In this document: piece after piece, positions 1 to 64,000 of the stretch | Numbering within the stretch: the stretch's first letter is position 1 | How the letters are laid out: the number at the start of each line of letters is the position of its first letter | Source of the DNA: Polaromonas jejuensis NBRC 106434 | GTDB lineage: Bacteria > Pseudomonadota > Gammaproteobacteria > Burkholderiales > Burkholderiaceae_C | Direction of reading: 5' to 3' | Length of the DNA: 64,000 nucleotides | Assembly: GCF_001598235.1 (NCBI RefSeq) | Contig: NZ_BCYO01000004.1 | Coordinates: 186,001 to 250,000 of the forward strand | Made by a program: the position numbers and the translations under genes | Notes under the pieces: generated by a model | What the model saw: only the letters and a program-made list of their open reading frames with translations | Database searches by the model: none | What the model was told of the DNA's origin: nothing

Positions 1-828
1 AAGTTCGCCCGCCGCAAGCGGGTCAACCAGATCGCGCTGGTGCTGTCGCTGGCGGCCATGTCTTTCGGCCTGTTCTGGCTGTTCTGGATTCTTTGGGAAA
101 CCGTGCGCCTGGGCATAGGCGGCATCGCGCTGGCGACTTTTACCGAGATGACGCCGGCGCCGAATGAGCCGGGCGGCATTGCCAATGCGCTGTACGGCTC
201 TTTCCTGATGGTGCTGCTGGCCACATTTGTGGGCACGCCGATTGGCATCATGGCCGGCATTTACCTGGCCGAGTACAACACCAAGGGCTGGCTGGCCTCG
301 GTGACGCGATTCGTCAACGATATTTTGCTGTCCGCGCCTTCGATCGTGATCGGCCTGTTTGTGTACGCCGTCGTGGTGTCGCGTTTCAAGTCCTTCTCGG
401 GCTGGGCCGGCGTGCTGGCGCTGGCCCTGATCGTGATTCCGGTGGTGATACGCACCACGGAAAACATGCTGCAGCTGGTTCCGCCGGGGCTGCGCGAGGC
501 GGCCTATGCGCTGGGCGCGCCCAAGTGGAAGGTCATCACCAGCATCACGCTGCGGGCGGCCCGCTCCGGTGTGGTGACAGGCATCTTGCTGGCCGTCGCG
601 CGCATCTCCGGTGAAACCGCGCCCTTGCTGTTCACGGCCCTGAACAACCAGTTCTGGACCTCGGATTTGAGCCAGCCCATGGCCAGCCTGCCCGTGACCA
701 TCTTCAAGTTTGCGATGAGCCCCTACGAAAACTGGCAGCAACTGGCCTGGGCGGGGGTATTCCTGATCACGGTCACAGTGCTCGGTTTGAACATCCTGGC
801 GCGCGTGTTGACGCGCCACAAGGGCTGA
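1..828 (+). CDS. pstA: Phosphate ABC transporter permease PstA (5' end outside window)
   Basis: This is the second membrane subunit of the high-affinity phosphate importer PstSCAB. The reading frame is open back to base 1 ([13 protein letters not shown]...), so the true start lies upstream and the GTG at 40 is internal. About 275 residues are visible, with several hydrophobic segments. The cytoplasmic EAA loop ([15 protein letters not shown]) sits about two thirds of the way along and would contact PstB. pstB follows after 34 bp, and phoU, phoB and phoR come next, which is the usual Pho layout. Expression is expected to be PhoB-dependent from a Pho box upstream of pstS or pstC, outside the window. 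Identification is secure from the motif and the neighbours. Confidence 0.95.
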
Positions 829-862
829 TGGCCGGCCTCCCTACAACAAGACAAGGTTAAAG

Positions 863-1642
863 ATGGACACCCTCACAGTCCCCCGCGAAAAGTCAAAAAT
901 ATCGGTCAAGAACCTTGACTTCTACTACGGAAAATTCCACGCTCTCAAGGGCATCAATCTGGAAATACCCGAGAAGAAAGTCACGGCGTTCATCGGTCCT
1001 TCGGGCTGCGGCAAGTCCACCTTGCTGCGCATTTTCAACCGCATGTACGAGCTTTATCCCGAGCAGCGGGCCGAAGGCGAAATCATGTTTGACGGCGAGA
1101 ACCTGCTCACCTCCAAAAAAGACGTGGCGCTGATTCGCGCCAAGGTGGGCATGGTCTTCCAGAAGCCGACGCCCTTCCCGATGTCGATTTATGACAACAT
1201 CGCCTTTGGCGTCAAGCTGTTTGAAAGCCTCAATGCCGCGGACATGGACGAGCGGGTGGAGTGGGCCTTGCGCAAGGCGGCGCTCTGGAGCGAAGTCAAG
1301 GACAAGCTGAGCCAGAGCGGCTCCAGCCTGTCCGGCGGCCAGCAGCAGCGCCTGTGCATTGCCCGCGGCATCGCCATCAAGCCGGAAGTGCTGCTGCTCG
1401 ACGAACCCTGTTCGGCGCTGGATCCGATTTCCACGGCCAAGGTCGAGGAATTGATTGCCGAGCTGAAGGACGAATACACCGTGGTCATCGTGACGCACAA
1501 CATGCAGCAGGCTGCCCGCTGCAGCGATTACACGGCCTATATGTACCTGGGCGACCTGGTTGAATTCGGTGCCACGGAAGACCTCTTCTTCAAGCCCCGA
1601 CGCAAAGAGACTGAAGACTATATTACCGGCCGTTTCGGCTGA
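863..1642 (+). CDS. pstB: Phosphate import ATP-binding protein PstB
   Basis: This 259-residue protein is the ATPase of the Pst phosphate importer. Walker A (GPSGCGKST) lies near residue 45, the PstB-typical [14 protein letters not shown] in the Q-loop region, the signature LSGGQQQR near residue 155, Walker B (LLLDEP) just after it, and the H-loop ([15 protein letters not shown]) near residue 210. The length is typical of PstB. The ATG at 863 follows an AAGG ribosome-binding site. It lies between pstA and phoU in an apparent operon. Confidence 0.97.
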
Positions 1643-1662
1643 TAGGGATCGAGGAGCAACCC

Positions 1663-2364
1663 ATGCCTGATAAACATTTGTCCACCCAGTTTGACAGTGA
1701 GCTCAACACGGTCTCCTCCCGCGTGATGGAGCTGGGCGGTTTGGTGGAGTCCCAGATTCGCCTGGCCATCTATGCGCTGTCCCAGTTCAGCACCGAGAGC
1801 GCCGATCAGGTCATTGAAGCCGAAACGCGCGTCAACGCCATGGAAATCGACATTGACCGCGAGCTGTCTTCCATCATTGCGCGCCGCCAGCCCACGGCGC
1901 GTGACCTGCGCCTGCTGATCGCCATTTCGAAAACCACGGCCAATCTGGAGCGGGTCGGCGACGAGGCCGTCAAAATTGCGCGCATGGTCAAGTCCATCAT
2001 CGAAAGCGGGGCGGCCCGCGCGCTGCCCTCGTCGGACCTGCGTGTCGCTGCCGAATTGGCGTCCGGCCTGCTGCGCAAGGCGCTGGACGCCTTTGCCCGG
2101 CTGGACACGGCCGCCGCAGTATCCATCCTCAAGGAGGATGACCAGATTGACCAGGAGTTCGATGGTTTTGTGCGCAAGCTCATTACCTACATGATGGAAG
2201 ACCCGCGCACCATCTCGTCCAGCCTGGACCTGCTGTTTGTGGCCAAGGCCATAGAGCGGGTGGGTGACCACGCCAAGAACATTGCCGAATTCATCATTTA
2301 CATCGTCAAGGGGGCGGACATCCGGCACAGCCCCATGGAGCAGATTGAGTCTGCCGTCAAATAA
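1663..2364 (+). CDS. phoU: Phosphate signalling regulator PhoU
   Basis: PhoU couples the state of the Pst transporter to PhoR, damping the Pho response when phosphate is plentiful. The 233 residues form two PhoU helical repeats, each with a conserved acidic/arginine signature: around ERVGDEAVKIA near residue 95 and ERVGDHAKNIAEFI near residue 200. These are the metal-binding helices of the family. The start ATG follows GAGGAG. It sits 20 bp after pstB and 17 bp before phoB, so it is probably cotranscribed with both. Confidence 0.96.
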   Translation: MPDKHLSTQFDSELNTVSSRVMELGGLVESQIRLAIYALSQFSTESADQVIEAETRVNAMEIDIDRELSSIIARRQPTARDLRLLIAISKTTANLERVGDEAVKIARMVKSIIESGAARALPSSDLRVAAELASGLLRKALDAFARLDTAAAVSILKEDDQIDQEFDGFVRKLITYMMEDPRTISSSLDLLFVAKAIERVGDHAKNIAEFIIYIVKGADIRHSPMEQIESAVK

Positions 2365-2381
2365 TTGCCAAACCAAGCTCG

Positions 2382-3107
2382 ATGAAACATTTGCCACGCG
2401 TATTGATTGTTGAGGACGAGCCGGCCATTGCCGAACTGATTGCCGTGAATTTGAGGCATGGCGGGTTTGACCCGGTGGTGGCGCAGGAAAGTGTCGAGGC
2501 CCAGCGCGAGCTGGACGCCGTGCTGCCCGATGTCATCTTGCTGGACTGGATGCTGCCGGGGCAGAGCGGCCTGGCGCTGGCGCGCCACTGGCGCAAGCAG
2601 CCCCGCACCAAGAGCATTCCCATCCTGATGTTGACGGCACGCGGGGATGAACCCGACAAGGTGGCCGGGCTGGATGCGGGCGCTGACGACTACATCACCA
2701 AGCCGTTTTCCACCCAGGAATTGCTGGCCCGCATCCGCGCGGTGCTGCGCCGGCGCGCGCCGGAATCGGTGAACGACAGCGTCACCGTGGGCGCGCTGGT
2801 GCTCGATGCCGCCACCCACCGCATTTCGTACCACAACCAGGAACTCAAGCTGGGTCCGACGGAGTTCAAGCTGCTGCACTACCTGATGAAGCATGCCGAA
2901 CGCGTGCACAGCCGCAGCGCCTTGCTGGACAAGGTCTGGGGCGACCATGTGTTCATTGAGGAACGCACGGTGGATGTGCATGTCAAACGCCTGCGCGAGG
3001 CCTTGGGCGCGGCAGGGACCATGGTGGAAACCGTGCGCGGCGCGGGCTACCGGCTGACGGCAGTTGCGGCCAGAGGGCCGGTAGCCGCGGCGCAAACGGG
3101 CACATGA
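2382..3107 (+). CDS. phoB: Phosphate regulon response regulator PhoB
   Basis: This is an OmpR/PhoB-class DNA-binding response regulator of 241 residues. The N-terminal receiver domain starts VLIVEDEPAIAEL, has the phospho-acceptor aspartate in ILLDWMLPG near residue 55, and a conserved lysine in ITKPFS. The C-terminal winged helix (about residues 135-230) contains ERTVDVHVKRLREAL and ends near the usual GAGYRL. Its stop overlaps the phoR start (ATGA), so the two are translationally coupled. An Ala/Gly-rich tail of about ten residues after GYRL is slightly longer than in E. coli PhoB. Confidence 0.95.
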   Translation: MKHLPRVLIVEDEPAIAELIAVNLRHGGFDPVVAQESVEAQRELDAVLPDVILLDWMLPGQSGLALARHWRKQPRTKSIPILMLTARGDEPDKVAGLDAGADDYITKPFSTQELLARIRAVLRRRAPESVNDSVTVGALVLDAATHRISYHNQELKLGPTEFKLLHYLMKHAERVHSRSALLDKVWGDHVFIEERTVDVHVKRLREALGAAGTMVETVRGAGYRLTAVAARGPVAAAQTGT

Positions 3108-4447
3108 TCAAGCGCTGGATTTTTTTTGCCGCCTGCCTGCTGGTCGGTGGCGGCTTGGGGTGGTGGACTGCAGCGAAAGACGGGCTCGGAGCCGGGTTGG
3201 CTCTGGGCGCTTTTCTGTGGCTGGTGTTCGACAGCCTTTACGTGGCGCGGCTCCTCAGGTGGCTGCGCACCGAACAGGGCAATGAAACACCGGCTGCCCT
3301 GGCCAGCGCGGCACCCAGCCAGCCTGGCATCTGGGGCGAGGTGACCGACCGGATCCGCTGGCTCCTGAAAAATCGCAGCCAGCAGTACCAGGAAAGCCAG
3401 GGACGCCTCGACGAATTTCTGGCGGCCATGCAGGCATCTCCGAATGGTGTCGTGCTGCTGGATGCACAGGGGCGCATCGAGTGGTGCAACCAGATGGCGA
3501 GCCAGCACTTCGGCTTCGATGTTCAGCGCGACATGCTGCAGCACATTGCCAACCTGGTTCGCGAGCCGGCTTTCAGGGCCTATATGGCCGCGGCCAACTT
3601 TTCCCATGACGTGCTGATTCCCGGCCATTTCAACACGCCGACGCGGCCCGTCAAGCTGTCGGTGCATGTGCACTCCTACGGCAAGGGCCGCAAGCTGCTG
3701 CTGTCGCGCGACATCACCGCCGTTGAACTGGCGGAAGCCATGCGGCGGGATTTTGTGGCCAATGTGTCCCACGAAATCCGCACGCCGCTGACCGTCTTGT
3801 CCGGCTTCATCGAAACCCTGCAGACCCTTCCCTTGAAGGAAGCTGAGCGCACCCGTTATCTGGCGCTGATGGGGCGGCAGTCCCAGCGCATGCAGACCCT
3901 GGTGAGTGATTTGCTGACCCTGTCCCGCCTGGAAGGCAGCCCCTTCCCGGATGCCAGCGACTGGATGACCACTAACGCGCTGCTGGCCCAGTGTGAGCAG
4001 GAGGCCAGGGCCTTGTCTGCGGTGATTGCGCCCAAGGGACACCCGTTGGTGTTTGAGCCCGGTCCGGCCTGTGAGATTGCCGGCGTGCAGACCGAGCTTT
4101 ACAGCGCCATGTCCAACCTCGTGACCAATGCGGTGCGCTACACGCCGGAAGGGGGCGCGGTGCGCGTCAGCTGGACACTGCTGGAGGATGGCCGCGGCAA
4201 GTTCCAGGTCAGGGACTCGGGACCGGGTATTGCTCCGGAACATCTGCCGCGCCTGACCGAGCGGTTTTACCGGATTGACCGCAGCCGTTCGCGCGAAACC
4301 GGGGGCACGGGGCTGGGGCTGGCCATCGTCAAGCATGTTGCCCAGCGCCACGGCGCCGAGTTGCAGATCGAGAGCCAGCCGGGGCAGGGCTCGTGCTTTT
4401 CGCTCATCTTCCCGGTCGCCCGGATTCGACGCCTTCAGGCCGCTTGA
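3104..4447 (+). CDS. phoR: Phosphate regulon sensor histidine kinase PhoR
   Basis: This is a membrane-bound sensor kinase of 447 residues that phosphorylates PhoB. Two closely spaced hydrophobic stretches occupy residues 1-50 and there is no large periplasmic loop, as in PhoR. A PAS domain follows (around QASPNGVVLLDAQGRIEWCN). The HisKA phospho-site is VSHEIRTPLTVLSGF near residue 223. The ATPase domain has the N box (NLVTNAVRYTPEGG), a G1 box (VRDSGPGIAPEHL) and G2 (GGTGLGLAIVKHVAQRHG). The start overlaps the phoB stop. The 3' end overlaps the convergent MATE gene by 13 bp, so there is no room for a separate terminator. Confidence 0.95.
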   Translation: MIKRWIFFAACLLVGGGLGWWTAAKDGLGAGLALGAFLWLVFDSLYVARLLRWLRTEQGNETPAALASAAPSQPGIWGEVTDRIRWLLKNRSQQYQESQGRLDEFLAAMQASPNGVVLLDAQGRIEWCNQMASQHFGFDVQRDMLQHIANLVREPAFRAYMAAANFSHDVLIPGHFNTPTRPVKLSVHVHSYGKGRKLLLSRDITAVELAEAMRRDFVANVSHEIRTPLTVLSGFIETLQTLPLKEAERTRYLALMGRQSQRMQTLVSDLLTLSRLEGSPFPDASDWMTTNALLAQCEQEARALSAVIAPKGHPLVFEPGPACEIAGVQTELYSAMSNLVTNAVRYTPEGGAVRVSWTLLEDGRGKFQVRDSGPGIAPEHLPRLTERFYRIDRSRSRETGGTGLGLAIVKHVAQRHGAELQIESQPGQGSCFSLIFPVARIRRLQAA

Positions 4448-5802
4448 ACGGTGTGCCGACGGGGCCGCTGGCTCTGCCGGACTGCGTGCCACAGCAGGCC
4501 CAGCAGGCAGGTCGCCACCAGGCCAATGGCCAGGGTGCTGGCGGCCCAGAAACTGCTGGCCGACTGCATGGCCGCCATGCCCGCAATGCCTTTGTAGGCC
4601 AGCTGGTAACCGCCAAACAGGCCCAGCCCCCAGAGCAGCACGCCATACAGCGCCAGCGGCGTGATCGTGATGCGGTAGCAGCGCAGCAAAAAGGCGCACA
4701 GCGCCTGCGTGGCATCGGCCACGTGATAGAAGGCCACCCATACCAGCAGCGATGAGGCCAGGACGACGATCTCGGGGTTGCCGGAATACCAGCTTGCCAG
4801 CAGCGGGCCTGCTACCGAAACAATAGCTGCCAGCCCAAGTGCGGAAAGGGTTGTAAGCTTTAAAGCCATAAAAACTACACGCCTGGCGTAGTCCGGCCGG
4901 CCAGCGCCCAGCCAGAACGACACGCGGGCGCTGCAGGCGATGGCCATGGACAGCGGCATCATGTAGAGCACTGCCGCCACACTGGCCGCGATCTGGTGGC
5001 TGGCGGAGGCGACGGTCCCCAGCCGGGCAATGAACAGGGCCATGAGGGTGAAGGACGTCACCTCCACCAGGTAGGCCAGCCCGCCCGGGATGCCCAGCCG
5101 CACAAAATGGCCGATCTGCACCCAGTCGGGCCGCTCCATGAGGCGCCAGATGCGAAAGGGCCTGTACAGGTCTTGCGTGCGCAGCATCACCACACTCAAT
5201 AACAGCAGCATGTAGTTCACCGCCAGCGTGGCCCAGGCGCAGCCCACGGCGCCCATGGGTTCCACACCCGCGCCGCCAGCGACCAGCCAGACCGACAGCG
5301 GAATTTTGAGCGCCAGGGCGCCGACCTGGAGCCAGGTCACCAGCAGTGGTTTGCCGACGGATTGGTTGAAGGTGCTGTAGACCCGGAACAGCAGGGCAGG
5401 GGCAAACGCAAAGGCCAGCACGGTGAGGTAGCGCTGCACCTCATCGCGCATCAGCTCGGGCACTTGCGCCCAGCGAAGCAGCGGGCCGGGAAACAGCAGC
5501 GCGGCCATGCCCGCTGCGGTGATGAAGCCGCACAGGTAAAGGCTTTGCCGCAAGGAACGCCCGACGGCTTCATGCTGGCGGGCGCCCAGCATCTCGGCCC
5601 AGATGGGGAGCAGCGCCTGCACAACGCCCATCAGCGCCACGTAAACACTGACGTAGAGAGCCGAGCCCACCGACAAGGCGGCCAGTGCCGCGTCGCTGTG
5701 GCGGCCGGCAATCACGGTATCCGCCACACCAAAAGCCATGACGGCCAGCTGGCCGACCAGCACCGTGCCGGCATGCCGGGTGATGATCTTGAGTTCGCTC
5801 AC
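4435..5802 (-). CDS. MATE-family multidrug/Na+ efflux protein
   Basis: This is a 455-residue polytopic inner-membrane protein with about 12 hydrophobic segments and the MATE architecture. The N-terminal half has AVMAFGVADTVIAGRHSDAALAA and VQALLPIWAEMLGA; the second half repeats the pattern (IPGGLAYLVEVTSFTLMA). Members export cationic compounds by Na+ or H+ antiport; the substrate here cannot be read. The start is GTG at 5802, inside the stop of the upstream glycosyltransferase (GTGA overlap), so the two are translationally coupled. A stretch at about 4811-4868 is AT-richer and contains a copy of the dispersed GCTAY-N7-RNAGC element; it encodes part of a membrane segment in the second half. 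Confidence 0.88.
   Translation of the reverse strand: MSELKIITRHAGTVLVGQLAVMAFGVADTVIAGRHSDAALAALSVGSALYVSVYVALMGVVQALLPIWAEMLGARQHEAVGRSLRQSLYLCGFITAAGMAALLFPGPLLRWAQVPELMRDEVQRYLTVLAFAFAPALLFRVYSTFNQSVGKPLLVTWLQVGALALKIPLSVWLVAGGAGVEPMGAVGCAWATLAVNYMLLLLSVVMLRTQDLYRPFRIWRLMERPDWVQIGHFVRLGIPGGLAYLVEVTSFTLMALFIARLGTVASASHQIAASVAAVLYMMPLSMAIACSARVSFWLGAGRPDYARRVVFMALKLTTLSALGLAAIVSVAGPLLASWYSGNPEIVVLASSLLVWVAFYHVADATQALCAFLLRCYRITITPLALYGVLLWGLGLFGGYQLAYKGIAGMAAMQSASSFWAASTLAIGLVATCLLGLLWHAVRQSQRPRRHTVQAA
4811..4868. repeat. Intragenic copy of the GCTAY-N7-RNAGC element (MATE gene)
   Basis: The core at 4811-4827 is GCTAC, a 7-nt spacer, then ATAGC. The following GCCAGC, AAAGGG and CTTTAA blocks resemble the extended copies in the AddA-like gene and in moeA. 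The reading frame of the MATE gene is maintained through it. Confidence 0.6.
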
Positions 5803-7589
5803 GGGTGCTTGAGGGGGCTCACAGGCTTGGCCGTTTTGGCGGCTTTGTCCGGGCTGTCGATGCTGACCCGCTTGTACAGCAGGAGGTTTTCATTTTTGTC
5901 CGTGGGCCGGCGCACGGTGGCCAGAAAGGCCCAATCCGGCAAATTCACCACCTGGCTGAGCGTGGACTGGGCTTGGACATCGACGATCAGGTAAGGGCAG
6001 CTTGCCTGGGCGGTGGCCTGGCGCAGGTCGAGGTGGCCGTGGTACTGCAGGGCCGCCGCCTGGGGACTACCGACGCCATAAATGGCCACGCAGGCAGTTT
6101 TGTCGACCAGGCTGGCGACCTGTCGCGACGTTGGCGCATAGCTGCGCGCATAGTCCAGCAAAGGCATCCACAGCGTCATCAGCAGCAACCAGCACAGCGT
6201 GGCGCCGCCGGCCGGCAGCACCAGCGATTTCCAGATGGCCGCGCGCTGGGCGCCGGCCCGCCACTTCACCAGCCAGGTCCAGGCCACGGTGGCAGCCACG
6301 GCGGCCACAAAGGCGAGCCACGAAAAGCTGGGTTCAAAGCCGGGCGCGAGCCTGGCCACGTTGGCGGCGGGCTGCCGGGGCACGCCGGTTTGCATGGCGA
6401 TCCAGACGACCCAGATGATGATGCCGCAGCCCGTGAAAAACAGCAGCGTGAACCAGTCGATCAGCGAGGCCACGCTGCGCTTGAGCGTGGGCAGGGCAAA
6501 TGCGGCGAGCGCCGCCAGCGGTGGCAGGCTCAGCAGCAGGCTGCGGTCCGACGAGGCCGTGGTCAGCGTGGCCGCGATGGACATACCGGCAAACCAGAGG
6601 GGCAGGGCCACGTGGCGGCTCGCCAGCTGCCGGCGCCAGCGCCAGAGCGTCCACAGGGCCAGCGGCCATGCCGGCCAGGTGAACCATGCCAGCAGGCGCC
6701 CCAGGCTGCGCCAGTCATTCCAGGCCGATTGACCGTCGGCGCCAGGCAGCTGAATTCGCCAGCGCCACAAGTCCAGCGCATAGGCGAGCAGGGAGACCAG
6801 CAGCGTGATGCCGGCGATCAGCAGCACCCAATGCCAGGACTGCTGCCGGCTGGCGGCATTCGCCTGGTTGCCCTGATCGTGGCCCCAGCGCATGTGGGCC
6901 CACTCCACCAGCGTGCCGCCCACGCCGAGCAGCAGGGCCAGCGTAGGCGCGCCGCTCAGGGCCAATCCCGCAAGGCCTATCAGCAGGCCCAGCGCAGGGC
7001 CCAGAATTTTGGTGGCGCGGCGGTAGGGGCTGGCCGCCATGGCGTAAAACGCCAGGGCCGTGAAGCCCAGCTGTGCCAGGGCCGGGGTGGTTTCATGGGA
7101 CAGCTGGGCCAGGCCCAGGCTGGCAATCAGGGCCAGCAAGCCGGCATCGGCAATGGCCCGGGCGTAGTCCACCGGGCGTGCCTCCCCGCCAAACGCAAAA
7201 GCCACGGGCTGGGCTTGCGGGCTGCGCGCCAGGTAATAGACGGCGTACCAGGTGGCGAGCAGCGTCAGGCCCAGCAGCAGGCCAAAGGGAATGCGCACGG
7301 CAAAGGCCGGGTCCAGGAAAGGCAGCCATTGAATGGCAACGGCGCCCAGCCAATAAGGCATGAGAGCATCGAATCCGTTGACCTGCCCCAGCAGCTGCGG
7401 CTGCAGCCAGTGGGCCGTGGCCGAGGTCAGCTCGCGCATCACGCCAAAGGCGGCGATGTCCTCGTGTTTCCACGGTCCCCGTCCCAGGAATCCCGGCAAC
7501 ACATAGGCCACACAAAACAGCAGCAGCGCTAGCCGCGGCAGGCGGCGCACGGCCGACTGGGCAATGATGGCAGGGGACGGCTTGTTCAA
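5799..7589 (-). CDS. PMT/ArnT-like integral membrane glycosyltransferase
   Basis: This polytopic protein of about 596 residues has roughly a dozen hydrophobic segments. The first periplasmic loop carries an acidic motif (GPWKHEDIAAFG) comparable in position to the catalytic acidic residues of GT-C enzymes of the ArnT/PMT type, which transfer sugars from polyprenyl phosphate donors. That fits the family, but substrate and acceptor are unknown. The start is uncertain: the open frame runs up to 7706, but that would place translation through the rpmE2 terminator. I therefore prefer the TTG at 7589; a GTG at 7550 is a further option. Its stop overlaps the start of the MATE exporter, suggesting that the pair acts on the same lipid or cell-wall precursor. 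Confidence 0.72.
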   Translation of the reverse strand: MNKPSPAIIAQSAVRRLPRLALLLFCVAYVLPGFLGRGPWKHEDIAAFGVMRELTSATAHWLQPQLLGQVNGFDALMPYWLGAVAIQWLPFLDPAFAVRIPFGLLLGLTLLATWYAVYYLARSPQAQPVAFAFGGEARPVDYARAIADAGLLALIASLGLAQLSHETTPALAQLGFTALAFYAMAASPYRRATKILGPALGLLIGLAGLALSGAPTLALLLGVGGTLVEWAHMRWGHDQGNQANAASRQQSWHWVLLIAGITLLVSLLAYALDLWRWRIQLPGADGQSAWNDWRSLGRLLAWFTWPAWPLALWTLWRWRRQLASRHVALPLWFAGMSIAATLTTASSDRSLLLSLPPLAALAAFALPTLKRSVASLIDWFTLLFFTGCGIIIWVVWIAMQTGVPRQPAANVARLAPGFEPSFSWLAFVAAVAATVAWTWLVKWRAGAQRAAIWKSLVLPAGGATLCWLLLMTLWMPLLDYARSYAPTSRQVASLVDKTACVAIYGVGSPQAAALQYHGHLDLRQATAQASCPYLIVDVQAQSTLSQVVNLPDWAFLATVRRPTDKNENLLLYKRVSIDSPDKAAKTAKPVSPLKHP

Positions 7590-7660
7590 AACGGTGAGGC
7601 GATCAGTAAAGGGGCTGGTTCTGATTGGTAGGCGAAACAGTGTCGCCAAATTTTGCCGAA

Positions 7661-7690
7661 AAAAAAGCAGCCTGAATTTCAGGCTGCTTT
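7661..7690 (-). terminator. Rho-independent terminator of rpmE2
   Basis: A perfect inverted repeat (GCAGCCTGAA / TTCAGGCTGC) lies about 30 bp after the rpmE2 stop and is followed on the minus strand by a run of eight T residues. Confidence 0.9.
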
Positions 7691-7720
7691 TTGCTGGCCA
7701 GCGCAAGCGCTTTTTGCAGC

Positions 7721-7978
7721 TTACTTGGCAGCGGTCTTGCCGAAGCGGTTGCGGAATTTCTCAACGCGACCACCCATGTTGTCCACGGATTTTTGCGTGC
7801 CGGTGTAGAAGGGGTGCGATTCGCTGGACGTATCGAGCTTGTACAGAGGCAACTCGCGACCGTCTTCCATTTTCACCATTTCTTTGGTGTTCACGCAGGA
7901 GCGGGTCACAAACTTGAAGTTGTTGGACAGGTCCAGGAAACAAACTTCGCGGTAGTTGGGGTGAATGCCTTCTTTCAT
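7721..7978 (-). CDS. rpmE2: 50S ribosomal protein L31 type B
   Basis: This 85-residue L31 belongs to the zinc-independent type B class. It starts [14 protein letters not shown], has the type-B insertion around [17 protein letters not shown], and lacks the CxxC pairs of zinc-binding L31. The start follows AAGGAAAG. It is the last gene of the trxA-rho-rpmE2 block and is followed by a clear intrinsic terminator. Type B L31 often replaces the zinc form under zinc limitation; no Zur site could be recognised here. Confidence 0.96.
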
Positions 7979-8063
7979 GATCTTTCCTTATTCGTTGCGG
8001 GAGCCACCGAGGCCATTCCTGGGCACTTTCCGCTGAGCCCATCATTATGCCACGAAATCAGCA

Positions 8064-8080
8064 GCTATAGATAGGATAGC
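8064..8080. repeat. GCTAY-N7-RNAGC element between rho and rpmE2
   Basis: Perfect arms GCTAT and ATAGC are separated by 7 nt. The element lies in the 165-bp gap between rho and rpmE2, next to the GC-rich element that abuts the rho stop. Confidence 0.75.
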
Positions 8081-8090
8081 GGCCAGCGCA

Positions 8091-8143
8091 GCCAAGGCCC
8101 CTTCGGGGGGCAAGGAACTCAACGCAGTGAGCGACCGTGGGGG
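8091..8143. repeat. GC-rich stop-abutting element, copy 1 (after rho)
   Basis: On the plus strand the element reads CCAAGGCCCC, TCGGGGGGC, CGCAGTGAGCGACC, GTGGGGG. Read in the direction of rho, the CCCCCAC end directly follows the rho stop codon. Related copies follow the stop codons of the AddB-like gene and the SDR gene, and one lies inside an ABC ATPase. Confidence 0.8.
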
Positions 8144-9406
8144 TTAACCACCCCTTCGCATCATGTCGAAGAATTCGTGGTTGTTCTTGGTCGCCTTCAT
8201 GTTTTTCAGCATGAGCTCCATCGATTCGATTTCGTCCATGTTGTACATGAATTGACGCAAGATGCGCGATTTTTGCAAAATTTCCGGCGCCAGAAGCAGC
8301 TCTTCCTTGCGGGTGCCGCTGCGGTTCAGGTGAATCGCCGGGAACACGCGTTTTTCATACAGGCGGCGGTCCAGGTGGATTTCGCAATTGCCCGTGCCCT
8401 TGAATTCTTCAAAGATCACCTCGTCCATGCGGCTGCCGGTATCGACCAGCGCGGTGCCGATGATGGTCAGGCTGCCGCCCTCTTCAATTTTGCGGGCCGC
8501 GCCGAAAAAGCGCTTGGGGCGCTGCAGCGCATTGGCGTCGACACCGCCGGTCAGCACCTTGCCCGACGAGGGCAGCACGTTGTTGTAAGCGCGGGCCAGA
8601 CGGGTGATGGAGTCCAGCAGGATCACCACGTCCTTGCCGAGTTCGACCAGGCGCTTGGCGCGCTCGATCACCATTTCGGCCACATGCACGTGGCGTGCGG
8701 CGGGTTCGTCAAACGTCGAGGAAATCACTTCGCCGCGCACGCTGCGCTGCATTTCGGTCACTTCTTCAGGGCGCTCATCCACCAGCAGCACCATCATGAC
8801 CACTTCCGGGTAGTTGGCGGTGATGGCGTGGGCGATGTTCTGCATCATCACGGTCTTGCCGGACTTGGGCGGCGCGACCAGCAGGGCGCGCTGGCCCTTG
8901 CCGATAGGTGCCACGATGTCGATGATGCGGCTGGTCAGGTTTTCTTCGGCCTTGATCTCGCGCTCGAGCTTGAACTGCTCGCGCGGAAACAGCGGCGTCA
9001 AGTTCTCGAACAAAACCTTGTGCTTGTTGTCTTCGGGCGCGCCGTCGTTGACCTTGTCGAGCTTGTTCAGTGCAAAGTAGCGCTCGCCATCCTTGGGCGT
9101 GCGCACTTCGCCTTCAATCATGTCACCGGTGTGCAGGTTGAAGCGGCGGATCTGGCTGGGGCTGATGTAGATGTCGTCGGTGCTGGCGGTGTAGCTGGAG
9201 TCGGGTGCTCGCAGAAAGCCAAAACCGTCGGGCAGCACTTCCAGCACGCCGTCGGCGACGATGGTTTCGCCGGTTTTTGCGCGTTTCTTGATGATGGCAA
9301 ACATCAGCTCCTGCTTGCGCATACGGCCGCCGTTTTCGATCTCGAGGGCTTCGGCCTGCTTGAGGACTTCAGACACGTGCAGTGCCTTGAGTTCGTTTAA
9401 GTGCAT
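8144..9406 (-). CDS. rho: Transcription termination factor Rho
   Basis: Rho is a hexameric RNA-dependent ATPase that releases RNA polymerase. The 420 residues begin [19 protein letters not shown]. The RNA-binding cold-shock-like domain includes [12 protein letters not shown] near residue 65. Walker A is [10 protein letters not shown] near residue 180, and Walker B is [16 protein letters not shown]. The Q-loop/R-loop region ([19 protein letters not shown]) follows. I chose the ATG at 9406 over an upstream one at 9430 because AAGGAGT lies at the right distance. The gene lies downstream of trxA, a common betaproteobacterial order, with a 265-bp leader between them that could hold autoregulatory sites. 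Confidence 0.98.
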
Positions 9407-9671
9407 GGAATTACTCCTTGCGGAGTTCATTTAAAAAAACGGGGGAGGTTTGAAAGGAAGCCGCTGAAGAGATGGCTTACAAACCGGGAACTCGAACCGG
9501 ATGGCAATGACCGACCGGTGAATAAAGCACATTATGACAGGAAATTCAGGCGCTATTTCCGGGGATGGGGCGCCTGGCAGCGACCTGAGCCGCGGGCTCG
9601 GGGCTGCCGGGGTTGGCGTTGCACATCGAGTCCGCCCGGGCCGGCCAGGCTCAAGTGCAACGCAAAGGGGT

Positions 9672-10004
9672 TCAGGCCAGTTGCTGGTCGATGAAGGCGG
9701 TCAACTGGGCCTTGCTCATGGCGCCGACCTTGGTGGCGGCCAGCTGGCCGTCCTTGAACAGCATCAGGGTGGGAATGCCGCGAATGCCGAACTTGGCGGG
9801 AATGTCACGGTTTTCGTCCACATTCATTTTGGCAATCTGCAGCTTGCCGTCATAGCCGGTGGCCACTTCGTCAAGAATCGGAGCAATCATCTTGCAGGGG
9901 CCGCACCACTCGGCCCAGTAGTCCACCAGCACCGGTTTGGAAGATTGCAGCACGTCGGCTTCAAATGTGGCATCGGTGGTATGTTTGATCAGTTCGCTCG
10001 CCAT
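9672..10004 (-). CDS. trxA: Thioredoxin 1
   Basis: This 110-residue thioredoxin reduces protein disulfides in the cytoplasm, with electrons from thioredoxin reductase. The redox motif WCGPC sits in [14 protein letters not shown] near residue 33. The cis-proline is in [14 protein letters not shown]. The start follows AGGAG. It is divergent from the AddB-like gene across 170 bp, which must hold both promoters and contains one GCTAT-N7-ATAGC palindrome. Confidence 0.97.
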
Positions 10005-10099
10005 GACGGCTCCTTTGGTCTAATTACGAGGGTTACGATAGGAGGGCTAAAGTTGCAGGCATTGTGGCAGAAAGCAAGTAACCGGGTCGGTGGCGCAGT

Positions 10100-10118
10100 G
10101 GCTATCGCCGCGATAGCC
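10100..10118. repeat. GCTAY-N7-RNAGC element in the trxA/addB divergent promoter region
   Basis: GGCTATCG, CCG, CGATAGCC: an 8-bp perfect palindromic stem that embeds GCTAT and ATAGC with 7 nt between them. It lies between two divergent genes, so an operator is possible, but its membership of the dispersed family makes the repeat explanation more likely. Confidence 0.7.
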
Positions 10119-10174
10119 ATCCCCGATTTCACGCGTACTCCCTTGTTGCCCCTTGCCGAGGTTTCTTCTTTCTT

Positions 10175-12727
10175 ATGCCGCTTCCAGACCCTGCCGACGT
10201 CCCGCTTTCCACCCGCTGTTGGCAGCAAGCCATCGTCCGGCTCCACGAGGCGCTGCAGGCGCGCGGCGTGCACCCTGCCGAAGTGGTGGTTCTGCTGCCC
10301 TATGCCCAACTGATCCAGCAGGCGCGCCAGGCCTGGGCCAGGGAGGCCGGCGACACATTCTTCGTGCCGCGTTTTGAAACCACCATGAACTGGGCCAGCA
10401 GCCTGGGCGGCACGCTCGGGCTGTTCACCCCTTCGGGCGATGATTTGCGCATGGATGTGGCCGTGGACATGCTGACGGCCGCATCGCTCTTGAGCCGCGC
10501 CGGCCTGGCGAGCCACCAGGACATCCTGGCCGGGCAACTGGTCGAGGCCGCCTGGAGTCTGGCCCGCGTGGCGGCGGCGGTGCTGCCCGACAAGCGCCAG
10601 GCCTGGAGCGAGCAACTGGCGGCTTCGCTGGGTGCCGGCCTGGATTCGCCGGTGCTGGCCCTCGAGGCCGCGTTGGGGCGCATTGCGCTGGCCTGGGCGG
10701 CGGCGTCCGCCTATCCCACCGACCGTCTTTTCCAGGCCAGTCCCGCGCTCTTTGCCGTGCTCGATGGCTTTCAGGCCGAACCGCTGACTGAGGCGCTCAA
10801 GGCGCATTTTGGCGCGCGGGCCATCTCCATTCCTCTGGGCATTTCCCTGGATGGCGCGGAGACGGAGCGCGCACCTGTGCCTGCCTTGCACGCCGCGCTG
10901 GATGCCGAAGACGAGGCCGAGCGCGCCGCCGCCTGTGTGCTGGCGCAGCTGGCGCAAGGGCGCTGCCCGGTCGCACTGATTGCGCAAGACCGGCAGCTCA
11001 CGCACCGTGTCAGCGCCATGCTGGCAGAGCGCGGCATCGCCATGCGCGACGAAACCGGCTGGAAGCTGTCCACCACGCGCGCGGCGGCCGGCCTGATGGG
11101 CTTGCTGCGCGCCATGCCCTGGGACGCCTCGACCGACGCCGTGCTGGACTGGCTGAAAAACGCGCCCGCATTTGCCGCCAGCGCGGTGACCGCGGCTGAA
11201 ACCGAATTGCGCAAGCTCGGCCTGCGTGCCTGGCGCGACTTGCCCGTGACGCCCTTGCCCGCGCTGGCCGCCACCCAGCCGCTGGCCGTGAGGGTCAATG
11301 CGCTGCGCGAAGGCTTTGTTCGCGCACGTCCCCTGGCCATGTGGTTGCGCGATCTGCGCACTGCGCTGCGGTCGGCCGGGCAGTGGGAGGCGTTGGAACT
11401 CGATGAGGCCGGCCAGACCGTGCTGGACGTGCTGCGCCTGCATGAAGGCGCCGAGGCCGAGTTTGAAACCTCTCCCACCATGAAGCTGCGCGACTTCACC
11501 AGCTGGGTCAATCAGACGCTGGAGGCCGGCAAGTTTTCCCCGGCCCATCCGCCGCAAGAGCAGGTGGTGATCCTGCCGCTGGCGCAGTTGCTGGGCCGGC
11601 CCATGCAGGCGGTGGTGCTGCCCGGCTGCGATGAAATCCGTCTGCCGGTGTCGCCCGAGCCCCCTGGCCAGTGGACGCCAGTCCAGCGCGAGTTGCTCGG
11701 CCTGGCCTCGCGTGAAACGCTGGCCAGCGCGGCCCGGCAGGCCTGGGGCTACGCCCTGCGGCTGCCGCAGGTGGATGTGCTGTGGCGTACCAGCGAGGGC
11801 GGTGAGCACCTGATCGCCAGCGGCTTTGTGCAGGAGCTGCTGCTGGCGCATGAACTGGACACGGCCACAGCCCTGGCGAGCGACCCGCGCAGCCTGCGCG
11901 CCGTGGCCGTCAGCCCCACGCCGCGCCCGCTGCCGACGGGCGCGGACTTGCCGGTAGCCAAGCTGTCGGCCAGTGCCTATGAAGATTTGCGCCGCTGCCC
12001 CTACCGCTTTTTTGCGCTGCGCCAGCTCAAGCTGCAGGCGCCCGACGAACTGGAGAGCGAGCTGGGCAAGCGCGACTTCGGCAACTGGCTGCACAGCCTG
12101 TTGAACTATTTTCACGAAGACCTGAAGGCGGCGCCAGCCCAGGATATTCCTGCTCGGCTAGCTATGATTAATATAGCGGCCGAGCGCGCCACGCAGGAAC
12201 TGGGCCTGAGCGACAGCGAGTTCCTGCCGTTCGCCGCCGCCTGGCCGGGCGTGCGCGACGGCTACCTGGCCTGGCTGGCCGGGCACGAAGCCTCCGGCGC
12301 CGCCTATGAGGCCGGAGAAATCTGGCGCGAAATCCCCCTGGGCGCGCTGACCCTGGTGGGCAAGCTGGACCGCATCGATAGGCAGGCCGATGGCCACGCG
12401 CTGGTGATGGACTACAAGACCGAGCCGCGCGCCACCACGGCCCAGCGCATCAAGGACGGCCAGGAAGACACCCAGCTGGCGTTTTATGCGGCCCTGATGG
12501 CCGATGACACCTTGGCCGCGGCCTATGTCAACGTCGGCGAAAAAGAGCCGACGCGTACCTATGAACAGCCCGACATCGTGAGCCTGCGCGATGAGTTGAT
12601 AGACAGCATCCAGAGCGACATGGCGCGCATTGCGCGCGGCGCGGCGCTGCCCGCGCTGGGCGAAGGCAAGGCCTGCGAGTACTGCGCGGCGCGCGGCCTG
12701 TGCCGCAAGGATTTCTGGACAGCATGA
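10175..12727 (+). CDS. AddB-like inactivated helicase/PD-(D/E)XK nuclease
   Basis: This 850-residue protein is the likely second subunit of an AddAB-type recombination enzyme. Such enzymes resect double-strand ends for RecA and degrade foreign linear DNA. The N-terminal two thirds resemble a helicase fold without an intact Walker A. The C-terminal nuclease shows KLDRID and VMDYKTEP (D and DxK catalytic residues) near residue 750. A cysteine in LRRCPYRFF near residue 607, with three more in KACEYCAARGLC near the C-terminus, matches the 4Fe-4S staple of AddB nucleases. The AddA-like helicase follows after a 170-bp repeat-bearing gap. The ATG at 10175 has no strong ribosome-binding site. A GCTAT-N7-ATAGC element is in frame near residue 665. 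Confidence 0.88.
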   Translation: MPLPDPADVPLSTRCWQQAIVRLHEALQARGVHPAEVVVLLPYAQLIQQARQAWAREAGDTFFVPRFETTMNWASSLGGTLGLFTPSGDDLRMDVAVDMLTAASLLSRAGLASHQDILAGQLVEAAWSLARVAAAVLPDKRQAWSEQLAASLGAGLDSPVLALEAALGRIALAWAAASAYPTDRLFQASPALFAVLDGFQAEPLTEALKAHFGARAISIPLGISLDGAETERAPVPALHAALDAEDEAERAAACVLAQLAQGRCPVALIAQDRQLTHRVSAMLAERGIAMRDETGWKLSTTRAAAGLMGLLRAMPWDASTDAVLDWLKNAPAFAASAVTAAETELRKLGLRAWRDLPVTPLPALAATQPLAVRVNALREGFVRARPLAMWLRDLRTALRSAGQWEALELDEAGQTVLDVLRLHEGAEAEFETSPTMKLRDFTSWVNQTLEAGKFSPAHPPQEQVVILPLAQLLGRPMQAVVLPGCDEIRLPVSPEPPGQWTPVQRELLGLASRETLASAARQAWGYALRLPQVDVLWRTSEGGEHLIASGFVQELLLAHELDTATALASDPRSLRAVAVSPTPRPLPTGADLPVAKLSASAYEDLRRCPYRFFALRQLKLQAPDELESELGKRDFGNWLHSLLNYFHEDLKAAPAQDIPARLAMINIAAERATQELGLSDSEFLPFAAAWPGVRDGYLAWLAGHEASGAAYEAGEIWREIPLGALTLVGKLDRIDRQADGHALVMDYKTEPRATTAQRIKDGQEDTQLAFYAALMADDTLAAAYVNVGEKEPTRTYEQPDIVSLRDELIDSIQSDMARIARGAALPALGEGKACEYCAARGLCRKDFWTA
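12161..12177. repeat. Intragenic GCTAY-N7-RNAGC element (AddB-like gene)
   Basis: GCTAT, 7 nt, ATAGC with perfect arms, AT-rich against its GC-rich surroundings and read in frame as part of LAMINIA. Confidence 0.75.
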
Positions 12728-12810
12728 TGCCCCCACGTTCGTTCACTTCGTGTAACTCTCTGCCCCCCGGGGGGGCCGCCCGCCTGCGGCCCGGCAAAGC
12801 CGGTTCCGCG
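12728..12810. repeat. GC-rich stop-abutting element, copy 2 (after the AddB-like gene)
   Basis: Starting at the stop codon of the AddB-like gene it reads GCCCCCACGTTCG, TTCACTTCG, CTCTCTGCCCCCCGGG, then further inverted GC-rich blocks (CGGCAAAGCCGG). The orientation relative to the upstream gene is the same as behind rho and the SDR gene. It fills most of the gap before the AddA-like start. Confidence 0.8.
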
Positions 12811-12896
12811 GCTCGAACTTGCAGGGCCGGGGTCGCCGCGTGGGCTGCGCTGCTTGACTTCGTTTGTTCTTTCACCCCTTCCCCCGGAGATATCCG

Positions 12897-15800
12897 ATGA
12901 CCGCCGCCTACGAACGCAACGGCCAGCCCATTTCAGCCGAGGCGTTTTACGCCATCGCCTGCGACCCGCGCCGCAGCGTGGCGGTGGAGGCCTGCGCCGG
13001 CGCGGGCAAGACCTGGATGCTGGTGTCGCGCATCGTGCGCGCGCTGCTGGATGGCGCGGGCGCTGCGCAGGACCCGGTGCGCCCGCACGAAATCCTGGCC
13101 ATCACCTTCACCAAAAAGGCCGCCGGCGAAATGCGCGAGCGGCTGGACGAATGGCTCAAGGACTTTGCCCGTGCCGACGACGCCACCCTGCAGCGCGAGC
13201 TGGTCCTGCGCGGCATGACAAGCCAGATCGGCCCGCAGGCCAATCAGGATGTGCGCCGCCAGCTATCAAATTTATACCGATCGATTTTGACCAGCGGCCG
13301 CTCGGTGCAGATCCGCACCTTCCACAGCTGGTTTGCCGCCTTGCTGCGCAGTGCGCCCGTGGCGGTGCTGCAAAGGCTGGGCCTGCCGGTCAATTACGAG
13401 CTGCTGGAAGACGACGCCCCGGCCCGGGCGCTGGTGTGGCGGCGCTTTTATGCGCAGGCTGTGGGCGATGCCTCGCTCCAGGCCGACTTTGAGGCCGTGG
13501 TGCGCGCGCATGGCCGCTTTCAGACCGACAAGGCCCTGCAGGCCGCGCTGGACAAGCGCACCGAGTTCACGCTGGCCGATGAGCAAGGCGTGGTCGACGC
13601 TTCCGTGCAAGCCTTTGGCGAGCAGTTTCCCGAGTTTGCCGGGCTGGATGCGCCCGAAGAGGCGCTCACCAGGCTCTCCAACCAGCAGTTGCTGCTGGCG
13701 GCCGCCAAGGCCCTGGGCCGGGCCAGCGCGCCGACCTTTTCGGCCAAGGGCGTGGAGCTGGAGCAGGCCTTGACGGCGCAAGACCTGCCAGGCGTTTTCA
13801 GCGCGCTGCTGACCGACAAGGGCACGGCGCGCAAATTCGGCGAAAAAATCGTGGGGATTGAAGACGTGCGCCAGGCCCAGGACCTCGTGCTGCGCGTGCA
13901 GGCCGCCAGCCAGCAGTACGAGGCCTGGGTGCATCAGCAGCGCATGGCGCGGCTGGCGCGCGCCGTGATTGCGCAGTTCACCGCCCTCAAGCGCGAGCGC
14001 GGCTGGGTCGACATGAACGATGTGGAGCGGGCCGCGTTGGTCATGCTGGGCGATCCGGTGCTCTCGGGCTGGGTGCAGGAGCGGCTGGACGCGCGCATCA
14101 AGCACCTCATGATTGACGAGTTCCAGGACACCAACCCGCTGCAGTGGCAGTCGCTTTACGCCTGGCTGGTCGGCTATGCCGGCGCGGGCTCGGCGCCCAG
14201 CGTGTTTCTGGTGGGCGATCCCAAGCAAAGCATTTACCGCTTCCGGCGCGCCGAGCCGCAGGTGTTTCGCGCCGCGCAGCAGTTTGTGGTGCAGGGCCTG
14301 GGCGGTGATTTGCTCAGCTGCGATCACACCCGGCGCAACGCCGAGGCCGTGATCGACACCGTGAACGCCGTCATGGGTGCGGCGCGGGCCGCCGATGGCT
14401 ACGACGGTTTTCGCGATCACAGCACGGCCTCCGATCGGGCCGGCGCGACGGGGTGCTTGCCGCCCATTCCGCGCGCCAGCGATGAAGACGCGCAGGCCCC
14501 GCCGGCCGACGGCTGGCGCGACAGCCTGAGCACGCCGCGCGAGCTGCCCGAAGAGACCCTGCGCACCCTGGAGGCGCGCCAGGCCGCCGCCTGGATATCC
14601 CGGCAACTGGTGGATGGCCTCAAACCACAAGACATCATGGTGCTGTCGCGCAAGCGCGCCGGCCTGCTGCCGCTGCAGGAAGAGCTGCGGGCCTTGCACA
14701 TTCCGGCGCAGATCGGCGAAAAAACCGATCTGATCGACTGCTGCGAGGTGCTGGACCTGGTGGCGCTGCTGGATGTGCTGGTGTCGCCGCAGCACGATTT
14801 GTCGTTGGCGCGCGCGCTGCGTTCGCCGCTGTTTGGGCTGGCCGACGCCAGCCTGGTGCAGATCGCGCTGCTGCAACGTGAACTGAATATTTCGTGGTAC
14901 GAGGTGCTACAAAAAACAGAGCTTCTGGCGCCTGAACTGCAAGGGCTGGGGCCTGTTTTGACCCGATGGAAGGGCTGGATAGACGGCCTGCCGCCGCACG
15001 ACGCACTGCAGAGCATTTACCACGACGGCGATGTGCTGGCCCGCTTCGTCGCGGCGGCGCCTGCGGTTCAGCGCAGCGCCGTGCTGGCGAATTTGCGGGC
15101 GCTGCTGGGCGTGGCCCTGGCGCGTGATGGCGGGCGCTACGCCACGCCCTATGGCCTGGTCCGCGCCCTCAAGGCCGGTGGCACGCTGGCGCCGGCCAGC
15201 GTCAGCACCGAGGCGGTTCGACTGCTGACGATTCACGGTGCCAAAGGTCTGGAGGCCGAGGCCGTGCTGCTGCTGGACACCGACACGGTGGAGCGCAACG
15301 CCGACAGCATGGGCGTGCTGGTGGATTGGCCCGGCGAGGCCACCGCACCGCGTAAATTCTTTTTCATGGTCAGCGAAAGCCGGCCGCCGGCCTGCGCCCA
15401 AGGGGTGCTGGCCAATGAGCAGGCGGCACGCCAGCGCGAAGAACTCAATGCGCTGTATGTGGCCCTGACGCGGGCCCGCCATACGCTGGTGGTCTCGTCG
15501 ATTGAGCCGCACCGGGCCACCACCGACAGCTGGTGGCAGCGCCTGCACGGCCTGGTGACCGAACTGGCGGCGCCGGTCGCCGTGGATACCGTTCAGGCAG
15601 CAGAATCCGACGGCCGCGACACCCGTGTGTTTCACCTGCCCGAGCTGCCCGCCTTGCCGGCCACGCTGGTGCCCGATGCGCCCGCTGCTGCGGCCGAGGC
15701 TGAAGACTCCGCCGATGCCCGCATAGGCAAGGCCATGCACCGCCTGCTGGAGTGGGGCGGGCCGTTTGCGGCGCCGCAGGTGGCCGCGGTGGCGCGCGAG

Positions 15801-16154
15801 TTTCGCCTGAGCCCGGCGCAGGCCGCCCGGTCGCTGGCCTTGGCGCAGCGCATTCTGGGCGGCGAGGGTGCCTGGGCCTGGCGGCCGGAAGTGCTGGCCT
15901 GGCAGGGCAATGAGGTGGACCTGGTGTACCAGGGCCAGCCCCTGCGGCTGGACCGGCTGGTGCGGCGCAGGGATGCCGGCCATGAGGGCCACTGGTGGGT
16001 GCTGGACTACAAATCGGCGCTGGCGCCCCAGCGCCAGCCTGGCCTGGTGGCGCAGCTGCAGGCCTACCGGGCGGCGGTGCAACGGATTTACCCCGACGCC
16101 CCCGTCAGGGCGGCCTTTCTGACCGGGCAGGGAACTGTCGTGGAACTGGCCTGA
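12897..16154 (+). CDS. AddA-like UvrD/Rep-family helicase with C-terminal nuclease
   Basis: This 1085-residue superfamily 1A helicase-nuclease is the likely motor of the AddAB-type complex. Walker A is ACAGAGKT (residues 32-39), followed by ITFTKKAAGEMRERL (motif Ia). Motif II is MIDEFQDTNP, motif III VGDPKQSIYRFRRAEP, motif V LLTIHGAKGLEAE, and motif VI ALYVALTRARH. The C-terminal PD-(D/E)XK nuclease shows RLDRLV, WVLDYKS and QLQAYRAAV (D, DxK, Q and Y). I chose the ATG at 12897 because CGGAGA precedes it; an upstream start at 12864 would read through the repeat. Two GCTAY-N7-RNAGC copies (13262, 14906) are read through in frame. Confidence 0.9.
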   Translation: MTAAYERNGQPISAEAFYAIACDPRRSVAVEACAGAGKTWMLVSRIVRALLDGAGAAQDPVRPHEILAITFTKKAAGEMRERLDEWLKDFARADDATLQRELVLRGMTSQIGPQANQDVRRQLSNLYRSILTSGRSVQIRTFHSWFAALLRSAPVAVLQRLGLPVNYELLEDDAPARALVWRRFYAQAVGDASLQADFEAVVRAHGRFQTDKALQAALDKRTEFTLADEQGVVDASVQAFGEQFPEFAGLDAPEEALTRLSNQQLLLAAAKALGRASAPTFSAKGVELEQALTAQDLPGVFSALLTDKGTARKFGEKIVGIEDVRQAQDLVLRVQAASQQYEAWVHQQRMARLARAVIAQFTALKRERGWVDMNDVERAALVMLGDPVLSGWVQERLDARIKHLMIDEFQDTNPLQWQSLYAWLVGYAGAGSAPSVFLVGDPKQSIYRFRRAEPQVFRAAQQFVVQGLGGDLLSCDHTRRNAEAVIDTVNAVMGAARAADGYDGFRDHSTASDRAGATGCLPPIPRASDEDAQAPPADGWRDSLSTPRELPEETLRTLEARQAAAWISRQLVDGLKPQDIMVLSRKRAGLLPLQEELRALHIPAQIGEKTDLIDCCEVLDLVALLDVLVSPQHDLSLARALRSPLFGLADASLVQIALLQRELNISWYEVLQKTELLAPELQGLGPVLTRWKGWIDGLPPHDALQSIYHDGDVLARFVAAAPAVQRSAVLANLRALLGVALARDGGRYATPYGLVRALKAGGTLAPASVSTEAVRLLTIHGAKGLEAEAVLLLDTDTVERNADSMGVLVDWPGEATAPRKFFFMVSESRPPACAQGVLANEQAARQREELNALYVALTRARHTLVVSSIEPHRATTDSWWQRLHGLVTELAAPVAVDTVQAAESDGRDTRVFHLPELPALPATLVPDAPAAAAEAEDSADARIGKAMHRLLEWGGPFAAPQVAAVAREFRLSPAQAARSLALAQRILGGEGAWAWRPEVLAWQGNEVDLVYQGQPLRLDRLVRRRDAGHEGHWWVLDYKSALAPQRQPGLVAQLQAYRAAVQRIYPDAPVRAAFLTGQGTVVELA
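13262..13278. repeat. Intragenic GCTAY-N7-RNAGC element (AddA-like gene, first copy)
   Basis: GCTAT, CAAATTT, ATACC: the right arm has one mismatch to ATAGC. It is AT-rich within GC-rich coding sequence and read in frame (QLSNLYR). Confidence 0.5.
14906..14962. repeat. Intragenic GCTAY-N7-RNAGC element with extended tail (AddA-like gene, second copy)
   Basis: The core is GCTAC, AAAAAAC, AGAGC, followed by TTCTGGCGCC, GGGCTGGGGCC and TGTTTTGAC. The tail matches that of the moeA copy (GCGCCCG, CTGGGG, GGCTGATTTTG), so the two are related over about 55 bp, not only in the palindrome. Confidence 0.75.
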
Positions 16155-16191
16155 TCGAACCTGCCCATTTTTAAAGCTGAAAGGCTTTGCC

Positions 16192-16824
16192 ATGCTCAAG
16201 CCCCTTGCCCTTTCCATCGCCTTGCTGGCCGGCACGGCCTGCGCCCAGGCCCAGGCGCCCGCACCCGCCAACCCCAGCGTGCGGCTGCGCGCCACGATTG
16301 AAAAGGTCGAGCCCGGCAGCCTCACCGTGAAGGCGCGCAGCGGCGAAGTGCTCACGCTGGTGCGGCCCGCCGACATGGTCGTGTCGGAGGTGTTTCCCCT
16401 GGCGCTGGCCGACATCAAGGCCGGCAGCTACATAGGCACCGCGGCCATGCCGCAGGCCGACGGCACGCAGCGCGCGCTGGAGGTGGTGGTGTTCCCCGAG
16501 TCCGCGCGCGGCACGGGCGAGGGCCATCGCCCCTGGGATTTGCTGCCGCAAAGCACCATGACCAACGCCACCGTGGCGGACCTGGCTGCCGCTCCTTCCA
16601 GCGTGCCGGGCGGGAAAAAACTGCTGCTGAAATACCCGGGTGGCGAACAGACCGTGATCGTGCCGCCCGATGTGCCCGTGGTGTCGGTCAGGCCCGGCAA
16701 GGATGACGAGAAGGCCCTGGTGGTGCCGGGCGCCCAGGTGCTGATCACAGCGGAAGTCAGGGACGGCAAGCCGACCGCCTTGCGCATGATCGTGGGCCGC
16801 AACGGCTTTGCGCCGCCCATGTAG
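16192..16824 (+). CDS. Secreted beta-rich protein of unknown function (DUF5666-like)
   Basis: The 210 residues start with a typical signal peptide (MLKPLALSIALLAGTACAQAQA, cleavage near residue 22). The mature part alternates short beta strands: VRLRATIEKVEPGSLTVKAR is reminiscent of the OB-like repeat of DUF5666 proteins, and AGSYIGTAAMPQADG follows. A second copy of the pattern seems to follow from residue 140 (LLKYPGGEQTVIVPPDVPVV, then GAQVLITAEV). No catalytic motif is visible. The start follows AAAGG. It lies 37 bp downstream of the AddA-like gene, but cotranscription looks incidental. Confidence 0.75.
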   Translation: MLKPLALSIALLAGTACAQAQAPAPANPSVRLRATIEKVEPGSLTVKARSGEVLTLVRPADMVVSEVFPLALADIKAGSYIGTAAMPQADGTQRALEVVVFPESARGTGEGHRPWDLLPQSTMTNATVADLAAAPSSVPGGKKLLLKYPGGEQTVIVPPDVPVVSVRPGKDDEKALVVPGAQVLITAEVRDGKPTALRMIVGRNGFAPPM

Positions 16825-16902
16825 CTGCAATAATCTAGCCCTTCCCGCAAACCGGCTGGGGCCGGCCCTGGCTGCGGATTCAAAGCATTTTTGCATGGCA
16901 GC

Positions 16903-16941
16903 CCTTATGGAACGGGCGCAACCAGCTATCAAATAAAGAGC
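16903..16941. repeat. GCTAY-N7-RNAGC element upstream of the BaiN-like flavoprotein
   Basis: The core GCTAT, CAAATAA, AGAGC is at 16925-16941. Its left flank, starting CTTATGGAACGGGCGC, matches the left flank of the copy at 53069 (CTTATAGAACAGGCGC). Confidence 0.8.
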
Positions 16942-17030
16942 GAAATGGCACGCCTGGCTTTGGCCGGTGATGCCGCTTATGCTTGGCCATTGTTGACTCA
17001 ACTTGCACACGTGTGCAGACGGATTTTCTT

Positions 17031-18317
17031 TTGAACGACTCAATTTCTCCTGTTCAGCTGGTGACGCCGCGGCGCATTGCCGTCATAGGCGGCGGCCCGG
17101 CCGGCCTGATGGCGGCCGAGGTGCTGGCCGGCGCCGGCCCGGCCGTGGCGGTAAAGGTCTATGACGCCATGCCTTCGGTGGGCCGCAAGTTCTTGCTGGC
17201 CGGCAAGGGCGGGCTCAACCTCACGCATTCCGAGGCGATAGAGCCCTTCATGGGCCGCTACGGCGAGCGCCGTGCGCAACTGCAGCCGCTGATCGCCGCG
17301 TTCGGTCCGGCCGAGCTGCGCGCCTGGGCCGAAGCCCTGGGCGTGGAAACCTTTGTCGGCAGTTCGGGCCGCGTGTTTCCCAAGGACATGAAGGCCGCGC
17401 CGCTGCTGCGCGCCTGGCTGCAACGCCTGCGCCATGCCGGCGTGCAGTTTTCCATGCGGCATCGCTGGCTGGGCTGGGCCGAAGCCGGCGAGGGCCAGGG
17501 CGCGCTGAAGTTTGCAACGCCCGCCGGCGAGGTGCTGGCGCAGGCCGATGCCGTGGTGCTGGCCCTGGGCGGCGGCAGCTGGGCGCGCCTGGGTTCCGAC
17601 GGCGCCTGGGCGGCGTTGCTGGCAGCACGCGGCGTAGCCGTGGCTGCGCTGCAGCCTTCCAACTGCGGTTTTGATGTGGCCGGCTGGAGCGAACATTTCG
17701 CCAGCCGCTTTGCCGGCCAGCCCTTCAAGTCGGTCGCCATCCATTTCACCGATTCACGGGGCCGCAGCTTCAGCCGCAAGGGCGAGTTTGTGGCCACTGC
17801 CACGGGCGTGGAGGGCAGCCTTGTCTATGCCGTGTCCAGCCTGCTGCGCGACGAGATTGCCGCGAAGGGCAGCGCGAGCTTCATGCTCGATCTCTTGCCG
17901 GACAAATCACCGGAGCAGGTGCTGGCCGAGGTGCGCCATCCGCGCGGCTCGCGCTCGCTGTCCAGCCACCTCAAGAGCCGTTTGCACCTGGACGGCATCA
18001 AGGCCGCCATGCTGCATGAACTGCTGGGCAAGGAGGACATGGCCGATCCCGTCAAACTCGCCGCCGGCATCAAGGCGCTGACGGTGCGCGTGATGGCCGC
18101 CAGGCCCATGGACGAAGCCATCAGCAGCGCCGGCGGCGTGATGTTTGAGGCCATGGATGCGCAGCTGCGGCTCACGGCGCCTGCCGCAGCCCAGCCGGTG
18201 TTTTGTGCCGGCGAAATGCTCGACTGGGAGGCGCCCACGGGCGGCTACCTGCTCACCGCGTGTTTTGCCAGCGGGCGCGCCGCCGGGCTCGGTGTTTTGA
18301 ACCATTTAGGCCTGTAG
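17031..18317 (+). CDS. BaiN/HI0933-like FAD-dependent oxidoreductase (TIGR03862-type)
   Basis: This is a flavoprotein of about 428 residues. The Rossmann FAD motif RIAVIGGGPAGLMAAEVLA is at the N-terminus. The HI0933-family signature GRKFLLAGKGGLNLTHSE follows near residue 50. VLALGGGSWARLGSDGA and the C-terminal FAD contact WEAPTGGYLLTACFASGRAAG are also present. Physiological substrates of this family are mostly unknown. The start is uncertain: no ATG with a ribosome-binding site is visible. The TTG at 17031 and GTG at 17061 are both in frame, and the upstream TTG at 16983 lies close to a repeat. Confidence 0.82.
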   Translation: MNDSISPVQLVTPRRIAVIGGGPAGLMAAEVLAGAGPAVAVKVYDAMPSVGRKFLLAGKGGLNLTHSEAIEPFMGRYGERRAQLQPLIAAFGPAELRAWAEALGVETFVGSSGRVFPKDMKAAPLLRAWLQRLRHAGVQFSMRHRWLGWAEAGEGQGALKFATPAGEVLAQADAVVLALGGGSWARLGSDGAWAALLAARGVAVAALQPSNCGFDVAGWSEHFASRFAGQPFKSVAIHFTDSRGRSFSRKGEFVATATGVEGSLVYAVSSLLRDEIAAKGSASFMLDLLPDKSPEQVLAEVRHPRGSRSLSSHLKSRLHLDGIKAAMLHELLGKEDMADPVKLAAGIKALTVRVMAARPMDEAISSAGGVMFEAMDAQLRLTAPAAAQPVFCAGEMLDWEAPTGGYLLTACFASGRAAGLGVLNHLGL

Positions 18318-18340
18318 CCCAATCAGCATAGGCGCAAGAA

Positions 18341-18357
18341 GCTATTTATTTGATAGC
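18341..18357. repeat. GCTAY-N7-RNAGC element after the BaiN-like flavoprotein
   Basis: Perfect arms GCTAT and ATAGC flank 7 nt, preceded by GCATAGGCGCAAGAA, which resembles the GGCGCAACCA left flank of other copies. Confidence 0.8.
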
Positions 18358-18389
18358 GTTTAATTTTTACCGAATGCCGGAGTTTTGCC

Positions 18390-18671
18390 ATGATCGTGCG
18401 TTTCCACATTGACCCGATTGAACAGGGCCGTTACGAATACCGCGTCAGCTATGAGGGCGAGGAGCTGTATGGCGACGCCGGCCTGGCCAGCATTGAGGAA
18501 TGCATAGTTGCCGCCACCGAAGGTTTGGGCCGCGATGCGGTGGCCGCGGAAATCGCCTACAAGGGCGTGATCAGCGGCACCTATGCGCTGGCCTCGCTGG
18601 CCCTGGTGTCGGCGCAGATTGCCGAGCATGCGCTGCAGACCACGACCGCCATTGAAGAGGTCAGCGGCTAG
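18390..18671 (+). CDS. Conserved hypothetical protein, 93 aa
   Basis: This is a small cytoplasmic protein with an N-terminal beta-rich part (MIVRFHIDPIEQGRYEYRVSYEGEELYGDAG) and a helical C-terminal half. No family was recognised with confidence. Composition and third-position G/C bias look like real coding sequence. It meets the convergent DUF2789 gene with a 4-bp overlap. Confidence 0.65.
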   Translation: MIVRFHIDPIEQGRYEYRVSYEGEELYGDAGLASIEECIVAATEGLGRDAVAAEIAYKGVISGTYALASLALVSAQIAEHALQTTTAIEEVSG

Positions 18672-18904
18672 CGTTGTTGGCTCAGCAGCATGGCGAGCTC
18701 GTCGGCCGCTTCGGCCCAGTCCGAGTCGTCCGCGATCGCCTCGCCGAGAAACGCGGCCTGGGCCGGGTTCCAGAACGGGGCTTCGGCCAGGGCCGTGCCT
18801 GCGTCGAGGCGGTGGGCGGCCAGAAAGGCGTCGATGGCGCGCGGCTCGCCGGCGAGGCCCAACTGGCGAAACAGGCCGCTCAGGTCGTGCAGGCTGGTAT
18901 CCAT
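18668..18904 (-). CDS. DUF2789 family protein
   Basis: This 78-residue helical protein starts MDTSLHDLSGLFRQLGL and has the DUF2789 hallmark APFWNPAQAAFLGEAI in the middle, with a C-terminal acidic helix. The function of the family is unknown. A good GAAGGAGT ribosome-binding site precedes the ATG. It is convergent with the 93-residue hypothetical gene. Confidence 0.85.
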   Translation of the reverse strand: MDTSLHDLSGLFRQLGLAGEPRAIDAFLAAHRLDAGTALAEAPFWNPAQAAFLGEAIADDSDWAEAADELAMLLSQQR

Positions 18905-18996
18905 GGGGTAACTCCTTCTATGCAGGGGCGAGGACTATGCGGTCCCCAGTTTAGCGAGCGTTCGTGCAAAGATGAAGCCGGCCGGGGAAGGGTGCG

Positions 18997-19527
18997 ATGA
19001 TCGCAAGCATGACCGAGGACAGCCCCACCGCCCGCCTGTTTCTCGCGCTCTGGCCTGACCAGCGCGTGCGCGAGGCGCTGGCCCATGGCCGCGAGGCCTG
19101 GACCTGGCCGGCCGGCGTGGCCTGGATGCCGCCGCAGATGCTGCACCTGACCCTGCATTTCATAGGCCCGGTCGCCGTGCAACGCCTGCCGCAGTTGAGA
19201 CCCTCCCTGGCGGTGCCGTTCACGCCGTTTTCGCTGCGCCTGGACCGCCCGGAGCTGTGGCGGCACGGCATCGCCGTCCTGCGGCCGGAAGCCCCGGCGC
19301 CGGGCCTGCTGGACTTGCACGCGGCGCTGCGCGAGGCGCTTTGCCGGCTAGCCCTGCCGACCGAAGAGCGGGCATTTGATCCCCATGTCACGCTGGCGCG
19401 CCGCGCCGGCCGGGCGCTGCCGCCGCCTGCCACCCCGCCCATCGACTGGCGCGTCGAGGGCTACGCCCTGGCGGCCTCGATGCGCGATGCGCCCGGGGAT
19501 TACCGGATACTCCAGCGCTACGCTTGA
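18997..19527 (+). CDS. thpR: RNA 2',3'-cyclic phosphodiesterase (ThpR/LigT family)
   Basis: This 176-residue member of the 2H phosphoesterase family has the two catalytic HxT motifs: HLTLHFIG near residue 50 and HVTLARR near residue 130. The family hydrolyses 2',3'-cyclic phosphates on RNA ends and can ligate tRNA halves in vitro. The start ATG follows GGAAGGG. It is divergent from the DUF2789 gene. Confidence 0.92.
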   Translation: MIASMTEDSPTARLFLALWPDQRVREALAHGREAWTWPAGVAWMPPQMLHLTLHFIGPVAVQRLPQLRPSLAVPFTPFSLRLDRPELWRHGIAVLRPEAPAPGLLDLHAALREALCRLALPTEERAFDPHVTLARRAGRALPPPATPPIDWRVEGYALAASMRDAPGDYRILQRYA

Positions 19528-19795
19528 GCGCGGCGCGGCGATGGGGCGCCACGGGGTGGAAACTTCTCCAAGCTGTCTGGGGACAATGCTGTGGACAAGC
19601 CGTGGCCCGAGCGTGAATGACGGGCTTAAGCCCATGTTTTTAAAGGCGCTTCTTTAGCGTGCTGTTTTTTTGTGCAGTGGGTAACTCCAAATGCATGGTG
19701 CGCGTGCCCTTGTCCTGCCGCTCAATATCGTGATAAACCGACGCTTGGCCTCATCAGGCCGGCGTCCGGTGCAAGCACCGCCATGGAGGGGGAAC

Positions 19796-20224
19796 ATGAA
19801 CAGGTTTTCGAAGCTGGCTCTGTCTGCCTTGTTGCTGATCAGCATCGGCGCGGCCTGGGCGCAGGACATCGAGCGCGGCAAGTACCTGATGGAAGGCGTG
19901 GTGGCCTGCGGCAATTGCCACTTTGCACGCGGCGACAAGGGGCAGCCGCTGTTCGAAAAAGGTCTCTCGGGCGGCATGCTGTTCGAAGAGCCGCCCTTCA
20001 AGGCCTAGGCCGCCAACATCACGCCCGACCCGGACACAGGCATCGGCAAATGGACCGACGCCCAACTCGCCAAAGCCATCCGCGAAGGCGTGGACAAGAA
20101 CGGCCGTCCCTACAAGCCGCCCATGGCGTTTGGCTTCTACAAGAACATCAACGACGCCGACATGGGCGCGCTGATCGCTTACCTGCGCTCGTTGAAGCCG
20201 CAGGCGTTTGCGGGGAAGAAATAG
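19796..20224 (+). pseudogene. Class I-type cytochrome c interrupted by an in-frame TAG
   Basis: The start is ATG at 19796 after GGAGGGGG, with a signal peptide (MNRFSKLALSALLLISIGAA). The haem-binding motif CGNCH is in EGVVACGNCHFARGD. The frame is broken by a single TAG at 20006-20008, just after EEPPFKA. Past it the same frame continues without loss: AANITPDPDTGIGKWTDAQL, then AIREGVDKNGRPYKPP, and a normal end at 20224. A tyrosine or tryptophan codon is the likely ancestral codon at that position. The downstream part supplies the axial Met region (PPMAFGFYKN), so the truncated product could not be a functional cytochrome. A sequencing error is the main alternative. Confidence 0.85.
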
Positions 20225-20242
20225 GGAGAGCGGGCTGGGTGG

Positions 20243-20536
20243 TTAGCGTCTGGGGCCTGTGTACTGCCAATTGGCCGCTCCTTGGATGCCCCCGAAGATG
20301 CCTGCCTGAATGCCTGTACGGCCCAGAGAGGTGATCAAGGTTTTCTTGATGGCATCCTTGGCGGCAATCGAAGCTGCGACCTTCGCAACCGTGGCGGTCC
20401 CGAGAGTCCCGAGGCCAACGAGGTTGGTCGGGTCGGTAAGCCGTGTGGCGAACCGCGTGTACCCGTCAGACATTTTTGGAGCAAAACTAGGTCTCTGCTG
20501 AGTTGCCCTGATAGCATCCAGTGACCATAGCAACAC
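20243..20536 (-). CDS. Doubtful hypothetical ORF, 97 aa
   Basis: This open frame ends with an Ala/Gly-rich helical stretch (LGTLGTATVAKVAASIAAKD) and GAANWQYTGPRR. It spans the first copy of the 25-bp repeat. It could be the C-terminal remnant of a larger accessory protein or a chance frame; no family was recognised. It is the only candidate gene in the 320 bp after the broken cytochrome. Confidence 0.3.
   Translation of the reverse strand: MLLWSLDAIRATQQRPSFAPKMSDGYTRFATRLTDPTNLVGLGTLGTATVAKVAASIAAKDAIKKTLITSLGRTGIQAGIFGGIQGAANWQYTGPRR
20440..20464. repeat. 25-bp direct repeat, copy 1
   Basis: GCCGTGTGGCGAACCGCGTG plus TACCC, identical to 21079-21103. Both copies are followed within about 15-25 bp by GCAAAACTAGG and then by a plus-strand gene. 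Confidence 0.85.
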
Positions 20537-20548
20537 GCGGAGTCCTTG

Positions 20549-20917
20549 ATGAAGCCTTTGAAAACAGCCATGCTTTTCCCCGTCTTGGTTCTATGTGTCC
20601 TTGGTGCAGAAGCAAGAGCGTCTGATCAAGCGGGTAAATATAGTGTGCGAGGTTCCATTTCCTGCGCCCAGTTTTTAAATGAGCAGAAGATTAATTCCGG
20701 GGCTCATACATCCCATCTGGGCTATGTAGCTGGATACCTTAGCGCTTACAACCTGCAGACTCCCGGCACATACGACATCTTGGGAGGGGCAGATTTCGAC
20801 GGGGCAATTTTGTGGATAAAAAATTATTGCGATAGACAGCCATTAGAGACCGTGGGTCACGCCCTGATGGACCTCACCGCAGAACTGTTTCCCAAGCGTC
20901 TTCAAAAGGCTCCTTAA
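20549..20917 (+). CDS. Exported small protein resembling Rap1a/Tai-type immunity proteins
   Basis: This 122-residue protein has a signal peptide (MKPLKTAMLFPVLVLCVLGAEA, cleavage near residue 24). The mature part has two cysteines (SISCAQFL and IKNYCDRQP) and a helical core YVAGYLSAYN. Spacing and size recall Rap1a/Tai periplasmic immunity proteins that neutralise peptidoglycan amidase effectors; I would call that a resemblance, not an assignment. The start ATG at 20549 follows GGAG. G+C is clearly lower than in the flanking core genes. It lies between the two copies of the 25-bp direct repeat, with no toxin gene beside it. Confidence 0.65.
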   Translation: MKPLKTAMLFPVLVLCVLGAEARASDQAGKYSVRGSISCAQFLNEQKINSGAHTSHLGYVAGYLSAYNLQTPGTYDILGGADFDGAILWIKNYCDRQPLETVGHALMDLTAELFPKRLQKAP

Positions 20918-21078
20918 CGGACATCTCGGGGATGCTTTTTTCCTCACCATGAGGTAATTCAGCCAACGGGGGAGGATGTACGACCGTCGTACAGCGGCTT
21001 CTCGCGGGTGGTTCTGTTCTGGGGTGTCCATGACGTCACGGAGAGTTGCCTGCCCGCACCGCCCACCCCCACCCGGGG

Positions 21079-21103
21079 GCCGTGTGGCGAACCGCGTGTA
21101 CCC
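21079..21103. repeat. 25-bp direct repeat, copy 2
   Basis: Identical to 20440-20464. Together the copies bracket about 615 bp that carries the Rap1a/Tai-like gene. Confidence 0.85.
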
Positions 21104-21137
21104 CTCTCATAAATTTGCGGCAAAACTAGGCCGAGGG

Positions 21138-21158
21138 TGTCAGTCGGGCATACTGACA
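21138..21158 (+). promoter_or_regulatory. Perfect inverted repeat 2 nt before a start codon
   Basis: TGTCAGT, 7 nt, ACTGACA. It ends 2 nt before the ATG at 21161 and takes the place where a ribosome-binding site should be. An operator or a translation-blocking hairpin is possible. Confidence 0.45.
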
Positions 21159-21160
21159 AA

Positions 21161-21748
21161 ATGACCCCTGAAGAACTTAAAACCCTCTACAGCATGCTTG
21201 CTGGTTTAGGGCTTGGAACGGCGGCTGCCTGCGTGGTGGCGTATTTAATCATCCGCTTCCATCTGTCGGCATATCTGGGCGAGAAGGGTAAGAACCTTGC
21301 CACCAAGGAAGATATAGCCGGGATCACTAAGCTAGTAGAGGATGTTCGTGCCCCCTATTTGGCCTCAGTGGAGAACCTGAAGGGTAAGCATCAGCTACGC
21401 ATGGCTGCGATTGATGTCCGACTCCGGGCACACCAAGAAGCCTTCACCCTTTGGCGTGAGGTCTTGGGAGCAGTCCACTCTGAAGAAATTGGTAAGACAG
21501 TAATAAAGTGCCAAACATGGTGGGAACAGAACTGTATTTATCTGGAACCAAAGGTACGCGATGGTTTTGTTGATGCCTACTCAGCTGCATCAAGCCACGG
21601 CCAACTAGTTCAGGGGCGGTCAGATGTGGAGCTCGTTAAGGACAATTGGAGCAGGATCATCAAGTTCCCAAACACACTCTTTGAAGCTGTCGAACTTCCC
21701 GGGCTAACGGAAGGGGAAGCAAAGGCCCTCGATATGCCGACTCGCTAG
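21161..21748 (+). CDS. Membrane-anchored protein of unknown function with helical cytoplasmic part
   Basis: The 195 residues begin with one transmembrane helix (residues about 8-32, MLAGLGLGTAAACVVAYLII). A basic junction and a predicted coiled-coil region follow: NLATKEDIAGITKLVEDVRA, then LRMAAIDVRLRAHQEAFTLW. I recognise the KEDI...HQEAFTLW pattern from uncharacterised single-pass proteins found in accessory regions, but know of no demonstrated function. Codon use and G+C differ from neighbouring core genes, as does the 122-residue gene upstream. There is no clear ribosome-binding site; an inverted repeat occupies that position. It lies just upstream of a decayed recombinase. Confidence 0.7.
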   Translation: MTPEELKTLYSMLAGLGLGTAAACVVAYLIIRFHLSAYLGEKGKNLATKEDIAGITKLVEDVRAPYLASVENLKGKHQLRMAAIDVRLRAHQEAFTLWREVLGAVHSEEIGKTVIKCQTWWEQNCIYLEPKVRDGFVDAYSAASSHGQLVQGRSDVELVKDNWSRIIKFPNTLFEAVELPGLTEGEAKALDMPTR

Positions 21749-21895
21749 GGATTGCCCAAAGCCCCCGGATAGCTCACCTTCGATATTGCTTCTGGGCCAT
21801 GCTTGGGAGCAGGGCAACCTGAGGAATCGAAAGGGCAGGGTAGTGGAGTACCTCAATAGCCCTCTTGAGCCCCGTAAGGCTCCTGTGTGTGTACC

Positions 21896-22239
21896 TTAGC
21901 CCCAGTGCTTACCGCGTGGCCCTTCACCTCGGGAGCGAAGGACTCGGAAGGACTCGAATAGCGCCAGCGCCCGCCCGCAGGCTGCGATAGAGTCAGTAGA
22001 ACGTGGCGAATCGCCAGACAGCTTCCACCGGTCATAGACGTCCCGCAGGGTGTACACCTTCAAGGTCAGCGGTTCAGTAGTCAACACGACAGGTGTATCA
22101 ATTACCTCACCGGAATCCCGAAGGGTGATCTCTCGATGTGCCGTGCGGTACGCCTTCAGGCTGCCTTGAGGTCATCCGGGATGACGATCCGCACATGCCA
22201 TTGGCCTTCCCGTGGGTTCAGGCCTTCCACCTTTGCCAT
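21896..22239 (-). pseudogene. Decayed tyrosine recombinase (phage-type integrase) N-terminal part
   Basis: The minus-strand ATG at 22239 (after GGGAAAAG) opens MAKVEGLNPREGQWHVRIVI, followed by PDDLKAA and a stop at 22156. This is typical of the N-terminal domain (DUF6538 type) of phage-like tyrosine recombinases. In another frame the core-binding domain then appears: LRDVYDRWKLSGDSPRSTDS, then IAACGRALALFESF, ending at 21896. The catalytic domain (R-H-R-Y) is absent. At least one frameshift or deletion and a 3' truncation are needed to explain it. It points to a former integrated element in 20.2-22.3 kb. Confidence 0.8.
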
Positions 22240-22558
22240 GTCTTTTCCCTTGCTTGAATTTCGAGGAAGTGACATAGGCAAGTGATACGGAAAAGTGGTC
22301 TAAGACCTTGATTTCGCTTAAGTTGTTGAAACTTAAGGAATTCTTTGATGTAAGGTGACGAGCCTTGACCCCGGCACTGGCTCCACAGTTAGGGCTGCTT
22401 GGTTCCCCACCTGACCCGGTTGGCCGCTTCACCATGCGGGAAGGCCCGTCAAGGTGAATTATAGCAAGGCCTTGAGGGTGGTTTGCGCCAAGCGGCCGCG
22501 CCGGCGGGCACAATCAGGGTTTCAACCCAGCAGTACAAAGCCGCACAAGGACGTTCCC
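22240..22558. other. Intergenic region between integrase remnant and ParA gene
   Basis: The first 100 bp are AT-rich, with short TTAAG/CTTAAG repeats around 22318-22341. The rest is GC-rich. An open frame overlaps the ParA start, but it has no recognisable similarity. I saw no tRNA or other attachment-site gene here. Confidence 0.5.
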
Positions 22559-23326
22559 ATGCCCCGTGTCGTATTCAATCAAAAAGGTGGGGTGGGCAAG
22601 TCCACCATCACCTGCAACCTCGCCGCCATCAGCGCCAGTCAGGGCTTGCGCACCCTGGTCATTGACCTGGACCCCCAGGGCAATTCCAGTGCTTACCTGA
22701 TGGGTGCGCAAGCAGCCGGCGACCAGCCCAACGTGGCCGGTTTTTTTGAAGAGACCCTGAGCTTCAGCCTGCGCAAGGTGTCGCCGGCCGAATTCATCGT
22801 TCACACACCGCATGCGGGTCTACACCTGATGCCTTCCAGCCCGAAGCTGGATGAGCTGCAGACCAAGCTGGAGTCACGCCACAAAATCCTCAAGCTGCGC
22901 GAGGCGCTGCAGCAACTGGCGGGCGACTATGACCGCATCTATATCGACACGCCAACGGCCTTGAACTTCTACACTCGCTCGGCGCTGATTGCGGCGCGCA
23001 GCTGCCTGATCCCGTTTGACTGTGACGACTTCTCGCGCAAGGCGCTGTATACGCTGCTGGAGAACGTGCAGGAAATCCAGGCCGACCACAACGCCGATCT
23101 GGCGGTGGAAGGCATTGTGGTCAACCAGTTCCAGCCCCGGGCCAACCTGCCGCAGCGCATCGTCAATGAGCTGATCGCTGAAGGTTTGCCCGTGCTGCAG
23201 CCTTACCTGCCGGCCTCCGTCAAGGTCCGCGAATCCCACGAGCAGTCGCTGCCCATGATCTTCCTGGACCCCGGCCACAAGCTGACGCAGGCGCTGGTGG
23301 CGCTGCACGCTACGCTGCGGCGCTGA
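22559..23326 (+). CDS. Orphan ParA/Soj-family ATPase
   Basis: This 255-residue deviant-Walker ATPase has motif FNQKGGVGKSTITCNLAA at residues about 5-22 and Walker B LVIDLDPQGNSSAYL near residue 40. DRIYIDTPTALNFYTRSAL and a C-terminal helical part follow. I chose the ATG at 22559 because AAGGA precedes it and the deviant Walker motif then sits at the very N-terminus. No ParB gene or parS-like site is adjacent, and this is not the usual gidB-parA-parB place. It may position a cellular cargo other than the chromosome. It lies directly upstream of dnaX. Confidence 0.85.
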   Translation: MPRVVFNQKGGVGKSTITCNLAAISASQGLRTLVIDLDPQGNSSAYLMGAQAAGDQPNVAGFFEETLSFSLRKVSPAEFIVHTPHAGLHLMPSSPKLDELQTKLESRHKILKLREALQQLAGDYDRIYIDTPTALNFYTRSALIAARSCLIPFDCDDFSRKALYTLLENVQEIQADHNADLAVEGIVVNQFQPRANLPQRIVNELIAEGLPVLQPYLPASVKVRESHEQSLPMIFLDPGHKLTQALVALHATLRR

Positions 23327-23393
23327 TGGCGGCGGGGCTCTTCGGTCTGTTGATCGCTGTTTTGCGCCGCTTCGGGCAATTTAGAATGAGCGC

Positions 23394-25226
23394 ATGTCCT
23401 ACCTAGTTCTTGCCCGCAAATACCGTCCCCGCAATTTCTCTGAAATGGTGGGGCAGTCGCATGTGGTGCAAGCCCTGGGCAATGCGCTGAGCACCGGGCG
23501 CCTGCACCATGCCTACCTGTTCACCGGCACGCGGGGCGTGGGCAAGACCACGGTGTCACGCATCCTGGCCAAGTCACTCAATTGCACCGGCATTGACGGG
23601 CAGGGCGGCATCACGGCCGAGCCCTGCGGCGTGTGCCAGGCCTGCCAGGATATCGACAGCGGCCGCTTTGTGGACTACACCGAGCTGGACGCGGCGTCCA
23701 ACCGCGGTGTGGATGAAATTGCGCAGCTGCTGGAGCAGGCGGTGTACAAGCCCGTCGTCGGCCGCTTCAAGGTCTTCATGATCGACGAGGTCCACATGCT
23801 CACGAACACGGCGTTCAACGCCATGCTCAAGACGCTGGAGGAACCCCCCGAATACCTCAAGTTTGTGCTGGCCACGACCGACCCGCAAAAGGTGCCGGCC
23901 ACGGTGCTGTCGCGCTGCCTGCAGTTCAACCTGCGGCCCATGGCGCCCGAGACGGTGCTCGAGCATTTGACGCAGGTGCTGGGCACTGAAAACGTCTCGG
24001 CCGAACCACAGGCCCTGCGCCTGCTGGCCCGCGCGGCGCGCGGCTCCATGCGCGATGCCTTGTCGTTGACCGATCAGGCGATTGCATTTGGCTCCGGCCA
24101 GTTGCAGGAGGCCAGTGTGCGCACCATGCTGGGCAGCGTGGACCGCAGCTACGTGTTCCGCCTGCTGGATGCGCTGGCGCGCGGCGACGGAAAGACGGTG
24201 GTCGAAACCTCCGAAGCCCTGCGTCTCAACGGCCTGAGCGCCGCGTCAACGCTGGAAGAAATGACGACCGTGCTGCAGCGCATGGCCGTGCTGCAGGCTG
24301 TGCCCGAGCTGGGGGCCGGCGATGACGACGCCGACCCCGAGATTGCCGAGACGGCAAGGCTGGCCCACACCCTGCCGGCCGATGAAACCCAGCTGCTCTA
24401 CAGCCTGTGCCTGCATGGCCGCGGCGAGCTGGGTCTGGCGCCCGACGAATACGCGGCGCTGACCATGGTGCTGCTGCGCCTGCTGGCCTTCAAGCCCTCG
24501 ACGGCGACGGCCGCCGTGCTCCCCACCCGGACACAAACCCCTTTGCCGGGGAGTGCCGCCGAGCCCCCAAAAAAGCCTGAGCCGGCCCACGCCGGCGCGC
24601 CTGCTGTGCTGCACCGGCCCATGGCCCAACCGGCGCCAGAACCGCTGGCGGAGCGCACACCTGAGCCCGCCTTTGTCGAAGTTCCTGAACAAAATGAGGT
24701 GCTAGCCCAGGCAGATAGGGCGCCTTTAGCTATCAATTCAGAAGCGCCGCTGGAGCCTTCTGGCGCACCCGCGCAAGTTTCGCAGCCGGCGGTGCCAACC
24801 ATCGCAGCGCCGCTGGCCAGCACCCCGCTTGGCGATGCCTGGAGCGCGACGGTGAACCAGCTGGTGGCGGCTGAGGCGGTAGCGGCACTGACGCGCGAAG
24901 TGGCCCTGCAGTCCGAGTTGCGCAGCCAGACCGATGGCGTGTGGACCTTGCGCGTGGAGCGCGAATCACTGAGCCAGGCGGCTGCCCGCGAAAAACTCCA
25001 GACGGCGCTGCAGATTGCGCTGGCCGACCCCGTCATCAAGCTGGTGGTGGAAGTGGGCCCCGTGACGGATACGCCTGCGCGCCGCAACGCCGCGGCGCAG
25101 GCCGAGCGCCAGCGCGCCGCCGAAGAGATGATTCAGAACGACCCGTTTGTGCAGGACATGATCCGCGACTGGGGCGCCAAAATTGTCCCCGGCAGCATCA
25201 AGCCGGTCGCCGCCAAGCCGATATGA
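23394..25226 (+). CDS. dnaX: DNA polymerase III subunit tau (and probably gamma)
   Basis: This is the clamp-loader ATPase, 610 residues for tau. Walker A is GTRGVGKT (residues 45-52). The zinc module uses C64, C78, C81 and C84 (EPCGVCQAC). Walker B is VFMIDEVHML near residue 125, and the SRC sensor motif is in VLSRCLQFNLRP. A Pro/Ala-rich linker from residue 380 leads to the tau-specific C-terminal domain. At codons 393-394 the sequence A AAA AAG is followed by a -1 frame TGA and a GC hairpin; slippage would yield a gamma product of about 395 residues. The linker also holds a GCTAY-N7-RNAGC-like element (24729-24745). It heads the dnaX-ybaB-recR group. Confidence 0.97.
   Translation: MSYLVLARKYRPRNFSEMVGQSHVVQALGNALSTGRLHHAYLFTGTRGVGKTTVSRILAKSLNCTGIDGQGGITAEPCGVCQACQDIDSGRFVDYTELDAASNRGVDEIAQLLEQAVYKPVVGRFKVFMIDEVHMLTNTAFNAMLKTLEEPPEYLKFVLATTDPQKVPATVLSRCLQFNLRPMAPETVLEHLTQVLGTENVSAEPQALRLLARAARGSMRDALSLTDQAIAFGSGQLQEASVRTMLGSVDRSYVFRLLDALARGDGKTVVETSEALRLNGLSAASTLEEMTTVLQRMAVLQAVPELGAGDDDADPEIAETARLAHTLPADETQLLYSLCLHGRGELGLAPDEYAALTMVLLRLLAFKPSTATAAVLPTRTQTPLPGSAAEPPKKPEPAHAGAPAVLHRPMAQPAPEPLAERTPEPAFVEVPEQNEVLAQADRAPLAINSEAPLEPSGAPAQVSQPAVPTIAAPLASTPLGDAWSATVNQLVAAEAVAALTREVALQSELRSQTDGVWTLRVERESLSQAAAREKLQTALQIALADPVIKLVVEVGPVTDTPARRNAAAQAERQRAAEEMIQNDPFVQDMIRDWGAKIVPGSIKPVAAKPI
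24569..24596 (+). promoter_or_regulatory. Programmed -1 ribosomal frameshift site in dnaX
   Basis: The slippery heptamer A AAA AAG (24569-24575) is in the correct zero frame (CCA AAA AAG). After a -1 slip the next codons are GCC and TGA (24578-24580). Five nucleotides after the heptamer a perfect 6-bp stem GCCGGC/GCCGGC with a 4-nt loop begins (24581-24596). Heptamer, spacing and immediate stop mirror the E. coli dnaX site. I did not find the upstream Shine-Dalgarno-like stimulator that E. coli has. Confidence 0.8.
24729..24745. repeat. Intragenic GCTAY-N7-RNAGC element (dnaX linker)
   Basis: GCTAT, CAATTCA, GAAGC: one mismatch to the right arm. It sits in the poorly conserved Pro/Ala linker of tau and is read in frame (LAINSEA). 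Confidence 0.55.
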
Positions 25227-25274
25227 TCTAGAGATCTAGACCCGTTGCAGAGCCAGAATTTAAAGGAACGAAAC

Positions 25275-25607
25275 ATGTTTAACAAAGGACAACTTGCAGG
25301 CCTCATGAAGCAGGCGCAAGCGATGCAGGACAACCTGAAAAAAGCGCAGGATGAGCTGGCTTTTGTGGAAGTGACCGCTGAAGCCGGCGCCGGCCTCGTG
25401 AAGGTCACCATGACCTGCAAGCACGATGTCAAGCGCATAGAGATCGACCCCAGCCTGCTGGCCGACGACAAGGACATGCTCGAAGACCTGGTGGCGGCTG
25501 CTTTCAATGCCGCTGTACGCAAGGCCGAAGAAGTCAGCCAGGAAAAGTTGGGCAAGCTCACGGCAGGCATGCCCGGTTTGCCCGGCGGCATGAAGTTCCC
25601 GTTCTGA
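25275..25607 (+). CDS. ybaB: YbaB/EbfC nucleoid-associated protein
   Basis: This 110-residue DNA-binding protein starts [20 protein letters not shown]. The strand pair [19 protein letters not shown] is in the middle, and the tail is Gly/Pro/Met-rich. I chose the ATG at 25275 after AAAGGAACG; an upstream in-frame start at 25245 would overlap the ribosome-binding site. The dnaX-ybaB-recR order is conserved across bacteria and fits a role beside RecR. Confidence 0.95.
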
Positions 25608-25679
25608 TGGCCGGTGAGCGGGCTCGCGACGCCGTGCTGCCCAACGCTCTTTTTTCCTCATCGCCGTTGACTGACCTTC

Positions 25680-26306
25680 ATGTCTGACTCCAACGCCCTC
25701 GACGGCCTGACCCAGGCCTTGCGCAAGCTGCCTGGCGTGGGCGCCAAGTCGGCCGCACGCATGGCGTTCCATCTGCTGCAGCACGACAAACCCGGTGCGC
25801 TGCAGATTGCGCGGGCCCTGGAGCATGCGGTGGGCAGCGTCAAGCATTGCGCGCTGTGCAACACATTGACCGAGCAGGACATCTGCAGCACCTGCGCCAA
25901 CCCGCAGCGCGACCGCAGCCAGCTGTGCGTGGTGGAAACGCCGGCCGATCAGGCGGCGCTGGAACGCACACAGGCCTACCGGGGTTTGTACTTTGTGCTC
26001 ATGGGCAAGCTCAGCCCGCTGGACGGCGTGGGCCCCAACGACATCGGGCTGCAAATACTGTTTGACCGGGTGGTGCCCAGGAATGAGCGCGGCGAGCCGC
26101 TGCCGGCCGAATCGCGCGAAGTGCAGGAAGTCATTCTGGCGACCAACTTCACCGCCGAAGGCGAGGCCACGGCGCACGTGATCGCCCAGGCGCTGAAAAG
26201 CCGCGGCGTGCAGGTGACGCGCCTGGCGCGCGGCGTGCCCGTGGGCAGTGAACTCGAATACGTGGATTTGGGCACGATTGCCCATGCCTTGGTTGATCGA
26301 AGGTGA
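25680..26306 (+). CDS. recR: Recombination mediator RecR
   Basis: RecR works with RecO and RecF to load RecA at gaps. The 208 residues show the helix-hairpin-helix [20 protein letters not shown] at the N-terminus and the C4 zinc finger [16 protein letters not shown] near residue 57. The Toprim part follows ([14 protein letters not shown], then [19 protein letters not shown] [15 protein letters not shown]). [17 protein letters not shown] is near the C-terminus. It is the third gene of the dnaX-ybaB-recR group. Confidence 0.97.
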
Positions 26307-26438
26307 GTGCGGCGGCGCGGGCAAGCGGCCCATGCGCCGGCGGGCAGGCGCAAGCGGATTGAATGCGAAGGCTTGCCGCCCACGCTGAAAGCCGGTAATA
26401 AAAACGAAAAACGCAAAGATATCAGAGGGATTTTCAGC

Positions 26439-26852
26439 ATGACGTTTGCACGCTTCACCATCGCTTACTGGTGTGTCCTGATCATGGCCCTGTTGCCTAT
26501 CGTGTGCGCCGCCATCGCCAAGTACGGCATGATGGGCACGACCCGGCGCGAAGGCGGCTTCGACAACCACGACCCGCGCGGCTGGCTGGCGCGGCAGACC
26601 GACTGGCGCGGCCGTGCCAACGCCGCCCAGGCCAACACCTTCGAAGCGCTGCCTTTTTTCTTTGCCGCCGTCATCATTGCGCACCAACTGCAGGCCGGGC
26701 AGACCCAGCTGGACATTCTGGCGCTGCTGTTCGTGGTGCTGCGCATCGCTTACGTCATGATGTATATCGCCGATTTGGCCAAAGCCCGCTCGGCGATCTG
26801 GGCACTGGGGCTGCTCATCAATATCGGCATTCTCTTTTCGGGTTACCGCTGA
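26439..26852 (+). CDS. MAPEG-family membrane protein
   Basis: This 137-residue protein has four hydrophobic segments (starting near residues 5, 70, 90 and 115). It has the family motif RANAAQANTFEALPFFFAAV. MAPEG proteins include glutathione-dependent transferases, but bacterial members of this branch are uncharacterised. I chose the ATG at 26439 because AGAGGGA precedes it. An intrinsic terminator follows 60 bp later. Confidence 0.87.
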   Translation: MTFARFTIAYWCVLIMALLPIVCAAIAKYGMMGTTRREGGFDNHDPRGWLARQTDWRGRANAAQANTFEALPFFFAAVIIAHQLQAGQTQLDILALLFVVLRIAYVMMYIADLAKARSAIWALGLLINIGILFSGYR

Positions 26853-26914
26853 CGGGCTCTGATGTTTGAGCCGTCCGCCGGTAACCGTTCGTAATCGCGA
26901 ACAGGCTTCGGTAA

Positions 26915-26951
26915 AAACCCGCACGGGATGACCCCGATGCGGGTTTTTTTT
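26915..26951 (+). terminator. Rho-independent terminator after the MAPEG gene
   Basis: The 9-bp stem AAACCCGCA/TGCGGGTTT (26915-26923 with 26938-26946) is followed directly by a T run ending at 26951. It closes the dnaX-to-MAPEG group and separates it from the ABC importer. Confidence 0.92.
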
Positions 26952-26994
26952 CGCTCCCATAAGCTCATGCCATCCACCAAAGAGAGGCCTCAGC

Positions 26995-28053
26995 ATGAAC
27001 TGCCAACTCCTTCAAGCACGCATGTCCCGCCGGGTTTTTGCCGGTGGCACTGCGCTGGCCGCGGCAACGCTGGCATTGCCAGCCCTGCGCGCGCAGCCCA
27101 AACTGGAAAAATCAAAAATTGCGCTGTCCGTCGGTGGAAAAGCGGCCTTTTATTACCTGCCGCTGACGATTTCCGAGCAGCTCGGCTACTTCAAGGCCGA
27201 AGGCCTGGACGTGGAAATCAGTGACTTTGCCGGTGGCGCGCGCGCCTTGCAGGCGGTCGTGGGCGGGTCGGCCGATGTCTGCTCGGGCGCTTTTGAGCAC
27301 ACCATCAACATGCAGGCCAAAAACCAGATGTTCCAGGCCTTTGTGCTGCAGGGCAGGGCGCCGCAGATTGCGTTTGGCGTTTCAACCAAGAACATGCCCA
27401 ACTACAAATCGATTGCCGACCTGAAGGGCAAGAAGATCGGCGTCTCCGCGCCAGGCTCGTCCACCAACATGATGGCCAACCTGGTGCTGTCGCGCGGCGG
27501 GCTGAAGGCCAGTGACGTGAGTTTCATCGGCGTGGGCACCGCAGCGGGAGCACTCACGGCGCTGCGCTCCGGCCAGATCGACGCGATGAGCAACACCGAC
27601 CCGGTCATGACCATGCTGGAGCAAAAAGGCGAGGTCAAGATCATCAGCGACACGCGCACGCTCAAGGGCACGGTGGAAGTGTTTGGCGGCCCCATGCCGG
27701 CGGCTTGCCTGTATGCGCCAATGGACTTTATCCAGAAGCACCCCAACACCTGCCAGGCGCTGGCCAATGCCATCGTTCACGGTCTTAAATGGCTGCAAAC
27801 GGCGGGCCCGGGCGACATCATCAAGACCGTACCCGAAAGCTATTTGCTGGGTGACCGCGCGCTGTACCTGGCTTCATTCAACAAGGTGCGCGAATCGATC
27901 TCGCTCGACGGCATCATTCCCAGCGATGGCGTACGCACGGCCCTGAAAGCACTGGCCAGTTTCGACCCGAGCATCAAGGCCGACAAGATCGACCTTGCCA
28001 AAACCTATACCAACGAGTTTGCCAGCAAGGCCAAGGAGCACTTCAAGGCTTGA
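26995..28053 (+). CDS. NitT/TauT-type ABC transporter substrate-binding protein
   Basis: This is a 352-residue periplasmic binding protein of the NMT1/THI5-like (SsuA/TauA) class. The N-terminus carries a twin-arginine-type leader (SRRVFAGGTALAAATLALPA). The mature part has the class pattern LTISEQLGYFKAEGLDVEIS, then GGSADVCSGAFEH, and AIVHGLKWLQTA later. Family members bind sulfonates, nitrate, pyrimidine precursors or aromatic acids; the ligand cannot be told. The start follows GAGAGG. The ATPase and permease genes follow on the same strand. Confidence 0.88.
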   Translation: MNCQLLQARMSRRVFAGGTALAAATLALPALRAQPKLEKSKIALSVGGKAAFYYLPLTISEQLGYFKAEGLDVEISDFAGGARALQAVVGGSADVCSGAFEHTINMQAKNQMFQAFVLQGRAPQIAFGVSTKNMPNYKSIADLKGKKIGVSAPGSSTNMMANLVLSRGGLKASDVSFIGVGTAAGALTALRSGQIDAMSNTDPVMTMLEQKGEVKIISDTRTLKGTVEVFGGPMPAACLYAPMDFIQKHPNTCQALANAIVHGLKWLQTAGPGDIIKTVPESYLLGDRALYLASFNKVRESISLDGIIPSDGVRTALKALASFDPSIKADKIDLAKTYTNEFASKAKEHFKA

Positions 28054-28092
28054 GCGAGCTGTCCTGCAACGACACCAGCTGCCAGCCCTGCC

Positions 28093-29013
28093 ATGCCCCC
28101 ATTTGCCACGCCTGCGCCCAACGGGTGCGCCCTTGAGCTGCTCGACATCTGCTGCACCTTCCGCTCGCGGGAGGATGCGGGCCAGCGCTATGCCGCCGTC
28201 AGCAACACCACGCTGCGCATCAACGCCGGCGAGTTCGTCTCGGTGGTCGGCCCAACAGGCTGCGGCAAGTCCACGCTGCTCAATATTGGCGCTGGTCTGC
28301 TGGCGCCTTCTTCGGGCGCGGTGAGGGTGTTTGGCCAGGCTTTGCACGGCATCAATGCGCGCGCGGGCTATATGTTCCAGAGCGACGCGCTGATGCCCTG
28401 GCGCAGCGCCCTTGAAAACGTCATGCTAGGCCTGCAATACCGCGGCGTGCCCGACGGCGAGGCCAGATCCCAGGCGCAGGCCTGGCTGGCGCGCGTGGGT
28501 CTGGGTGATTTTGGCGATCGCTACCCGCACCAGCTCTCGGGCGGCATGCGCAAGCGCGCGGCGCTGGCGCAGGTTCTGGCACTGGACCCCGACATCATCC
28601 TGATGGACGAGCCCTTTAGTGCGCTGGACATCCAGACGCGTCAGCTCATGGAAAATGAAGTGCTGGATTTGTGGGCCGGCCCTGGGGAGGGGCGCCGGGC
28701 CGCCCCAAGGCCCGAGCCAACCCCCTCGGGGGGTGGACGCGCAGCGGCCGGGGGCTCATACGCCAGGAAGGCCGTGTTGTTCATCACCCATGATCTGGAC
28801 GAAGCGATTGCCATGAGCGACCGCGTCGTGGTGCTCTCGGCCGGTCCCGGCACGCACCCCATGGGCGAATTCATCATCGACCTGCCGCGGCCCCGTGATG
28901 TCGCGGAGGTACGCCATCAGCCGCGCTTTGTGGAGTTGCACACGCAGATCTGGAGCGTACTGCGCGACGAAGTGCTCAAGGGCTACGCACAGCAGTTGAA
29001 GACGGCCGCTTGA
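28093..29013 (+). CDS. NitT/TauT-type ABC transporter ATPase with an in-frame insertion
   Basis: This 306-residue nucleotide-binding subunit has Walker A VGPTGCGKST near residue 55, signature LSGGMRKRAALAQ near residue 150, Walker B IILMDEPFSALD near residue 170, and H-loop LFITHDLDEAIAMSD near residue 230. Between Walker B and the H-loop, where relatives read straight from DLWA to RKAVLFITHD, there are about 29 extra residues (196-224). They are rich in Gly, Pro, Arg and Ala and encoded by a copy of the GC-rich repeat. All catalytic motifs remain and the frame is intact. The stop overlaps a possible TTG start of the permease. Confidence 0.9.
   Translation: MPPFATPAPNGCALELLDICCTFRSREDAGQRYAAVSNTTLRINAGEFVSVVGPTGCGKSTLLNIGAGLLAPSSGAVRVFGQALHGINARAGYMFQSDALMPWRSALENVMLGLQYRGVPDGEARSQAQAWLARVGLGDFGDRYPHQLSGGMRKRAALAQVLALDPDIILMDEPFSALDIQTRQLMENEVLDLWAGPGEGRRAAPRPEPTPSGGGRAAAGGSYARKAVLFITHDLDEAIAMSDRVVVLSAGPGTHPMGEFIIDLPRPRDVAEVRHQPRFVELHTQIWSVLRDEVLKGYAQQLKTAA
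28678..28766. repeat. GC-rich element, copy 4, inside the ABC ATPase gene
   Basis: GGGCCGCCCCAAGG, CCCGAGCC, CCCCTCGGGGGGTGG, CGCGCAGCGGCC, GGGGGC: the same block order as the copies beside rho and the SDR gene. It is a multiple of three in net effect, giving an in-frame insertion of about 29 codons. Confidence 0.8.
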
Positions 29014-29021
29014 ATCGTTTT

Positions 29022-29861
29022 ATGTGGCGCCATCTCAAACCCTCCGAAAGCAATTTGCGCATCTGGCAGCTTGGCTTGCTGGTGCTGATTTTGCTGGGCT
29101 GGCATGTGGCCTCGCGTGACCAGCAGATCGCCTTTTTTCTGGGCGAACCCATCAAGGTGGCCGGCCGCGTCTGGAGCTGGTTCATGCCCTTCGGTTTTGG
29201 CGCGAGCGGCCTCTTTCCTGATGGCCTGGCGGGCAATGCCGACATTTACCTTCACCTGGGCACCACCCTGCTGGAAACCGTGCTGGCCTTTGCCATTGGC
29301 ACGCTACTGGGCCTGGGCTGCGGCCTGTGGCTGGCCCTGGCGCCCACTGCCAGCGCGATTCTTGACCCCTACATCAAGGCCGCCAACTCCATGCCCCGCG
29401 TGATCCTGGCGCCGATTTTTGCGCTGTGGTTCGGCCTTGGCATCTGGAGCAAGGTGGCGCTGGCCGTCACGCTGGTTTTTTTCATCGTGTTCTTCAATGT
29501 CTACCAGGGCGTGAAAGAGGTCAGCCCGGTGGTGCTGGCCAACGCCCGCATGCTGAGTGCCAACCAGCGCCAGTTGTTGCGCACCGTCTACCTGCCGAGC
29601 GCCACCAGCTGGGTGTTCTCCAGCCTGCACACCTCGGTGGGCCTGGCCTTCGTGGGCGCCGTAGTGGGCGAGTATCTGGGCTCGGCACGCGGCGTGGGCT
29701 ACCTCATCTTGCAGGCCGAGGGCACCTTTGACGTCAACACCGTGTTTGCCGGCATCGTGGTGCTGACCGCGTTTGCTCTGGTGCTGGACGGCATCGTCGG
29801 CAAGCTGGAAAAGCGGCTCATGAGGTGGCAGCCGCGCAGCGGCGAAACTGAAAAGCTTTAG
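29022..29861 (+). CDS. NitT/TauT-type ABC transporter permease
   Basis: This 279-residue inner-membrane protein has about six hydrophobic segments. The EAA-type loop is LANARMLSANQRQLLRTVYL followed by PSATSWVF. It ends with a basic, amphipathic tail. The ATG at 29022 is preferred; a TTG at 29010 overlaps the ATPase stop and would couple translation. It completes a binding protein-ATPase-permease importer. Confidence 0.88.
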   Translation: MWRHLKPSESNLRIWQLGLLVLILLGWHVASRDQQIAFFLGEPIKVAGRVWSWFMPFGFGASGLFPDGLAGNADIYLHLGTTLLETVLAFAIGTLLGLGCGLWLALAPTASAILDPYIKAANSMPRVILAPIFALWFGLGIWSKVALAVTLVFFIVFFNVYQGVKEVSPVVLANARMLSANQRQLLRTVYLPSATSWVFSSLHTSVGLAFVGAVVGEYLGSARGVGYLILQAEGTFDVNTVFAGIVVLTAFALVLDGIVGKLEKRLMRWQPRSGETEKL

Positions 29862-30045
29862 CGCTGGCGAATGGTTTTTGGGCAGCTTGCGCCGAAGGAG
29901 GAGCTGCGGCGTTTTTCAACTGCTCCTCTCGTCCTACAGCCATACCCAGCGCGGCTACGTAAAGTCGGACGTGTTCTCTGCGGGGCCTCTTGTGCGGGAT
30001 GGAGGCTGCGGCCAGCCGGCCAACCAAGGTAGGAAGGAATGCACC

Positions 30046-30198
30046 ATGAGTCTCTCCCTCAGCATCGGCCCCATCGTCGCCCTGATTGCGGGCATTCTGA
30101 TCCTGCTCATTCCCCGTCTTCTGAACTACATCGTGGCCGTTTATCTGATCGTCATCGGTCTGACTGGCCTGTTCGGGGTGGGAGCTATCCGGCTGTGA
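30046..30198 (+). CDS. DUF3096 family small membrane protein
   Basis: This 50-residue protein has two short hydrophobic helices joined by a basic turn: IGPIVALIAGILILLIP, then LLNYIVAVYLIVIGLTGL. That is the DUF3096 pattern. AGGAAGG lies at the right distance from the ATG. Its function is unknown. Confidence 0.85.
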   Translation: MSLSLSIGPIVALIAGILILLIPRLLNYIVAVYLIVIGLTGLFGVGAIRL

Positions 30199-30218
30199 TC
30201 CAAGGCTCGGGGCGGCGG

Positions 30219-31757
30219 TCAGCGCCTCTTTGATTTGACGATGCTCTTGCCGGTGCTGCGTTTGACGGCTTTGATGGGGCTTCGGCCCGAAGAATGCGTT
30301 ACTGCGCGGCTGCTGATGGGCAGGAACACCACCACCTTGTGGCCGGGCTTGAACGCCGCGGAGGCGCTGACGCTGTTCCAGGCGGCCACGTTGGCCTGGC
30401 TCAATCCGTAGCGCTTGGCAATGGTTGCCACCGATTCGCCCTTGCGCGCCTTGACGGTGGTGCGCCGGGTGACGATTTCCGGGGTCAGTGAGACCTGGGC
30501 ATTGTCGGCCACGCGGCTGGTGACGTCGTCTTCCATCTTGGCCGAGCGCGGCACCAGCAGCGTGGAGCCGGCCTTGATGAGCATGCGCGGCGGGATGTTG
30601 TTCATGCTGCGCAAATCCGTTTCGCTCATGCCGGTACGCCGCGCCGCCTCTGTTGCATTCATGGTGCTGGGGGCGGTCCAGGCGGTCCAGCTGGCATATT
30701 GGCCCTGGCTGTAGGCGTCAAAGTTGCGCTGGAACACGAGGGCATTTTCCCAGGGCAGCAAAATTTGCGGGGTGCCGGCCGCAATGATCACCGGACGGTG
30801 AATCGACGGGTTCAGTGCCTTGAAGTCTTCAATCTTCACGTCGGCAAGCCGCGCCGCCAGGGCCACGTCTATGTCACGCGAAATCAGAACCTGCTGGAAG
30901 TAAGGGTGGTTTTCAATCAGCGGCAGTTCGGTGTTGAAGGCCTCTGGATTGGCGACGATGTTCTTCACGGCCTGCAGCTTGGGCACATACAAGCGGGTTT
31001 CGGCCGGCATGTTGAGATCGGCGTAACTGGTGCCCAGCCCCGCTTTCTGGTTTTTGGCGATGGCACGGCCCACGCTGCCTTCGCCCCAGTTGTACGCGGC
31101 CAGGGCGAGATGCCAGTCGCCAAACATGCCGTAGAGCTTTTGCAGGTAGTCCAGTGCCGCACGCGTGGAGGCCAGCACATCCCGCCGGTCATCGCGGAAA
31201 ACGTTTTGCTTCAGGTCAAAGTATTTGCCGGTAGCCGGCATGAACTGCCACATGCCGGCGGCCTTGGCGCTGGAAACCGCCTGCGGGTTAAAGGCGCTTT
31301 CGATGAAGGGCAGCAGGGCCAGCTCGGTCGGCATCTGGCGGCGCTCCAGCTCTTCAACAATGTGAAAGAGGTATTTGCTGGAGCGCTCCGTCATGCGCTG
31401 GATGTAATCGGGCCGGCTGGCATACCACTGCTCGCGGTCGGTCACCAGTTCGTTCTGCAGATCGGGCATGGCAAAACCGCGGCGAATGCGGTCCCACAGC
31501 TCCTTGGGCGGTTCTGTGGAGGCAATCTGGTGGGAGCCGGCCCGGCCCGGGGTAATGGCTCGCAGCGGGTCATTCGGGAGCTGTGGCTTGGGGTCTGCGC
31601 CGGCGCCCGTCGTGAGCACGGGATCGTTCGGCAGGCCCAGCTGGGTGGCGCAGCCCGCCAGCACCGTCATCACGAGGACGAGGGCCAATGAAGCCAGGCG
31701 GGAGGAGAAAAGGGTGAAAGACCTGAGGGGTGCAGCTGTTCGGTAGTGTGGCGTCAT
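30219..31757 (-). CDS. mltD: Membrane-bound lytic murein transglycosylase (MltD-like) with LysM
   Basis: This lipoprotein of about 512 residues cleaves peptidoglycan glycan strands. The lipobox LAGC is at the end of a signal peptide ([13 protein letters not shown]). The SLT catalytic region has the glutamate in [11 protein letters not shown], followed by [16 protein letters not shown] and [11 protein letters not shown]. The C-terminal half carries LysM-like peptidoglycan-binding units, the last with [23 protein letters not shown] chose the ATG at 31757 because it overlaps the ancestral gloB stop (ATGA), implying translational coupling to gloB; upstream in-frame starts would run into gloB. The tail is very basic. 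Confidence 0.9.
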
Positions 31758-32256
31758 TTGAATTCGTTTTTCCACTGCCTGATGGCGGCAAATAGGTGTT
31801 GTCGTCATGGGCCGACGCGTCAAGGCGGCGGGTAGCAGCCATGATAGTGGCTTGGCGGGTTCGCAGGAAGGGATTGATCAGACGTTCCCGGGCGATGGAA
31901 GTCGGCAAGGTGGGCTGTTTGTCCCCGCGCAGGCGCAGGCAGCGCGTCTGGTATCTGAAAATCCAGACCCGGCGCCTGCACCGTATCGCCTTCCCGAAGG
32001 GGGTAAACGGCCCGGGAATGCGTTCCGCGGCGGGGCCATAAACCTTCGCGCCGGTGGCTTTGCGCAGCGCATCGACACCCCCCGTGTGGTCCGCATGGTG
32101 GTGCGTGACTAGAATCGACTCTAATTGCAAGGCGTGCTGCTCCAGTGCGCACAGCACCGGCCCGGCATCACCCGGGTCGACCACCAGGGCGCGCCGGCCG
32201 TCATGCAACAACCAGAGGTCGTTGTCGGCGAAGGCGGGAACGGGAATCAAATACAT
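31754..32256 (-). pseudogene. gloB: gloB (glyoxalase II) with internal deletion and frameshifts
   Basis: The start (ATG at 32256) and first 95 codons look normal for hydroxyacylglutathione hydrolase: [20 protein letters not shown], with the metal motif [10 protein letters not shown]. Sequence after GPFTP needs a different frame ([16 protein letters not shown]). The middle of the enzyme is then missing and the C-terminal part resumes with [19 protein letters not shown] and DASAHDD. The true C-terminus ([12 protein letters not shown], stop at 31754-31756) is in yet another frame. The remnant is about 500 bp against the usual 770-800. Remaining metal ligands and the glutathione site are lost, so it should be inactive. 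The normal MltD follows, still overlapped. Confidence 0.82.
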
Positions 32257-32268
32257 GCGGTGGTCTTG

Positions 32269-33105
32269 ATGAACTCGGAAATTATAGGTTTGACAGAGTG
32301 GCTGAAGACCCCGCCGGGCAGCTATTTGCTGAACTGGGAGCGCACGCATTTCGATCAGGCGGTGAGCGACATTTTTGGCTACCATGCCCTGCAGCTGGGC
32401 TTGCCCGAACTGGATGCCCTGCAAGCCAACCGCATGTCGCACCGCTGGCTGGCGCTCGAGTCCGCGTCGCTAGAGGCGGCGTCACGGCCCCCTGTCGAAT
32501 CAAACAGCCCTACGACTGCGCCATCCGCCACAAGTTCCCGTCGCGCCGCTTTGCTCACGTATTCAGCGGCACTGCCGTTTCCGGAGAGCAGCCTTGATCT
32601 GGTGGTGCTTCCGCACACGCTGGAGCTCAGCAGCGATCCCCACGCCACCCTTCGCGAAGTCGAGCGCGTGCTGGTTCCCGAAGGGCGGGTGGTCATCAGC
32701 GGGCTGAACCCCGCCAGCCTGTGGGGTTTGCGTCAGCGGCGCGGTCATTTTTACCAGCGTTTGGGCTATGACAAGCTGTTTTTGCCCAAGACGGGGGAGT
32801 TCATTGGTTACTGGCGGCTACGTGACTGGCTGAGGTTGCTCAACTTTGAGGTAGAGTCGGGGCGCTTTGGCTGCTACCGACCGGCACTGACCAGCCAGAA
32901 ATGGCTGGATCGCTTCGACTGGATGGATGCGGCCGGCACGCGCTGGTGGCCTATTTTTGGCGCCGTTTACTTTCTGGTGGCCGTCAAGCGCGTGCGGGGT
33001 GTCCGTCTGCTGGAACCCGCCTGGACGGCGCGAAAAGCCACAGCCGCTGCCCCGACCGCGGTGGCCAACAAAGAGGCGGCAAGCCGCTCAAGGCCTCCCG
33101 CCTGA
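32269..33105 (+). CDS. Class I SAM-dependent methyltransferase (type 11)
   Basis: This 278-residue methyltransferase shows [19 protein letters not shown] (motif II/post-II region) and [20 protein letters not shown] typical of methyltransf_11. The usual GxGxG loop is not obvious and a Ser/Ala/Pro-rich stretch (residues about 65-95) occupies its place, so cofactor binding may be weakened or unusual. Substrate is unknown. Its ATG at 32269 is only 12 bp from the divergent gloB start, so the two 5' ends must overlap regulatory DNA. In relatives I recall the gloB/methyltransferase/rnhA order as common. Confidence 0.8.
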
Positions 33106-33161
33106 TCTTCTTCAGGCACCAAGACATTCACCTGAAATTTTCCTGGAATTTAGAACAACGC

Positions 33162-33638
33162 ATGACCGATTTACAAACAGGCACAACACGACAACATGTC
33201 GTGATCTACACCGATGGCGCCTGCAAGGGCAATCCCGGGCCCGGTGGCTGGGGCGCACTGCTGAGCATGGGGGACACGGAGAAGGAGCTGTTTGGCGGCG
33301 AGCTCGGCACCACCAACAACCGCATGGAGATGACCGCTGTCATCGAGGGGCTGGCGGCGCTCAAGCGGCCCTGCCGCGTCACGCTGTACCTGGACAGCGA
33401 ATACGTGCGCAAGGGCATCACCGAGTGGATTCACGGCTGGAAAGCCCGAGGCTGGCGCACGGCCGCCAAGGCGCCGGTGAAAAATGTGGACTTGTGGCAA
33501 AAGCTGGATGCACTGGTGTCTTCCAGCGGCCACAAGATCGACTGGCACTGGGTCAAGGGCCACGCCGGCGACCCGGGTAACGAGCGCGCCGATGCGCTCG
33601 CCAACAAGGGGGTTGAACGCGCTCTAGGCCGGATTTAA
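33162..33638 (+). CDS. rnhA: Ribonuclease HI
   Basis: This 158-residue RNase H degrades RNA in RNA-DNA hybrids. The four catalytic acids are visible: [38 protein letters not shown] and NERADALAN. The basic handle ([21 protein letters not shown]) is present. I chose the ATG at 33162; the longer frame upstream overlaps the methyltransferase end. Confidence 0.97.
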
Positions 33639-33809
33639 GCTGGCAAAAAGGCGTACGCGGCGCTGTCGCTGGCGCAGGAAGGCGGCGTTGCGTAAAGGCC
33701 TTGTAAAGCTGGCGCAGAGCCCCTGTTGGGAACTCCTGAAAGGCTGCGCAGGCCATGGTGTCCTGCTACATTGGAACTCTGTTTCCCTTTATAACAAGTC
33801 ACCCTTTTC

Positions 33810-35162
33810 ATGGCATCAAAAGCAATTTACACGGTGGTTGCCGTTGCGGGCATTGCAGCGGCTTCGGGCGCTGCGTGGTGGTACCAGAAACCCCAGGCCA
33901 AAGTTGGCAAAGACAGCACTGTGGGGGCGTCGCCGGCTGCGCCAGCGCAAGGGGCCGCCAATGGCGCCGCAAACGGCAAACCGCCGACGGTCGAGGTGGC
34001 CAGGGTAGAACTTGTCCGGCTCATGGACGACACCCAGGCGGTGGGCAGCTTGCGGTCGCGTCGGGGCGTCGTGCTGCGTCCGGAGGTCAGCGGGCGCATT
34101 ACCCAGCTCAATTTCACCGACGGCCAGCGCGTGCGCAAAGGCCAGGTGCTGGTGCAGTTTGACGACCAGCTGCCGCTGGCGCAAGTCCAGCAAAGCCAGG
34201 CCGAGCTGTCGATTGCCCAGGCCAACCAGAAACGCAACCAGGAACTGGTGGCGCAAAACTTCATCAGCCAGCGCTCGCTCGATGAAAGCGCCGCCAACCT
34301 GCAGGTGGCCCAGGCCAAGTTGGCGCTGGCCCAGGCGACCGCTGCGCGCCTGAAAATCGTGGCACCGTTTGACGGCATTGCCGGTATTCGTCAGGTCAAT
34401 GTGGGCGACTATCTGAAGGACGGCTCCGATATTGTCAATATCGAAGACATCGATGCCATTTATGTTGATTTCCGGCTGCCGGAGCGTTTCCAGGGCAAGA
34501 TCCAGCGTGGCCAGACCGCCGTGCTGGACATCGATGCACTGCCGGGCCGGCAATATATGGCGCAAATCCAGGCGATTGATCCCCTGATTGATGCGAATGG
34601 GCGCTCCGTCGGCGTTCGCGGCTGTATTGACAACCGCCAGCTGCAATTGCGGCCCGGCATGTTTGCGCGGGTCAACACCGTCTTTGGCGTGCGCGACAAC
34701 GCGCGCGTGATTCCCGAAGAAGCCATTGTTCCGCAGGGCGGCAGGCAATTTGTCATCAAGCTGCAGGACGGCCCGAGCGACCAGACCCGAACGACCAAAC
34801 GTGTGGAGGTCAAGGTGGGCCTGCGCAGGCCCGGCAAGGTGGAAATCCTCGAAGGGCTGGAGCCCGGCGACACGGTGGCGACGACGGGCCAGCAGCGCGT
34901 GCAGCGTGATGGCACGGTGGTCACGGTCGTTGACCTGGCCGGAACCCGTTCGGCCCAGCCGGCCGCAGAACGGCCGGCCGGTGCCGCACCGGCTGCTTCG
35001 GCTTCTTCAGCCACGGCTGCCGGGGCGATGGCTCCGGCCGCCTTGTCGGGCCCGAATCCCTGCGGCACGGTGGTCTCCGCCGCACCGGCTGCCGTGGTGC
35101 CGGCCCGCAGCGTTGCCCCGGAGCATGGCCCCGCCCGTGCCGCACCGCGCAACCCTGCCTGA
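33810..35162 (+). CDS. RND efflux periplasmic adaptor (membrane fusion protein)
   Basis: This 450-residue HlyD/AcrA-family adaptor has an N-terminal membrane anchor (YTVVAVAGIAAASGAAWWY). A lipoyl/barrel-sandwich half follows (RPEVSGRITQLNFTDGQRVR, KGQVLVQFD). Next come the alpha hairpin (QQSQAELSIAQANQKRNQEL) and beta-barrel (APFDGIAGIRQVNVGDYLKD). The last 80 residues are an unusual Ala/Pro/Ser-rich tail with no domain I recognise. The RND pump gene follows 45 bp downstream. Confidence 0.9.
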   Translation: MASKAIYTVVAVAGIAAASGAAWWYQKPQAKVGKDSTVGASPAAPAQGAANGAANGKPPTVEVARVELVRLMDDTQAVGSLRSRRGVVLRPEVSGRITQLNFTDGQRVRKGQVLVQFDDQLPLAQVQQSQAELSIAQANQKRNQELVAQNFISQRSLDESAANLQVAQAKLALAQATAARLKIVAPFDGIAGIRQVNVGDYLKDGSDIVNIEDIDAIYVDFRLPERFQGKIQRGQTAVLDIDALPGRQYMAQIQAIDPLIDANGRSVGVRGCIDNRQLQLRPGMFARVNTVFGVRDNARVIPEEAIVPQGGRQFVIKLQDGPSDQTRTTKRVEVKVGLRRPGKVEILEGLEPGDTVATTGQQRVQRDGTVVTVVDLAGTRSAQPAAERPAGAAPAASASSATAAGAMAPAALSGPNPCGTVVSAAPAAVVPARSVAPEHGPARAAPRNPA

Positions 35163-35207
35163 AGCCGTTCCTGATTTGAACCTGGGTGATTGACCTCACT
35201 GCCTCCT

Positions 35208-38200
35208 ATGCAACTCCCTGAAGTCTCCATACGCCGCCCGGTGTTTGCCACCGTGCTGTCGCTGCTGGTCGTGCTGATTGGCGCGGTCAGTTTCAGCCGC
35301 CTGTCGGTGCGCGAGTACCCGAAAATCGACGAGCCCGTGGTCACGGTGAGCGTCAAATATGCGGGCGCCTCGGCCGAGGTGATCGAGTCGCAGGTGAGCA
35401 AGCCGCTGGAGGACTCCATCGCCGGCATCGACGCGGTAGACGTCATCACCTCGATCAGCCGCGCCGAGCAGAGCCAGATCTCGGTGCGCTTCCGGCTCGA
35501 AAAGGACGCCGATGCGGCCGCCGCCGAGGTGCGCGACCGCACCTCGCGCGTGCGCAACCGCCTGCCGCAAGCCATTGAGGAACCGGTGATCGCCAAGGTC
35601 GAGGCCGATGCCTTCCCGGTGATCTGGCTGGCCTTCACCAGCGACACGCTGAACCCGCTGCAGATCAACGACCTGGTCAACCGCATCGTCAAGCCGCGGC
35701 TGCAGACCGTGACCGGCGTGGCCGACGTGCGCATCTTCGGCGAACGCAAGTACGCGATGCGCGTCTGGCTCGATCCCGACAAGCTGGCCGGCTACCGCCT
35801 GACCACGCAGGACGTGGAGGACGCCATCCGCCGCAGCAATCTCGAGTTGCCGGCCGGGCGCATCGAATCGCAGCAGCGCGAGTTCAGCGTCACCTCGCAG
35901 ACCGATCTGGTGCGGCCCGGCCAGTTTGCCGAGATCGTGATCAAGAACGTCAACGGTTTCCCGGTCAAGGTGCGCGACGTGGCCCGGGTCCAGGAAGGCG
36001 CGGCCGACGAGCGCAGTTCGGTGCGGCTCAACGGCCGCCAGGCCATCTCCGCCGGCGTGATCCGCCAGGCCACGGCCAATCCGCTGGAGTTGTCCAAGGG
36101 CGTGCGCGAGATGATTCCCCGACTCAAGGCAGACCTGCCGAGCGGCATGAACATCGAGATCGCCAACGACAACTCGCTGTTCATCGACCGCTCGGTCAAG
36201 AACGTGTACCAGACCATTGCGGAGGCCATCGGGCTGGTGGCGCTGGTGATCTTTGTATTTTTGCGCACCATGCGCGCGTCCATCATCCCCATCATCACCA
36301 TCCCCGTGAGTCTGATCGGCAGCTTTGCGCTGATGGCGCTGGCGGGCTTCACCATCAACACGCTCACGCTGCTGGCCCTGGTGCTGGCCATCGGCCTGGT
36401 GGTGGACGACGCCATCGTGGTGCTGGAAAACATCTTCCGCCACATCGAGGAAGGGATGGAGCCGTTCTCGGCCGCCATCAAGGGCGCCAGGGAAATCGGC
36501 TTTGCCGTGGTCGCCATGACGCTGACGCTGGCCGCGGTCTACGCGCCGCTGGCCTTCACGCCGGGGCGCACCGGCCGGCTGTTTGTCGAGTTTGCGCTGG
36601 CGCTGGCCGGCGCGGTGATCGTCTCGGGCTTTGTGGCGCTGACGCTCACGCCCATGATGTGTTCGCTGCTGCTCAAGCACAACCCCAAGCCCAACCTGTA
36701 TGACCGCAGCATGGAGCGCTGGCTCACGGCCCTGTCCCACGGCTATGGCCGGGTGCTGCGCTGGCTGGTGACGACGCGCTGGCAGCCGCGTGAACCCGGC
36801 GCAACGGGCGGCATCCGGGGCAAGCTGCTGCAGGCGCGCTGGATCGTGATCGGCGTGATGGTGGCCAGCGCGGTCGCGATCTATCTGGTCTATCCGACCA
36901 TGAAGCAGGAACTGTCGCCGCTGGAGGACCGGGGCACGATTCTGGCCACGGTCAATGCACCGGATGGCGCCACGCTGGACTACACGGACCGCTATGCCCA
37001 GGCGCTGGAGCGCATGGGCCAGCCCTACAAGGAGTTCGACCGGATTTTCGCCAACGTCGGCAACCCCACGGTTTCCCAGGCCAGCGTGGTCTACCGCACC
37101 GTGGACTGGGAGGAGCGCAAGCGCACCACGCTGGAGCTGGCGCGCGAGATGGGCCCGAAGTTCAACGCGCTGCCCGGCGTCAATGCCTTTGCGATCACGC
37201 CGCCCTCGCTGGGCCAGGGCTTTCGCGAGCGGCCGCTGAACTTCGTGATCCAGACCTCGGACAGCTACGAGAACCTCAATGCCATCGTGCGTCAGATGCT
37301 CGACGAGATGGCCAAGAACCCCGGCATCCAGTCGCCCGATGTGGACCTGCGCCTGAACAAACCCGAGCTGCGCATCGAGGTCGACCGCGAGAAGGCTGCC
37401 GACATGGGCGTGAGCGTGGAAGTGGTGGCCAAGGCGCTGGAGACCATGCTGGGCGGCCGCCAGGTGACGCGCTACAAGCGCGATGCCGAACAGTACGACG
37501 TGATCGTTCAGACCCAGGCCAGCGACCGCACCACGCCGGAGGACGTCGACAGCATCAATGTCCGCGGCCGCAACGACACCATGATTCCGCTGTCGGCCCT
37601 GGTCAAGGTGCGCGAGAACGTCAGTCCCCGCGAACTCAACCACTTCGGCCAGCGACGCTCGGTGTCCATCACCGCGAATCTGGCGCCCGACTACTCGCTG
37701 GGCCAGGCGCTGACCTTCATGAACGAGACGGCCACCAAGGTGCTCAAGCCCGGCTACAGCACCGACCTCAACGGCACTTCGCGCGAGTTCAAGAGCTCGC
37801 AGGGGGCGCTGGCCATCGTGTTCGTGCTGGCCCTGCTGTTCATCTTCCTGGTGCTGGCGGCGCAGTTCGAGAGCTTTATCGATCCGCTGGTGATCATGCT
37901 GTCGGTGCCGCTGTCCATGATTGGCGCGCTGCTGGCGCTGAAGTGGAGCGGCGGCTCGCTCAACGTCTATTCGCAGATCGGCCTGATCACGCTGGTGGGC
38001 CTGATCACCAAGCACGGGATTTTGATTGTCGAGTTCACCAACCAGCTGCGCGGGCAGGGCATGGAGATGATCGATGCGCTGGTCAAAGCGTCGTCCCAGC
38101 GTCTGCGCCCGATTCTGATGACCACCGGCGCCATGGTGCTGGGTGCCTTGCCGCTGGCGACGGCGCATGGTGCGGGCGCTGAAAGCCGCGTCCAGATTGG

Positions 38201-38366
38201 CTGGGTCATTGTGGGCGGCATGTCGCTGGGCACCCTGCTCACCGTGTTCGTGGTGCCCACCATGTACACCCTGTTTGCCCGCAAGGCCATACCGGGCGCC
38301 AACAAGGCGGCGGTTAAGGAACGGCCGGATGCGCACCCGGAGCATCCGGAGCTTGTGGCGAAGTAA
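35208..38366 (+). CDS. RND efflux transporter, HAE1-like
   Basis: This 1052-residue inner-membrane proton antiporter starts MQLPEVSIRRPVFATVLSLL. It has 12 predicted membrane helices and two large periplasmic loops. Helix 4 carries the proton-relay acids (LALVLAIGLVVDDAIVVLEN), and motif GRTGRLFVEFALALAGAVIV is present. The C-terminal half repeats the fold (QIGLITLVGLITKHGILIVE). An insertion of about 15 residues follows helix 6 (WQPREPGATGGIRGK). No TolC-like gene is adjacent, so it must borrow a channel. Substrates are unknown. Confidence 0.93.
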   Translation: MQLPEVSIRRPVFATVLSLLVVLIGAVSFSRLSVREYPKIDEPVVTVSVKYAGASAEVIESQVSKPLEDSIAGIDAVDVITSISRAEQSQISVRFRLEKDADAAAAEVRDRTSRVRNRLPQAIEEPVIAKVEADAFPVIWLAFTSDTLNPLQINDLVNRIVKPRLQTVTGVADVRIFGERKYAMRVWLDPDKLAGYRLTTQDVEDAIRRSNLELPAGRIESQQREFSVTSQTDLVRPGQFAEIVIKNVNGFPVKVRDVARVQEGAADERSSVRLNGRQAISAGVIRQATANPLELSKGVREMIPRLKADLPSGMNIEIANDNSLFIDRSVKNVYQTIAEAIGLVALVIFVFLRTMRASIIPIITIPVSLIGSFALMALAGFTINTLTLLALVLAIGLVVDDAIVVLENIFRHIEEGMEPFSAAIKGAREIGFAVVAMTLTLAAVYAPLAFTPGRTGRLFVEFALALAGAVIVSGFVALTLTPMMCSLLLKHNPKPNLYDRSMERWLTALSHGYGRVLRWLVTTRWQPREPGATGGIRGKLLQARWIVIGVMVASAVAIYLVYPTMKQELSPLEDRGTILATVNAPDGATLDYTDRYAQALERMGQPYKEFDRIFANVGNPTVSQASVVYRTVDWEERKRTTLELAREMGPKFNALPGVNAFAITPPSLGQGFRERPLNFVIQTSDSYENLNAIVRQMLDEMAKNPGIQSPDVDLRLNKPELRIEVDREKAADMGVSVEVVAKALETMLGGRQVTRYKRDAEQYDVIVQTQASDRTTPEDVDSINVRGRNDTMIPLSALVKVRENVSPRELNHFGQRRSVSITANLAPDYSLGQALTFMNETATKVLKPGYSTDLNGTSREFKSSQGALAIVFVLALLFIFLVLAAQFESFIDPLVIMLSVPLSMIGALLALKWSGGSLNVYSQIGLITLVGLITKHGILIVEFTNQLRGQGMEMIDALVKASSQRLRPILMTTGAMVLGALPLATAHGAGAESRVQIGWVIVGGMSLGTLLTVFVVPTMYTLFARKAIPGANKAAVKERPDAHPEHPELVAK

Positions 38367-38416
38367 GGTCGCTTGGTTCCGCTGAAAAATCGCTGAAAAG
38401 GTGCTGGATGGGCGCG

Positions 38417-39772
38417 TTAAATGGCGCCGTCGAACATCATCACGTCGACCTCGTCGCCCACGGCCACATTGCCCTGGGCGTGGTGCAGCACCATCAAGCC
38501 ATTGGCCTCGGCCATGGAGCGCAGCACGCCAGAGCCCTGGCTGCCGGTGGTTTTGACCACCAGGGAACCATCGGCTGCCGTGGCAACCCAGCCGCGCTGG
38601 TATTCGGTGCGGCCCGGCTTCTTGCGGATGGCTTCGCTGCTGCGGGCCTTGAGCAGCGGCGCCGGTGCGGCGCTGGCGCCCATCATCTGCAGCAGGGCGG
38701 GGCGCACAAAAGCCAGGAAAGTCACCATCACGGCCACCGGATTGCCGGGCAGGCCGAACAGAATCGCGCCATGGGTGTTGCTATTCTTTTTGTAGCTTAT
38801 TGCGCCCGTTGTTCCTGGGGTTGAGGCTGATTTTGTTGCTAATATGCGCCCCACGGCCATGGGGCGGCCGGGCCGCATGGCAATGCGCCAGAACGCCACA
38901 TCGCCGAGCTTTTTCATCATCGTCTTGGTGAAATCGGCTTCACCCACGCTGACGCCGCCCGAGGTGATGATGGCGTCGGCCTCGGCCGCCGCGCGGGTGA
39001 ACGCCGCTTCCAGCAGGGCCGGGTCGTCGCGCACCACGCCGAGGTCAATAACCTGGCAGCCCAGGCGGCTCAGCATGCCGAAGACGGTGTAGCGGTTGCT
39101 GTCGTAGACGGCGCCTTCGCGCGGTGCCTCGCCCAGCGACAAAATCTCGTCACCGGTTGAAAAGTAGGCCACGCGCAGCGGCCGCCAGCATGGAAGGGTT
39201 TTAAGGCCCAAAGAGGCCGCCAGCCCAAGTCGCGCGGGCGTGATTAGCTCACCTTTTCGTAGCGCCGGCTGGCCCTGCATGAGGTCCTCGCCGCGCAGGC
39301 GGCGGTTGTCGCCGGCACGCAGCAGGCCGGGCGGAATGCCGATGCGGCTGCCTTCATCGGCCGTGTCGGACGGCAGCCGCTTGACGAATTCCTGCGGCAC
39401 CACCGTGTCCGCGCCCGGCGGCATGATGGCTCCGGTCATGATCTTGACGCACTGGCCGGCCTGGACGCTGCCTTGCCAGGCTGTGCCCGCCAGCGCCGTG
39501 CCCACCACCTGCAGTTCCAGCGCGGCATCCGCCTTGAGCTGTTGGCCGTCAAACGCATAGCCATCCATGGCCGAGTTGTCGTGGGGCGGCACATCAAAGG
39601 GCGAAATCACGTCTTCCGCCAGCACGCGGCCCAAGGCTTCGAACAAGAGCCGTTCGACGGCGTCCTGTACCGGCGTCACCAGCCGGGACAAAAAAGCCTG
39701 CACATCGGCGGCGGACAGGGCCTGCGGGTCGTAGCCCTCTAGCTCGGCGGCAATCTGGTCGAGTGTTTTCAT
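38417..39772 (-). CDS. moeA: Molybdopterin molybdenumtransferase MoeA
   Basis: MoeA inserts molybdate into adenylylated molybdopterin. The 451 residues show FDVPPHDNSAMDGYAF near residue 60, the MoCF-domain motif TSGGVSVGEADFTK, the metal-site region ATRPGRP-like AMRPGRPMAVGRI, and FGLPGNPVAVMVTF. Between GRI and GAILFGLPGNP there is an extra stretch of about 22 residues, Ser/Thr/Lys/Asn-rich, encoded by a copy of the dispersed repeat (38780-38836). A second copy lies at 39247. It is 8 bp downstream of mobA in a moaA-mobA-moeA group. Confidence 0.95.
   Translation of the reverse strand: MKTLDQIAAELEGYDPQALSAADVQAFLSRLVTPVQDAVERLLFEALGRVLAEDVISPFDVPPHDNSAMDGYAFDGQQLKADAALELQVVGTALAGTAWQGSVQAGQCVKIMTGAIMPPGADTVVPQEFVKRLPSDTADEGSRIGIPPGLLRAGDNRRLRGEDLMQGQPALRKGELITPARLGLAASLGLKTLPCWRPLRVAYFSTGDEILSLGEAPREGAVYDSNRYTVFGMLSRLGCQVIDLGVVRDDPALLEAAFTRAAAEADAIITSGGVSVGEADFTKTMMKKLGDVAFWRIAMRPGRPMAVGRILATKSASTPGTTGAISYKKNSNTHGAILFGLPGNPVAVMVTFLAFVRPALLQMMGASAAPAPLLKARSSEAIRKKPGRTEYQRGWVATAADGSLVVKTTGSQGSGVLRSMAEANGLMVLHHAQGNVAVGDEVDVMMFDGAI
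38780..38836. repeat. Intragenic GCTAY-N7-RNAGC element with extended tail (moeA)
   Basis: The core GCTAT, TCTTTTT, GTAGC is followed by TTATTGCGCCCG, CCTGGGG and GAGGCTGATTTTG. It is AT-richer than the gene and coincides with a stretch absent from typical MoeA. The tail matches the second copy in the AddA-like gene. Confidence 0.75.
39247..39263. repeat. Second intragenic GCTAY-N7-RNAGC element (moeA)
   Basis: Read on the minus strand: GCTAC, GAAAAGG, TGAGC. The spacer is again exactly 7 nt; the right arm has one mismatch to ATAGC, as with the AGAGC arm elsewhere. Confidence 0.5.
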
Positions 39773-39780
39773 GACGGGCG

Positions 39781-40425
39781 CTAATCGAGTCGGGATTCCA
39801 GCTGGTGCAGCTCGGCCAGCGTATTGGCATTGAAAAAACCGTGCGCGTCGTCGCCGGGCCGGTCAAACGGCACGACAACGGTTTTGTGCAGCGCGGTCCA
39901 GGCGTCAATCTTGCGGCCGCCGCCCTGCGTGAAACGCACCAGGCTTTCGAGCAGGCCGGTGCGCATCAGGCAAAACACCGGCTGCGGCCGCAGTTGCCCG
40001 TCTTCTTCCGGCGCGGTGGCCACGGCAAAGTCGGCCTCTTCGCGCGCAAAGGCTTGCGCCATGCGGGCCACCAGGTCTTGCGGAAACAGCGGGGTGTCGC
40101 AGGGCACGGTGAGCATGTAAGGTGTTTCGCAGCGCTCCAGGCCCGTGAGGAAGCCGGCCAGCGGCCCGGCGTACTCGCCCAGCGCGGTGCTGTCGGGCCA
40201 GACCGGCACGCCAAAGGACTCGTAGGCGGCGAGGTTGCGGTTGGCATTGATCATGATCTCGCCCACCTGGGGCGACAGCCGCATCAGTGTGTGCAAGGCC
40301 AGCGGCACGCCATTGAAGTTTTGCAGGCCTTTGTCGACGCCACCCATGCGCGATCCGCGCCCTCCGGCCAGGATCAGGCCCGTGATGGCTTCCGCGTGCA
40401 GCACGTCGATGTGGCTCATAGTCAT
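39781..40425 (-). CDS. mobA: Molybdenum cofactor guanylyltransferase MobA
   Basis: MobA adds GMP to molybdopterin to give the bis-MGD cofactor. The 214 residues start with the nucleotide-binding motif [20 protein letters not shown]. They include [15 protein letters not shown] (catalytic aspartate) and [14 protein letters not shown] chose the ATG at 40425 because GGAGAAATTGA precedes it. The presence of MobA implies DMSO-reductase-family enzymes elsewhere in the genome. Confidence 0.93.
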
Positions 40426-40626
40426 TTCAATTTCTCCCGAAAACACCAACTGCGCTTACCGTCCCATCACTTTGAACCAGGCGGGCGGCTTTGTCAGTAG
40501 TTTCTCATGACCGGGCTTACCGCTTGTTAGCGGGACGGCCGGGGCATGCGTCGAAGAAGCGCTGCATTTCGCGGCTGTCCGCCGCATCGCTCGCGTGAGG
40601 CCGCGGCCAATCGACAGAAAGCCGCC

Positions 40627-41757
40627 TTAGCCGCCTATGTAGCTCATCTCCACGCGCTTGGCGCCGCCGTCGGGGCTGGCGTCCGGCGGCAGGGCCGCGC
40701 GCAGTTCCGAATACCGGTCGCCACGCGCCTGCCAGATATGGCCCACCGCCGCGGCGATCTGCTGATCGTCGTAGTTGCCGCGCAGCAGCGCGCGCAGGTC
40801 ATGGCCCTGGCTGGCAAACAGGCACAAAAACAGCTTGCCCTCGGTGGAGAGCCGCGCCCGGTTGCAGTCGCGGCAAAAAGCCTGCGTGACGCTGCTGATC
40901 ACACCGATTTCGCCGGCGCCATCGGCATAGCGCCAGCGCTGGGCGGTTTCACCGGGATAGTTGGGGTCTATGGCGGTGAGGGGGAACTCGGCCTTGAGGC
41001 GTTCAATCACCTGGGCCGAGGGCAGGACTTCGTCCATGCGCCAGCCATTGGTGGCGCCCACGTCCATGTATTCAATAAATCGCAGCACCACGCCGCTGTG
41101 GCGAAAGTGCCTGGCCATGGGCAATATCTCGGCGTCATTGGTGCCGCGCTTGACCACCATGTTGACCTTGAGGGGCGCCAGGCCGACTTTTTGCGCCACC
41201 TCAATGCCCTTGAGCACTTCGGCCACCGGAAAGTCCACATCGTTCATTTGCCGGAAGGTGGCATCGTCCAGCCCGTCCAGGCTCACGGTCACGCGCTGCA
41301 GGCCGGCGTCTTTGAGCGACTGCGCCTTTTTGGCCAGGAGCGAGGCATTGGTCGTCAGTGTGATGTCTAGCGGCTTGCTGGCGTTGGTGGTGAGCCTGGC
41401 CAGCATCTCTATCAGCACTTCCAGGTGCTTGCGCAGCAGGGGCTCGCCACCCGTCAGCCGGATTTTTTCCACCCCATGCGCGACAAAAATCTTCGCCAGC
41501 CGGGTGATCTCTTCAAAGCTCAGCAGTGAGCTTTGCGGCAAAAAGGCGTAGTCCTTGTCAAACACCTCGCGCGGCATGCAGTAGCTGCAGCGGAAGTTGC
41601 AGCGGTCCGTCACGCTGATGCGCAAATCGTGCAGCGGCCGGCCCAGGGTGTCGCTCAGCAGGCCGGTGGGCGCCTGCAACCGGGCAGGGATATGCGGTAC
41701 GCGGCTTGCGTAGCGGATATCTGCCAGGGGAATTACTTTGTCTGCTTTGTTGGTCAT
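40627..41757 (-). CDS. moaA: GTP 3',8-cyclase MoaA
   Basis: This radical-SAM enzyme starts molybdopterin synthesis from GTP. Of its 376 residues, the N-terminal cluster motif is [10 protein letters not shown] near residue 55. The SAM-binding [10 protein letters not shown] is near residue 100. The C-terminal second cluster is [20 protein letters not shown]. The catalytic GG C-terminus is present (SYIGG). It heads the moaA-mobA-moeA set; 200 bp separate it from mobA, with no gene I could support. Confidence 0.97.
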
Positions 41758-41883
41758 GGTGGAGGGGCCCAGAAGGAGAATTTACTCCATTGGTCGAAAC
41801 GCCCTCCTGCGGCAGAGCCTTATCCCCAAGGGCAGCGCGTTATTTGCGGCACGATTTTGCGCAGTGGGCCCCAATTTCACCGC

Positions 41884-41956
41884 AGGGCCGCCCCAAGGTG
41901 AAATAGGCATCTCGGGGCAGAGAGCTACACACAATGAGCGAACGTGGGGGCCACAT
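41884..41956. repeat. GC-rich stop-abutting element, copy 3 (after the SDR gene)
   Basis: GGGCCGCCCCAAGG, ATCTCGGGGCAGAGAGCTAC, CAATGAGCGAACGTGGGGGCC. Read with the SDR gene (minus strand), CCCCCACGTTCGCTCATT follows the stop codon almost directly. Confidence 0.8.
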
Positions 41957-42718
41957 TCACACACAGCGCGCGCCATCCACCTCGATGCACACGCCGCTGA
42001 TGAAATCGGCCTCGTCGCTGGCCAGGTAAAGGGCGGCGTTGGCCACGTCCAGCGCGGTCGAAAAGCGTCCCAGCGGAATGCTGGCCCGAAAGCGCGCCTT
42101 GCGCTCTTCATCGAGCGGGCCGCCGGCAAACTCGGCCGACAGGCCGGTGTCGGGGTTGAACACCGGGTTGATGCAGTTCACCCGTATGTTGTCGGGCCCG
42201 AGCTCGGCCGCCAGCGACTTCGAGGTGGTGATGACCGCGCCCTTGGAGCCGTTGTACCAGGTCAGGCCGGGGCGCGGGCGCACGCCGGCCGTCGAGGCAA
42301 TGTTGATGAAGCTGCCGCCGCCCTGGGCGCGAAACACCGGCGTGGCGTGAATCGTGGAAAGGTAAATGCTTTTGACATTGATGGCATAGCATTTGTCAAA
42401 GTCGTCTTCGCTGACGTCAAGCGCCGGCTGGTTGCGGTGCGTCCAGCCGGCGTTGTTGACCATCACGTCCAGCCTGCCATGGCGCTCGACGGCCGCCGCC
42501 ACCAGCGCCTTGACCTCGCCTGACTTCGTCACGTCGGCGGCAAAGAAGGACGCCGTGCCGCCCAGCTTGACGATGGTGGCCGCCACTTTTTCGCCCAGTG
42601 CCGCGTTGATGTCGTTCACGATGACTTTGGCGCCCTCGGCGGCCAGCCGCCTGGCGATGCCTTCACCAATACCGCCGCCGGAGCCGGTGACGATGATGGA
42701 TTTGTCTTTGACCCGCAT
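41957..42718 (-). CDS. Short-chain dehydrogenase/reductase
   Basis: This 253-residue classical SDR has cofactor motif IIVTGSGGGIGEGIARRL at the N-terminus, NNAG in DVMVNNAGWTHRN, the catalytic serine in NIASTAG, and YNGSKGA (Tyr and Lys). An acidic residue after the second strand (VNDIN) suggests preference for NAD(H). The substrate cannot be read. No clear operon partner is present; the exported trio lies divergently upstream. Confidence 0.9.
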   Translation of the reverse strand: MRVKDKSIIVTGSGGGIGEGIARRLAAEGAKVIVNDINAALGEKVAATIVKLGGTASFFAADVTKSGEVKALVAAAVERHGRLDVMVNNAGWTHRNQPALDVSEDDFDKCYAINVKSIYLSTIHATPVFRAQGGGSFINIASTAGVRPRPGLTWYNGSKGAVITTSKSLAAELGPDNIRVNCINPVFNPDTGLSAEFAGGPLDEERKARFRASIPLGRFSTALDVANAALYLASDEADFISGVCIEVDGARCV

Positions 42719-42909
42719 GTTGATGGTCCTTCTGCTAATTGCTGGTTCTGCTGTCAGCTGATGTGATGGGGCTTGCCTTTTTGGGGCAAGAGGTTTTCGT
42801 CGACTTGCCTATTGTTGCTGATTGCGCGTTGAGGGTTTCCCTGCATGCCGAGATGCAGGGATACAGCCTCCTTCCACCTAGAATGCACGCACAAGGAACG
42901 GGGGGATTC

Positions 42910-43623
42910 ATGAAATATCCATTTGCTCGCGCTAGTGCGGGTGTGTTGTTGTGCGCGTTCGCGCTTTTTACTGCATCCGTACAGGCGCAGCAGTCCAAAA
43001 ATCTGGCTCCTGGGTTCTCGCAGCGAACTGCTGCATCCAAACTGGTGGTGGTGCCGGCTGATCTGGAACTGTTTTCAATTGGTGCGGGCGGCGTGCCAGA
43101 GCCCAGGGCCGACTGGACGCTGGCCGCTCAGAAAAATGTCAAGTCCGGCCTTGCTTCACGCAAGCTCCAGCTTGGTGCCGACGTGTTGGGGCTCGAAGAA
43201 AAAGACATGGACGAGCTTGCCGACATCAATTCGCTGCATGGCGCCGTCGCCCAGTCCGTCTTCCTGCACCACATGATAGGGGGCGCCCTGAAGCTGCCCA
43301 CCAAGAACGATGCGCTGAACTGGTCCATGGGGGATGCCGTCAAGCCACTGAAGGACAAGACCGGCGCTGACTACGCCTTGTTCATCTGGATCCGCGACAG
43401 CTACGCCAGCAGCGAACGCAAGGCTGCGATGATCGCATTGGCGGTGCTGGGTGTCGGTATTGCGGGTGGCTCCCAGGTCGGTTACGCCTCACTTGTCGAT
43501 TTGAACGACGGGCGGATTGTCTGGTTCAATGATTTGCGCCGGGCTTCGGGCGATTTGAGGGAGGCCGAGCCAGCGAAAGAGACGATTGAGGCTCTTCTCC
43601 AAGGCTTTCCAGTTTCCCGATGA
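42910..43623 (+). CDS. Exported protein of unknown function, first gene of a coupled trio
   Basis: The 237 residues begin with a signal peptide (MKYPFARASAGVLLCAFALF, cleavage near ASVQA-Q, residue 26). A mixed alpha/beta periplasmic part follows: KLVVVPADLELFSIGAGG near residue 45, and TGADYALFIWIRDSYASSER with a glycine-rich segment (AVLGVGIAGGSQVG) near residue 180. It resembles uncharacterised lipoprotein-like proteins that accompany M48 proteases. The stop overlaps the start of the protease gene. GGGGGATTC precedes the ATG. Confidence 0.75.
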   Translation: MKYPFARASAGVLLCAFALFTASVQAQQSKNLAPGFSQRTAASKLVVVPADLELFSIGAGGVPEPRADWTLAAQKNVKSGLASRKLQLGADVLGLEEKDMDELADINSLHGAVAQSVFLHHMIGGALKLPTKNDALNWSMGDAVKPLKDKTGADYALFIWIRDSYASSERKAAMIALAVLGVGIAGGSQVGYASLVDLNDGRIVWFNDLRRASGDLREAEPAKETIEALLQGFPVSR

Positions 43624-44828
43624 TGGGCATGGCTTCCAGCGGGCGCCGTGCATTTTTACGGTCAGCCTGCAAGCACTGCCTCGGCATGGGCGCTCTGTTG
43701 CCGGGCCTGCCGGCATTGGCGCAAGACAGCGCAGCAACGGCCGACGACGCCAGCTCGCCGCTGCCGGCGGAACGCTTCACCCGCCCCGCGCTGGAGACGG
43801 ACGAGGGTGGTTTATGGGGAATGATGGACCGTGAAGAGACGCGGCTGCGGCGCAGCCCCTTCGTGGTTCGTGACCCCGAACTGAGCAAGTACCTGCAGGA
43901 CCTGGTGTGCCGGCTGGCGGGAGACCATTGCCCCGACATCCGCGTGCATGTGGTGCGGACACCGCTGTTCAACGCCTCCATGGCGCCCAACGGGATGATG
44001 CAGGTCTGGACCGGGCTGCTGCTGCGCGCAGAAAACGAAGCGCAACTGGCGGCCATCCTGGGGCATGAGATTGGCCATTACCTCGAGCGGCATACCCTGG
44101 AGCGCTTGCGCGACATGCGAAGCCGGGCCGCCTTCGCCCAGTTCATGGGGATGTTCGGCGTGGTGGGGGCGATCGGCCAACTGGGGGCGCTTGCAGGTGC
44201 CTTCGCCTTTTCCCGGGAGCACGAAACACGTGCCGACCGCCTGGGAATGCGCCTGATGAAGCGCGCCGGCTACGACGGCCAGCAGGCGGCCCAGGTATGG
44301 GACAACCTGCTGGGCGAGCTCAAGATCACCGGTGGTCGGGACGTCGGCAAGCGCAGCCCCATGATGGCCACACATCCACCCGTTGAGACGCGCCGGGACG
44401 ATTTGCTCAAACTTGCGGGAGATGCTTCCGGAAGCACCGGCGCCGCGGAATACCAACAGGCCATCTCGCGCCACCGTTTTGGCTGGCTCCAGGACGAAAT
44501 CCGGCGCGGCCAGTTTGAGGAAAGCCTGGTTCTGTTCAACCGCCTGCTGGCGCGTAACGCCCAGGATTCCCAGGCACTGTACGCGCGCGGCGAAGTCTAT
44601 CGGCTGCGCGCGGGCAAGGGCGACCTCCAGGACTCCCTGAATGACCTGACGCGCGTGACGGCATTCGAGCAACCACCCGCCGAGGCTTTCAGGGCGCTTG
44701 GCCTGGTGCAAAAGCAGCGAACCAACGCTGCCTCTGCGGCTCAGGCGTTTGAAAAATATCTTGCAGCAGCCCCCGAGGCCGCTGATGCCGGTCTCATCAA
44801 AAACTATATTGCGGAACTCAAACCATGA
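43620..44828 (+). CDS. Exported M48-family metalloprotease with TPR tail (BepA/YfgC-like)
   Basis: This 402-residue protein starts with a twin-arginine-like leader (GRRAFLRSACKHC). The zinc-protease motif HEIGHYLERHTLE is near residue 147, with the downstream glutamate in SREHETRADRLG. HPPVETRRDDL is the typical end of the M48 core. The C-terminal 120 residues form TPR-like helices (SLVLFNRLLARNAQDSQALY). BepA-type proteases assist or clear outer-membrane proteins in the periplasm; that role is inferred. It is coupled by stop/start overlaps to the genes on both sides. Confidence 0.88.
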   Translation: MMGMASSGRRAFLRSACKHCLGMGALLPGLPALAQDSAATADDASSPLPAERFTRPALETDEGGLWGMMDREETRLRRSPFVVRDPELSKYLQDLVCRLAGDHCPDIRVHVVRTPLFNASMAPNGMMQVWTGLLLRAENEAQLAAILGHEIGHYLERHTLERLRDMRSRAAFAQFMGMFGVVGAIGQLGALAGAFAFSREHETRADRLGMRLMKRAGYDGQQAAQVWDNLLGELKITGGRDVGKRSPMMATHPPVETRRDDLLKLAGDASGSTGAAEYQQAISRHRFGWLQDEIRRGQFEESLVLFNRLLARNAQDSQALYARGEVYRLRAGKGDLQDSLNDLTRVTAFEQPPAEAFRALGLVQKQRTNAASAAQAFEKYLAAAPEAADAGLIKNYIAELKP

Positions 44829-45415
44829 AAAAAATCCTGATCCTTCTTGTGCTCGCCTTCCTGTCAGGCTGCATGTCCATCTCCAAGGTCGAAGGCGAGC
44901 AGGTGGTCAATAGCCGCATGGTCGTCAAGGTGACTGATGCGTGGAACAAGGTGTCCCCGCCGGGAACCAAACAGCCTTTTGACATGTGGACGCAGGAGGG
45001 CATGACGCTTGACCATCTGCGCCTGTGGGCAGCAGTCAAGCCGGGCCAGGCCCTGGTGATACGTCCGGCCGGCAATGTGCCGGTTGGCCAGAAAGCCCCC
45101 CGCGTGCCGACCTACAAGTCCGGCATGCAACTGGATCAGCTGGTCAATCTCTTTGAGGTCATGTATTCGGCGGACGGCTCAATTGTCAACACGACCAAGG
45201 TTGAACCCACTGTATTCGCCGGCGAAAAAGGCGTGCGTTTTGAATTTTCTGTAACGCGAAAGAGCGATGACGTTCAGCTCAATGGCGTGGGCTGGGTCAG
45301 CCAGCGCAAGGGCGAGCTCTTCGCCGCCACCTTCATCGCGCCCAGGCTCTCATTCTTCCCGCGGCTGTTGCCCATGGCCGAGAGCATTGTTCGGACGGCG
45401 CAAATCAGGGGTTAA
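44825..45415 (+). CDS. Lipoprotein of unknown function, third gene of a coupled trio
   Basis: The 196 residues begin MKKILILLVLAFLSGC; LSGC is a lipobox, and residue +2 after the cysteine is methionine, so outer-membrane sorting is expected. The mature part is beta-rich (VVKVTDAWNKVSPPG, then GVRFEFSVTRKSDD). It overlaps the protease gene at ATGA. No domain was recognised. Confidence 0.78.
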   Translation: MKKILILLVLAFLSGCMSISKVEGEQVVNSRMVVKVTDAWNKVSPPGTKQPFDMWTQEGMTLDHLRLWAAVKPGQALVIRPAGNVPVGQKAPRVPTYKSGMQLDQLVNLFEVMYSADGSIVNTTKVEPTVFAGEKGVRFEFSVTRKSDDVQLNGVGWVSQRKGELFAATFIAPRLSFFPRLLPMAESIVRTAQIRG

Positions 45416-45473
45416 TCAAAAGTCGCCGGCAAAGGAGGCCGGCTCTGGCGGCGGCATGATACTCGCCGGCACG

Positions 45474-46916
45474 TCAACCGTGCCGCACGGCCACCGTCTT
45501 GAGCGTCGTAAACCCGTAAAGCGCCTCAAAGCCCTTTTCGCGCCCATAACCTGAAGACTTCACGCCGCCAAACGGCAGCTCGACGCCGCCGCCGGCGCCA
45601 TAGTTGTTGATGAAGATCTGGCCGCTTTTCACGCGCTTGGCCATGCGGAACTGGCGCGCGCCGTCGCATGTCCAGATACCGGCCGCCAGGCCGAATGGCG
45701 TGGCATTGGCGAGTTCAATGGCATGCGCTTCATCCTTGAAGCTCATCGCGCACAGCACCGGGCCAAACACTTCTTCCTGTGCCAGCCGGTGGTTCACGGG
45801 CACATCGCGCAGCAGCGTGGGCGCTTGGTAAAAGCCGGTATCGGGGGCTTCGTCCACGATCTGGCCTTGCGCCACCATGGGGATGCCGGCGACATGTGCG
45901 TCGCTTAAAAAGTCCCACACGCGCTGCTGCTGGCTCTGGCGGATCAGCGGGCCGACGTCGAGGTCCATGGCGGCGGGGCCGACGCGCAGGTTGGCAAATG
46001 CCTGCCCCAGGCGCTCCAGCAGGGGTTCGTAAATGGACTGCTCCACCAGCAGGCGTGAGCCGGCCGAGCAGGTTTGCCCGGCGTTTTGCACGATGGCGTT
46101 GATGATGGCGGGCAGGGCGGCGTCGAGGTCGGCATCGGCAAACACGATTTGCGGGCTTTTGCCGCCCAGCTCCAGGGTGACCGGGCAATGGCGCTCCGCC
46201 GCCGCTTGCTGGATCAGCGTGCCGACGCCGGGGCTGCCGGTAAAGCTGATGTGGTCAATGCCGGGGTGGCGCGCCAGCGCATCGCCGACCTCATGGCCGT
46301 AGCCGGTCACGATGTTGAGGGCGCCCGCCGGAAAGCCGACCTCGGCCGCCAGTTGGGCCACGCGGAGGAGGGACAGGCAGGCGTCTTCGGCCGGTTTGAC
46401 CACGCAGACATTGCCGGCAGCCAGCGCGCCGCCCACGCTGCGGCCAAAAATCTGCATCGGGTAGTTCCAGGGAATGATGTGGCCGGTGACGCCGTGCGGC
46501 TCGCGCCAGGTCATGACGCTGTAGCCGTCCAGGTAGGGAATCGTGTCGCCGTGCAGCTTGTCGCAGGCGCCGGCGTAAAACTCGAAGTAGCGAGCCAGCG
46601 CCGCGGCATCGGCTCGGGCTTGCCTGACGGGTTTGCCGCAGTCGCGCAGCTCGATCAGGGCCAGTTCTTCGGCATGCTCGGCCACCTTGGCCGACAGGCG
46701 CATCAGCAGGCGGCCGCGCTCCGCGGCGCTGAAGCGGCTCCAGACCAGTTCCAGGCAATCCCGGGCGCTGTGCACGGCCACATCGATGTCGTGCGCGTTG
46801 CTGCGCTGGATCTCGTCAAAGACCTGGCCGTCGGAAGGATCGATCACCGGAATGGTTTTGCCGGAAGAAGACGGAACGGATGCGTTGGCGATGTAATTGA
46901 GCTGCATGCATCTCAT
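45474..46916 (-). CDS. NAD(P)-dependent aldehyde dehydrogenase
   Basis: This 480-residue ALDH has the cofactor region PWNYPMQIF, SFTGSPGVGTLI and the catalytic glutamate in VTLELGGKSP. The nucleophile cysteine is in NAGQTCSAGSRLL near residue 290, and EEVFGPVL follows. Next to sugar-acid dehydratase genes, it could oxidise alpha-ketoglutarate semialdehyde or a similar pathway aldehyde; that is inference. Start is ATG at 46916 or 46907, with no decisive ribosome-binding site. It is divergent from the UxuA-like gene. Confidence 0.9.
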   Translation of the reverse strand: MRCMQLNYIANASVPSSSGKTIPVIDPSDGQVFDEIQRSNAHDIDVAVHSARDCLELVWSRFSAAERGRLLMRLSAKVAEHAEELALIELRDCGKPVRQARADAAALARYFEFYAGACDKLHGDTIPYLDGYSVMTWREPHGVTGHIIPWNYPMQIFGRSVGGALAAGNVCVVKPAEDACLSLLRVAQLAAEVGFPAGALNIVTGYGHEVGDALARHPGIDHISFTGSPGVGTLIQQAAAERHCPVTLELGGKSPQIVFADADLDAALPAIINAIVQNAGQTCSAGSRLLVEQSIYEPLLERLGQAFANLRVGPAAMDLDVGPLIRQSQQQRVWDFLSDAHVAGIPMVAQGQIVDEAPDTGFYQAPTLLRDVPVNHRLAQEEVFGPVLCAMSFKDEAHAIELANATPFGLAAGIWTCDGARQFRMAKRVKSGQIFINNYGAGGGVELPFGGVKSSGYGREKGFEALYGFTTLKTVAVRHG

Positions 46917-47323
46917 TTTGCTTCAAATCGGTCCAGGGCCAGGTGCCTGGGAAATGATGGCGAAAAATGGCTCTAGCCCAATGTAGTCGGGCGCAGGTAG
47001 CTATCAATCCTGTAGCGACCTAGGGTTTACGTGGGCGCGCTGTCGGCAAAAGCAGAAAAGCGGCCGCAGCGGCCCGTGCCGCTAAAACCGTCAGGCAACC
47101 ATGTCCGCTTGTCTGAACGATTTCACTTCATCGCTTTGTTGATGGGGCAGGACATCCGCTCTTCCCATTCGCCGCTGCCGTCCCAGATAGTGGGACTCCA
47201 TCCGATGTGCTGGGGCAAGCACTCTTGATGCCCGCCCAGCCCTGATCTCAAAATGAACGCGCGTCCATAAAGGTGCACGACCGCCATGGCGTTCAGTTTT
47301 CAACCAGTGAGACAAACATCGGC
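46917..47323. other. Divergent intergenic region between ALDH and UxuA-like genes
   Basis: The 400 bp must hold promoters for both genes. It contains one GCTAY-N7-RNAGC element (core 47000-47016). No other palindrome comparable to the GntR-associated one was found, and I see no gene in it apart from possible alternative starts of the UxuA-like gene (GTG at 47273). Confidence 0.5.
46989..47016. repeat. GCTAY-N7-RNAGC element upstream of the UxuA-like gene
   Basis: GCTAT, CAATCCT, GTAGC, preceded by GGCGCAGGTA, which resembles the GGCGCAACCA flank of other copies. Confidence 0.7.
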
Positions 47324-48403
47324 ATGTACATCGGAGAACAACTCATCAATCCCGGCGCCGAGCGCTTGCGCCTGTCGGCCCAGCTCGGTGTGGAGCAGGT
47401 CGTTATCGACAACCGCGGCACCGGGCTGGTGACGCCCGGCGGCCTCTGGGACGCGGGCAAACTGCGCGAATACCGTGAGTGGGTGGAGAGCTTCGGCCTG
47501 AAGATCGACCTGTTCGCGCTGGATGTAGGTTCCATCCTGCTGGACTTTCTGACCGACGAAGACGGTGCCCGCCGCCAGGCCGAGGTGCTTCAGAAGAACA
47601 TCCAGATCGCGGCCGATGCTGGTCTCACTGCCCTGAAATACAACGTCCAGATGGTGGGAATTACCCGCACCGGCCTGCGGCCGGGGCGCGGCGGTGTGCA
47701 GTACTCGGGCTTCAAGCTCGCAGCCTACACCCCCGAGGCCGACCGCCAGCATTCATACTGGGGTGTGGGTTATCCGACCAACCAGGACGAGGGCGACGCA
47801 GAATCCGCGTTGCTCTGCGGACAGAAGATGGCCAGGGAAGTGCCGCCTGTCACGGAGGCGGCCGGCTGGCGCGCGATTGAATTCCTGGTGTCCAGCCTGG
47901 TGCCGGCGGCTGAAAAAGCCGGCATCAGGCTCGCCTGTCATCCGCATGACCCGGCCTATCCCGTGGGCGGGCTCAACGGTGTGGAGCATGTGCTGGGCTC
48001 CATCGAAGGCCTGCGCAGGTTCCTGCGTTTAAGCGACAGTCCCGTGCACGGCCTGAACTTCTGCCAGGGCACGGTGGCCGAGATGGCGCCCGAGCCGCAC
48101 GCCTATGTGATCCGCGCCATTGAAGAATTCGCGCCGCGCATCTTCATGGTCCATTTCCGCAACATCAGGGGCGGCTACCTCGACTTTGCCGAGGTCTTCC
48201 CCGACGAGGGCGATGTCGACATGAACGAGGCCATTAAAGCCTACCAGCGCGCAGGCTATGCGGGCATCCTGTGCCCCGACCATGTGCCGCTGTCGGAACT
48301 GGACCCGAACCGCGAGCGCTTCATGTCGTTCGCGCTGGGCTACACGCGCGGCCTGCTGCACGCGGCCGGCTACCGCCCCAGGATCACCACGCTGGCCGGC
48401 TAA
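47324..48403 (+). CDS. Mannonate dehydratase-like (UxuA-type) TIM-barrel enzyme
   Basis: This 359-residue protein is related to mannonate dehydratase, which makes 2-keto-3-deoxygluconate in glucuronate catabolism. The C-terminal half carries the family metal/substrate region: GLNFCQGTVAEMAP, FMVHFRNIRGGYLDF, and DEGDVDMNEAIKAY with PDHVP. Two conserved histidines are in LACHPHDPAYPVGG. It diverges in the N-terminal third, so the true substrate may be another hexonate. I chose the ATG at 47324 from alignment with the family start; a GTG at 47273 is possible. A Bug binding protein and an enolase-superfamily dehydratase follow. Confidence 0.82.
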   Translation: MYIGEQLINPGAERLRLSAQLGVEQVVIDNRGTGLVTPGGLWDAGKLREYREWVESFGLKIDLFALDVGSILLDFLTDEDGARRQAEVLQKNIQIAADAGLTALKYNVQMVGITRTGLRPGRGGVQYSGFKLAAYTPEADRQHSYWGVGYPTNQDEGDAESALLCGQKMAREVPPVTEAAGWRAIEFLVSSLVPAAEKAGIRLACHPHDPAYPVGGLNGVEHVLGSIEGLRRFLRLSDSPVHGLNFCQGTVAEMAPEPHAYVIRAIEEFAPRIFMVHFRNIRGGYLDFAEVFPDEGDVDMNEAIKAYQRAGYAGILCPDHVPLSELDPNRERFMSFALGYTRGLLHAAGYRPRITTLAG

Positions 48404-48445
48404 GAGTCCTTTTTTTCACAATAAACACTACAGCAGGAGACATCC

Positions 48446-49462
48446 ATGATTCGACGCAACCTGATTGGTCTCGCAACACTGGTTGCATTTGGCACGGCCC
48501 TGCCGATGGCCGTGCAGGCGCAGACCGACTACCCGACCAGGCCGGTCAAGCTGATCGTGCCCTTCCCTGCGGGCGGCACCAGCGACATCATGGGGCGCAT
48601 GATCGCGGACGAGTTGTTCAAGGCCCTGAAGCAGCCTTTTGTGGTGGAAAACGTCGGTGGCGCGGGGGGTGTCATCGGCACCGAACGCGCGGCCAAGGCC
48701 GCGCCGGATGGCTACACCCTGGTGCTCAGCGGTGTCGGCCAGAACGCGGTGGCGCACGGCCTGAATTCCCAGCTGGGCTACGACTCGATCAAGGATTTCG
48801 TTCATATCACCCAGATCCATTCGGGCCCCAATGTGCTGGTGGCCCACCCGAGCGCGCCCTTCAAGACCTTCAAGGAATTGATCGATTACGGCAAGGCCAA
48901 CCCTGGCAAGCTCAATTACGGCTATACCCATGCGGCATCGGGTCACATGGCAATGGAATTGCTCAAGCAGACCGTGGGCACCTGTACCGGCACCAAGGGT
49001 AACCAGAACTGCAAGGGCCTGTTCATGGTGGGCATTCCCTACCGCGGCGGCGGCCCGATGATGACCGACCTGCTGGGCGGCCAGATTCCGATGATGTTCA
49101 TCAACCAGGACGTGGCCCTGCAGCATGTGAAGGCCGGCAAGCTGCGGGCTCTGGCCGTCTCCAGCCTGTCACGCAACCCGCTTTACCCTGACGTGCCGAC
49201 CATTGCCGAGTCGGGCTACCCGGGCTTCTCGGCGCTGTCATGGTCGGGCCTGTCGGCGCCCAAGGGCACGCCCAAGGTCATCGTAGACAAGCTGGAAGCC
49301 GCCGCCGTCAAGGCCATGCAAAGCCCGGCGATCCAGGCCCGCATGGAATCGCAGGGCTTTGTGGTGCCGCCGCTTGGCGCCGCCGACTACACGCAGTTTG
49401 TCCGGAAAGAACTGGACCGCTGGACCCGCGTGATCAAGATCGCCGGCATCAAGGCCGAATAA
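48446..49462 (+). CDS. Bug/TctC-family periplasmic binding protein (copy 1)
   Basis: This 338-residue protein has a signal peptide (MIRRNLIGLATLVAFGTALP, mature part from about QTDYPTRP). Bug signatures are present: VKLIVPFPAGGTSDIMGR, NVGGAGGVIGTE and DGYTLVLSGVGQNAVAHG. Bug proteins bind carboxylates for TctAB transporters, but no tctA or tctB gene is near. It differs from its close paralogue at 53452 by an insertion of about ten residues with two cysteines (GTCTGTKGNQNCKG), which could form a disulfide. It lies between a UxuA-like and an enolase-superfamily dehydratase, so a sugar acid is a likely ligand. Confidence 0.9.
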   Translation: MIRRNLIGLATLVAFGTALPMAVQAQTDYPTRPVKLIVPFPAGGTSDIMGRMIADELFKALKQPFVVENVGGAGGVIGTERAAKAAPDGYTLVLSGVGQNAVAHGLNSQLGYDSIKDFVHITQIHSGPNVLVAHPSAPFKTFKELIDYGKANPGKLNYGYTHAASGHMAMELLKQTVGTCTGTKGNQNCKGLFMVGIPYRGGGPMMTDLLGGQIPMMFINQDVALQHVKAGKLRALAVSSLSRNPLYPDVPTIAESGYPGFSALSWSGLSAPKGTPKVIVDKLEAAAVKAMQSPAIQARMESQGFVVPPLGAADYTQFVRKELDRWTRVIKIAGIKAE

Positions 49463-49509
49463 GTTAGCTCCACCTATCCCAACCCCCACCGCAAGAAAAG
49501 GAATTTATT

Positions 49510-50658
49510 GTGAATACCGAAACCGCCGCCGGCGCCGACCGCATTGAATGGGTCGAGGTCTCGCTCGTGTACCTGCCGCTGGCTGCGCCCATCAGCGACG
49601 CCAAGGTGCTGACCGGCCGCCAGAAGCCGCTGACCGAAATCGCCTTCATCTTTGCCGAGATCCGCACGCGCGACGGTTTTGACGGCATTGGCTTCGGCTA
49701 TTCCAAGCGCGCCGGTGGCCCCGGCATGTATGCGCACGCCAAGGAGATCGCGTCCAATCTGCTGGGCGAAGACCCGAACGACATTGCCAAGCTGTGGGAC
49801 AAGCTGATGTGGGCCGGCGCCTCCATGGGCCGCAGCGGGATGACCTCGCAGGCCATCTCCCCGTTCGACATCGCGCTGTGGGACCTGAAGGCCAAGCGTG
49901 CCGGCCTGCCGCTGGCCAAGCTGCTGGGCGCGCACCGCGACAGCGTGCAGTGCTACAACACCTCGGGCGGCTACCTGTCCATGCCGCTCGAGCAGGTGCT
50001 CAAGAACGTGGAGGCCTCGCGGGCCAGCGGCATTGGCGGCATCAAGATCAAGGTCGGCCAGCCTGACCTGCCGACCGACCTCAAGCGCGTGAAGGCCGTG
50101 CGCGAGCTGTTGGGCGAAGGCTTCCCCCTGATGGTGGATGCCAACCAGCAATGGGACCGGCCCAAGGCGCAGCGCGCCTGCCGGGCCTTTGAGCCCTTCG
50201 ACCTGACCTGGATCGAAGAACCGCTGGACGCCTATGACTTCGAAGGCCACGCCGCGCTGGCCGCCAGCCTGGACACGCCGATTGCCACCGGCGAAATGCT
50301 GACCAGCTTTGGCGAGCACGCGCAGCTGATCATGGGCAACTGCAGCGACTTCGTGCAGCCAGACGCCCCGCGCGTGGGCGGCATCACGCCCTTTCTGCAG
50401 ATCATGAGCCTGGCCTCTTTCAAGGGCCGCAAGCTGGCGCCGCACTTTGCGATGGAAATCCACCTGCATCTGGCGGCTGCCTACCCGGAAGAGCCCTGGC
50501 TCGAGCACTTCGAGTGGCTGGAGCCCATGTTCAACGAGCGGCTGGAGCTCAAGGATGGGCGCATGCATGTGCCGAACCGGCCGGGCCTGGGCTTCTCACT
50601 GAGTGAACAGGCGCTGGCCTGGACGGCGGAGAAGGCTGCGTTCGGCAAGCGGCCTTAG
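49510..50658 (+). CDS. Enolase-superfamily acid-sugar dehydratase (talarate/galactarate-like)
   Basis: This 382-residue member of the mandelate racemase subgroup has KxK in GIGGIKIKVGQPD (catalytic lysine pair). Metal ligands are in LMVDANQQWD, TWIEEPLDAYD and IATGEMLT, and the His partner is in LAPHFAMEIHLHL. This set fits L-talarate/galactarate dehydratases and some racemases; the substrate is inferred. It starts with GTG at 49510 after AAAAGGAA. The tail (GFSLSEQALAWTAEKAAFG) is duplicated as a remnant at 52984. Confidence 0.88.
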   Translation: MNTETAAGADRIEWVEVSLVYLPLAAPISDAKVLTGRQKPLTEIAFIFAEIRTRDGFDGIGFGYSKRAGGPGMYAHAKEIASNLLGEDPNDIAKLWDKLMWAGASMGRSGMTSQAISPFDIALWDLKAKRAGLPLAKLLGAHRDSVQCYNTSGGYLSMPLEQVLKNVEASRASGIGGIKIKVGQPDLPTDLKRVKAVRELLGEGFPLMVDANQQWDRPKAQRACRAFEPFDLTWIEEPLDAYDFEGHAALAASLDTPIATGEMLTSFGEHAQLIMGNCSDFVQPDAPRVGGITPFLQIMSLASFKGRKLAPHFAMEIHLHLAAAYPEEPWLEHFEWLEPMFNERLELKDGRMHVPNRPGLGFSLSEQALAWTAEKAAFGKRP

Positions 50659-50671
50659 GGCAGGGCGGCCT

Positions 50672-50977
50672 TCAGTCCCAGACCCGAAGCCCTATCCAGG
50701 CCACGCCCGCGACGGTCGCCATGGGGAGCGACATCACACCGGGCACGTAGAAGAAGGCGGAGGCCACAGGGCTGGAGTGCTCGATCAGCCAGCCGATCGC
50801 GAAGAGCAGGGCGCCGCTGACCAGATAGCGCTTGATATAGCGCGGTAGCCAGCGGGCCTGGCCCTTGTTGTGGTGCCAGGCGGCCGCGCGCGCGAACAGG
50901 TCGCACTGGTTGACGTCCATGAACAGCCAGGCGAAGAAGAAATACCGGTACAGCAGCGAGTGGAAAGGGAGTTCCAT
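50672..50977 (-). CDS. Small membrane protein, hypothetical
   Basis: The 101 residues contain an N-terminal hydrophobic patch (LLYRYFFFAWLFMDV) and two clearer membrane helices (LVSGALLFAIGWLI and the last 25 residues). The motif FARAAAWHHNKGQARWLPRY lies between them. I vaguely recognise it as a conserved hypothetical of Burkholderiales, with no known function. It is convergent with the dehydratase gene, 13 bp away. Confidence 0.6.
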   Translation of the reverse strand: MELPFHSLLYRYFFFAWLFMDVNQCDLFARAAAWHHNKGQARWLPRYIKRYLVSGALLFAIGWLIEHSSPVASAFFYVPGVMSLPMATVAGVAWIGLRVWD

Positions 50978-51316
50978 CAGCCATCACTTTCGACTGTGCG
51001 ATCAGATTACTCCGATCGCCGGTCTGGCTCAAGCCGCTTGCGAAAAAATACCTTCAGCCGGCGTGCCCTCGCTGGAAGCCATGGCCGTGACCGTTGCGCG
51101 CAGCGGCGCGCTGGATGCCCACCCCCCCCAGGCAGCGACGCCGGTGCGGGCGGGTGGCGGTACCAGGGCGGCAGCGCAGCGACCGCAGCCGGCCGGCAGC
51201 CGGCGATGTGGAGCCGCGGCGGGCGAGACGAATGCGTTGCGGTCGGGGAATACCGATGTGTGAGCGTCTGGCCGCCGCGCACAAATGCCGCAGAAGCCCA
51301 CGGCGGTGATCCGCCG
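50978..51316. other. Intergenic region without a supportable gene
   Basis: About 340 bp of very GC-rich sequence with open frames in several registers but no recognisable protein. A plus-strand frame reads PSLEAMAVTVARSGALDAHP at 51061-51120, possibly a remnant. No repeat or terminator was identified. Confidence 0.4.
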
Positions 51317-52696
51317 CTATTCGAGCGGCCGCAACTCCTGCAGCAGCGTGGGCACCAACTCGGACACCGTGGGATGGATGTGCATCGCGCGGCTGATGGT
51401 GGTGTAGGGTGCTTGGGCGTACATCACATCGAGCAGCGAGTGAATCACCTCGTCGCCGGTCACGCCGAGGATCGCGGCGCCGAGGATCGCCTGGGTTTGC
51501 GCGTCGACGACCACCTTCATGAAGCCCTGGCTCTCGCCTTTCTCCACCGCGCGCGAAACGCGCGTCATGGGCCGGGTGCCGACCAGCACCTTGCGCCCGG
51601 ATTGCCTGGCTTCCGATTCGGTCATGCCGGCGCGGCCTAGCGGCGGGTCGATGAACAGGGCGTAGGCTGCGATGCGGTCCGACACCTTGCGCGGGTCGTT
51701 GTCGAGCAGGTTGGCGGCGACGATCTCGTAGTCGTTGTACGCGGTGTGGGTGAACGCGCCGCGGCCGTTGCAGTCGCCCAGTGCCCAGATCCCCGGCACG
51801 TTGGTGCGCAGTTGCTCGTCCACGGTGATGTAGCCGCGCGCGTCGGTCGCGACCCCCGCCCGGTCCAGCCCCAGGTCGTCGGTGTTGGGCACGCGCCCGA
51901 CCGCTAGCAGCAGATGCGAGCCCGCCACGTCGCGCTCCCCGGAAGCGCAGTCCAGTCCGACGATGAGGCGCTCGCCCTCCCTGCGCGCAGTCATGCACTC
52001 GGCGTTGAGGCGGATCCCGATTCCCTCGCCCTCCAGGATGTCCTGCACCGCCTGCGACACGTCCTCGTCCTCGCGCTGGATCAGGCGCGGTCCTTTCTCG
52101 ACAATGGTCACCCGGGAGCCGAAGCGCCGGTACATCTGGCCGAACTCGAGGCCGATGTAGCTGCCGCCGATGACGATCAGGTGCTCCGGCAGAAAATCCA
52201 CCTCCATCATGCTCGAGTTGGTGAGATAAGGCACCTGATCCAGCCCGGGCATGGGCGGAATCAGGGCCCGGCCGCCAACGTTGACAAAGATCCGGTCCGC
52301 CTCCAGCAATTCGCCGTTCACCCGCACGGTACGGGGGCTCTCAAGGCGGGCGTGGCCCTGGTAGACCGTGCCGCTCGCCAAGCCGCGCATCCACTGTTCC
52401 ACACCGCGGCTGGAGCGGCCGGAGATCTCATCCTTGCGTGCCTTCACCCGCTTCATGTCGACGCCCACCTCGGTGCCTATCGTCACACCGTACTCGGCGG
52501 CGCGGCGCGCCAGCTGGGCAGCGTAGGCGCTTGCGACCAGGGTCTTGGTGGGGATGCAGCCGGTGTTCACGCAGGTGCCGCCGAACGACTTGCGCTCGAT
52601 GACCGCTACCTTCATGCCCGCGCCCGACAGCCGCCCGGCGAGCGCGGGGCCGGCTTGGCCGGTACCGATGATGATCGCGTCGAAGCGTTGAGTCAT
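51317..52696 (-). CDS. FAD-dependent pyridine nucleotide-disulfide oxidoreductase
   Basis: This 459-residue protein is of the dihydrolipoamide dehydrogenase/mercuric reductase type. The FAD motif is AIIIGTGQAGPALAGRLSGA at the N-terminus. The redox-active disulfide is in FGGTCVNTGCIPTK near residue 40. NAD(P)-binding IVIGGSYIGLEFGQMYRRFG is near residue 170. The C-terminal HPTVSE gives the catalytic His-Glu. It lacks the N-terminal metal-binding domain and the C-terminal Cys pair of MerA, and no 2-oxoacid dehydrogenase genes are near. It is close to a group of RclA-like enzymes with unclear substrate. I chose the ATG at 52696 after AAGGAG. Unlike its neighbours, it has no obvious link to sugar acids. 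Confidence 0.87.
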   Translation of the reverse strand: MTQRFDAIIIGTGQAGPALAGRLSGAGMKVAVIERKSFGGTCVNTGCIPTKTLVASAYAAQLARRAAEYGVTIGTEVGVDMKRVKARKDEISGRSSRGVEQWMRGLASGTVYQGHARLESPRTVRVNGELLEADRIFVNVGGRALIPPMPGLDQVPYLTNSSMMEVDFLPEHLIVIGGSYIGLEFGQMYRRFGSRVTIVEKGPRLIQREDEDVSQAVQDILEGEGIGIRLNAECMTARREGERLIVGLDCASGERDVAGSHLLLAVGRVPNTDDLGLDRAGVATDARGYITVDEQLRTNVPGIWALGDCNGRGAFTHTAYNDYEIVAANLLDNDPRKVSDRIAAYALFIDPPLGRAGMTESEARQSGRKVLVGTRPMTRVSRAVEKGESQGFMKVVVDAQTQAILGAAILGVTGDEVIHSLLDVMYAQAPYTTISRAMHIHPTVSELVPTLLQELRPLE

Positions 52697-52983
52697 GGCT
52701 TTCTCCTTGGCGTCTTCCACAGTGTCAATTGCCGCGCAGGCTGCAGGACGCGCAGCGGACGGTGCGGCGGCGGATCAATTGCCCCGGTTGATGCACGTGG
52801 CGAAGGGCACATTTCGCGCCTTGGCCCGGACCCGTTACCGGGTGACTCCTTATTTTCCCCCAATCGCAAAAATTGCTCGCACGGGCACGCACGGACAGGA
52901 AATTCAGGCGCCCCAGGCAAAGTATCAGACCGGCCTCCATCGGGACGCCGCCTTGTTGCTACCCGGCCATTACTTTCGCATCA

Positions 52984-53046
52984 AGCTTTTCACCGGCTGA
53001 GCAGGCGCTGGCGTGGGCGGCGGACAAGGCGGAGTTCGGGCAATGA
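52984..53046 (+). pseudogene. 3' remnant of a second enolase-superfamily dehydratase
   Basis: The codons read SFSPAEQALAWAADKAEFGQ and stop. The intact gene ends GFSLSEQALAWTAEKAAFGK. The match starts abruptly at 52984, so a recombination event has removed the rest. It is followed by a Bug paralogue, as the intact copy is preceded by one. Confidence 0.8.
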
Positions 53047-53068
53047 GAAGTCAAATCGGCCGCCGGCC

Positions 53069-53110
53069 CTTATAGAACAGGCGCAACCAGCTATAAAAAA
53101 TATAGCTACT
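53069..53110. repeat. GCTAY-N7-RNAGC element with left flank
   Basis: The core GCTAT, AAAAAAT, ATAGC (perfect arms) follows the flank CTTATAGAACAGGCGCAACC. The same flank occurs at 16903. Confidence 0.85.
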
Positions 53111-53112
53111 TT

Positions 53113-53337
53113 TTATGCGCTCTCGTGCTCAATGATCTGGAGCCCCGGGTCCGTCACCTGCGGCACGGCCACCGGCTTGCGTTCATCATCGAGCGCCACC
53201 ATCGTGAAGCAGCCGCTGTGGGTGCGTTGGAAAATGCACCGGTCACTTTATGGTTTTGGTGGATGGCCAGGGTTCGAGCCCCTGCCTTTGTGTGCAAGGG
53301 CTGCTCTAACAATTGGCGAAACGGCGATGCCATGTGA
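53113..53337 (-). pseudogene. Acyl-CoA thioesterase-like remnant
   Basis: The minus-strand frame near the 3' end reads RCIFQRTHSGCFTMVALDDE, then RKPVAVPQV, and stops at 53113. This resembles the C-terminus of hotdog-fold acyl-CoA thioesterases. Upstream, an ATG at 53337 opens MASPFRQLLEQPL and ALAIHQNHK-like TLAIHQNHKVTGAF in another frame, so at least one frameshift separates the two parts. Most of the hotdog domain is missing. Confidence 0.5.
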
Positions 53338-53451
53338 CGGTCATCGCAGTGCCCAGGCTGCCTGTGCGCTGGCGACGATCATCCCTGATCCGTGGATCAG
53401 GACACGGAAACCCATGGATTGGCGCGTCAGCACCGCATGGGCTTGGCAGGC

Positions 53452-54435
53452 TTATTCGGCCTTGATGCCCGCCGTCTTGATCACCTTGGTCCAGCGTGCT
53501 TCTTCACTCTTGACAAAGGCCGTGTAGGCTTTGGAGCCCAGCGGCGGCACCACAAAGCCCTGCGATTCCAGCCGTTGCTTCACAGTGTCAGACTGCAGGG
53601 CCTGAACCATGGCGGCTTCGAGCTTGTCGATGATGGGCTGGGGCGTTCCTTTGGGGGCCGAAAGGCCGGACCAGGACAGTGCTTCAAAGCCCTTGTAACC
53701 GGACTCGGCCACGGTCGGCACGTCGGGGTACAGCGGATTGCGCTGGGCACTCGTGACGGCCAGGGCGCGCAGCTTGCCGGCCTTGACGTGCTGCAGTGCC
53801 ACGTCCTGGTTGATGAACATGATCTTGATCGTGCCACCCAGGATGTCGACCATCATCGGGCCGCCGCCACGGTAGGGAATGCCCAGCATGAAGATGCCGG
53901 CGGTCTGCTTGAACTGCTCCATCGCCATGTGGCCCGAGGCGGCCGGCGTGTAGCCGTAGTCCAGCTTGCCCGGATTGGCCTTGGCGTAGTCCACCAGTTC
54001 CTTCAGTGTCTTGAATGGCGTGCTCGGATGGACCACCAGCACATTGGGGCCGGAATGGACCTGCGAAATGTGAATGAAGTCGGTGTTCGAGTTGTACTTC
54101 AGGTTGGGGTCCAGCCCGTGGGCGACGGCGCTTTGGCCGACACCGGTCTGAGTCAATGTGTAGCCATCGGGCGCGGACTTGGCGCCCCGCTCCGTGCCAA
54201 TCACGCCGCCGGCGCCGCCGACGTTGTCGACGATGAAGGGCTGCTTGAGAATTTTCCCGAGTTGCTCGGCCATCAGGCGTCCCATCACGTCACTGGTGCC
54301 ACCGGCCGGGAAGGGCACGATGATCCTGACCGGCTTGTTGGGGTAGTCCGTCTGGGCCCATGTGGCCCCTCCGAATGCTATAAAACCGATAGCTGCACAC
54401 GCCATTTTTACAAGGGTAAGACGCCTGTTTGACAT
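53452..54435 (-). CDS. Bug/TctC-family periplasmic binding protein (copy 2)
   Basis: This 327-residue paralogue of the protein at 48446 has a signal peptide ending near GGATWAQ. The same signatures appear: VRIIVPFPAGGTSDVMGR, NVGGAGGVIGTE and FINQDVALQHVKAGKLRALA. It lacks the two-cysteine insertion. The signal-peptide coding region contains a perfect GCTAT-N7-ATAGC element (54377-54393, coding for AAIGFIA). An RraA-like gene lies upstream on the same strand, so the two may be cotranscribed. Confidence 0.9.
   Translation of the reverse strand: MSNRRLTLVKMACAAIGFIAFGGATWAQTDYPNKPVRIIVPFPAGGTSDVMGRLMAEQLGKILKQPFIVDNVGGAGGVIGTERGAKSAPDGYTLTQTGVGQSAVAHGLDPNLKYNSNTDFIHISQVHSGPNVLVVHPSTPFKTLKELVDYAKANPGKLDYGYTPAASGHMAMEQFKQTAGIFMLGIPYRGGGPMMVDILGGTIKIMFINQDVALQHVKAGKLRALAVTSAQRNPLYPDVPTVAESGYKGFEALSWSGLSAPKGTPQPIIDKLEAAMVQALQSDTVKQRLESQGFVVPPLGSKAYTAFVKSEEARWTKVIKTAGIKAE
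54377..54393. repeat. Intragenic GCTAY-N7-RNAGC element (Bug signal peptide)
   Basis: Perfect arms GCTAT and ATAGC flank 7 nt; the element is read in frame inside the hydrophobic core of the signal peptide. Confidence 0.75.
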
Positions 54436-54595
54436 AAATTTGTCTCCTGTTTATTGACGGAAATTCTTGAACCGCGACGCCACGGATTTCGTCGGCAACA
54501 AAAAGATGGCCGATGATCGCGAGCCCTCAAACTGGCGACGACGGGTTACGACGAAGTGTTCATCCGGATTGATTGACCGCTTCTCAGCGTCCCTC

Positions 54596-55312
54596 TCAGC
54601 GTCCGTTAGCCTTGCGCCAGACGGCGAAGTCGTCTTTCGATTGCTGCTCGGTGGGCGGGTACAGGCCGATGATGGAGCGGCCCTTGAGCACTTCCTCCGT
54701 CACGAAGTCCTCGAACGCGGTCATCTCCACCGCCTCGTCGGCAATCTCGTCGGCCAGGTGGGCCGGGATCACAAACACGCCTTCCTTGTCGCCGACGATC
54801 ACATCGCCGGGAAATACCGCGACGTCACCGCAGCCGATCGGCACGTTGATGTCCAGCGCCTGGTGCAGCGTCAGGTTGGTCGGTGCCGAGGGGCGCTGGT
54901 GGTAGGTTGCAAAGGGCAGGGCCGCGATTTCGGGCGAATCGCGAAAGCCGCCATCGGTGACGATGCCGGCGGCGCCGCGCACCATCAGGCGCGAGACCAG
55001 GATGGAGCCGGCCGAGGCCGCGCGGGCGTCCTTGCGGCTGTCGATGACCAGGACCGCGCCTTCAGGGCATTGCTCCACGGCGACGCGCTGCGGGTGCTTG
55101 GGGTTCTGAAACACGGTGATGGGGTTCAGGTCCTCGCGTGCCGGGATGTAGCGCAGGGTGAAGGCTTCACCCACCATGTTGGGCAGGTTCGTATTGAGCG
55201 GGTGCACGTCCTGCATGAACTGGTTGCGCAAGCCGCGCTTGAAGAGGGCGGTGCACAGCGTGGCGGTGCTGACGGTTTTGAGCTTGTCGCGGGTTTCGGA
55301 TTTGAGTGTCAT
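54596..55312 (-). CDS. RraA-like / HMG aldolase-family protein
   Basis: This 238-residue RraA-fold protein shows VRGAAGIVTDGGFRDSPEIA; the Arg-Asp after GG matches the active site of class II pyruvate aldolases (4-hydroxy-4-methyl-2-oxoglutarate aldolase), not only the RNase-regulator members. VPIGCGDVAVFPGDVIVGD follows. In this context an aldolase or lyase acting on a sugar-acid intermediate is more likely than RNase E control. It lies between a Bug gene and the IlvD/Edd-type dehydratase, 21 bp from the latter. The start follows AGAGAGA. Confidence 0.85.
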   Translation of the reverse strand: MTLKSETRDKLKTVSTATLCTALFKRGLRNQFMQDVHPLNTNLPNMVGEAFTLRYIPAREDLNPITVFQNPKHPQRVAVEQCPEGAVLVIDSRKDARAASAGSILVSRLMVRGAAGIVTDGGFRDSPEIAALPFATYHQRPSAPTNLTLHQALDINVPIGCGDVAVFPGDVIVGDKEGVFVIPAHLADEIADEAVEMTAFEDFVTEEVLKGRSIIGLYPPTEQQSKDDFAVWRKANGR

Positions 55313-55333
55313 GAAGGTCTCTCTTCTTTCTTG

Positions 55334-57073
55334 TCAGTAAATGTCGGGCTCGCCGACTGGCGCGCCAAACGAGGTTTCCAGAAAATCAAAATCACAGCCC
55401 TTGTCGGCCTGCTGGATATGGCGCGCGGCCATCCAGCCGTAGCCGCGTTCATAGCGCTTGGGAAGCGGCGTCCAGGCAGCCCGGCGCTGCGCCAGTTCTT
55501 CGTCGCTGACTTCCAGGTGGATGCGCCGGCCCGGCACATCCACCGTGATCAGGTCGCCGGTTTTGACCAGCGCCAGCGGGCCGCCGATATAGGCCTCGGG
55601 CGCCACATGCAGGATGCAGGCGCCGTAACTGGTGCCGCTCATGCGGGCGTCGGAGATGCGCACCATGTCCTTCACGCCCTGCTTGACCAGCTTGAGGGGA
55701 ATCGGCAGCATGCCCCATTCGGGCATGCCGGGGCCGCCCTGCGGGCCGGCGTTGCGCAGCACCATGACATGGTCGGCCGTGACATCGAGGTTCTCGTCGT
55801 CGATGGCCGCTTTCATGGCGGGATAGTCGTCGAACACCAGCGCCGGGCCGGTGTGGTTGAGGTACTGCGGCGCGCAGGCGCTGGGCTTGATCACGCAGCC
55901 GTCGGGCGCCAGGTTGCCGCGCAGCACGGCCAGCGCGCCTTCGGCATAGATCGGATTGTCCAGCGGACGGATCACGTCGTGGTTGTAGACCTCGGCACCC
56001 ACCAGGTTCTCGCCCAGTGGCTTGCCGGTGACGGTCAGCGCCTCAAGCTTGAGGTGGTCCTTGAGCACGCTCATCATGGCCAGCATGCCGCCGGCGTAGT
56101 AGAAGTCTTCCATCAAATAGGTGTCGCCACTGGGCCGGATGTTGGCAATCACCGGTATCCGGCGGCTGGCCGCATCGAAGTCGTCCAGACCGACCGCGCA
56201 GTGCTCTCCCGCGCGGCGCGACATGGCGACCAGATGGATGATGGCATTGGTCGAGCAGCCCATCGCCATGGCCACGGTGATGGCGTTTTCAAACGATGCG
56301 CGGCTGAGCATTTTGGCGGGGGTCAGGTCGTCCCAGACCATGCTCACCACGCGGCGTCCGCATTCGGTTGCCATGCGGATGTGGTTGGAATCAACCGCTG
56401 GAATCGACGAAGCGCCGGGCAGCGTCAGGCCTATCGCCTCGGCGATGCCGGTCATGGTGCTGGCGGTGCCCATGGTCATGCAGTGGCCGTGGCTGCGGGC
56501 AATGCCGCCTTCGACTTCCAGCCATTGAGCCTGGTTGATCTTGCCGGCGCGCCGTTCGTCCCAGTATTTCCAGGTGTCGGAGCCGGAGCCCAGCACCTTG
56601 CCTTTGACGTTGCCGCGCAGCATGGGGCCGGCGGGCATGTAGATGAAGGGAAGGCCGGCGCTCAAGGCGCCCAGCACCAGGCCCGGGGTGGTCTTGTCGC
56701 AGCCGCCCATCAGCACCGCGCCGTCGATAGGGTGGCTGCGCAGCAACTCCTCGGTTTCCATCGCCAGCATGTTGCGGTACAGCATCGTGGTGGGCTTGAC
56801 CAGGGATTCGGACAGCGACAGTGCCGGCAGCTCCAGCGGAAAGCCGCCGGCCTGCAGCACACCGCGCTTGACGTCTTCCACGCGCTGCTTGAAGTGGCCA
56901 TGGCAGGTGCCGATGTCGCTCCAGGTGTTGATGATGGCGATGACGGGCTTGCCCTCCCAGTCTTCAGGGCCGTAGCCCAGCTGCATCACCCGCGAGCGGT
57001 GGCCAAAGGACCGGACGTCATCCGGTGCGAACCAGCGCGCACTGCGCAGTTCCTTGTAGGTTTTCTGGGTCAT
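55334..57073 (-). CDS. IlvD/Edd-family dehydratase, arabinonate-dehydratase type
   Basis: This 579-residue protein belongs to the iron-sulfur-dependent dehydratases. Cluster cysteines are in NTWSDIGTCHGHF, LMGGCDKTTPG and SHGHCMTMGTAST. MGCSTNAIIHLVAM and RNAGPQGGPGMPEWG, then DARMSGTSYGACILH, are typical. The length and the GTCHGHF variant suit L-arabinonate or related aldonate dehydratases rather than IlvD or Edd proper. I chose the ATG at 57073 by family length; the frame extends to 57139. It probably shares an operon with the RraA-like gene and the Bug gene upstream. Confidence 0.88.
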   Translation of the reverse strand: MTQKTYKELRSARWFAPDDVRSFGHRSRVMQLGYGPEDWEGKPVIAIINTWSDIGTCHGHFKQRVEDVKRGVLQAGGFPLELPALSLSESLVKPTTMLYRNMLAMETEELLRSHPIDGAVLMGGCDKTTPGLVLGALSAGLPFIYMPAGPMLRGNVKGKVLGSGSDTWKYWDERRAGKINQAQWLEVEGGIARSHGHCMTMGTASTMTGIAEAIGLTLPGASSIPAVDSNHIRMATECGRRVVSMVWDDLTPAKMLSRASFENAITVAMAMGCSTNAIIHLVAMSRRAGEHCAVGLDDFDAASRRIPVIANIRPSGDTYLMEDFYYAGGMLAMMSVLKDHLKLEALTVTGKPLGENLVGAEVYNHDVIRPLDNPIYAEGALAVLRGNLAPDGCVIKPSACAPQYLNHTGPALVFDDYPAMKAAIDDENLDVTADHVMVLRNAGPQGGPGMPEWGMLPIPLKLVKQGVKDMVRISDARMSGTSYGACILHVAPEAYIGGPLALVKTGDLITVDVPGRRIHLEVSDEELAQRRAAWTPLPKRYERGYGWMAARHIQQADKGCDFDFLETSFGAPVGEPDIY

Positions 57074-57138
57074 GAGGTTCTGTTTACTTGAGTTCAATTC
57101 AATGAATGGCGGGCACCGTGCGCCCGGCGGGCAAGGCA

Positions 57139-58131
57139 TTAATCAACCGTCAGCCTGTTGTCGATGATGATGCGTGCGTAGCGCTTGCGGTCAGCCGCAA
57201 TCAGCTGGGCAAATTCAGCGGGCGTGCCGCCTTTGGCGACCGCACCCTGGGCCAGCAGCTGCTGCTGGATTTCAGGCGCCGCCACGGCTTGCCGAAGGCC
57301 CTGGGAAACCTTGTCGATAATTTCCTGGGGTGTGCCGGCGGGCGCCAGCAGGCCAATCCAGGAACCTGATTCGGCGCCGCTCACGCCGCTCTCCTGCAGG
57401 GTCGGTACATCGGGCATGGCTGAAACGCGCGACTTGCTGGTGATGGCCAGGGCCTTGAGCTTGCCTGACTTGATGAAACCCGAGGTCTCCAGCACGGATG
57501 CAAAAATCATGTCGACGTTGCCGGCCATCAGGTCGGTCATGGCCGCGCCGCCGCCCTTGTAGGGAACGTGAAGCATCTTGGTGCCGGTGGCAATCTTGAA
57601 GGTTTCGCCGGACAGGTGCGGCGAGCCGCCGTTGCCCGAGCTGGCATACGTCAGCTTGTCGGGCTGGGCCTTGGCCATATCGACCAGCTCTTTCACGTTC
57701 TTGACAGGCAGCGAAGGCGTGACGGCCAGCACAAAGGGCAATTCGGCGAACTGGCCCACCGGCACAAACGAGGTGTCGGGGTTGTAGCTGAGTTTCTTGT
57801 ACAGCGTCGGGTTGATGGACTGCGTCCCGACGTTGCCGACCAGCAGGGTGTAGCCGTCGGGCCTGGCGCGCGAAACCAGCTCCAGCCCGACGTTTCCACC
57901 GGCGCCGCCCTTGTTGTCAATCACCACGGCTTGCCCCCACATTTGCGACAGGCGCTGCGCCAGGATGCGTGCGCCGATGTCGGTGCCGCCGCCCGCCACG
58001 AACGGAACAATGATGGTGACCGGTTTGGCAGGCCAGGCGGTCTGTGCCTGGGCACCGGCGCATAAAAGCAGCGAGGGGAGCAGCAGGCTGAAAAGCCGCT
58101 TGCGCAAGCGGGGTGGGGTGATCGTGAACAT
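57139..58131 (-). CDS. Bug/TctC-family periplasmic binding protein (copy 3)
   Basis: This 330-residue protein has a signal peptide (RLFSLLLPSLLLCAGAQAQ). The Bug pattern is present: VTIIVPFVAGGGTDIGARIL, DNKGGAGGNVGLELV and DGYTLLVGNVGTQSINPTLY. It is more distant from the other two. I chose the ATG at 58131 after AAGGAG. It is divergent from a GntR regulator and is the first gene of a likely operon with the IlvD/Edd-type dehydratase, the RraA-like gene and Bug copy 2. Confidence 0.9.
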   Translation of the reverse strand: MFTITPPRLRKRLFSLLLPSLLLCAGAQAQTAWPAKPVTIIVPFVAGGGTDIGARILAQRLSQMWGQAVVIDNKGGAGGNVGLELVSRARPDGYTLLVGNVGTQSINPTLYKKLSYNPDTSFVPVGQFAELPFVLAVTPSLPVKNVKELVDMAKAQPDKLTYASSGNGGSPHLSGETFKIATGTKMLHVPYKGGGAAMTDLMAGNVDMIFASVLETSGFIKSGKLKALAITSKSRVSAMPDVPTLQESGVSGAESGSWIGLLAPAGTPQEIIDKVSQGLRQAVAAPEIQQQLLAQGAVAKGGTPAEFAQLIAADRKRYARIIIDNRLTVD

Positions 58132-58296
58132 GGTTTGTCTCCTTATATCTTTCAAATAGTTCAAACTTCAGTGGTCAAGACATGGTTGAGAGTCTTGATT
58201 GCTGAACCGGTTGACTCACCGCTGTGCAGCCTGTGTCTCCGTTGCAAGATGCTGGCTTTGGGCATCTCTGTCAGGGGTCTGGCGAGGAATTAAAGC

Positions 58297-58310
58297 ACTA
58301 ATATATTAGT
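58297..58310. promoter_or_regulatory. Perfect 14-bp palindrome, candidate GntR operator
   Basis: ACTAATATATTAGT is a perfect palindrome in the 250-bp divergent region between the Bug operon and the GntR gene, 73 bp before the regulator's start. GntR (FadR subfamily) proteins bind short palindromes near their own genes. Confidence 0.6.
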
Positions 58311-58382
58311 ATGTCAATGCTATGATTTGTCTTTCCCGGCGCCCAATTTCATCCCATTTGACCCAACCCATCACTCAACTGC

Positions 58383-59099
58383 ATGAACGCCCTCGCGAAA
58401 GTTGCTCCGCTCAAACTGGACCGCACCCGTCAGTCTGCCCCCCAGGTTTTCGAGGCGCTGCGTGAATTGATCGTGTCGGTCCAACTGCAGCCCGGCACCG
58501 TGCTGCAGCGCGCGGAGCTGGCCGAACACTTTGGCATCAGCCAGACCCCGATACGGGATGCCTTGCTGCGCCTGGGTGAAGAGCAACTGGTGGACATCTT
58601 TCCGCAACATGCCACGGTGGTCAGTCGTATTGATTTGTCGGCCGCATTACAGGCACATTTCCTGCGGCGGGCCATCGAGCTGGAAATCCTGACGACGCTT
58701 TGCGGATTGCCGGATGCAAAGCACCGCGAACTGGTGCAGCGTTTGAACACGAATCTGCTGTTGCAAGAAGCAGCCCTCAAACCGCTGGACCTTGCGAAAC
58801 TGGCGTTGGCCGACCAAGCCTTTCACCAGGAAATGTACGAGGCCGCCAACGTGGGCCCGCTTTGGACCCTGGTGCGCAAGCAAAGCGGGCACGTTGACCG
58901 GCTGCGTCACCTGAACCTGCCGGACGAAGGCAAGCCCCAGGCCATCGTGCGAGACCACCGGGCCATCGTTGAAGCCATTGCGCGCAAGGACGCCCAGGGC
59001 GCGGAAAAAGCCTTGCGCCAGCACTTGGCGGGAACCCTCGCCTTTGTCGATGACATCAAGCACCGGTTTCCCGAATGGATCACTTCTGCTGACCAATAA
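58383..59099 (+). CDS. GntR-family transcriptional regulator (FadR/FCD subfamily)
   Basis: This 238-residue regulator has an N-terminal winged helix: RTRQSAPQVFEALRELIVSV, then LAEHFGISQTPIRDALLRLG as the recognition region. The all-helical FCD ligand domain follows from residue 85 (HFLRRAIELEILTTLCG, then DQAFHQEMYEAANVGPLW and DHRAIVEAIARKDAQGAEKAL with ligand histidines). FCD domains commonly bind carboxylates via a metal. It is divergent from the Bug copy 3 operon and probably controls it. Confidence 0.9.
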   Translation: MNALAKVAPLKLDRTRQSAPQVFEALRELIVSVQLQPGTVLQRAELAEHFGISQTPIRDALLRLGEEQLVDIFPQHATVVSRIDLSAALQAHFLRRAIELEILTTLCGLPDAKHRELVQRLNTNLLLQEAALKPLDLAKLALADQAFHQEMYEAANVGPLWTLVRKQSGHVDRLRHLNLPDEGKPQAIVRDHRAIVEAIARKDAQGAEKALRQHLAGTLAFVDDIKHRFPEWITSADQ

Positions 59100-59153
59100 G
59101 TAAGCCAATAGGTCATGAGCCATCCGGTTTCCGGTAAGCAACTGATCCCTGCA

Positions 59154-59267
59154 CTAGACGGTGTAATCCACCGCCGCCCATTCAAAGTAGGTCTTGAAGT
59201 CAGCCACCAGTGCCTGGTGCGGCGGGTGGAACAGACGATTGGCGGGAACAGTGCGTTGCGCATTCAT
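59154..59267 (-). pseudogene. Chimeric 37-codon remnant with duplicated start region
   Basis: The frame starts MNAQRTVPANR, almost identical to the start of the next gene (MNAQHTIPANR), then switches to LFHPPHQALVADFKTYFEWA and stops. The second part looks like the C-terminal tail of another protein that I could not identify. A deletion joining two genes would explain it. Confidence 0.5.
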
Positions 59268-59301
59268 CTGCTGTCTCTAATGAGGGTGAACTGACAAGAT
59301 T
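59235..59301. repeat. Direct duplication of a gene-start region, copy 1
   Basis: About 67 bp, matching 59565-59631 at roughly 84% by hand count. It covers the ribosome-binding site and first 11 codons of the adjacent minus-strand remnants. Confidence 0.75.
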
Positions 59302-59597
59302 GAGAGAGTAAGAGCATTCACGCTGGTCGGAGACGATTCTCGCACCGGATGGTCTGGACCATCGCCGATCCGCACCGGACCTTCCATCCCGCGAAAGCCG
59401 GTGACGAGTTGCTCGACACTCGCGCTGAAGAGCCGGTACTTGGCGAAAGACGGGTCGAGGATGACGACGGCCGGATCCGGGTAGCGCAGGGACGGCATCC
59501 ACTGGGCACGCACGCCGCCGGCGGCAAGCGCAAGGCCCGTCTTGATGAGATCGCGCCGGTTCGCACGATTGGCGGGAATTGTGTGTTGTGCATTCAT
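59277..59597 (-). pseudogene. Truncated SMP-30/gluconolactonase-like gene
   Basis: The start (ATG at 59597 after GGAGACAAC) gives a twin-arginine leader: RANRRDLIKTGLALAAGG. Then comes VVILDPSFAKYRLFSASVEQ and GFRGMEGPVRIGDG, which resembles the first blade of SMP-30/gluconolactonase proteins (usually FRWMEGPVW). After that the frame loses similarity and ends at 106 residues instead of about 330. A lactonase would fit sugar-acid catabolism, but this copy cannot work. Confidence 0.65.
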
Positions 59598-59631
59598 CTG
59601 TTGTCTCCATTAAGGGTGGGCTGACAGGATT
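59565..59631. repeat. Direct duplication of a gene-start region, copy 2
   Basis: Partner of 59235-59301; contains the start of the truncated SMP-30-like gene. Confidence 0.75.
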
Positions 59632-59665
59632 TCGGCTATTCGTTGATTTCACCGAGATTTCTTCC

Positions 59666-59968
59666 TCACCCCAGCCCCATCTCCAACTGCCCGCAATGAA
59701 ACAGAATCCTTGCTCGGTAGTTGGTGAAGTTCCTGAATCCTCGGGCACTGGCATTGATGAGTTGGATGGCGCTATTGAAACCTTCAGCACAGGAGTTGGT
59801 AATTCGGTGCACGCTATGGTTGCGCAGACCTTGCTCGTGGCGACGCAGCATTTTTGCGACCCTCTTTACCAGCTTCAGCTGGCTGCGCATTGCATGATTG
59901 CTCCTAGGGAATTTTCGAGCGTGCAGCGAGTGACGCGACTGCCAAGTAACGGCGACAGCCTTGGCCAT
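59666..59968 (-). mobile_element. ISL3-family transposase C-terminal remnant
   Basis: The 100-residue frame ends with the ISL3 signature HRITNSCAEGFNSAIQLI, then NASARGFRNFTNYRARILF and HCGQLEMG. The DDE catalytic domain upstream is missing or out of frame, and I could not find terminal inverted repeats. It is a dead insertion sequence end that may have caused the neighbouring truncations. Confidence 0.8.
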
Positions 59969-60201
59969 GCAGAGCCTTGATGGCGTTCACCAATAGTGTT
60001 CATCTCAAGGTCCTTGGTGTTATGGCTGCGATATTGCCTCCATCGATTCCGGTTTGGACCCAGTGCGGGTTAAGGGTAAACGAGAGTTCATGCATTTCCG
60101 TCCCGCACAGTGGGATGAAGTTGACTCGTAGCCCGTGCGCCGTCTTGCGAATGGGCGCATGGACTTTAATAATTCGCCAACCTCACAAACCGGAGACACC
60201 A
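59969..60201. other. Intergenic region upstream of the PotABCD-like importer
   Basis: This stretch may hold more degraded transposase sequence and the promoter of the importer operon. I cannot place a gene here; the open frame upstream of 60202 has no recognisable similarity. Confidence 0.4.
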
Positions 60202-61434
60202 ATGCTGAATCTCATTCGCCCCGATGCCGACTTGGCCGCGGCACCATATCTGAAATCCCGTCGCGATTTTCTGCAGGCGGTGACAGCCACAGCTGCTACG
60301 GTCGCGCTGCCTTCTGCATGGGCGCGGGCTACGCCCCAGTTCGGCACCGCGCCGGTGCCGATCGGGATCATTGATGTGGCGGGTAACCTGGCCCTGACAC
60401 AGAAGATTTTTGACAGTTACGCCAGTACTCACACTAACCGTGTGTCCCGTTTCAGCTTCACGCGTGCACCTGCTCCAGAACTAGCAGGCAAGCTTCGCGC
60501 GATGCAGGCCGCCAACCGGGTTGAGCTGCACATTGTGCTGACGGGGCTTGACGGCATCGCCGCGGGCATCGAACAGGGGGTCTGGCAAGACCTTAGTCCA
60601 TACCATGCACAGATCGGCGCCCCCTCTGCGCTATATGACGGTGGCGCGGCGGCAATCCAGAGCCAAGCTGGTGGCAGCGGCATGCTCGTCGCCTATTCGC
60701 AGCAGGGGCCCGTTCTTGAATATATTCCCTCGCGCCTTGCCAAGCCGCCCAAAACCCTGGACGAGCTGCTCGCATGGACGCGGGCGAACCCCAAAAAGTT
60801 CTTTTACGCCCGTCCGGCCAACTCGGGGCCGGGCCGCACCTTCGTGATGGCGCTGCCCTACATGCTGGGGGACAAGGACCCGATGGATCCGGTCAAAGGC
60901 TGGGACAAGACCTGGGCTTATCTCAAGGAACTCAACAAAAACGTCGAGTACTACCCCTCGGGCACCACCCCCACGATGCGGGAGCTGGCCCAGGGCTCGC
61001 GCGACCTGATCGCCTCCACCATGGGCTGGGACATTTATCCACGCGTGCAGGGCATTGTGCCCAAGGAAGCCGCCGTGGTGGCTTTTGACAAACCCATTTT
61101 TGTCGCCGATGGCCAGTTTGCGGCCATCCCCAAGGGGTTGTCGGAAGACCGGCTCGCGGTCGCGCTGGACGTGCTCAAGTTCATGCTGCAGCCTACCCAG
61201 CAGGCCATGGTCTATGCGGACGGCTATCTCTATCCGGGTCCGGCGCGTAAGGGCATTACGCTGGCACAGGCGCCAGCCGAGAGCCAGAAGGTGCTCGGTG
61301 AGTTCGGTCGCTTGCCGTTTTATGAACCGCTGTTGGCCAGCACGCCGGTCAAGGCGCCGCTGGAGCCCAAGTCGCTCATTGCCATGTTCCGGGCCTGGGA
61401 CGAGCAAATTGGTGGCCAGAAGGTCAAGAGCTGA
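60202..61434 (+). CDS. Extracellular solute-binding protein of a PotABCD/FbpA-like importer
   Basis: This 410-residue periplasmic binding protein has a twin-arginine leader (KSRRDFLQAVTATAATVALP). The mature part shows the family-1 pattern: AANRVELHIVLTGLDGIAAG, then VLEYIPSRLAKPPKTLDELL and FFYARPANSGPGR. Family members bind polyamines, Fe3+ or phosphonates; the ligand is not evident. I chose the ATG at 60202, after CGGAGAC. The ATPase start follows 1 nt after its stop. Confidence 0.85.
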   Translation: MLNLIRPDADLAAAPYLKSRRDFLQAVTATAATVALPSAWARATPQFGTAPVPIGIIDVAGNLALTQKIFDSYASTHTNRVSRFSFTRAPAPELAGKLRAMQAANRVELHIVLTGLDGIAAGIEQGVWQDLSPYHAQIGAPSALYDGGAAAIQSQAGGSGMLVAYSQQGPVLEYIPSRLAKPPKTLDELLAWTRANPKKFFYARPANSGPGRTFVMALPYMLGDKDPMDPVKGWDKTWAYLKELNKNVEYYPSGTTPTMRELAQGSRDLIASTMGWDIYPRVQGIVPKEAAVVAFDKPIFVADGQFAAIPKGLSEDRLAVALDVLKFMLQPTQQAMVYADGYLYPGPARKGITLAQAPAESQKVLGEFGRLPFYEPLLASTPVKAPLEPKSLIAMFRAWDEQIGGQKVKS

Positions 61435-61435
61435 T

Positions 61436-62509
61436 ATGCAAAAATTTCAAGAATTGCGGCTGGAGAACATCAACCTGAACTTCGGGTCGTTCAAGGCGTT
61501 GGAGGATTTCTCGCTCACCGTCAAGGCAGGCGAGTTCATTTCGTTGCTCGGCCCGTCTGGCTGCGGCAAATCGACGGCCTTGAACTGCCTGTCCGGGCTG
61601 CTGCAGGTGAGCTCCGGCAGCATCATGCTGGACAACACCCGCATCGATGTGTTGCCGCCTGAGCGTCGCGGCTTCGGCATGGTGTTCCAGAACTACGCGC
61701 TGTTCCCGCACCTCACGGTGCGCTCCAACGTGGCTTTCGGGCTGGAGATGCGCAAGGTGCCGAAGGCCGAGATCGACCAGCGTGTCGAGCGCGCGCTGGC
61801 CACCGTACAGCTCGCCAACCAGGTCGACAAACTGCCCGGCCAGCTTTCGGGTGGCCAGCAGCAGCGCGTGGCCATTGCGCGCGCGGTTGCGATCGAGCCG
61901 CCGCTGGTGCTGATGGACGAGCCCTTGTCGAACCTGGATGCGAAGCTGCGGCTGGAACTGCGCCACGAGATCAAACGGCTGCACCATGCGCTGGGTCTGA
62001 CGACGATTTATGTCACGCACGACCAGGACGAGGCCTTGTCGTTGTCGGACCGCATCGTCGTGATGCGCGACGGACGCATCCAGCAGCAGGGTGCGCCCGA
62101 GATGCTCTATACCAGCCCCGCCAACCTGTATGTCGCGCGCTTCATGGGCTACCGCAATGCTTTCGCCACTTCGGTCGAGACGGTGGCGGACGGCCGGACG
62201 ATAGCGCGCGTCGGTGATGGGCCAGGCGCGATGCGCTTCCATGGTCTGGTGCCTGCACCCGGCGCCGGCGCGGCGTCGCTGGCCTTCCGGCCCGATGATG
62301 TCGAGCTGGCGGATGAAGGCATTCCCGCCCAAGTCGCACAAGTGGAGTATTGCGGCCAGCTTTGGATGGTGGATCTGCGCACGGCGGATGGCACGCATGT
62401 GACCATGGAAACGCACGAGCGGGTGGCGATGGGCCAGCAGGTGCACTTCCGCGTGCCAGTGGAGCGCATCCGGCTGTTCGCCGACGCCTTTGTACCGGAG
62501 GCGGCATGA
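61436..62509 (+). CDS. PotA-like ABC importer ATPase
   Basis: This 357-residue ATPase has Walker [12 protein letters not shown] near residue 38, the Q-loop MVFQNYALFPHLTV, signature [16 protein letters not shown], Walker B LVLMDEPLSNLDAKLR and H-loop YVTHDQDEALSLSD. A TOBE-type regulatory domain occupies the last 110 residues (SLAFRPDDVELAD). ATG at 61436; the stop overlaps the next start (ATGA). Confidence 0.93.
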   Translation: MQKFQELRLENINLNFGSFKALEDFSLTVKAGEFISLLGPSGCGKSTALNCLSGLLQVSSGSIMLDNTRIDVLPPERRGFGMVFQNYALFPHLTVRSNVAFGLEMRKVPKAEIDQRVERALATVQLANQVDKLPGQLSGGQQQRVAIARAVAIEPPLVLMDEPLSNLDAKLRLELRHEIKRLHHALGLTTIYVTHDQDEALSLSDRIVVMRDGRIQQQGAPEMLYTSPANLYVARFMGYRNAFATSVETVADGRTIARVGDGPGAMRFHGLVPAPGAGAASLAFRPDDVELADEGIPAQVAQVEYCGQLWMVDLRTADGTHVTMETHERVAMGQQVHFRVPVERIRLFADAFVPEAA

Positions 62510-63414
62510 GCGGCGTTAGCGTCATTAAGGCACCGGCAGCCGTGCATCGGCATACCAGCGGCGCCGTGGCGGGACGCGACCTGCGCGTGCTGCTGGTCAT
62601 TCCGGCGGTGCTCGCCATCGTGCTGCTGTTCATCTACCCGTTCGGCTACGGCCTGCTGCTGTCGCTGCAGCCGGCCGAGGGAGGCTGGCTGGAGAACTAC
62701 GCGCGTTTCTTTTCGGAGCCGCGTCTGTACGACACCATTAGCACTACGCTCAAGATATCGTTGCCCGTCACGGTCTTTAATATCCTCATCGCGCTGCCTA
62801 TGGCCTACATGCTGCGGGTGCCAAGTCTGCAGCAGCGCCTGATCGCGGCGCTGCTGGTGATTCCGATGACGCTGGGCACCGTACTGGTCGCGCAGGGCAT
62901 GCTCACCTATCTCTCGCCGAATGGCTGGCTCAACCGCAGCCTGCTGGTGTTGGGACTGGTTGCCGAGCCGCTAGAGATTCTGCACGGGCCATTGGCGGTT
63001 GAGCTGTCGCTGGTCATCACCGGATTCCCGTTTGCCTTTCTGATGCTCCTCTCGTACGTGACCGGTATCGACCCTTCGCTGGGCCGTGCGGCTGCCACGC
63101 TCGGCGCTTCGCCGCTGGAGCAGTTCAAGCGCGTCTACCTGCCACTGCTGGTGCCGGGACTGGTGACCACCTTCTGCCTGGTGTTCGTGCAGGCCTTCGC
63201 GGTGTTTCCGTCGGCGGTGCTGCTGGGCTCACCGGCCGGCTCGACGCGTGTGATCTCGCTGGCGGCCTACGAGGCGGCTTACGAGGACTTCAATTACTCC
63301 ATGGCCTCGTCGATTGCCATCATCATGGGCGTGGTCCAGCTGATTGTGGTGCTGCTGGCGCTCGGCATCCGCCGCGCCGCCTACCGTGGCCCGGCAAGTG
63401 GCGGGAAAGGTTAA
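62506..63414 (+). CDS. PotB-like ABC importer permease
   Basis: This 302-residue permease has six predicted membrane helices and the EAA loop GRAAATLGASPLEQFKRVYL followed by PLLVPGL. It starts inside the ATPase stop codon. The N-terminal 25 residues are poorly conserved. Confidence 0.9.
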   Translation: MSGVSVIKAPAAVHRHTSGAVAGRDLRVLLVIPAVLAIVLLFIYPFGYGLLLSLQPAEGGWLENYARFFSEPRLYDTISTTLKISLPVTVFNILIALPMAYMLRVPSLQQRLIAALLVIPMTLGTVLVAQGMLTYLSPNGWLNRSLLVLGLVAEPLEILHGPLAVELSLVITGFPFAFLMLLSYVTGIDPSLGRAAATLGASPLEQFKRVYLPLLVPGLVTTFCLVFVQAFAVFPSAVLLGSPAGSTRVISLAAYEAAYEDFNYSMASSIAIIMGVVQLIVVLLALGIRRAAYRGPASGGKG

Positions 63415-63416
63415 TC

Positions 63417-64000
63417 ATGTATTCAAGCGAACTGAGTCAACGCGCCTTCCGCATCGCCTTTGGCATGCTGATGGCCTTCATCATCCTCAACGTGGTCGCC
63501 ATCGTCGCGGTGGTGATGGTCAACTCCTTCGGAACCCACTGGTTTACCGGCTGGCTGCCCGAAGGCTTCGCCACCAGCTGGTACCTGCGTGCCTGGAAGG
63601 AATTCCAGCTCGCCGACGTGCTCTGGACCACCGCGCTGACAGTCGGTGCAGTGGTGCTGTCGTCGGTCCTGCTCGGTGTGCCCGCCGCGTATGTATTGGC
63701 ACGGGTGGACTTCCGGGGCAAGCGGCTGGTCACGCTGCTGTTCCTGCTGCCGCTGCTGGTGCCGCCCATGACCTATGGCATTCCGCTCGCCACCACGCTC
63801 TACCAAGTCGGCCTGGGCGGCACGATCTGGGGCGTGATCCTCGCCAATATCGTCCCTTGTGCGCCCTTCGTGGTGATGGTCATGACGCCCTTCATCGAGC
63901 AGATCGACACCCGCGTCGAGGTGGCGGCGCGCGTGTTTGGCGCCGGCACGTTCACCATCTTCCTGCGCATTCTGATGCCGCTGCTGCTGCCCGGCATCAT
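63417..64000 (+). CDS. PotC-like ABC importer permease (3' end outside window)
   Basis: The ATG at 63417 lies 2 bp after the previous stop. The 194 visible codons begin MYSSELSQRAFRIAFGMLMA. Four hydrophobic segments are visible, and the EAA-type loop RVEVAARVFGAGTFTIFLRI has begun. The gene continues beyond the window. Confidence 0.9.
   Translation, partial: MYSSELSQRAFRIAFGMLMAFIILNVVAIVAVVMVNSFGTHWFTGWLPEGFATSWYLRAWKEFQLADVLWTTALTVGAVVLSSVLLGVPAAYVLARVDFRGKRLVTLLFLLPLLVPPMTYGIPLATTLYQVGLGGTIWGVILANIVPCAPFVVMVMTPFIEQIDTRVEVAARVFGAGTFTIFLRILMPLLLPGI

Follow-up and report, generated by a model that had tools for sequence, protein, structure and literature searches.

A 17-bp interrupted palindrome, GCTAY-N7-RNAGC, recurs between and inside the genes of a 64,000-nucleotide stretch of Polaromonas jejuensis DNA (the window), and this raises the question of what kind of element it is and how it came to occupy these sites. 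A preliminary description had listed fourteen copies and proposed that their fixed spacing reflects selection, or a copying mechanism that needs a small hairpin.

The palindrome and the 70-bp motif around it

Counted on both strands, the window gave 22 matches to the pattern, which fall at 13 distinct sites; the expectation was 1.10 matches and the maximum in 100 shuffled windows was 6. The GCTAY and RNAGC halves were separated by 7 nt in 13 cases, and every other length from 0 to 20 occurred at most twice. In 864 kb, GCTAT and ATAGC were found 45 times at spacer 7 and at most once at any other spacer from 0 to 30, and the exact form GCTAT-N7-ATAGC occurs at 258 sites in the whole genome, compared with 1 for the reversed control. 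These counts bear out both the genome-wide over-representation and the invariance of the 7-nt spacer.

The flanks shared by some copies had suggested that the element extends beyond the palindrome, and this proved correct: GCTAT-N7-ATAGC forms one end of an oriented motif that is rigid and about 70 bp long, and the shared flanks are parts of its left two thirds. Its consensus in the P. jejuensis genome is nntTTnnnagnnAAAtngGcCtcnAGCCCangnngnacGGGCGCaancAGCTATnaAatnnATAGCgant. Using a matrix anchored on the GC at one end of the core, and with counts that hinge on the 20-bit threshold, 111 copies were found in 864 kb and 52 in another 397 kb, with none in the reversed controls. The density is about 1 copy per 7.7 kb, and extrapolation from these 163 copies in 1.26 Mb gives some 660 per genome.

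In the window, sense copies lie in a MATE gene (4807..4876, minus strand, matrix score 37), in an addB-like gene (12112..12181, plus, score 23, with a strong right end and a weak left half), in an addA-like gene (13213..13282, plus, score 42, encoding ...QLSNLYR...), in dnaX between the Pfam matches to domain III and tau domain V (24680..24749, plus, score 47) and in a loop of moeA (38776..38845, minus, score 67). A further sense copy covers the start and the N-terminal, signal-peptide-like codons of a Bug/TctC gene, TctC being assigned by Pfam (54373..54442, minus, score 53). Antisense copies are found in the addA-like gene (14902..14971, minus, score 38) and in moeA (39198..39267, plus, score 27), the latter spelled mostly through codon choice. 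The copy at 18292..18361 (plus, score 68) stands at the 3′ end of an HI0933-like gene, its left AT module overlapping the final codons, and those at 16876..16945, 46951..47020 and 53041..53110 (all plus; scores 52, 59 and 67) are intergenic by the script's gene calls.

Twelve of the fourteen listed copies therefore belong to the 70-bp motif, including those at 13262 and 39247, which fall outside the GCTAY-N7-RNAGC pattern; the position given as 53089 is corrected to 53090. The other two, 8064..8080 and 10101..10117 (no strand assigned), match the pattern with no matrix match around them, and so does a site at 28367 missing from the first list; none of the three is among the twelve matrix copies.

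By the calls of a simple codon-usage script, 52 of the 111 copies are intergenic and 48 lie wholly within genes, 24 of these in the sense and 24 in the antisense orientation. The preliminary description had the copies in genes read in frame; they do sit in frames that are tolerable, phase 0 being used in 34 of the 48. Intergenic copies score higher than genic ones (56.9 against 49.3, P = 0.0007). The copies are dispersed, with smallest spacings of 377 bp (C1) and 360 bp (C2), and their spacing is not different from random. The motif carries 54 bits of information spread over 70 bp, a value somewhat inflated because copies were chosen by score, whereas 14 bits would be needed to mark the sites. 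At Rfam gathering scores the window yielded only SRP RNA, and positions 16000-19000 gave nothing at E ≤ 1.

Origin of the copies within genes

Synonymous recoding at the coding sites was expressed as a z score, the motif excess beyond what the protein demands, in orthologues not chosen for carrying the motif. Hand counts joining these scores with the number of exact cores per genome (rich, at least 50; poor, 22 or fewer) gave z > 2 at the moeA site (39247) in 27/27 motif-rich vs 0/2 motif-poor genomes, at the addA site (14906) in 25/25 vs 2/5 (z = 2.1 and 2.2), at the addB site in 17/29 vs 0/5 and at the MATE site in 8/10 vs 0/2. With the four sites pooled, 2 of 14 orthologues from motif-poor genomes exceeded this value.

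All 29 orthologues of the moeA site are gapless, 27 of them with z > 2, as are all 14 orthologues found for the MATE site, nine with z > 3. At the addA site 42 of 47 gapless orthologues reach z > 2 and at least 12 more differ in length; at the addB site, which can be aligned in genera having 0-4 exact cores, 31 of 56 do so and four more differ in length. At these four sites the sequence under the motif is native and can be aligned. As motif-free orthologous coding sites have the same length, several copies arose by substitution in place. The motif was thus built within several genes through synonymous and tolerated substitutions.

Other sites gave a more varied picture. The motif occupies the same place in dnaX of L060 and L062 as in the window; a copy at 22392 in L071 was dropped as a dnaX site, there being no DnaX there. 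Near the addA copy at 13213..13282 most outgroup proteins are 4-5 residues shorter. The moeA loop (38780) measures 64-70 bp in 27 of 30 Polaromonas moeA genes, that of P. jejuensis included, and 24 of these score above 25; the other three genes are 33-45 bp shorter and motif-free. At the 3′ site of the HI0933-like gene relatives carry the motif, and L086, L088, L092 and L095 have no intergenic space.

No consistent stem covariation was found in two sets of copies (n = 100 and n = 104); three registers of the central dyad were tested. Positions 4 and 12 vary independently (TA 50, TG 28, CA 16, CG 4), and apparent compensatory changes in Rhodoferax addB copies are better read as dialect differences. 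The hairpin or RNA reading was therefore rejected. The fixed spacing is maintained, but the hairpin-dependent copying mechanism proposed for it finds no support in the independently varying stem or in the equally long, motif-free coding orthologues. Since sense and antisense copies are equally frequent and base pairs do not covary, the motif acts at the level of DNA. What is maintained, at hundreds of sites on the chromosome, is a rigid duplex-DNA motif about 70 bp long. In a separate comparison of 37 orthologous pairs, comprising few sites, the N7 was more conserved than the flanks.

The comparison of occupied and empty sites that had been proposed revealed no 70-bp insert at the tested coding sites, where motif-free orthologues have the same length. 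Nor was a clean 70-bp empty site seen within single alignments of relatives at least 80% identical, which rarely span a gap of 70 bp. Searches with separate flanks did detect length differences at 18341, L114_4166, L116_12923, moeA 38780 and A156635. Some intergenic copies differ greatly in length between relatives, and an insertion origin is admissible for some of them. Together with the longer motif-bearing moeA loop, these differences suggest that insertion or deletion also contributes.

Dialects, a proposed selective uptake and its rivals

While the core is constant, the centre of the motif switches genome-wide between dialects. A GCTTAT-N5-AAGCGC centre at a fixed distance from AGCTAT was found in 30 of 200 genomes, with none for the control. 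Dialect differences are also visible at orthologous coding sites; at the MATE site the dialect has changed in place in L069 and L071. High counts are limited to one family: the motif has hundreds of chromosomal copies, partly spelled by silent codon choice, in many Comamonadaceae, and some lineages lack it or have it in eroded form. Plasmid pPNAP01 of P. naphthalenivorans, an element-rich species, holds 2 copies in 350 kb vs about 50 expected from the densities of two related chromosomes rather than of CJ2 itself, and pPNAP02 none in the first 50 of its 190 kb. Judged on this one plasmid and part of the other, the motif is scarce in foreign DNA. A strict sub-pattern of the motif matched 18 stretches among 2.9 million viral contigs.

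The motif behaves like the address labels by which some bacteria recognise DNA of their own kind. Selective uptake fits best because it accounts for the in-place spread, the dialects, the excess information and the scarcity on a plasmid, and the chance that a trans-acting recogniser has spread this duplex-DNA signal in place, most probably by way of selective uptake in natural transformation, is put at about even. A protein acting in trans, possibly one belonging to a type IV pilus or to the competence machinery, would recognise the 70 bp and favour DNA carrying them; motif-bearing fragments would enter cells more often during natural transformation and recombine back into the chromosome, and the motif would accumulate wherever proteins tolerate it. 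The fuller proposal is advanced a shade more tentatively: that Comamonadaceae mark their chromosomes with a multi-module 70-bp uptake signal in species dialects, and that a receptor complex reading or wrapping about 70 bp selects the DNA of kin. Against uptake, the addB site is without the motif in 12 of the 29 element-rich genomes, and a mild leading-strand bias (71:37, P = 0.0014; 30:21, P = 0.26 in an independent set) is unexpected for such a signal. A search for a receptor gene gave no candidate, ComEC being present in 42 of 43 genome handles, element-poor genomes included, and so not discriminating. We know of no uptake experiment with the 70-bp motif.

The motif resembles the DUS of Neisseriaceae and the USS of Pasteurellaceae in having many chromosomal copies on both strands, an in-place origin in permissive protein regions (at four coding sites here), a constant core with dialects, and scarcity in foreign DNA. 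It differs in occurring in the order Burkholderiales, in being dyad-like and far longer than their ~9-12 bp, and in having fewer copies, known uptake signals being denser than 1 per ~7.7 kb; this length and sparseness count against uptake, and its uptake role, moreover, is a prediction. As an uptake signal it would, to our knowledge, have no precedent in Burkholderiales. Verminephrobacter eiseniae, of the same family, is described as taking up its own DNA selectively via type IV pili, some Acidovorax are competent, and known uptake signals measure 9-11 bp (PMC4212676, in part); DUS dialects are also on record (PMC3630211, in part). If the uptake reading is true, it would explain the selectivity of Verminephrobacter, widen self-recognition during transformation to include a large family of environmental bacteria, demand by its length a different kind of receptor, and let dialects predict partners in gene exchange.

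The main rival is a site for a chromosome-organising or DNA-wrapping protein (a nucleoid protein, condensin loader or topoisomerase-type complex) selected site by site. The rigid footprint, which is roughly symmetric around its GC-rich centre and has AT tracts at intervals of about 10 bp, and the strand bias speak for such a site, and the scarcity on a plasmid fits it too. It would, however, be a site with far more information than marking requires (54 bits vs 14) and with random spacing; a whole-genome dialect switch would need hundreds of coordinated changes, and many lineages of the same family manage without it. This explanation is considered unlikely, though a serious one; if true, the site would be unusually information-rich and would shape the codon choice of housekeeping genes. 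Both it and selective uptake could be tested directly with DNA fragments differing solely in the motif.

A mobile or copied repeat (REP/RAYT, MITE or Rickettsia-type palindromic element), its old insertions now drifting, is improbable. REP elements likewise reach hundreds of palindromic copies per genome, and the many similar dispersed copies, the absence of one intergenic copy from a relative ~90% identical and the longer moeA loop agree with mobility. REP elements are, however, extragenic, insert and have a paired stem, whereas 48 of 111 copies here lie wholly within called genes, the motif is retained via synonymous positions in orthologues, and hairpin covariation is absent. By sequence comparison this reading is contradicted at the four coding sites, which are gapless against motif-free orthologues, for addB also in other genera; the 2 copies on pPNAP01 also count against it. 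The search for a RAYT-like gene did find Y1_Tnp in 41 of 43 handles (including two same-genome pairs, G039/G237 and G014/G248), and the two without it, G011 and G143, have 1 and 0 cores; but many element-poor genomes, ones with 1-22 cores among them, carry it too, and no clean separation results. Still less probable is homology-directed overwriting, in which abundant consensus single-stranded DNA (retron-like or excised) anneals to part-similar sites and converts them. The dialects are concerted, and the addB sites of L063 and L058 differ at 16 of 70 bases between flanks 93-98% identical, but the copies in genes leave the local protein framework intact and match in parts only, as stepwise substitution would produce. 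A transcription regulator site or terminator is the least credible of these: about half the copies (52/111) are intergenic, yet in-gene copies run in both orientations, copies between convergent genes are at least as many as expected (17 vs 11.2), and the motif includes no run of T. The same case against transcription initiation is made in part of PMC5217627.

Relation to reported repeats

In 2017 two spaced pairs were reported as separate, unexplained motifs of two species: ATAGCT(N)22CAAAAG, with 125 copies in P. naphthalenivorans CJ2, and GCTTAT(N)5AAGCG, with 114 copies in A. ebreus TPSY (PMC5217627, Table 7). Judged from genomes other than those of CJ2 and TPSY, they are fragments of two dialects of the 70-bp motif; the parts of that report dealing with them do not join them, or treat dialects, evolution in genes or function. 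The betaproteobacterial repeat element BRE is dispersed in Polaromonas, Rhodoferax, Acidovorax and Bordetella, at times in genes, and is 75-91 bp at full length, 69% GC in Bordetella, often tandem and present in up to 29 copies (PMC3110155, in part). By this description rather than by its sequence it is set apart from the dispersed 70-bp motif with its AT tracts. Six 12-13-mers of the motif, searched as exact strings, gave nothing relevant by title and start of abstract, and the repeats mentioned in the relevant part of PMC2755013 (R. ferrireducens) are CRISPR only. In 400 kb each of P. glacialis and CG9_12, ATAGCT and CAAAAG were found at N = 22 five and four times, respectively, and 0-1 times at N = 20, 21, 23 and 24.

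The palindrome and the motif that contains it

The preliminary description had reported a 17-bp palindrome with an invariant 7-base spacer, and both features proved well above chance: the window has 13 sites, giving 22 matches over both strands where 1.10 are expected, and 864 kb of the same genome had 45 sites at spacer 7, with no other length between 0 and 30 giving more than one. A genome-wide count gave 258 exact GCTAT-N7-ATAGC sites (cores) against 1 in the reversed control. The closest relatives of the window's addA-like gene were Polaromonas loci (82-83% protein identity), so the window was assigned to Polaromonas.

A position weight matrix was grown from own-genome copies, with a copy threshold of 20 bits and reversed sequence as the control. 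The suspicion that the element is larger than the palindrome was borne out: the matrix showed a single oriented motif that runs from -49 to +20 relative to the start of the palindrome, and little signal lies beyond these limits. Distances between modules were fixed in 1.26 Mb: AGCCC-N20-GCTAT was counted 60 times, with no more than 5 for each other spacing between 10 and 31, and GGGCG-N6-GCTAY 73 times, with no more than 21 for each other spacing between 0 and 19. Motif copies above 20 bits numbered 111 in 864 kb and a further 52 in 397 kb of untrained sequence, with 0 in reversed sequence in both cases. The window has 12 members; the palindromes at 8064, 10101 and 28367 are non-members.

By the script's gene calls, which cover 71-85% of the four own-genome pieces, 52 of the 111 copies are intergenic, 48 fall entirely inside genes (24 sense and 24 antisense) and 11 are at edges. 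Judged by GC skew, motif orientation leans to the leading strand, at 71:37 in the own genome (C1-C4, L016-L055 and the window) and more weakly, at 30:21, in an independent set.

Origin of copies at coding and intergenic sites

Orthologues of four coding sites, named by window position (moeA 39247, addB 12161, addA 14906 and MATE 4811), were located by their flanks in related genomes. Gapless orthologues made up 29/29 at moeA, 56/60 at addB and 14/14 at MATE; addA gave 47, and 12 or more further orthologues there differed in length. Insertion was rejected at these four sites because the alignments were mostly gapless. In 14 genomes with 0-4 exact cores addB could be aligned through the site, and up to 11 residues were missing there, never the motif's 23.

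The motif beyond protein demand was assessed with 500 synonymous recodings of each gapless orthologue. A z above 2 was obtained for 27/29 at moeA, 31/56 at addB, 42/47 at addA and 9/14 at MATE (maximum 8.7), tallies that are not P-values since orthologues are not independent. They were matched manually to the core counts of whole genomes, with intermediate and uncounted genomes excluded. For genomes with at least 50 cores the proportions were 27/27, 17/29, 25/25 and 8/10, and for those with at most 22 cores 0/2, 0/5, 2/5 and 0/2, a total of 2/14 in which the positives had z of 2.1 and 2.2. JS666 (19 cores) had z of 0.8, 2.1 and 0.6, and CF318 (22 cores) of 0.7 and 0.7; most other counted Polaromonas have 150-290 cores, the outliers being RGN.1 (484), YR568 (52), L092 (7) and L104 (101). 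The excluded intermediates at addB were L083 (34 cores, z 6.5) and L129 (28 cores, z 3.4; 1.5 at MATE). The addB motif is absent from 12 element-rich genomes (L058, L060, L062, L076, L077, L079, L081, L103, L119, L120, L128 and L130).

Two close relatives (93%), L063 and L058, compared around 9378, differ at 16/70 bases of the addB motif and are 93-98% identical in the flanks. The seven spacer bases are mostly free among copies yet nearly identical between orthologues (L056-L135), with 3% differences against about 15% in the flanks (37 orthologous pairs, 84-91% identity).

Lengths differed at other sites as well. At moeA 38780 the site spans 64-70 bp in 27/30 genes, 24 of them scoring above 25; in L191, L195 and L198, whose genomes have 19, 22 and 52 cores, it is 33-45 bp shorter and the motif is missing. 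The intergenic space at 18341 is absent in L086, L088, L092 and L095, the last three having 3-7 cores each (L086 was outside the count). When 400 kb each of P. glacialis and strain CG9_12 were compared, 18 of 60 glacialis copies could be placed, 16 of them at 63-71 bp. One of the other two is intergenic and lacks a counterpart in CG9_12; the second lies in an intergenic region where each genome has a copy, at different positions and on different strands. Outside genes, then, insertions or deletions contribute.

Distribution and dialects

At least 20 exact cores were found in 55/200 genomes of the Comamonadaceae (hand count), and most others had 0-7. Counts can differ inside one genus (206 against 1; 92 against 7). 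In other families of the order 146 genomes had 0-10 cores, which is control-like.

The palindrome is constant across dialects and the motif centre changes: it is AGCCC..GGGCGC in the own genome, TGCGCA..GTGCGC in P. glacialis and CG9_12, TAGCCGGCGTATTTATTGCCTAAACAGCTAT in genomes G031 and G249, and different again in Rhodoferax OV413 and G085, the centres resting on 6-17 copies in five of the genomes. The dialect GCTTAT-N5-AAGCGC-N4-AGCTAT was present in 30/200 family genomes, with up to 94 copies and 0 in the control columns. The dialect also shows at orthologous coding sites in MATE, moeA and addB. For MATE, L069 and CG9_12 (L071) carry CTGCGCTT against CAACCCTT in the own genome, moeA of L184 has TTTTGCGCA, and addB of L134 is written in frame in the dialect of L134 itself, with 8 additional residues.

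In pPNAP01, a conjugative plasmid of P. naphthalenivorans CJ2, 2 motif copies were counted over 350 kb, against about 50 expected from the density of two related chromosomes. Both are strong, lie at 186065-186134 and 187420-187489 (36065-36134 and 37420-37489 of L284) and flank the ATPase gene between pglX and pglW in a BREX-2 cluster; this piece was perhaps taken from a chromosome. The plasmid also has zorA and a Hachiman gene. For the CJ2 genome, Tong et al. counted 125 copies of a fragment of the motif (PMC5217627). The same paper lists two motif fragments as potential novel motifs, with no function given, and ranks R. ferrireducens highest for motif pairs, at 140 (PMC5217627). The fragments are prior sightings of the present motif, and the 140 pairs may be the motif itself. 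No match from the searched literature, which left out most subscription papers and preprints, joined both fragments or described the motif at 70 bp, its dialects, the way it is written into codons or any connection with uptake.

Possible mechanisms: selective uptake, protein binding and hairpins

Selective DNA uptake is the favoured candidate for what drives accumulation of the motif on the chromosome. Such a drive would predict what was observed: 54 bits of information where 14 would suffice to mark the sites, higher scores in sequence free of protein constraint, concerted dialects, spread in place and scarcity on a plasmid. Competent bacteria that take up DNA selectively do occur in the family: in V. 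eiseniae excess foreign DNA cut transformation by own DNA only slightly, a result that its authors interpreted as sequence specificity (PMC4212676). Arguments against selective uptake are the length of the motif, its sparseness beside the typical copy numbers of DUS/USS, the mild bias to the leading strand and the fact that no receptor was found. The main rival is that the motif is the site of a chromosome-organising protein.

A hairpin was rejected. No consistent Watson-Crick excess was seen at possible stem pairs in two copy sets (100 own copies; 104 from P. glacialis and CG9_12). Within the palindrome and three registers of the central dyad the largest z was 2.2 (-27/-3, glacialis set); the AT module pair -42/-38, with a three-base loop, reached 3.3, and the remaining values of 3.0-3.1 fall outside any stem. 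The best interpretation of the symmetry is accordingly a DNA duplex that a protein reads.

A RAYT-like Y1_Tnp gene (G000:C6:194670-194996), about 240 residues and mostly single-copy, persists in almost all of the Comamonadaceae examined, with no hairpin repeat tied to it. The window also holds, at 22354-22450 on the minus strand, an ordinary small bacterial SRP RNA gene.
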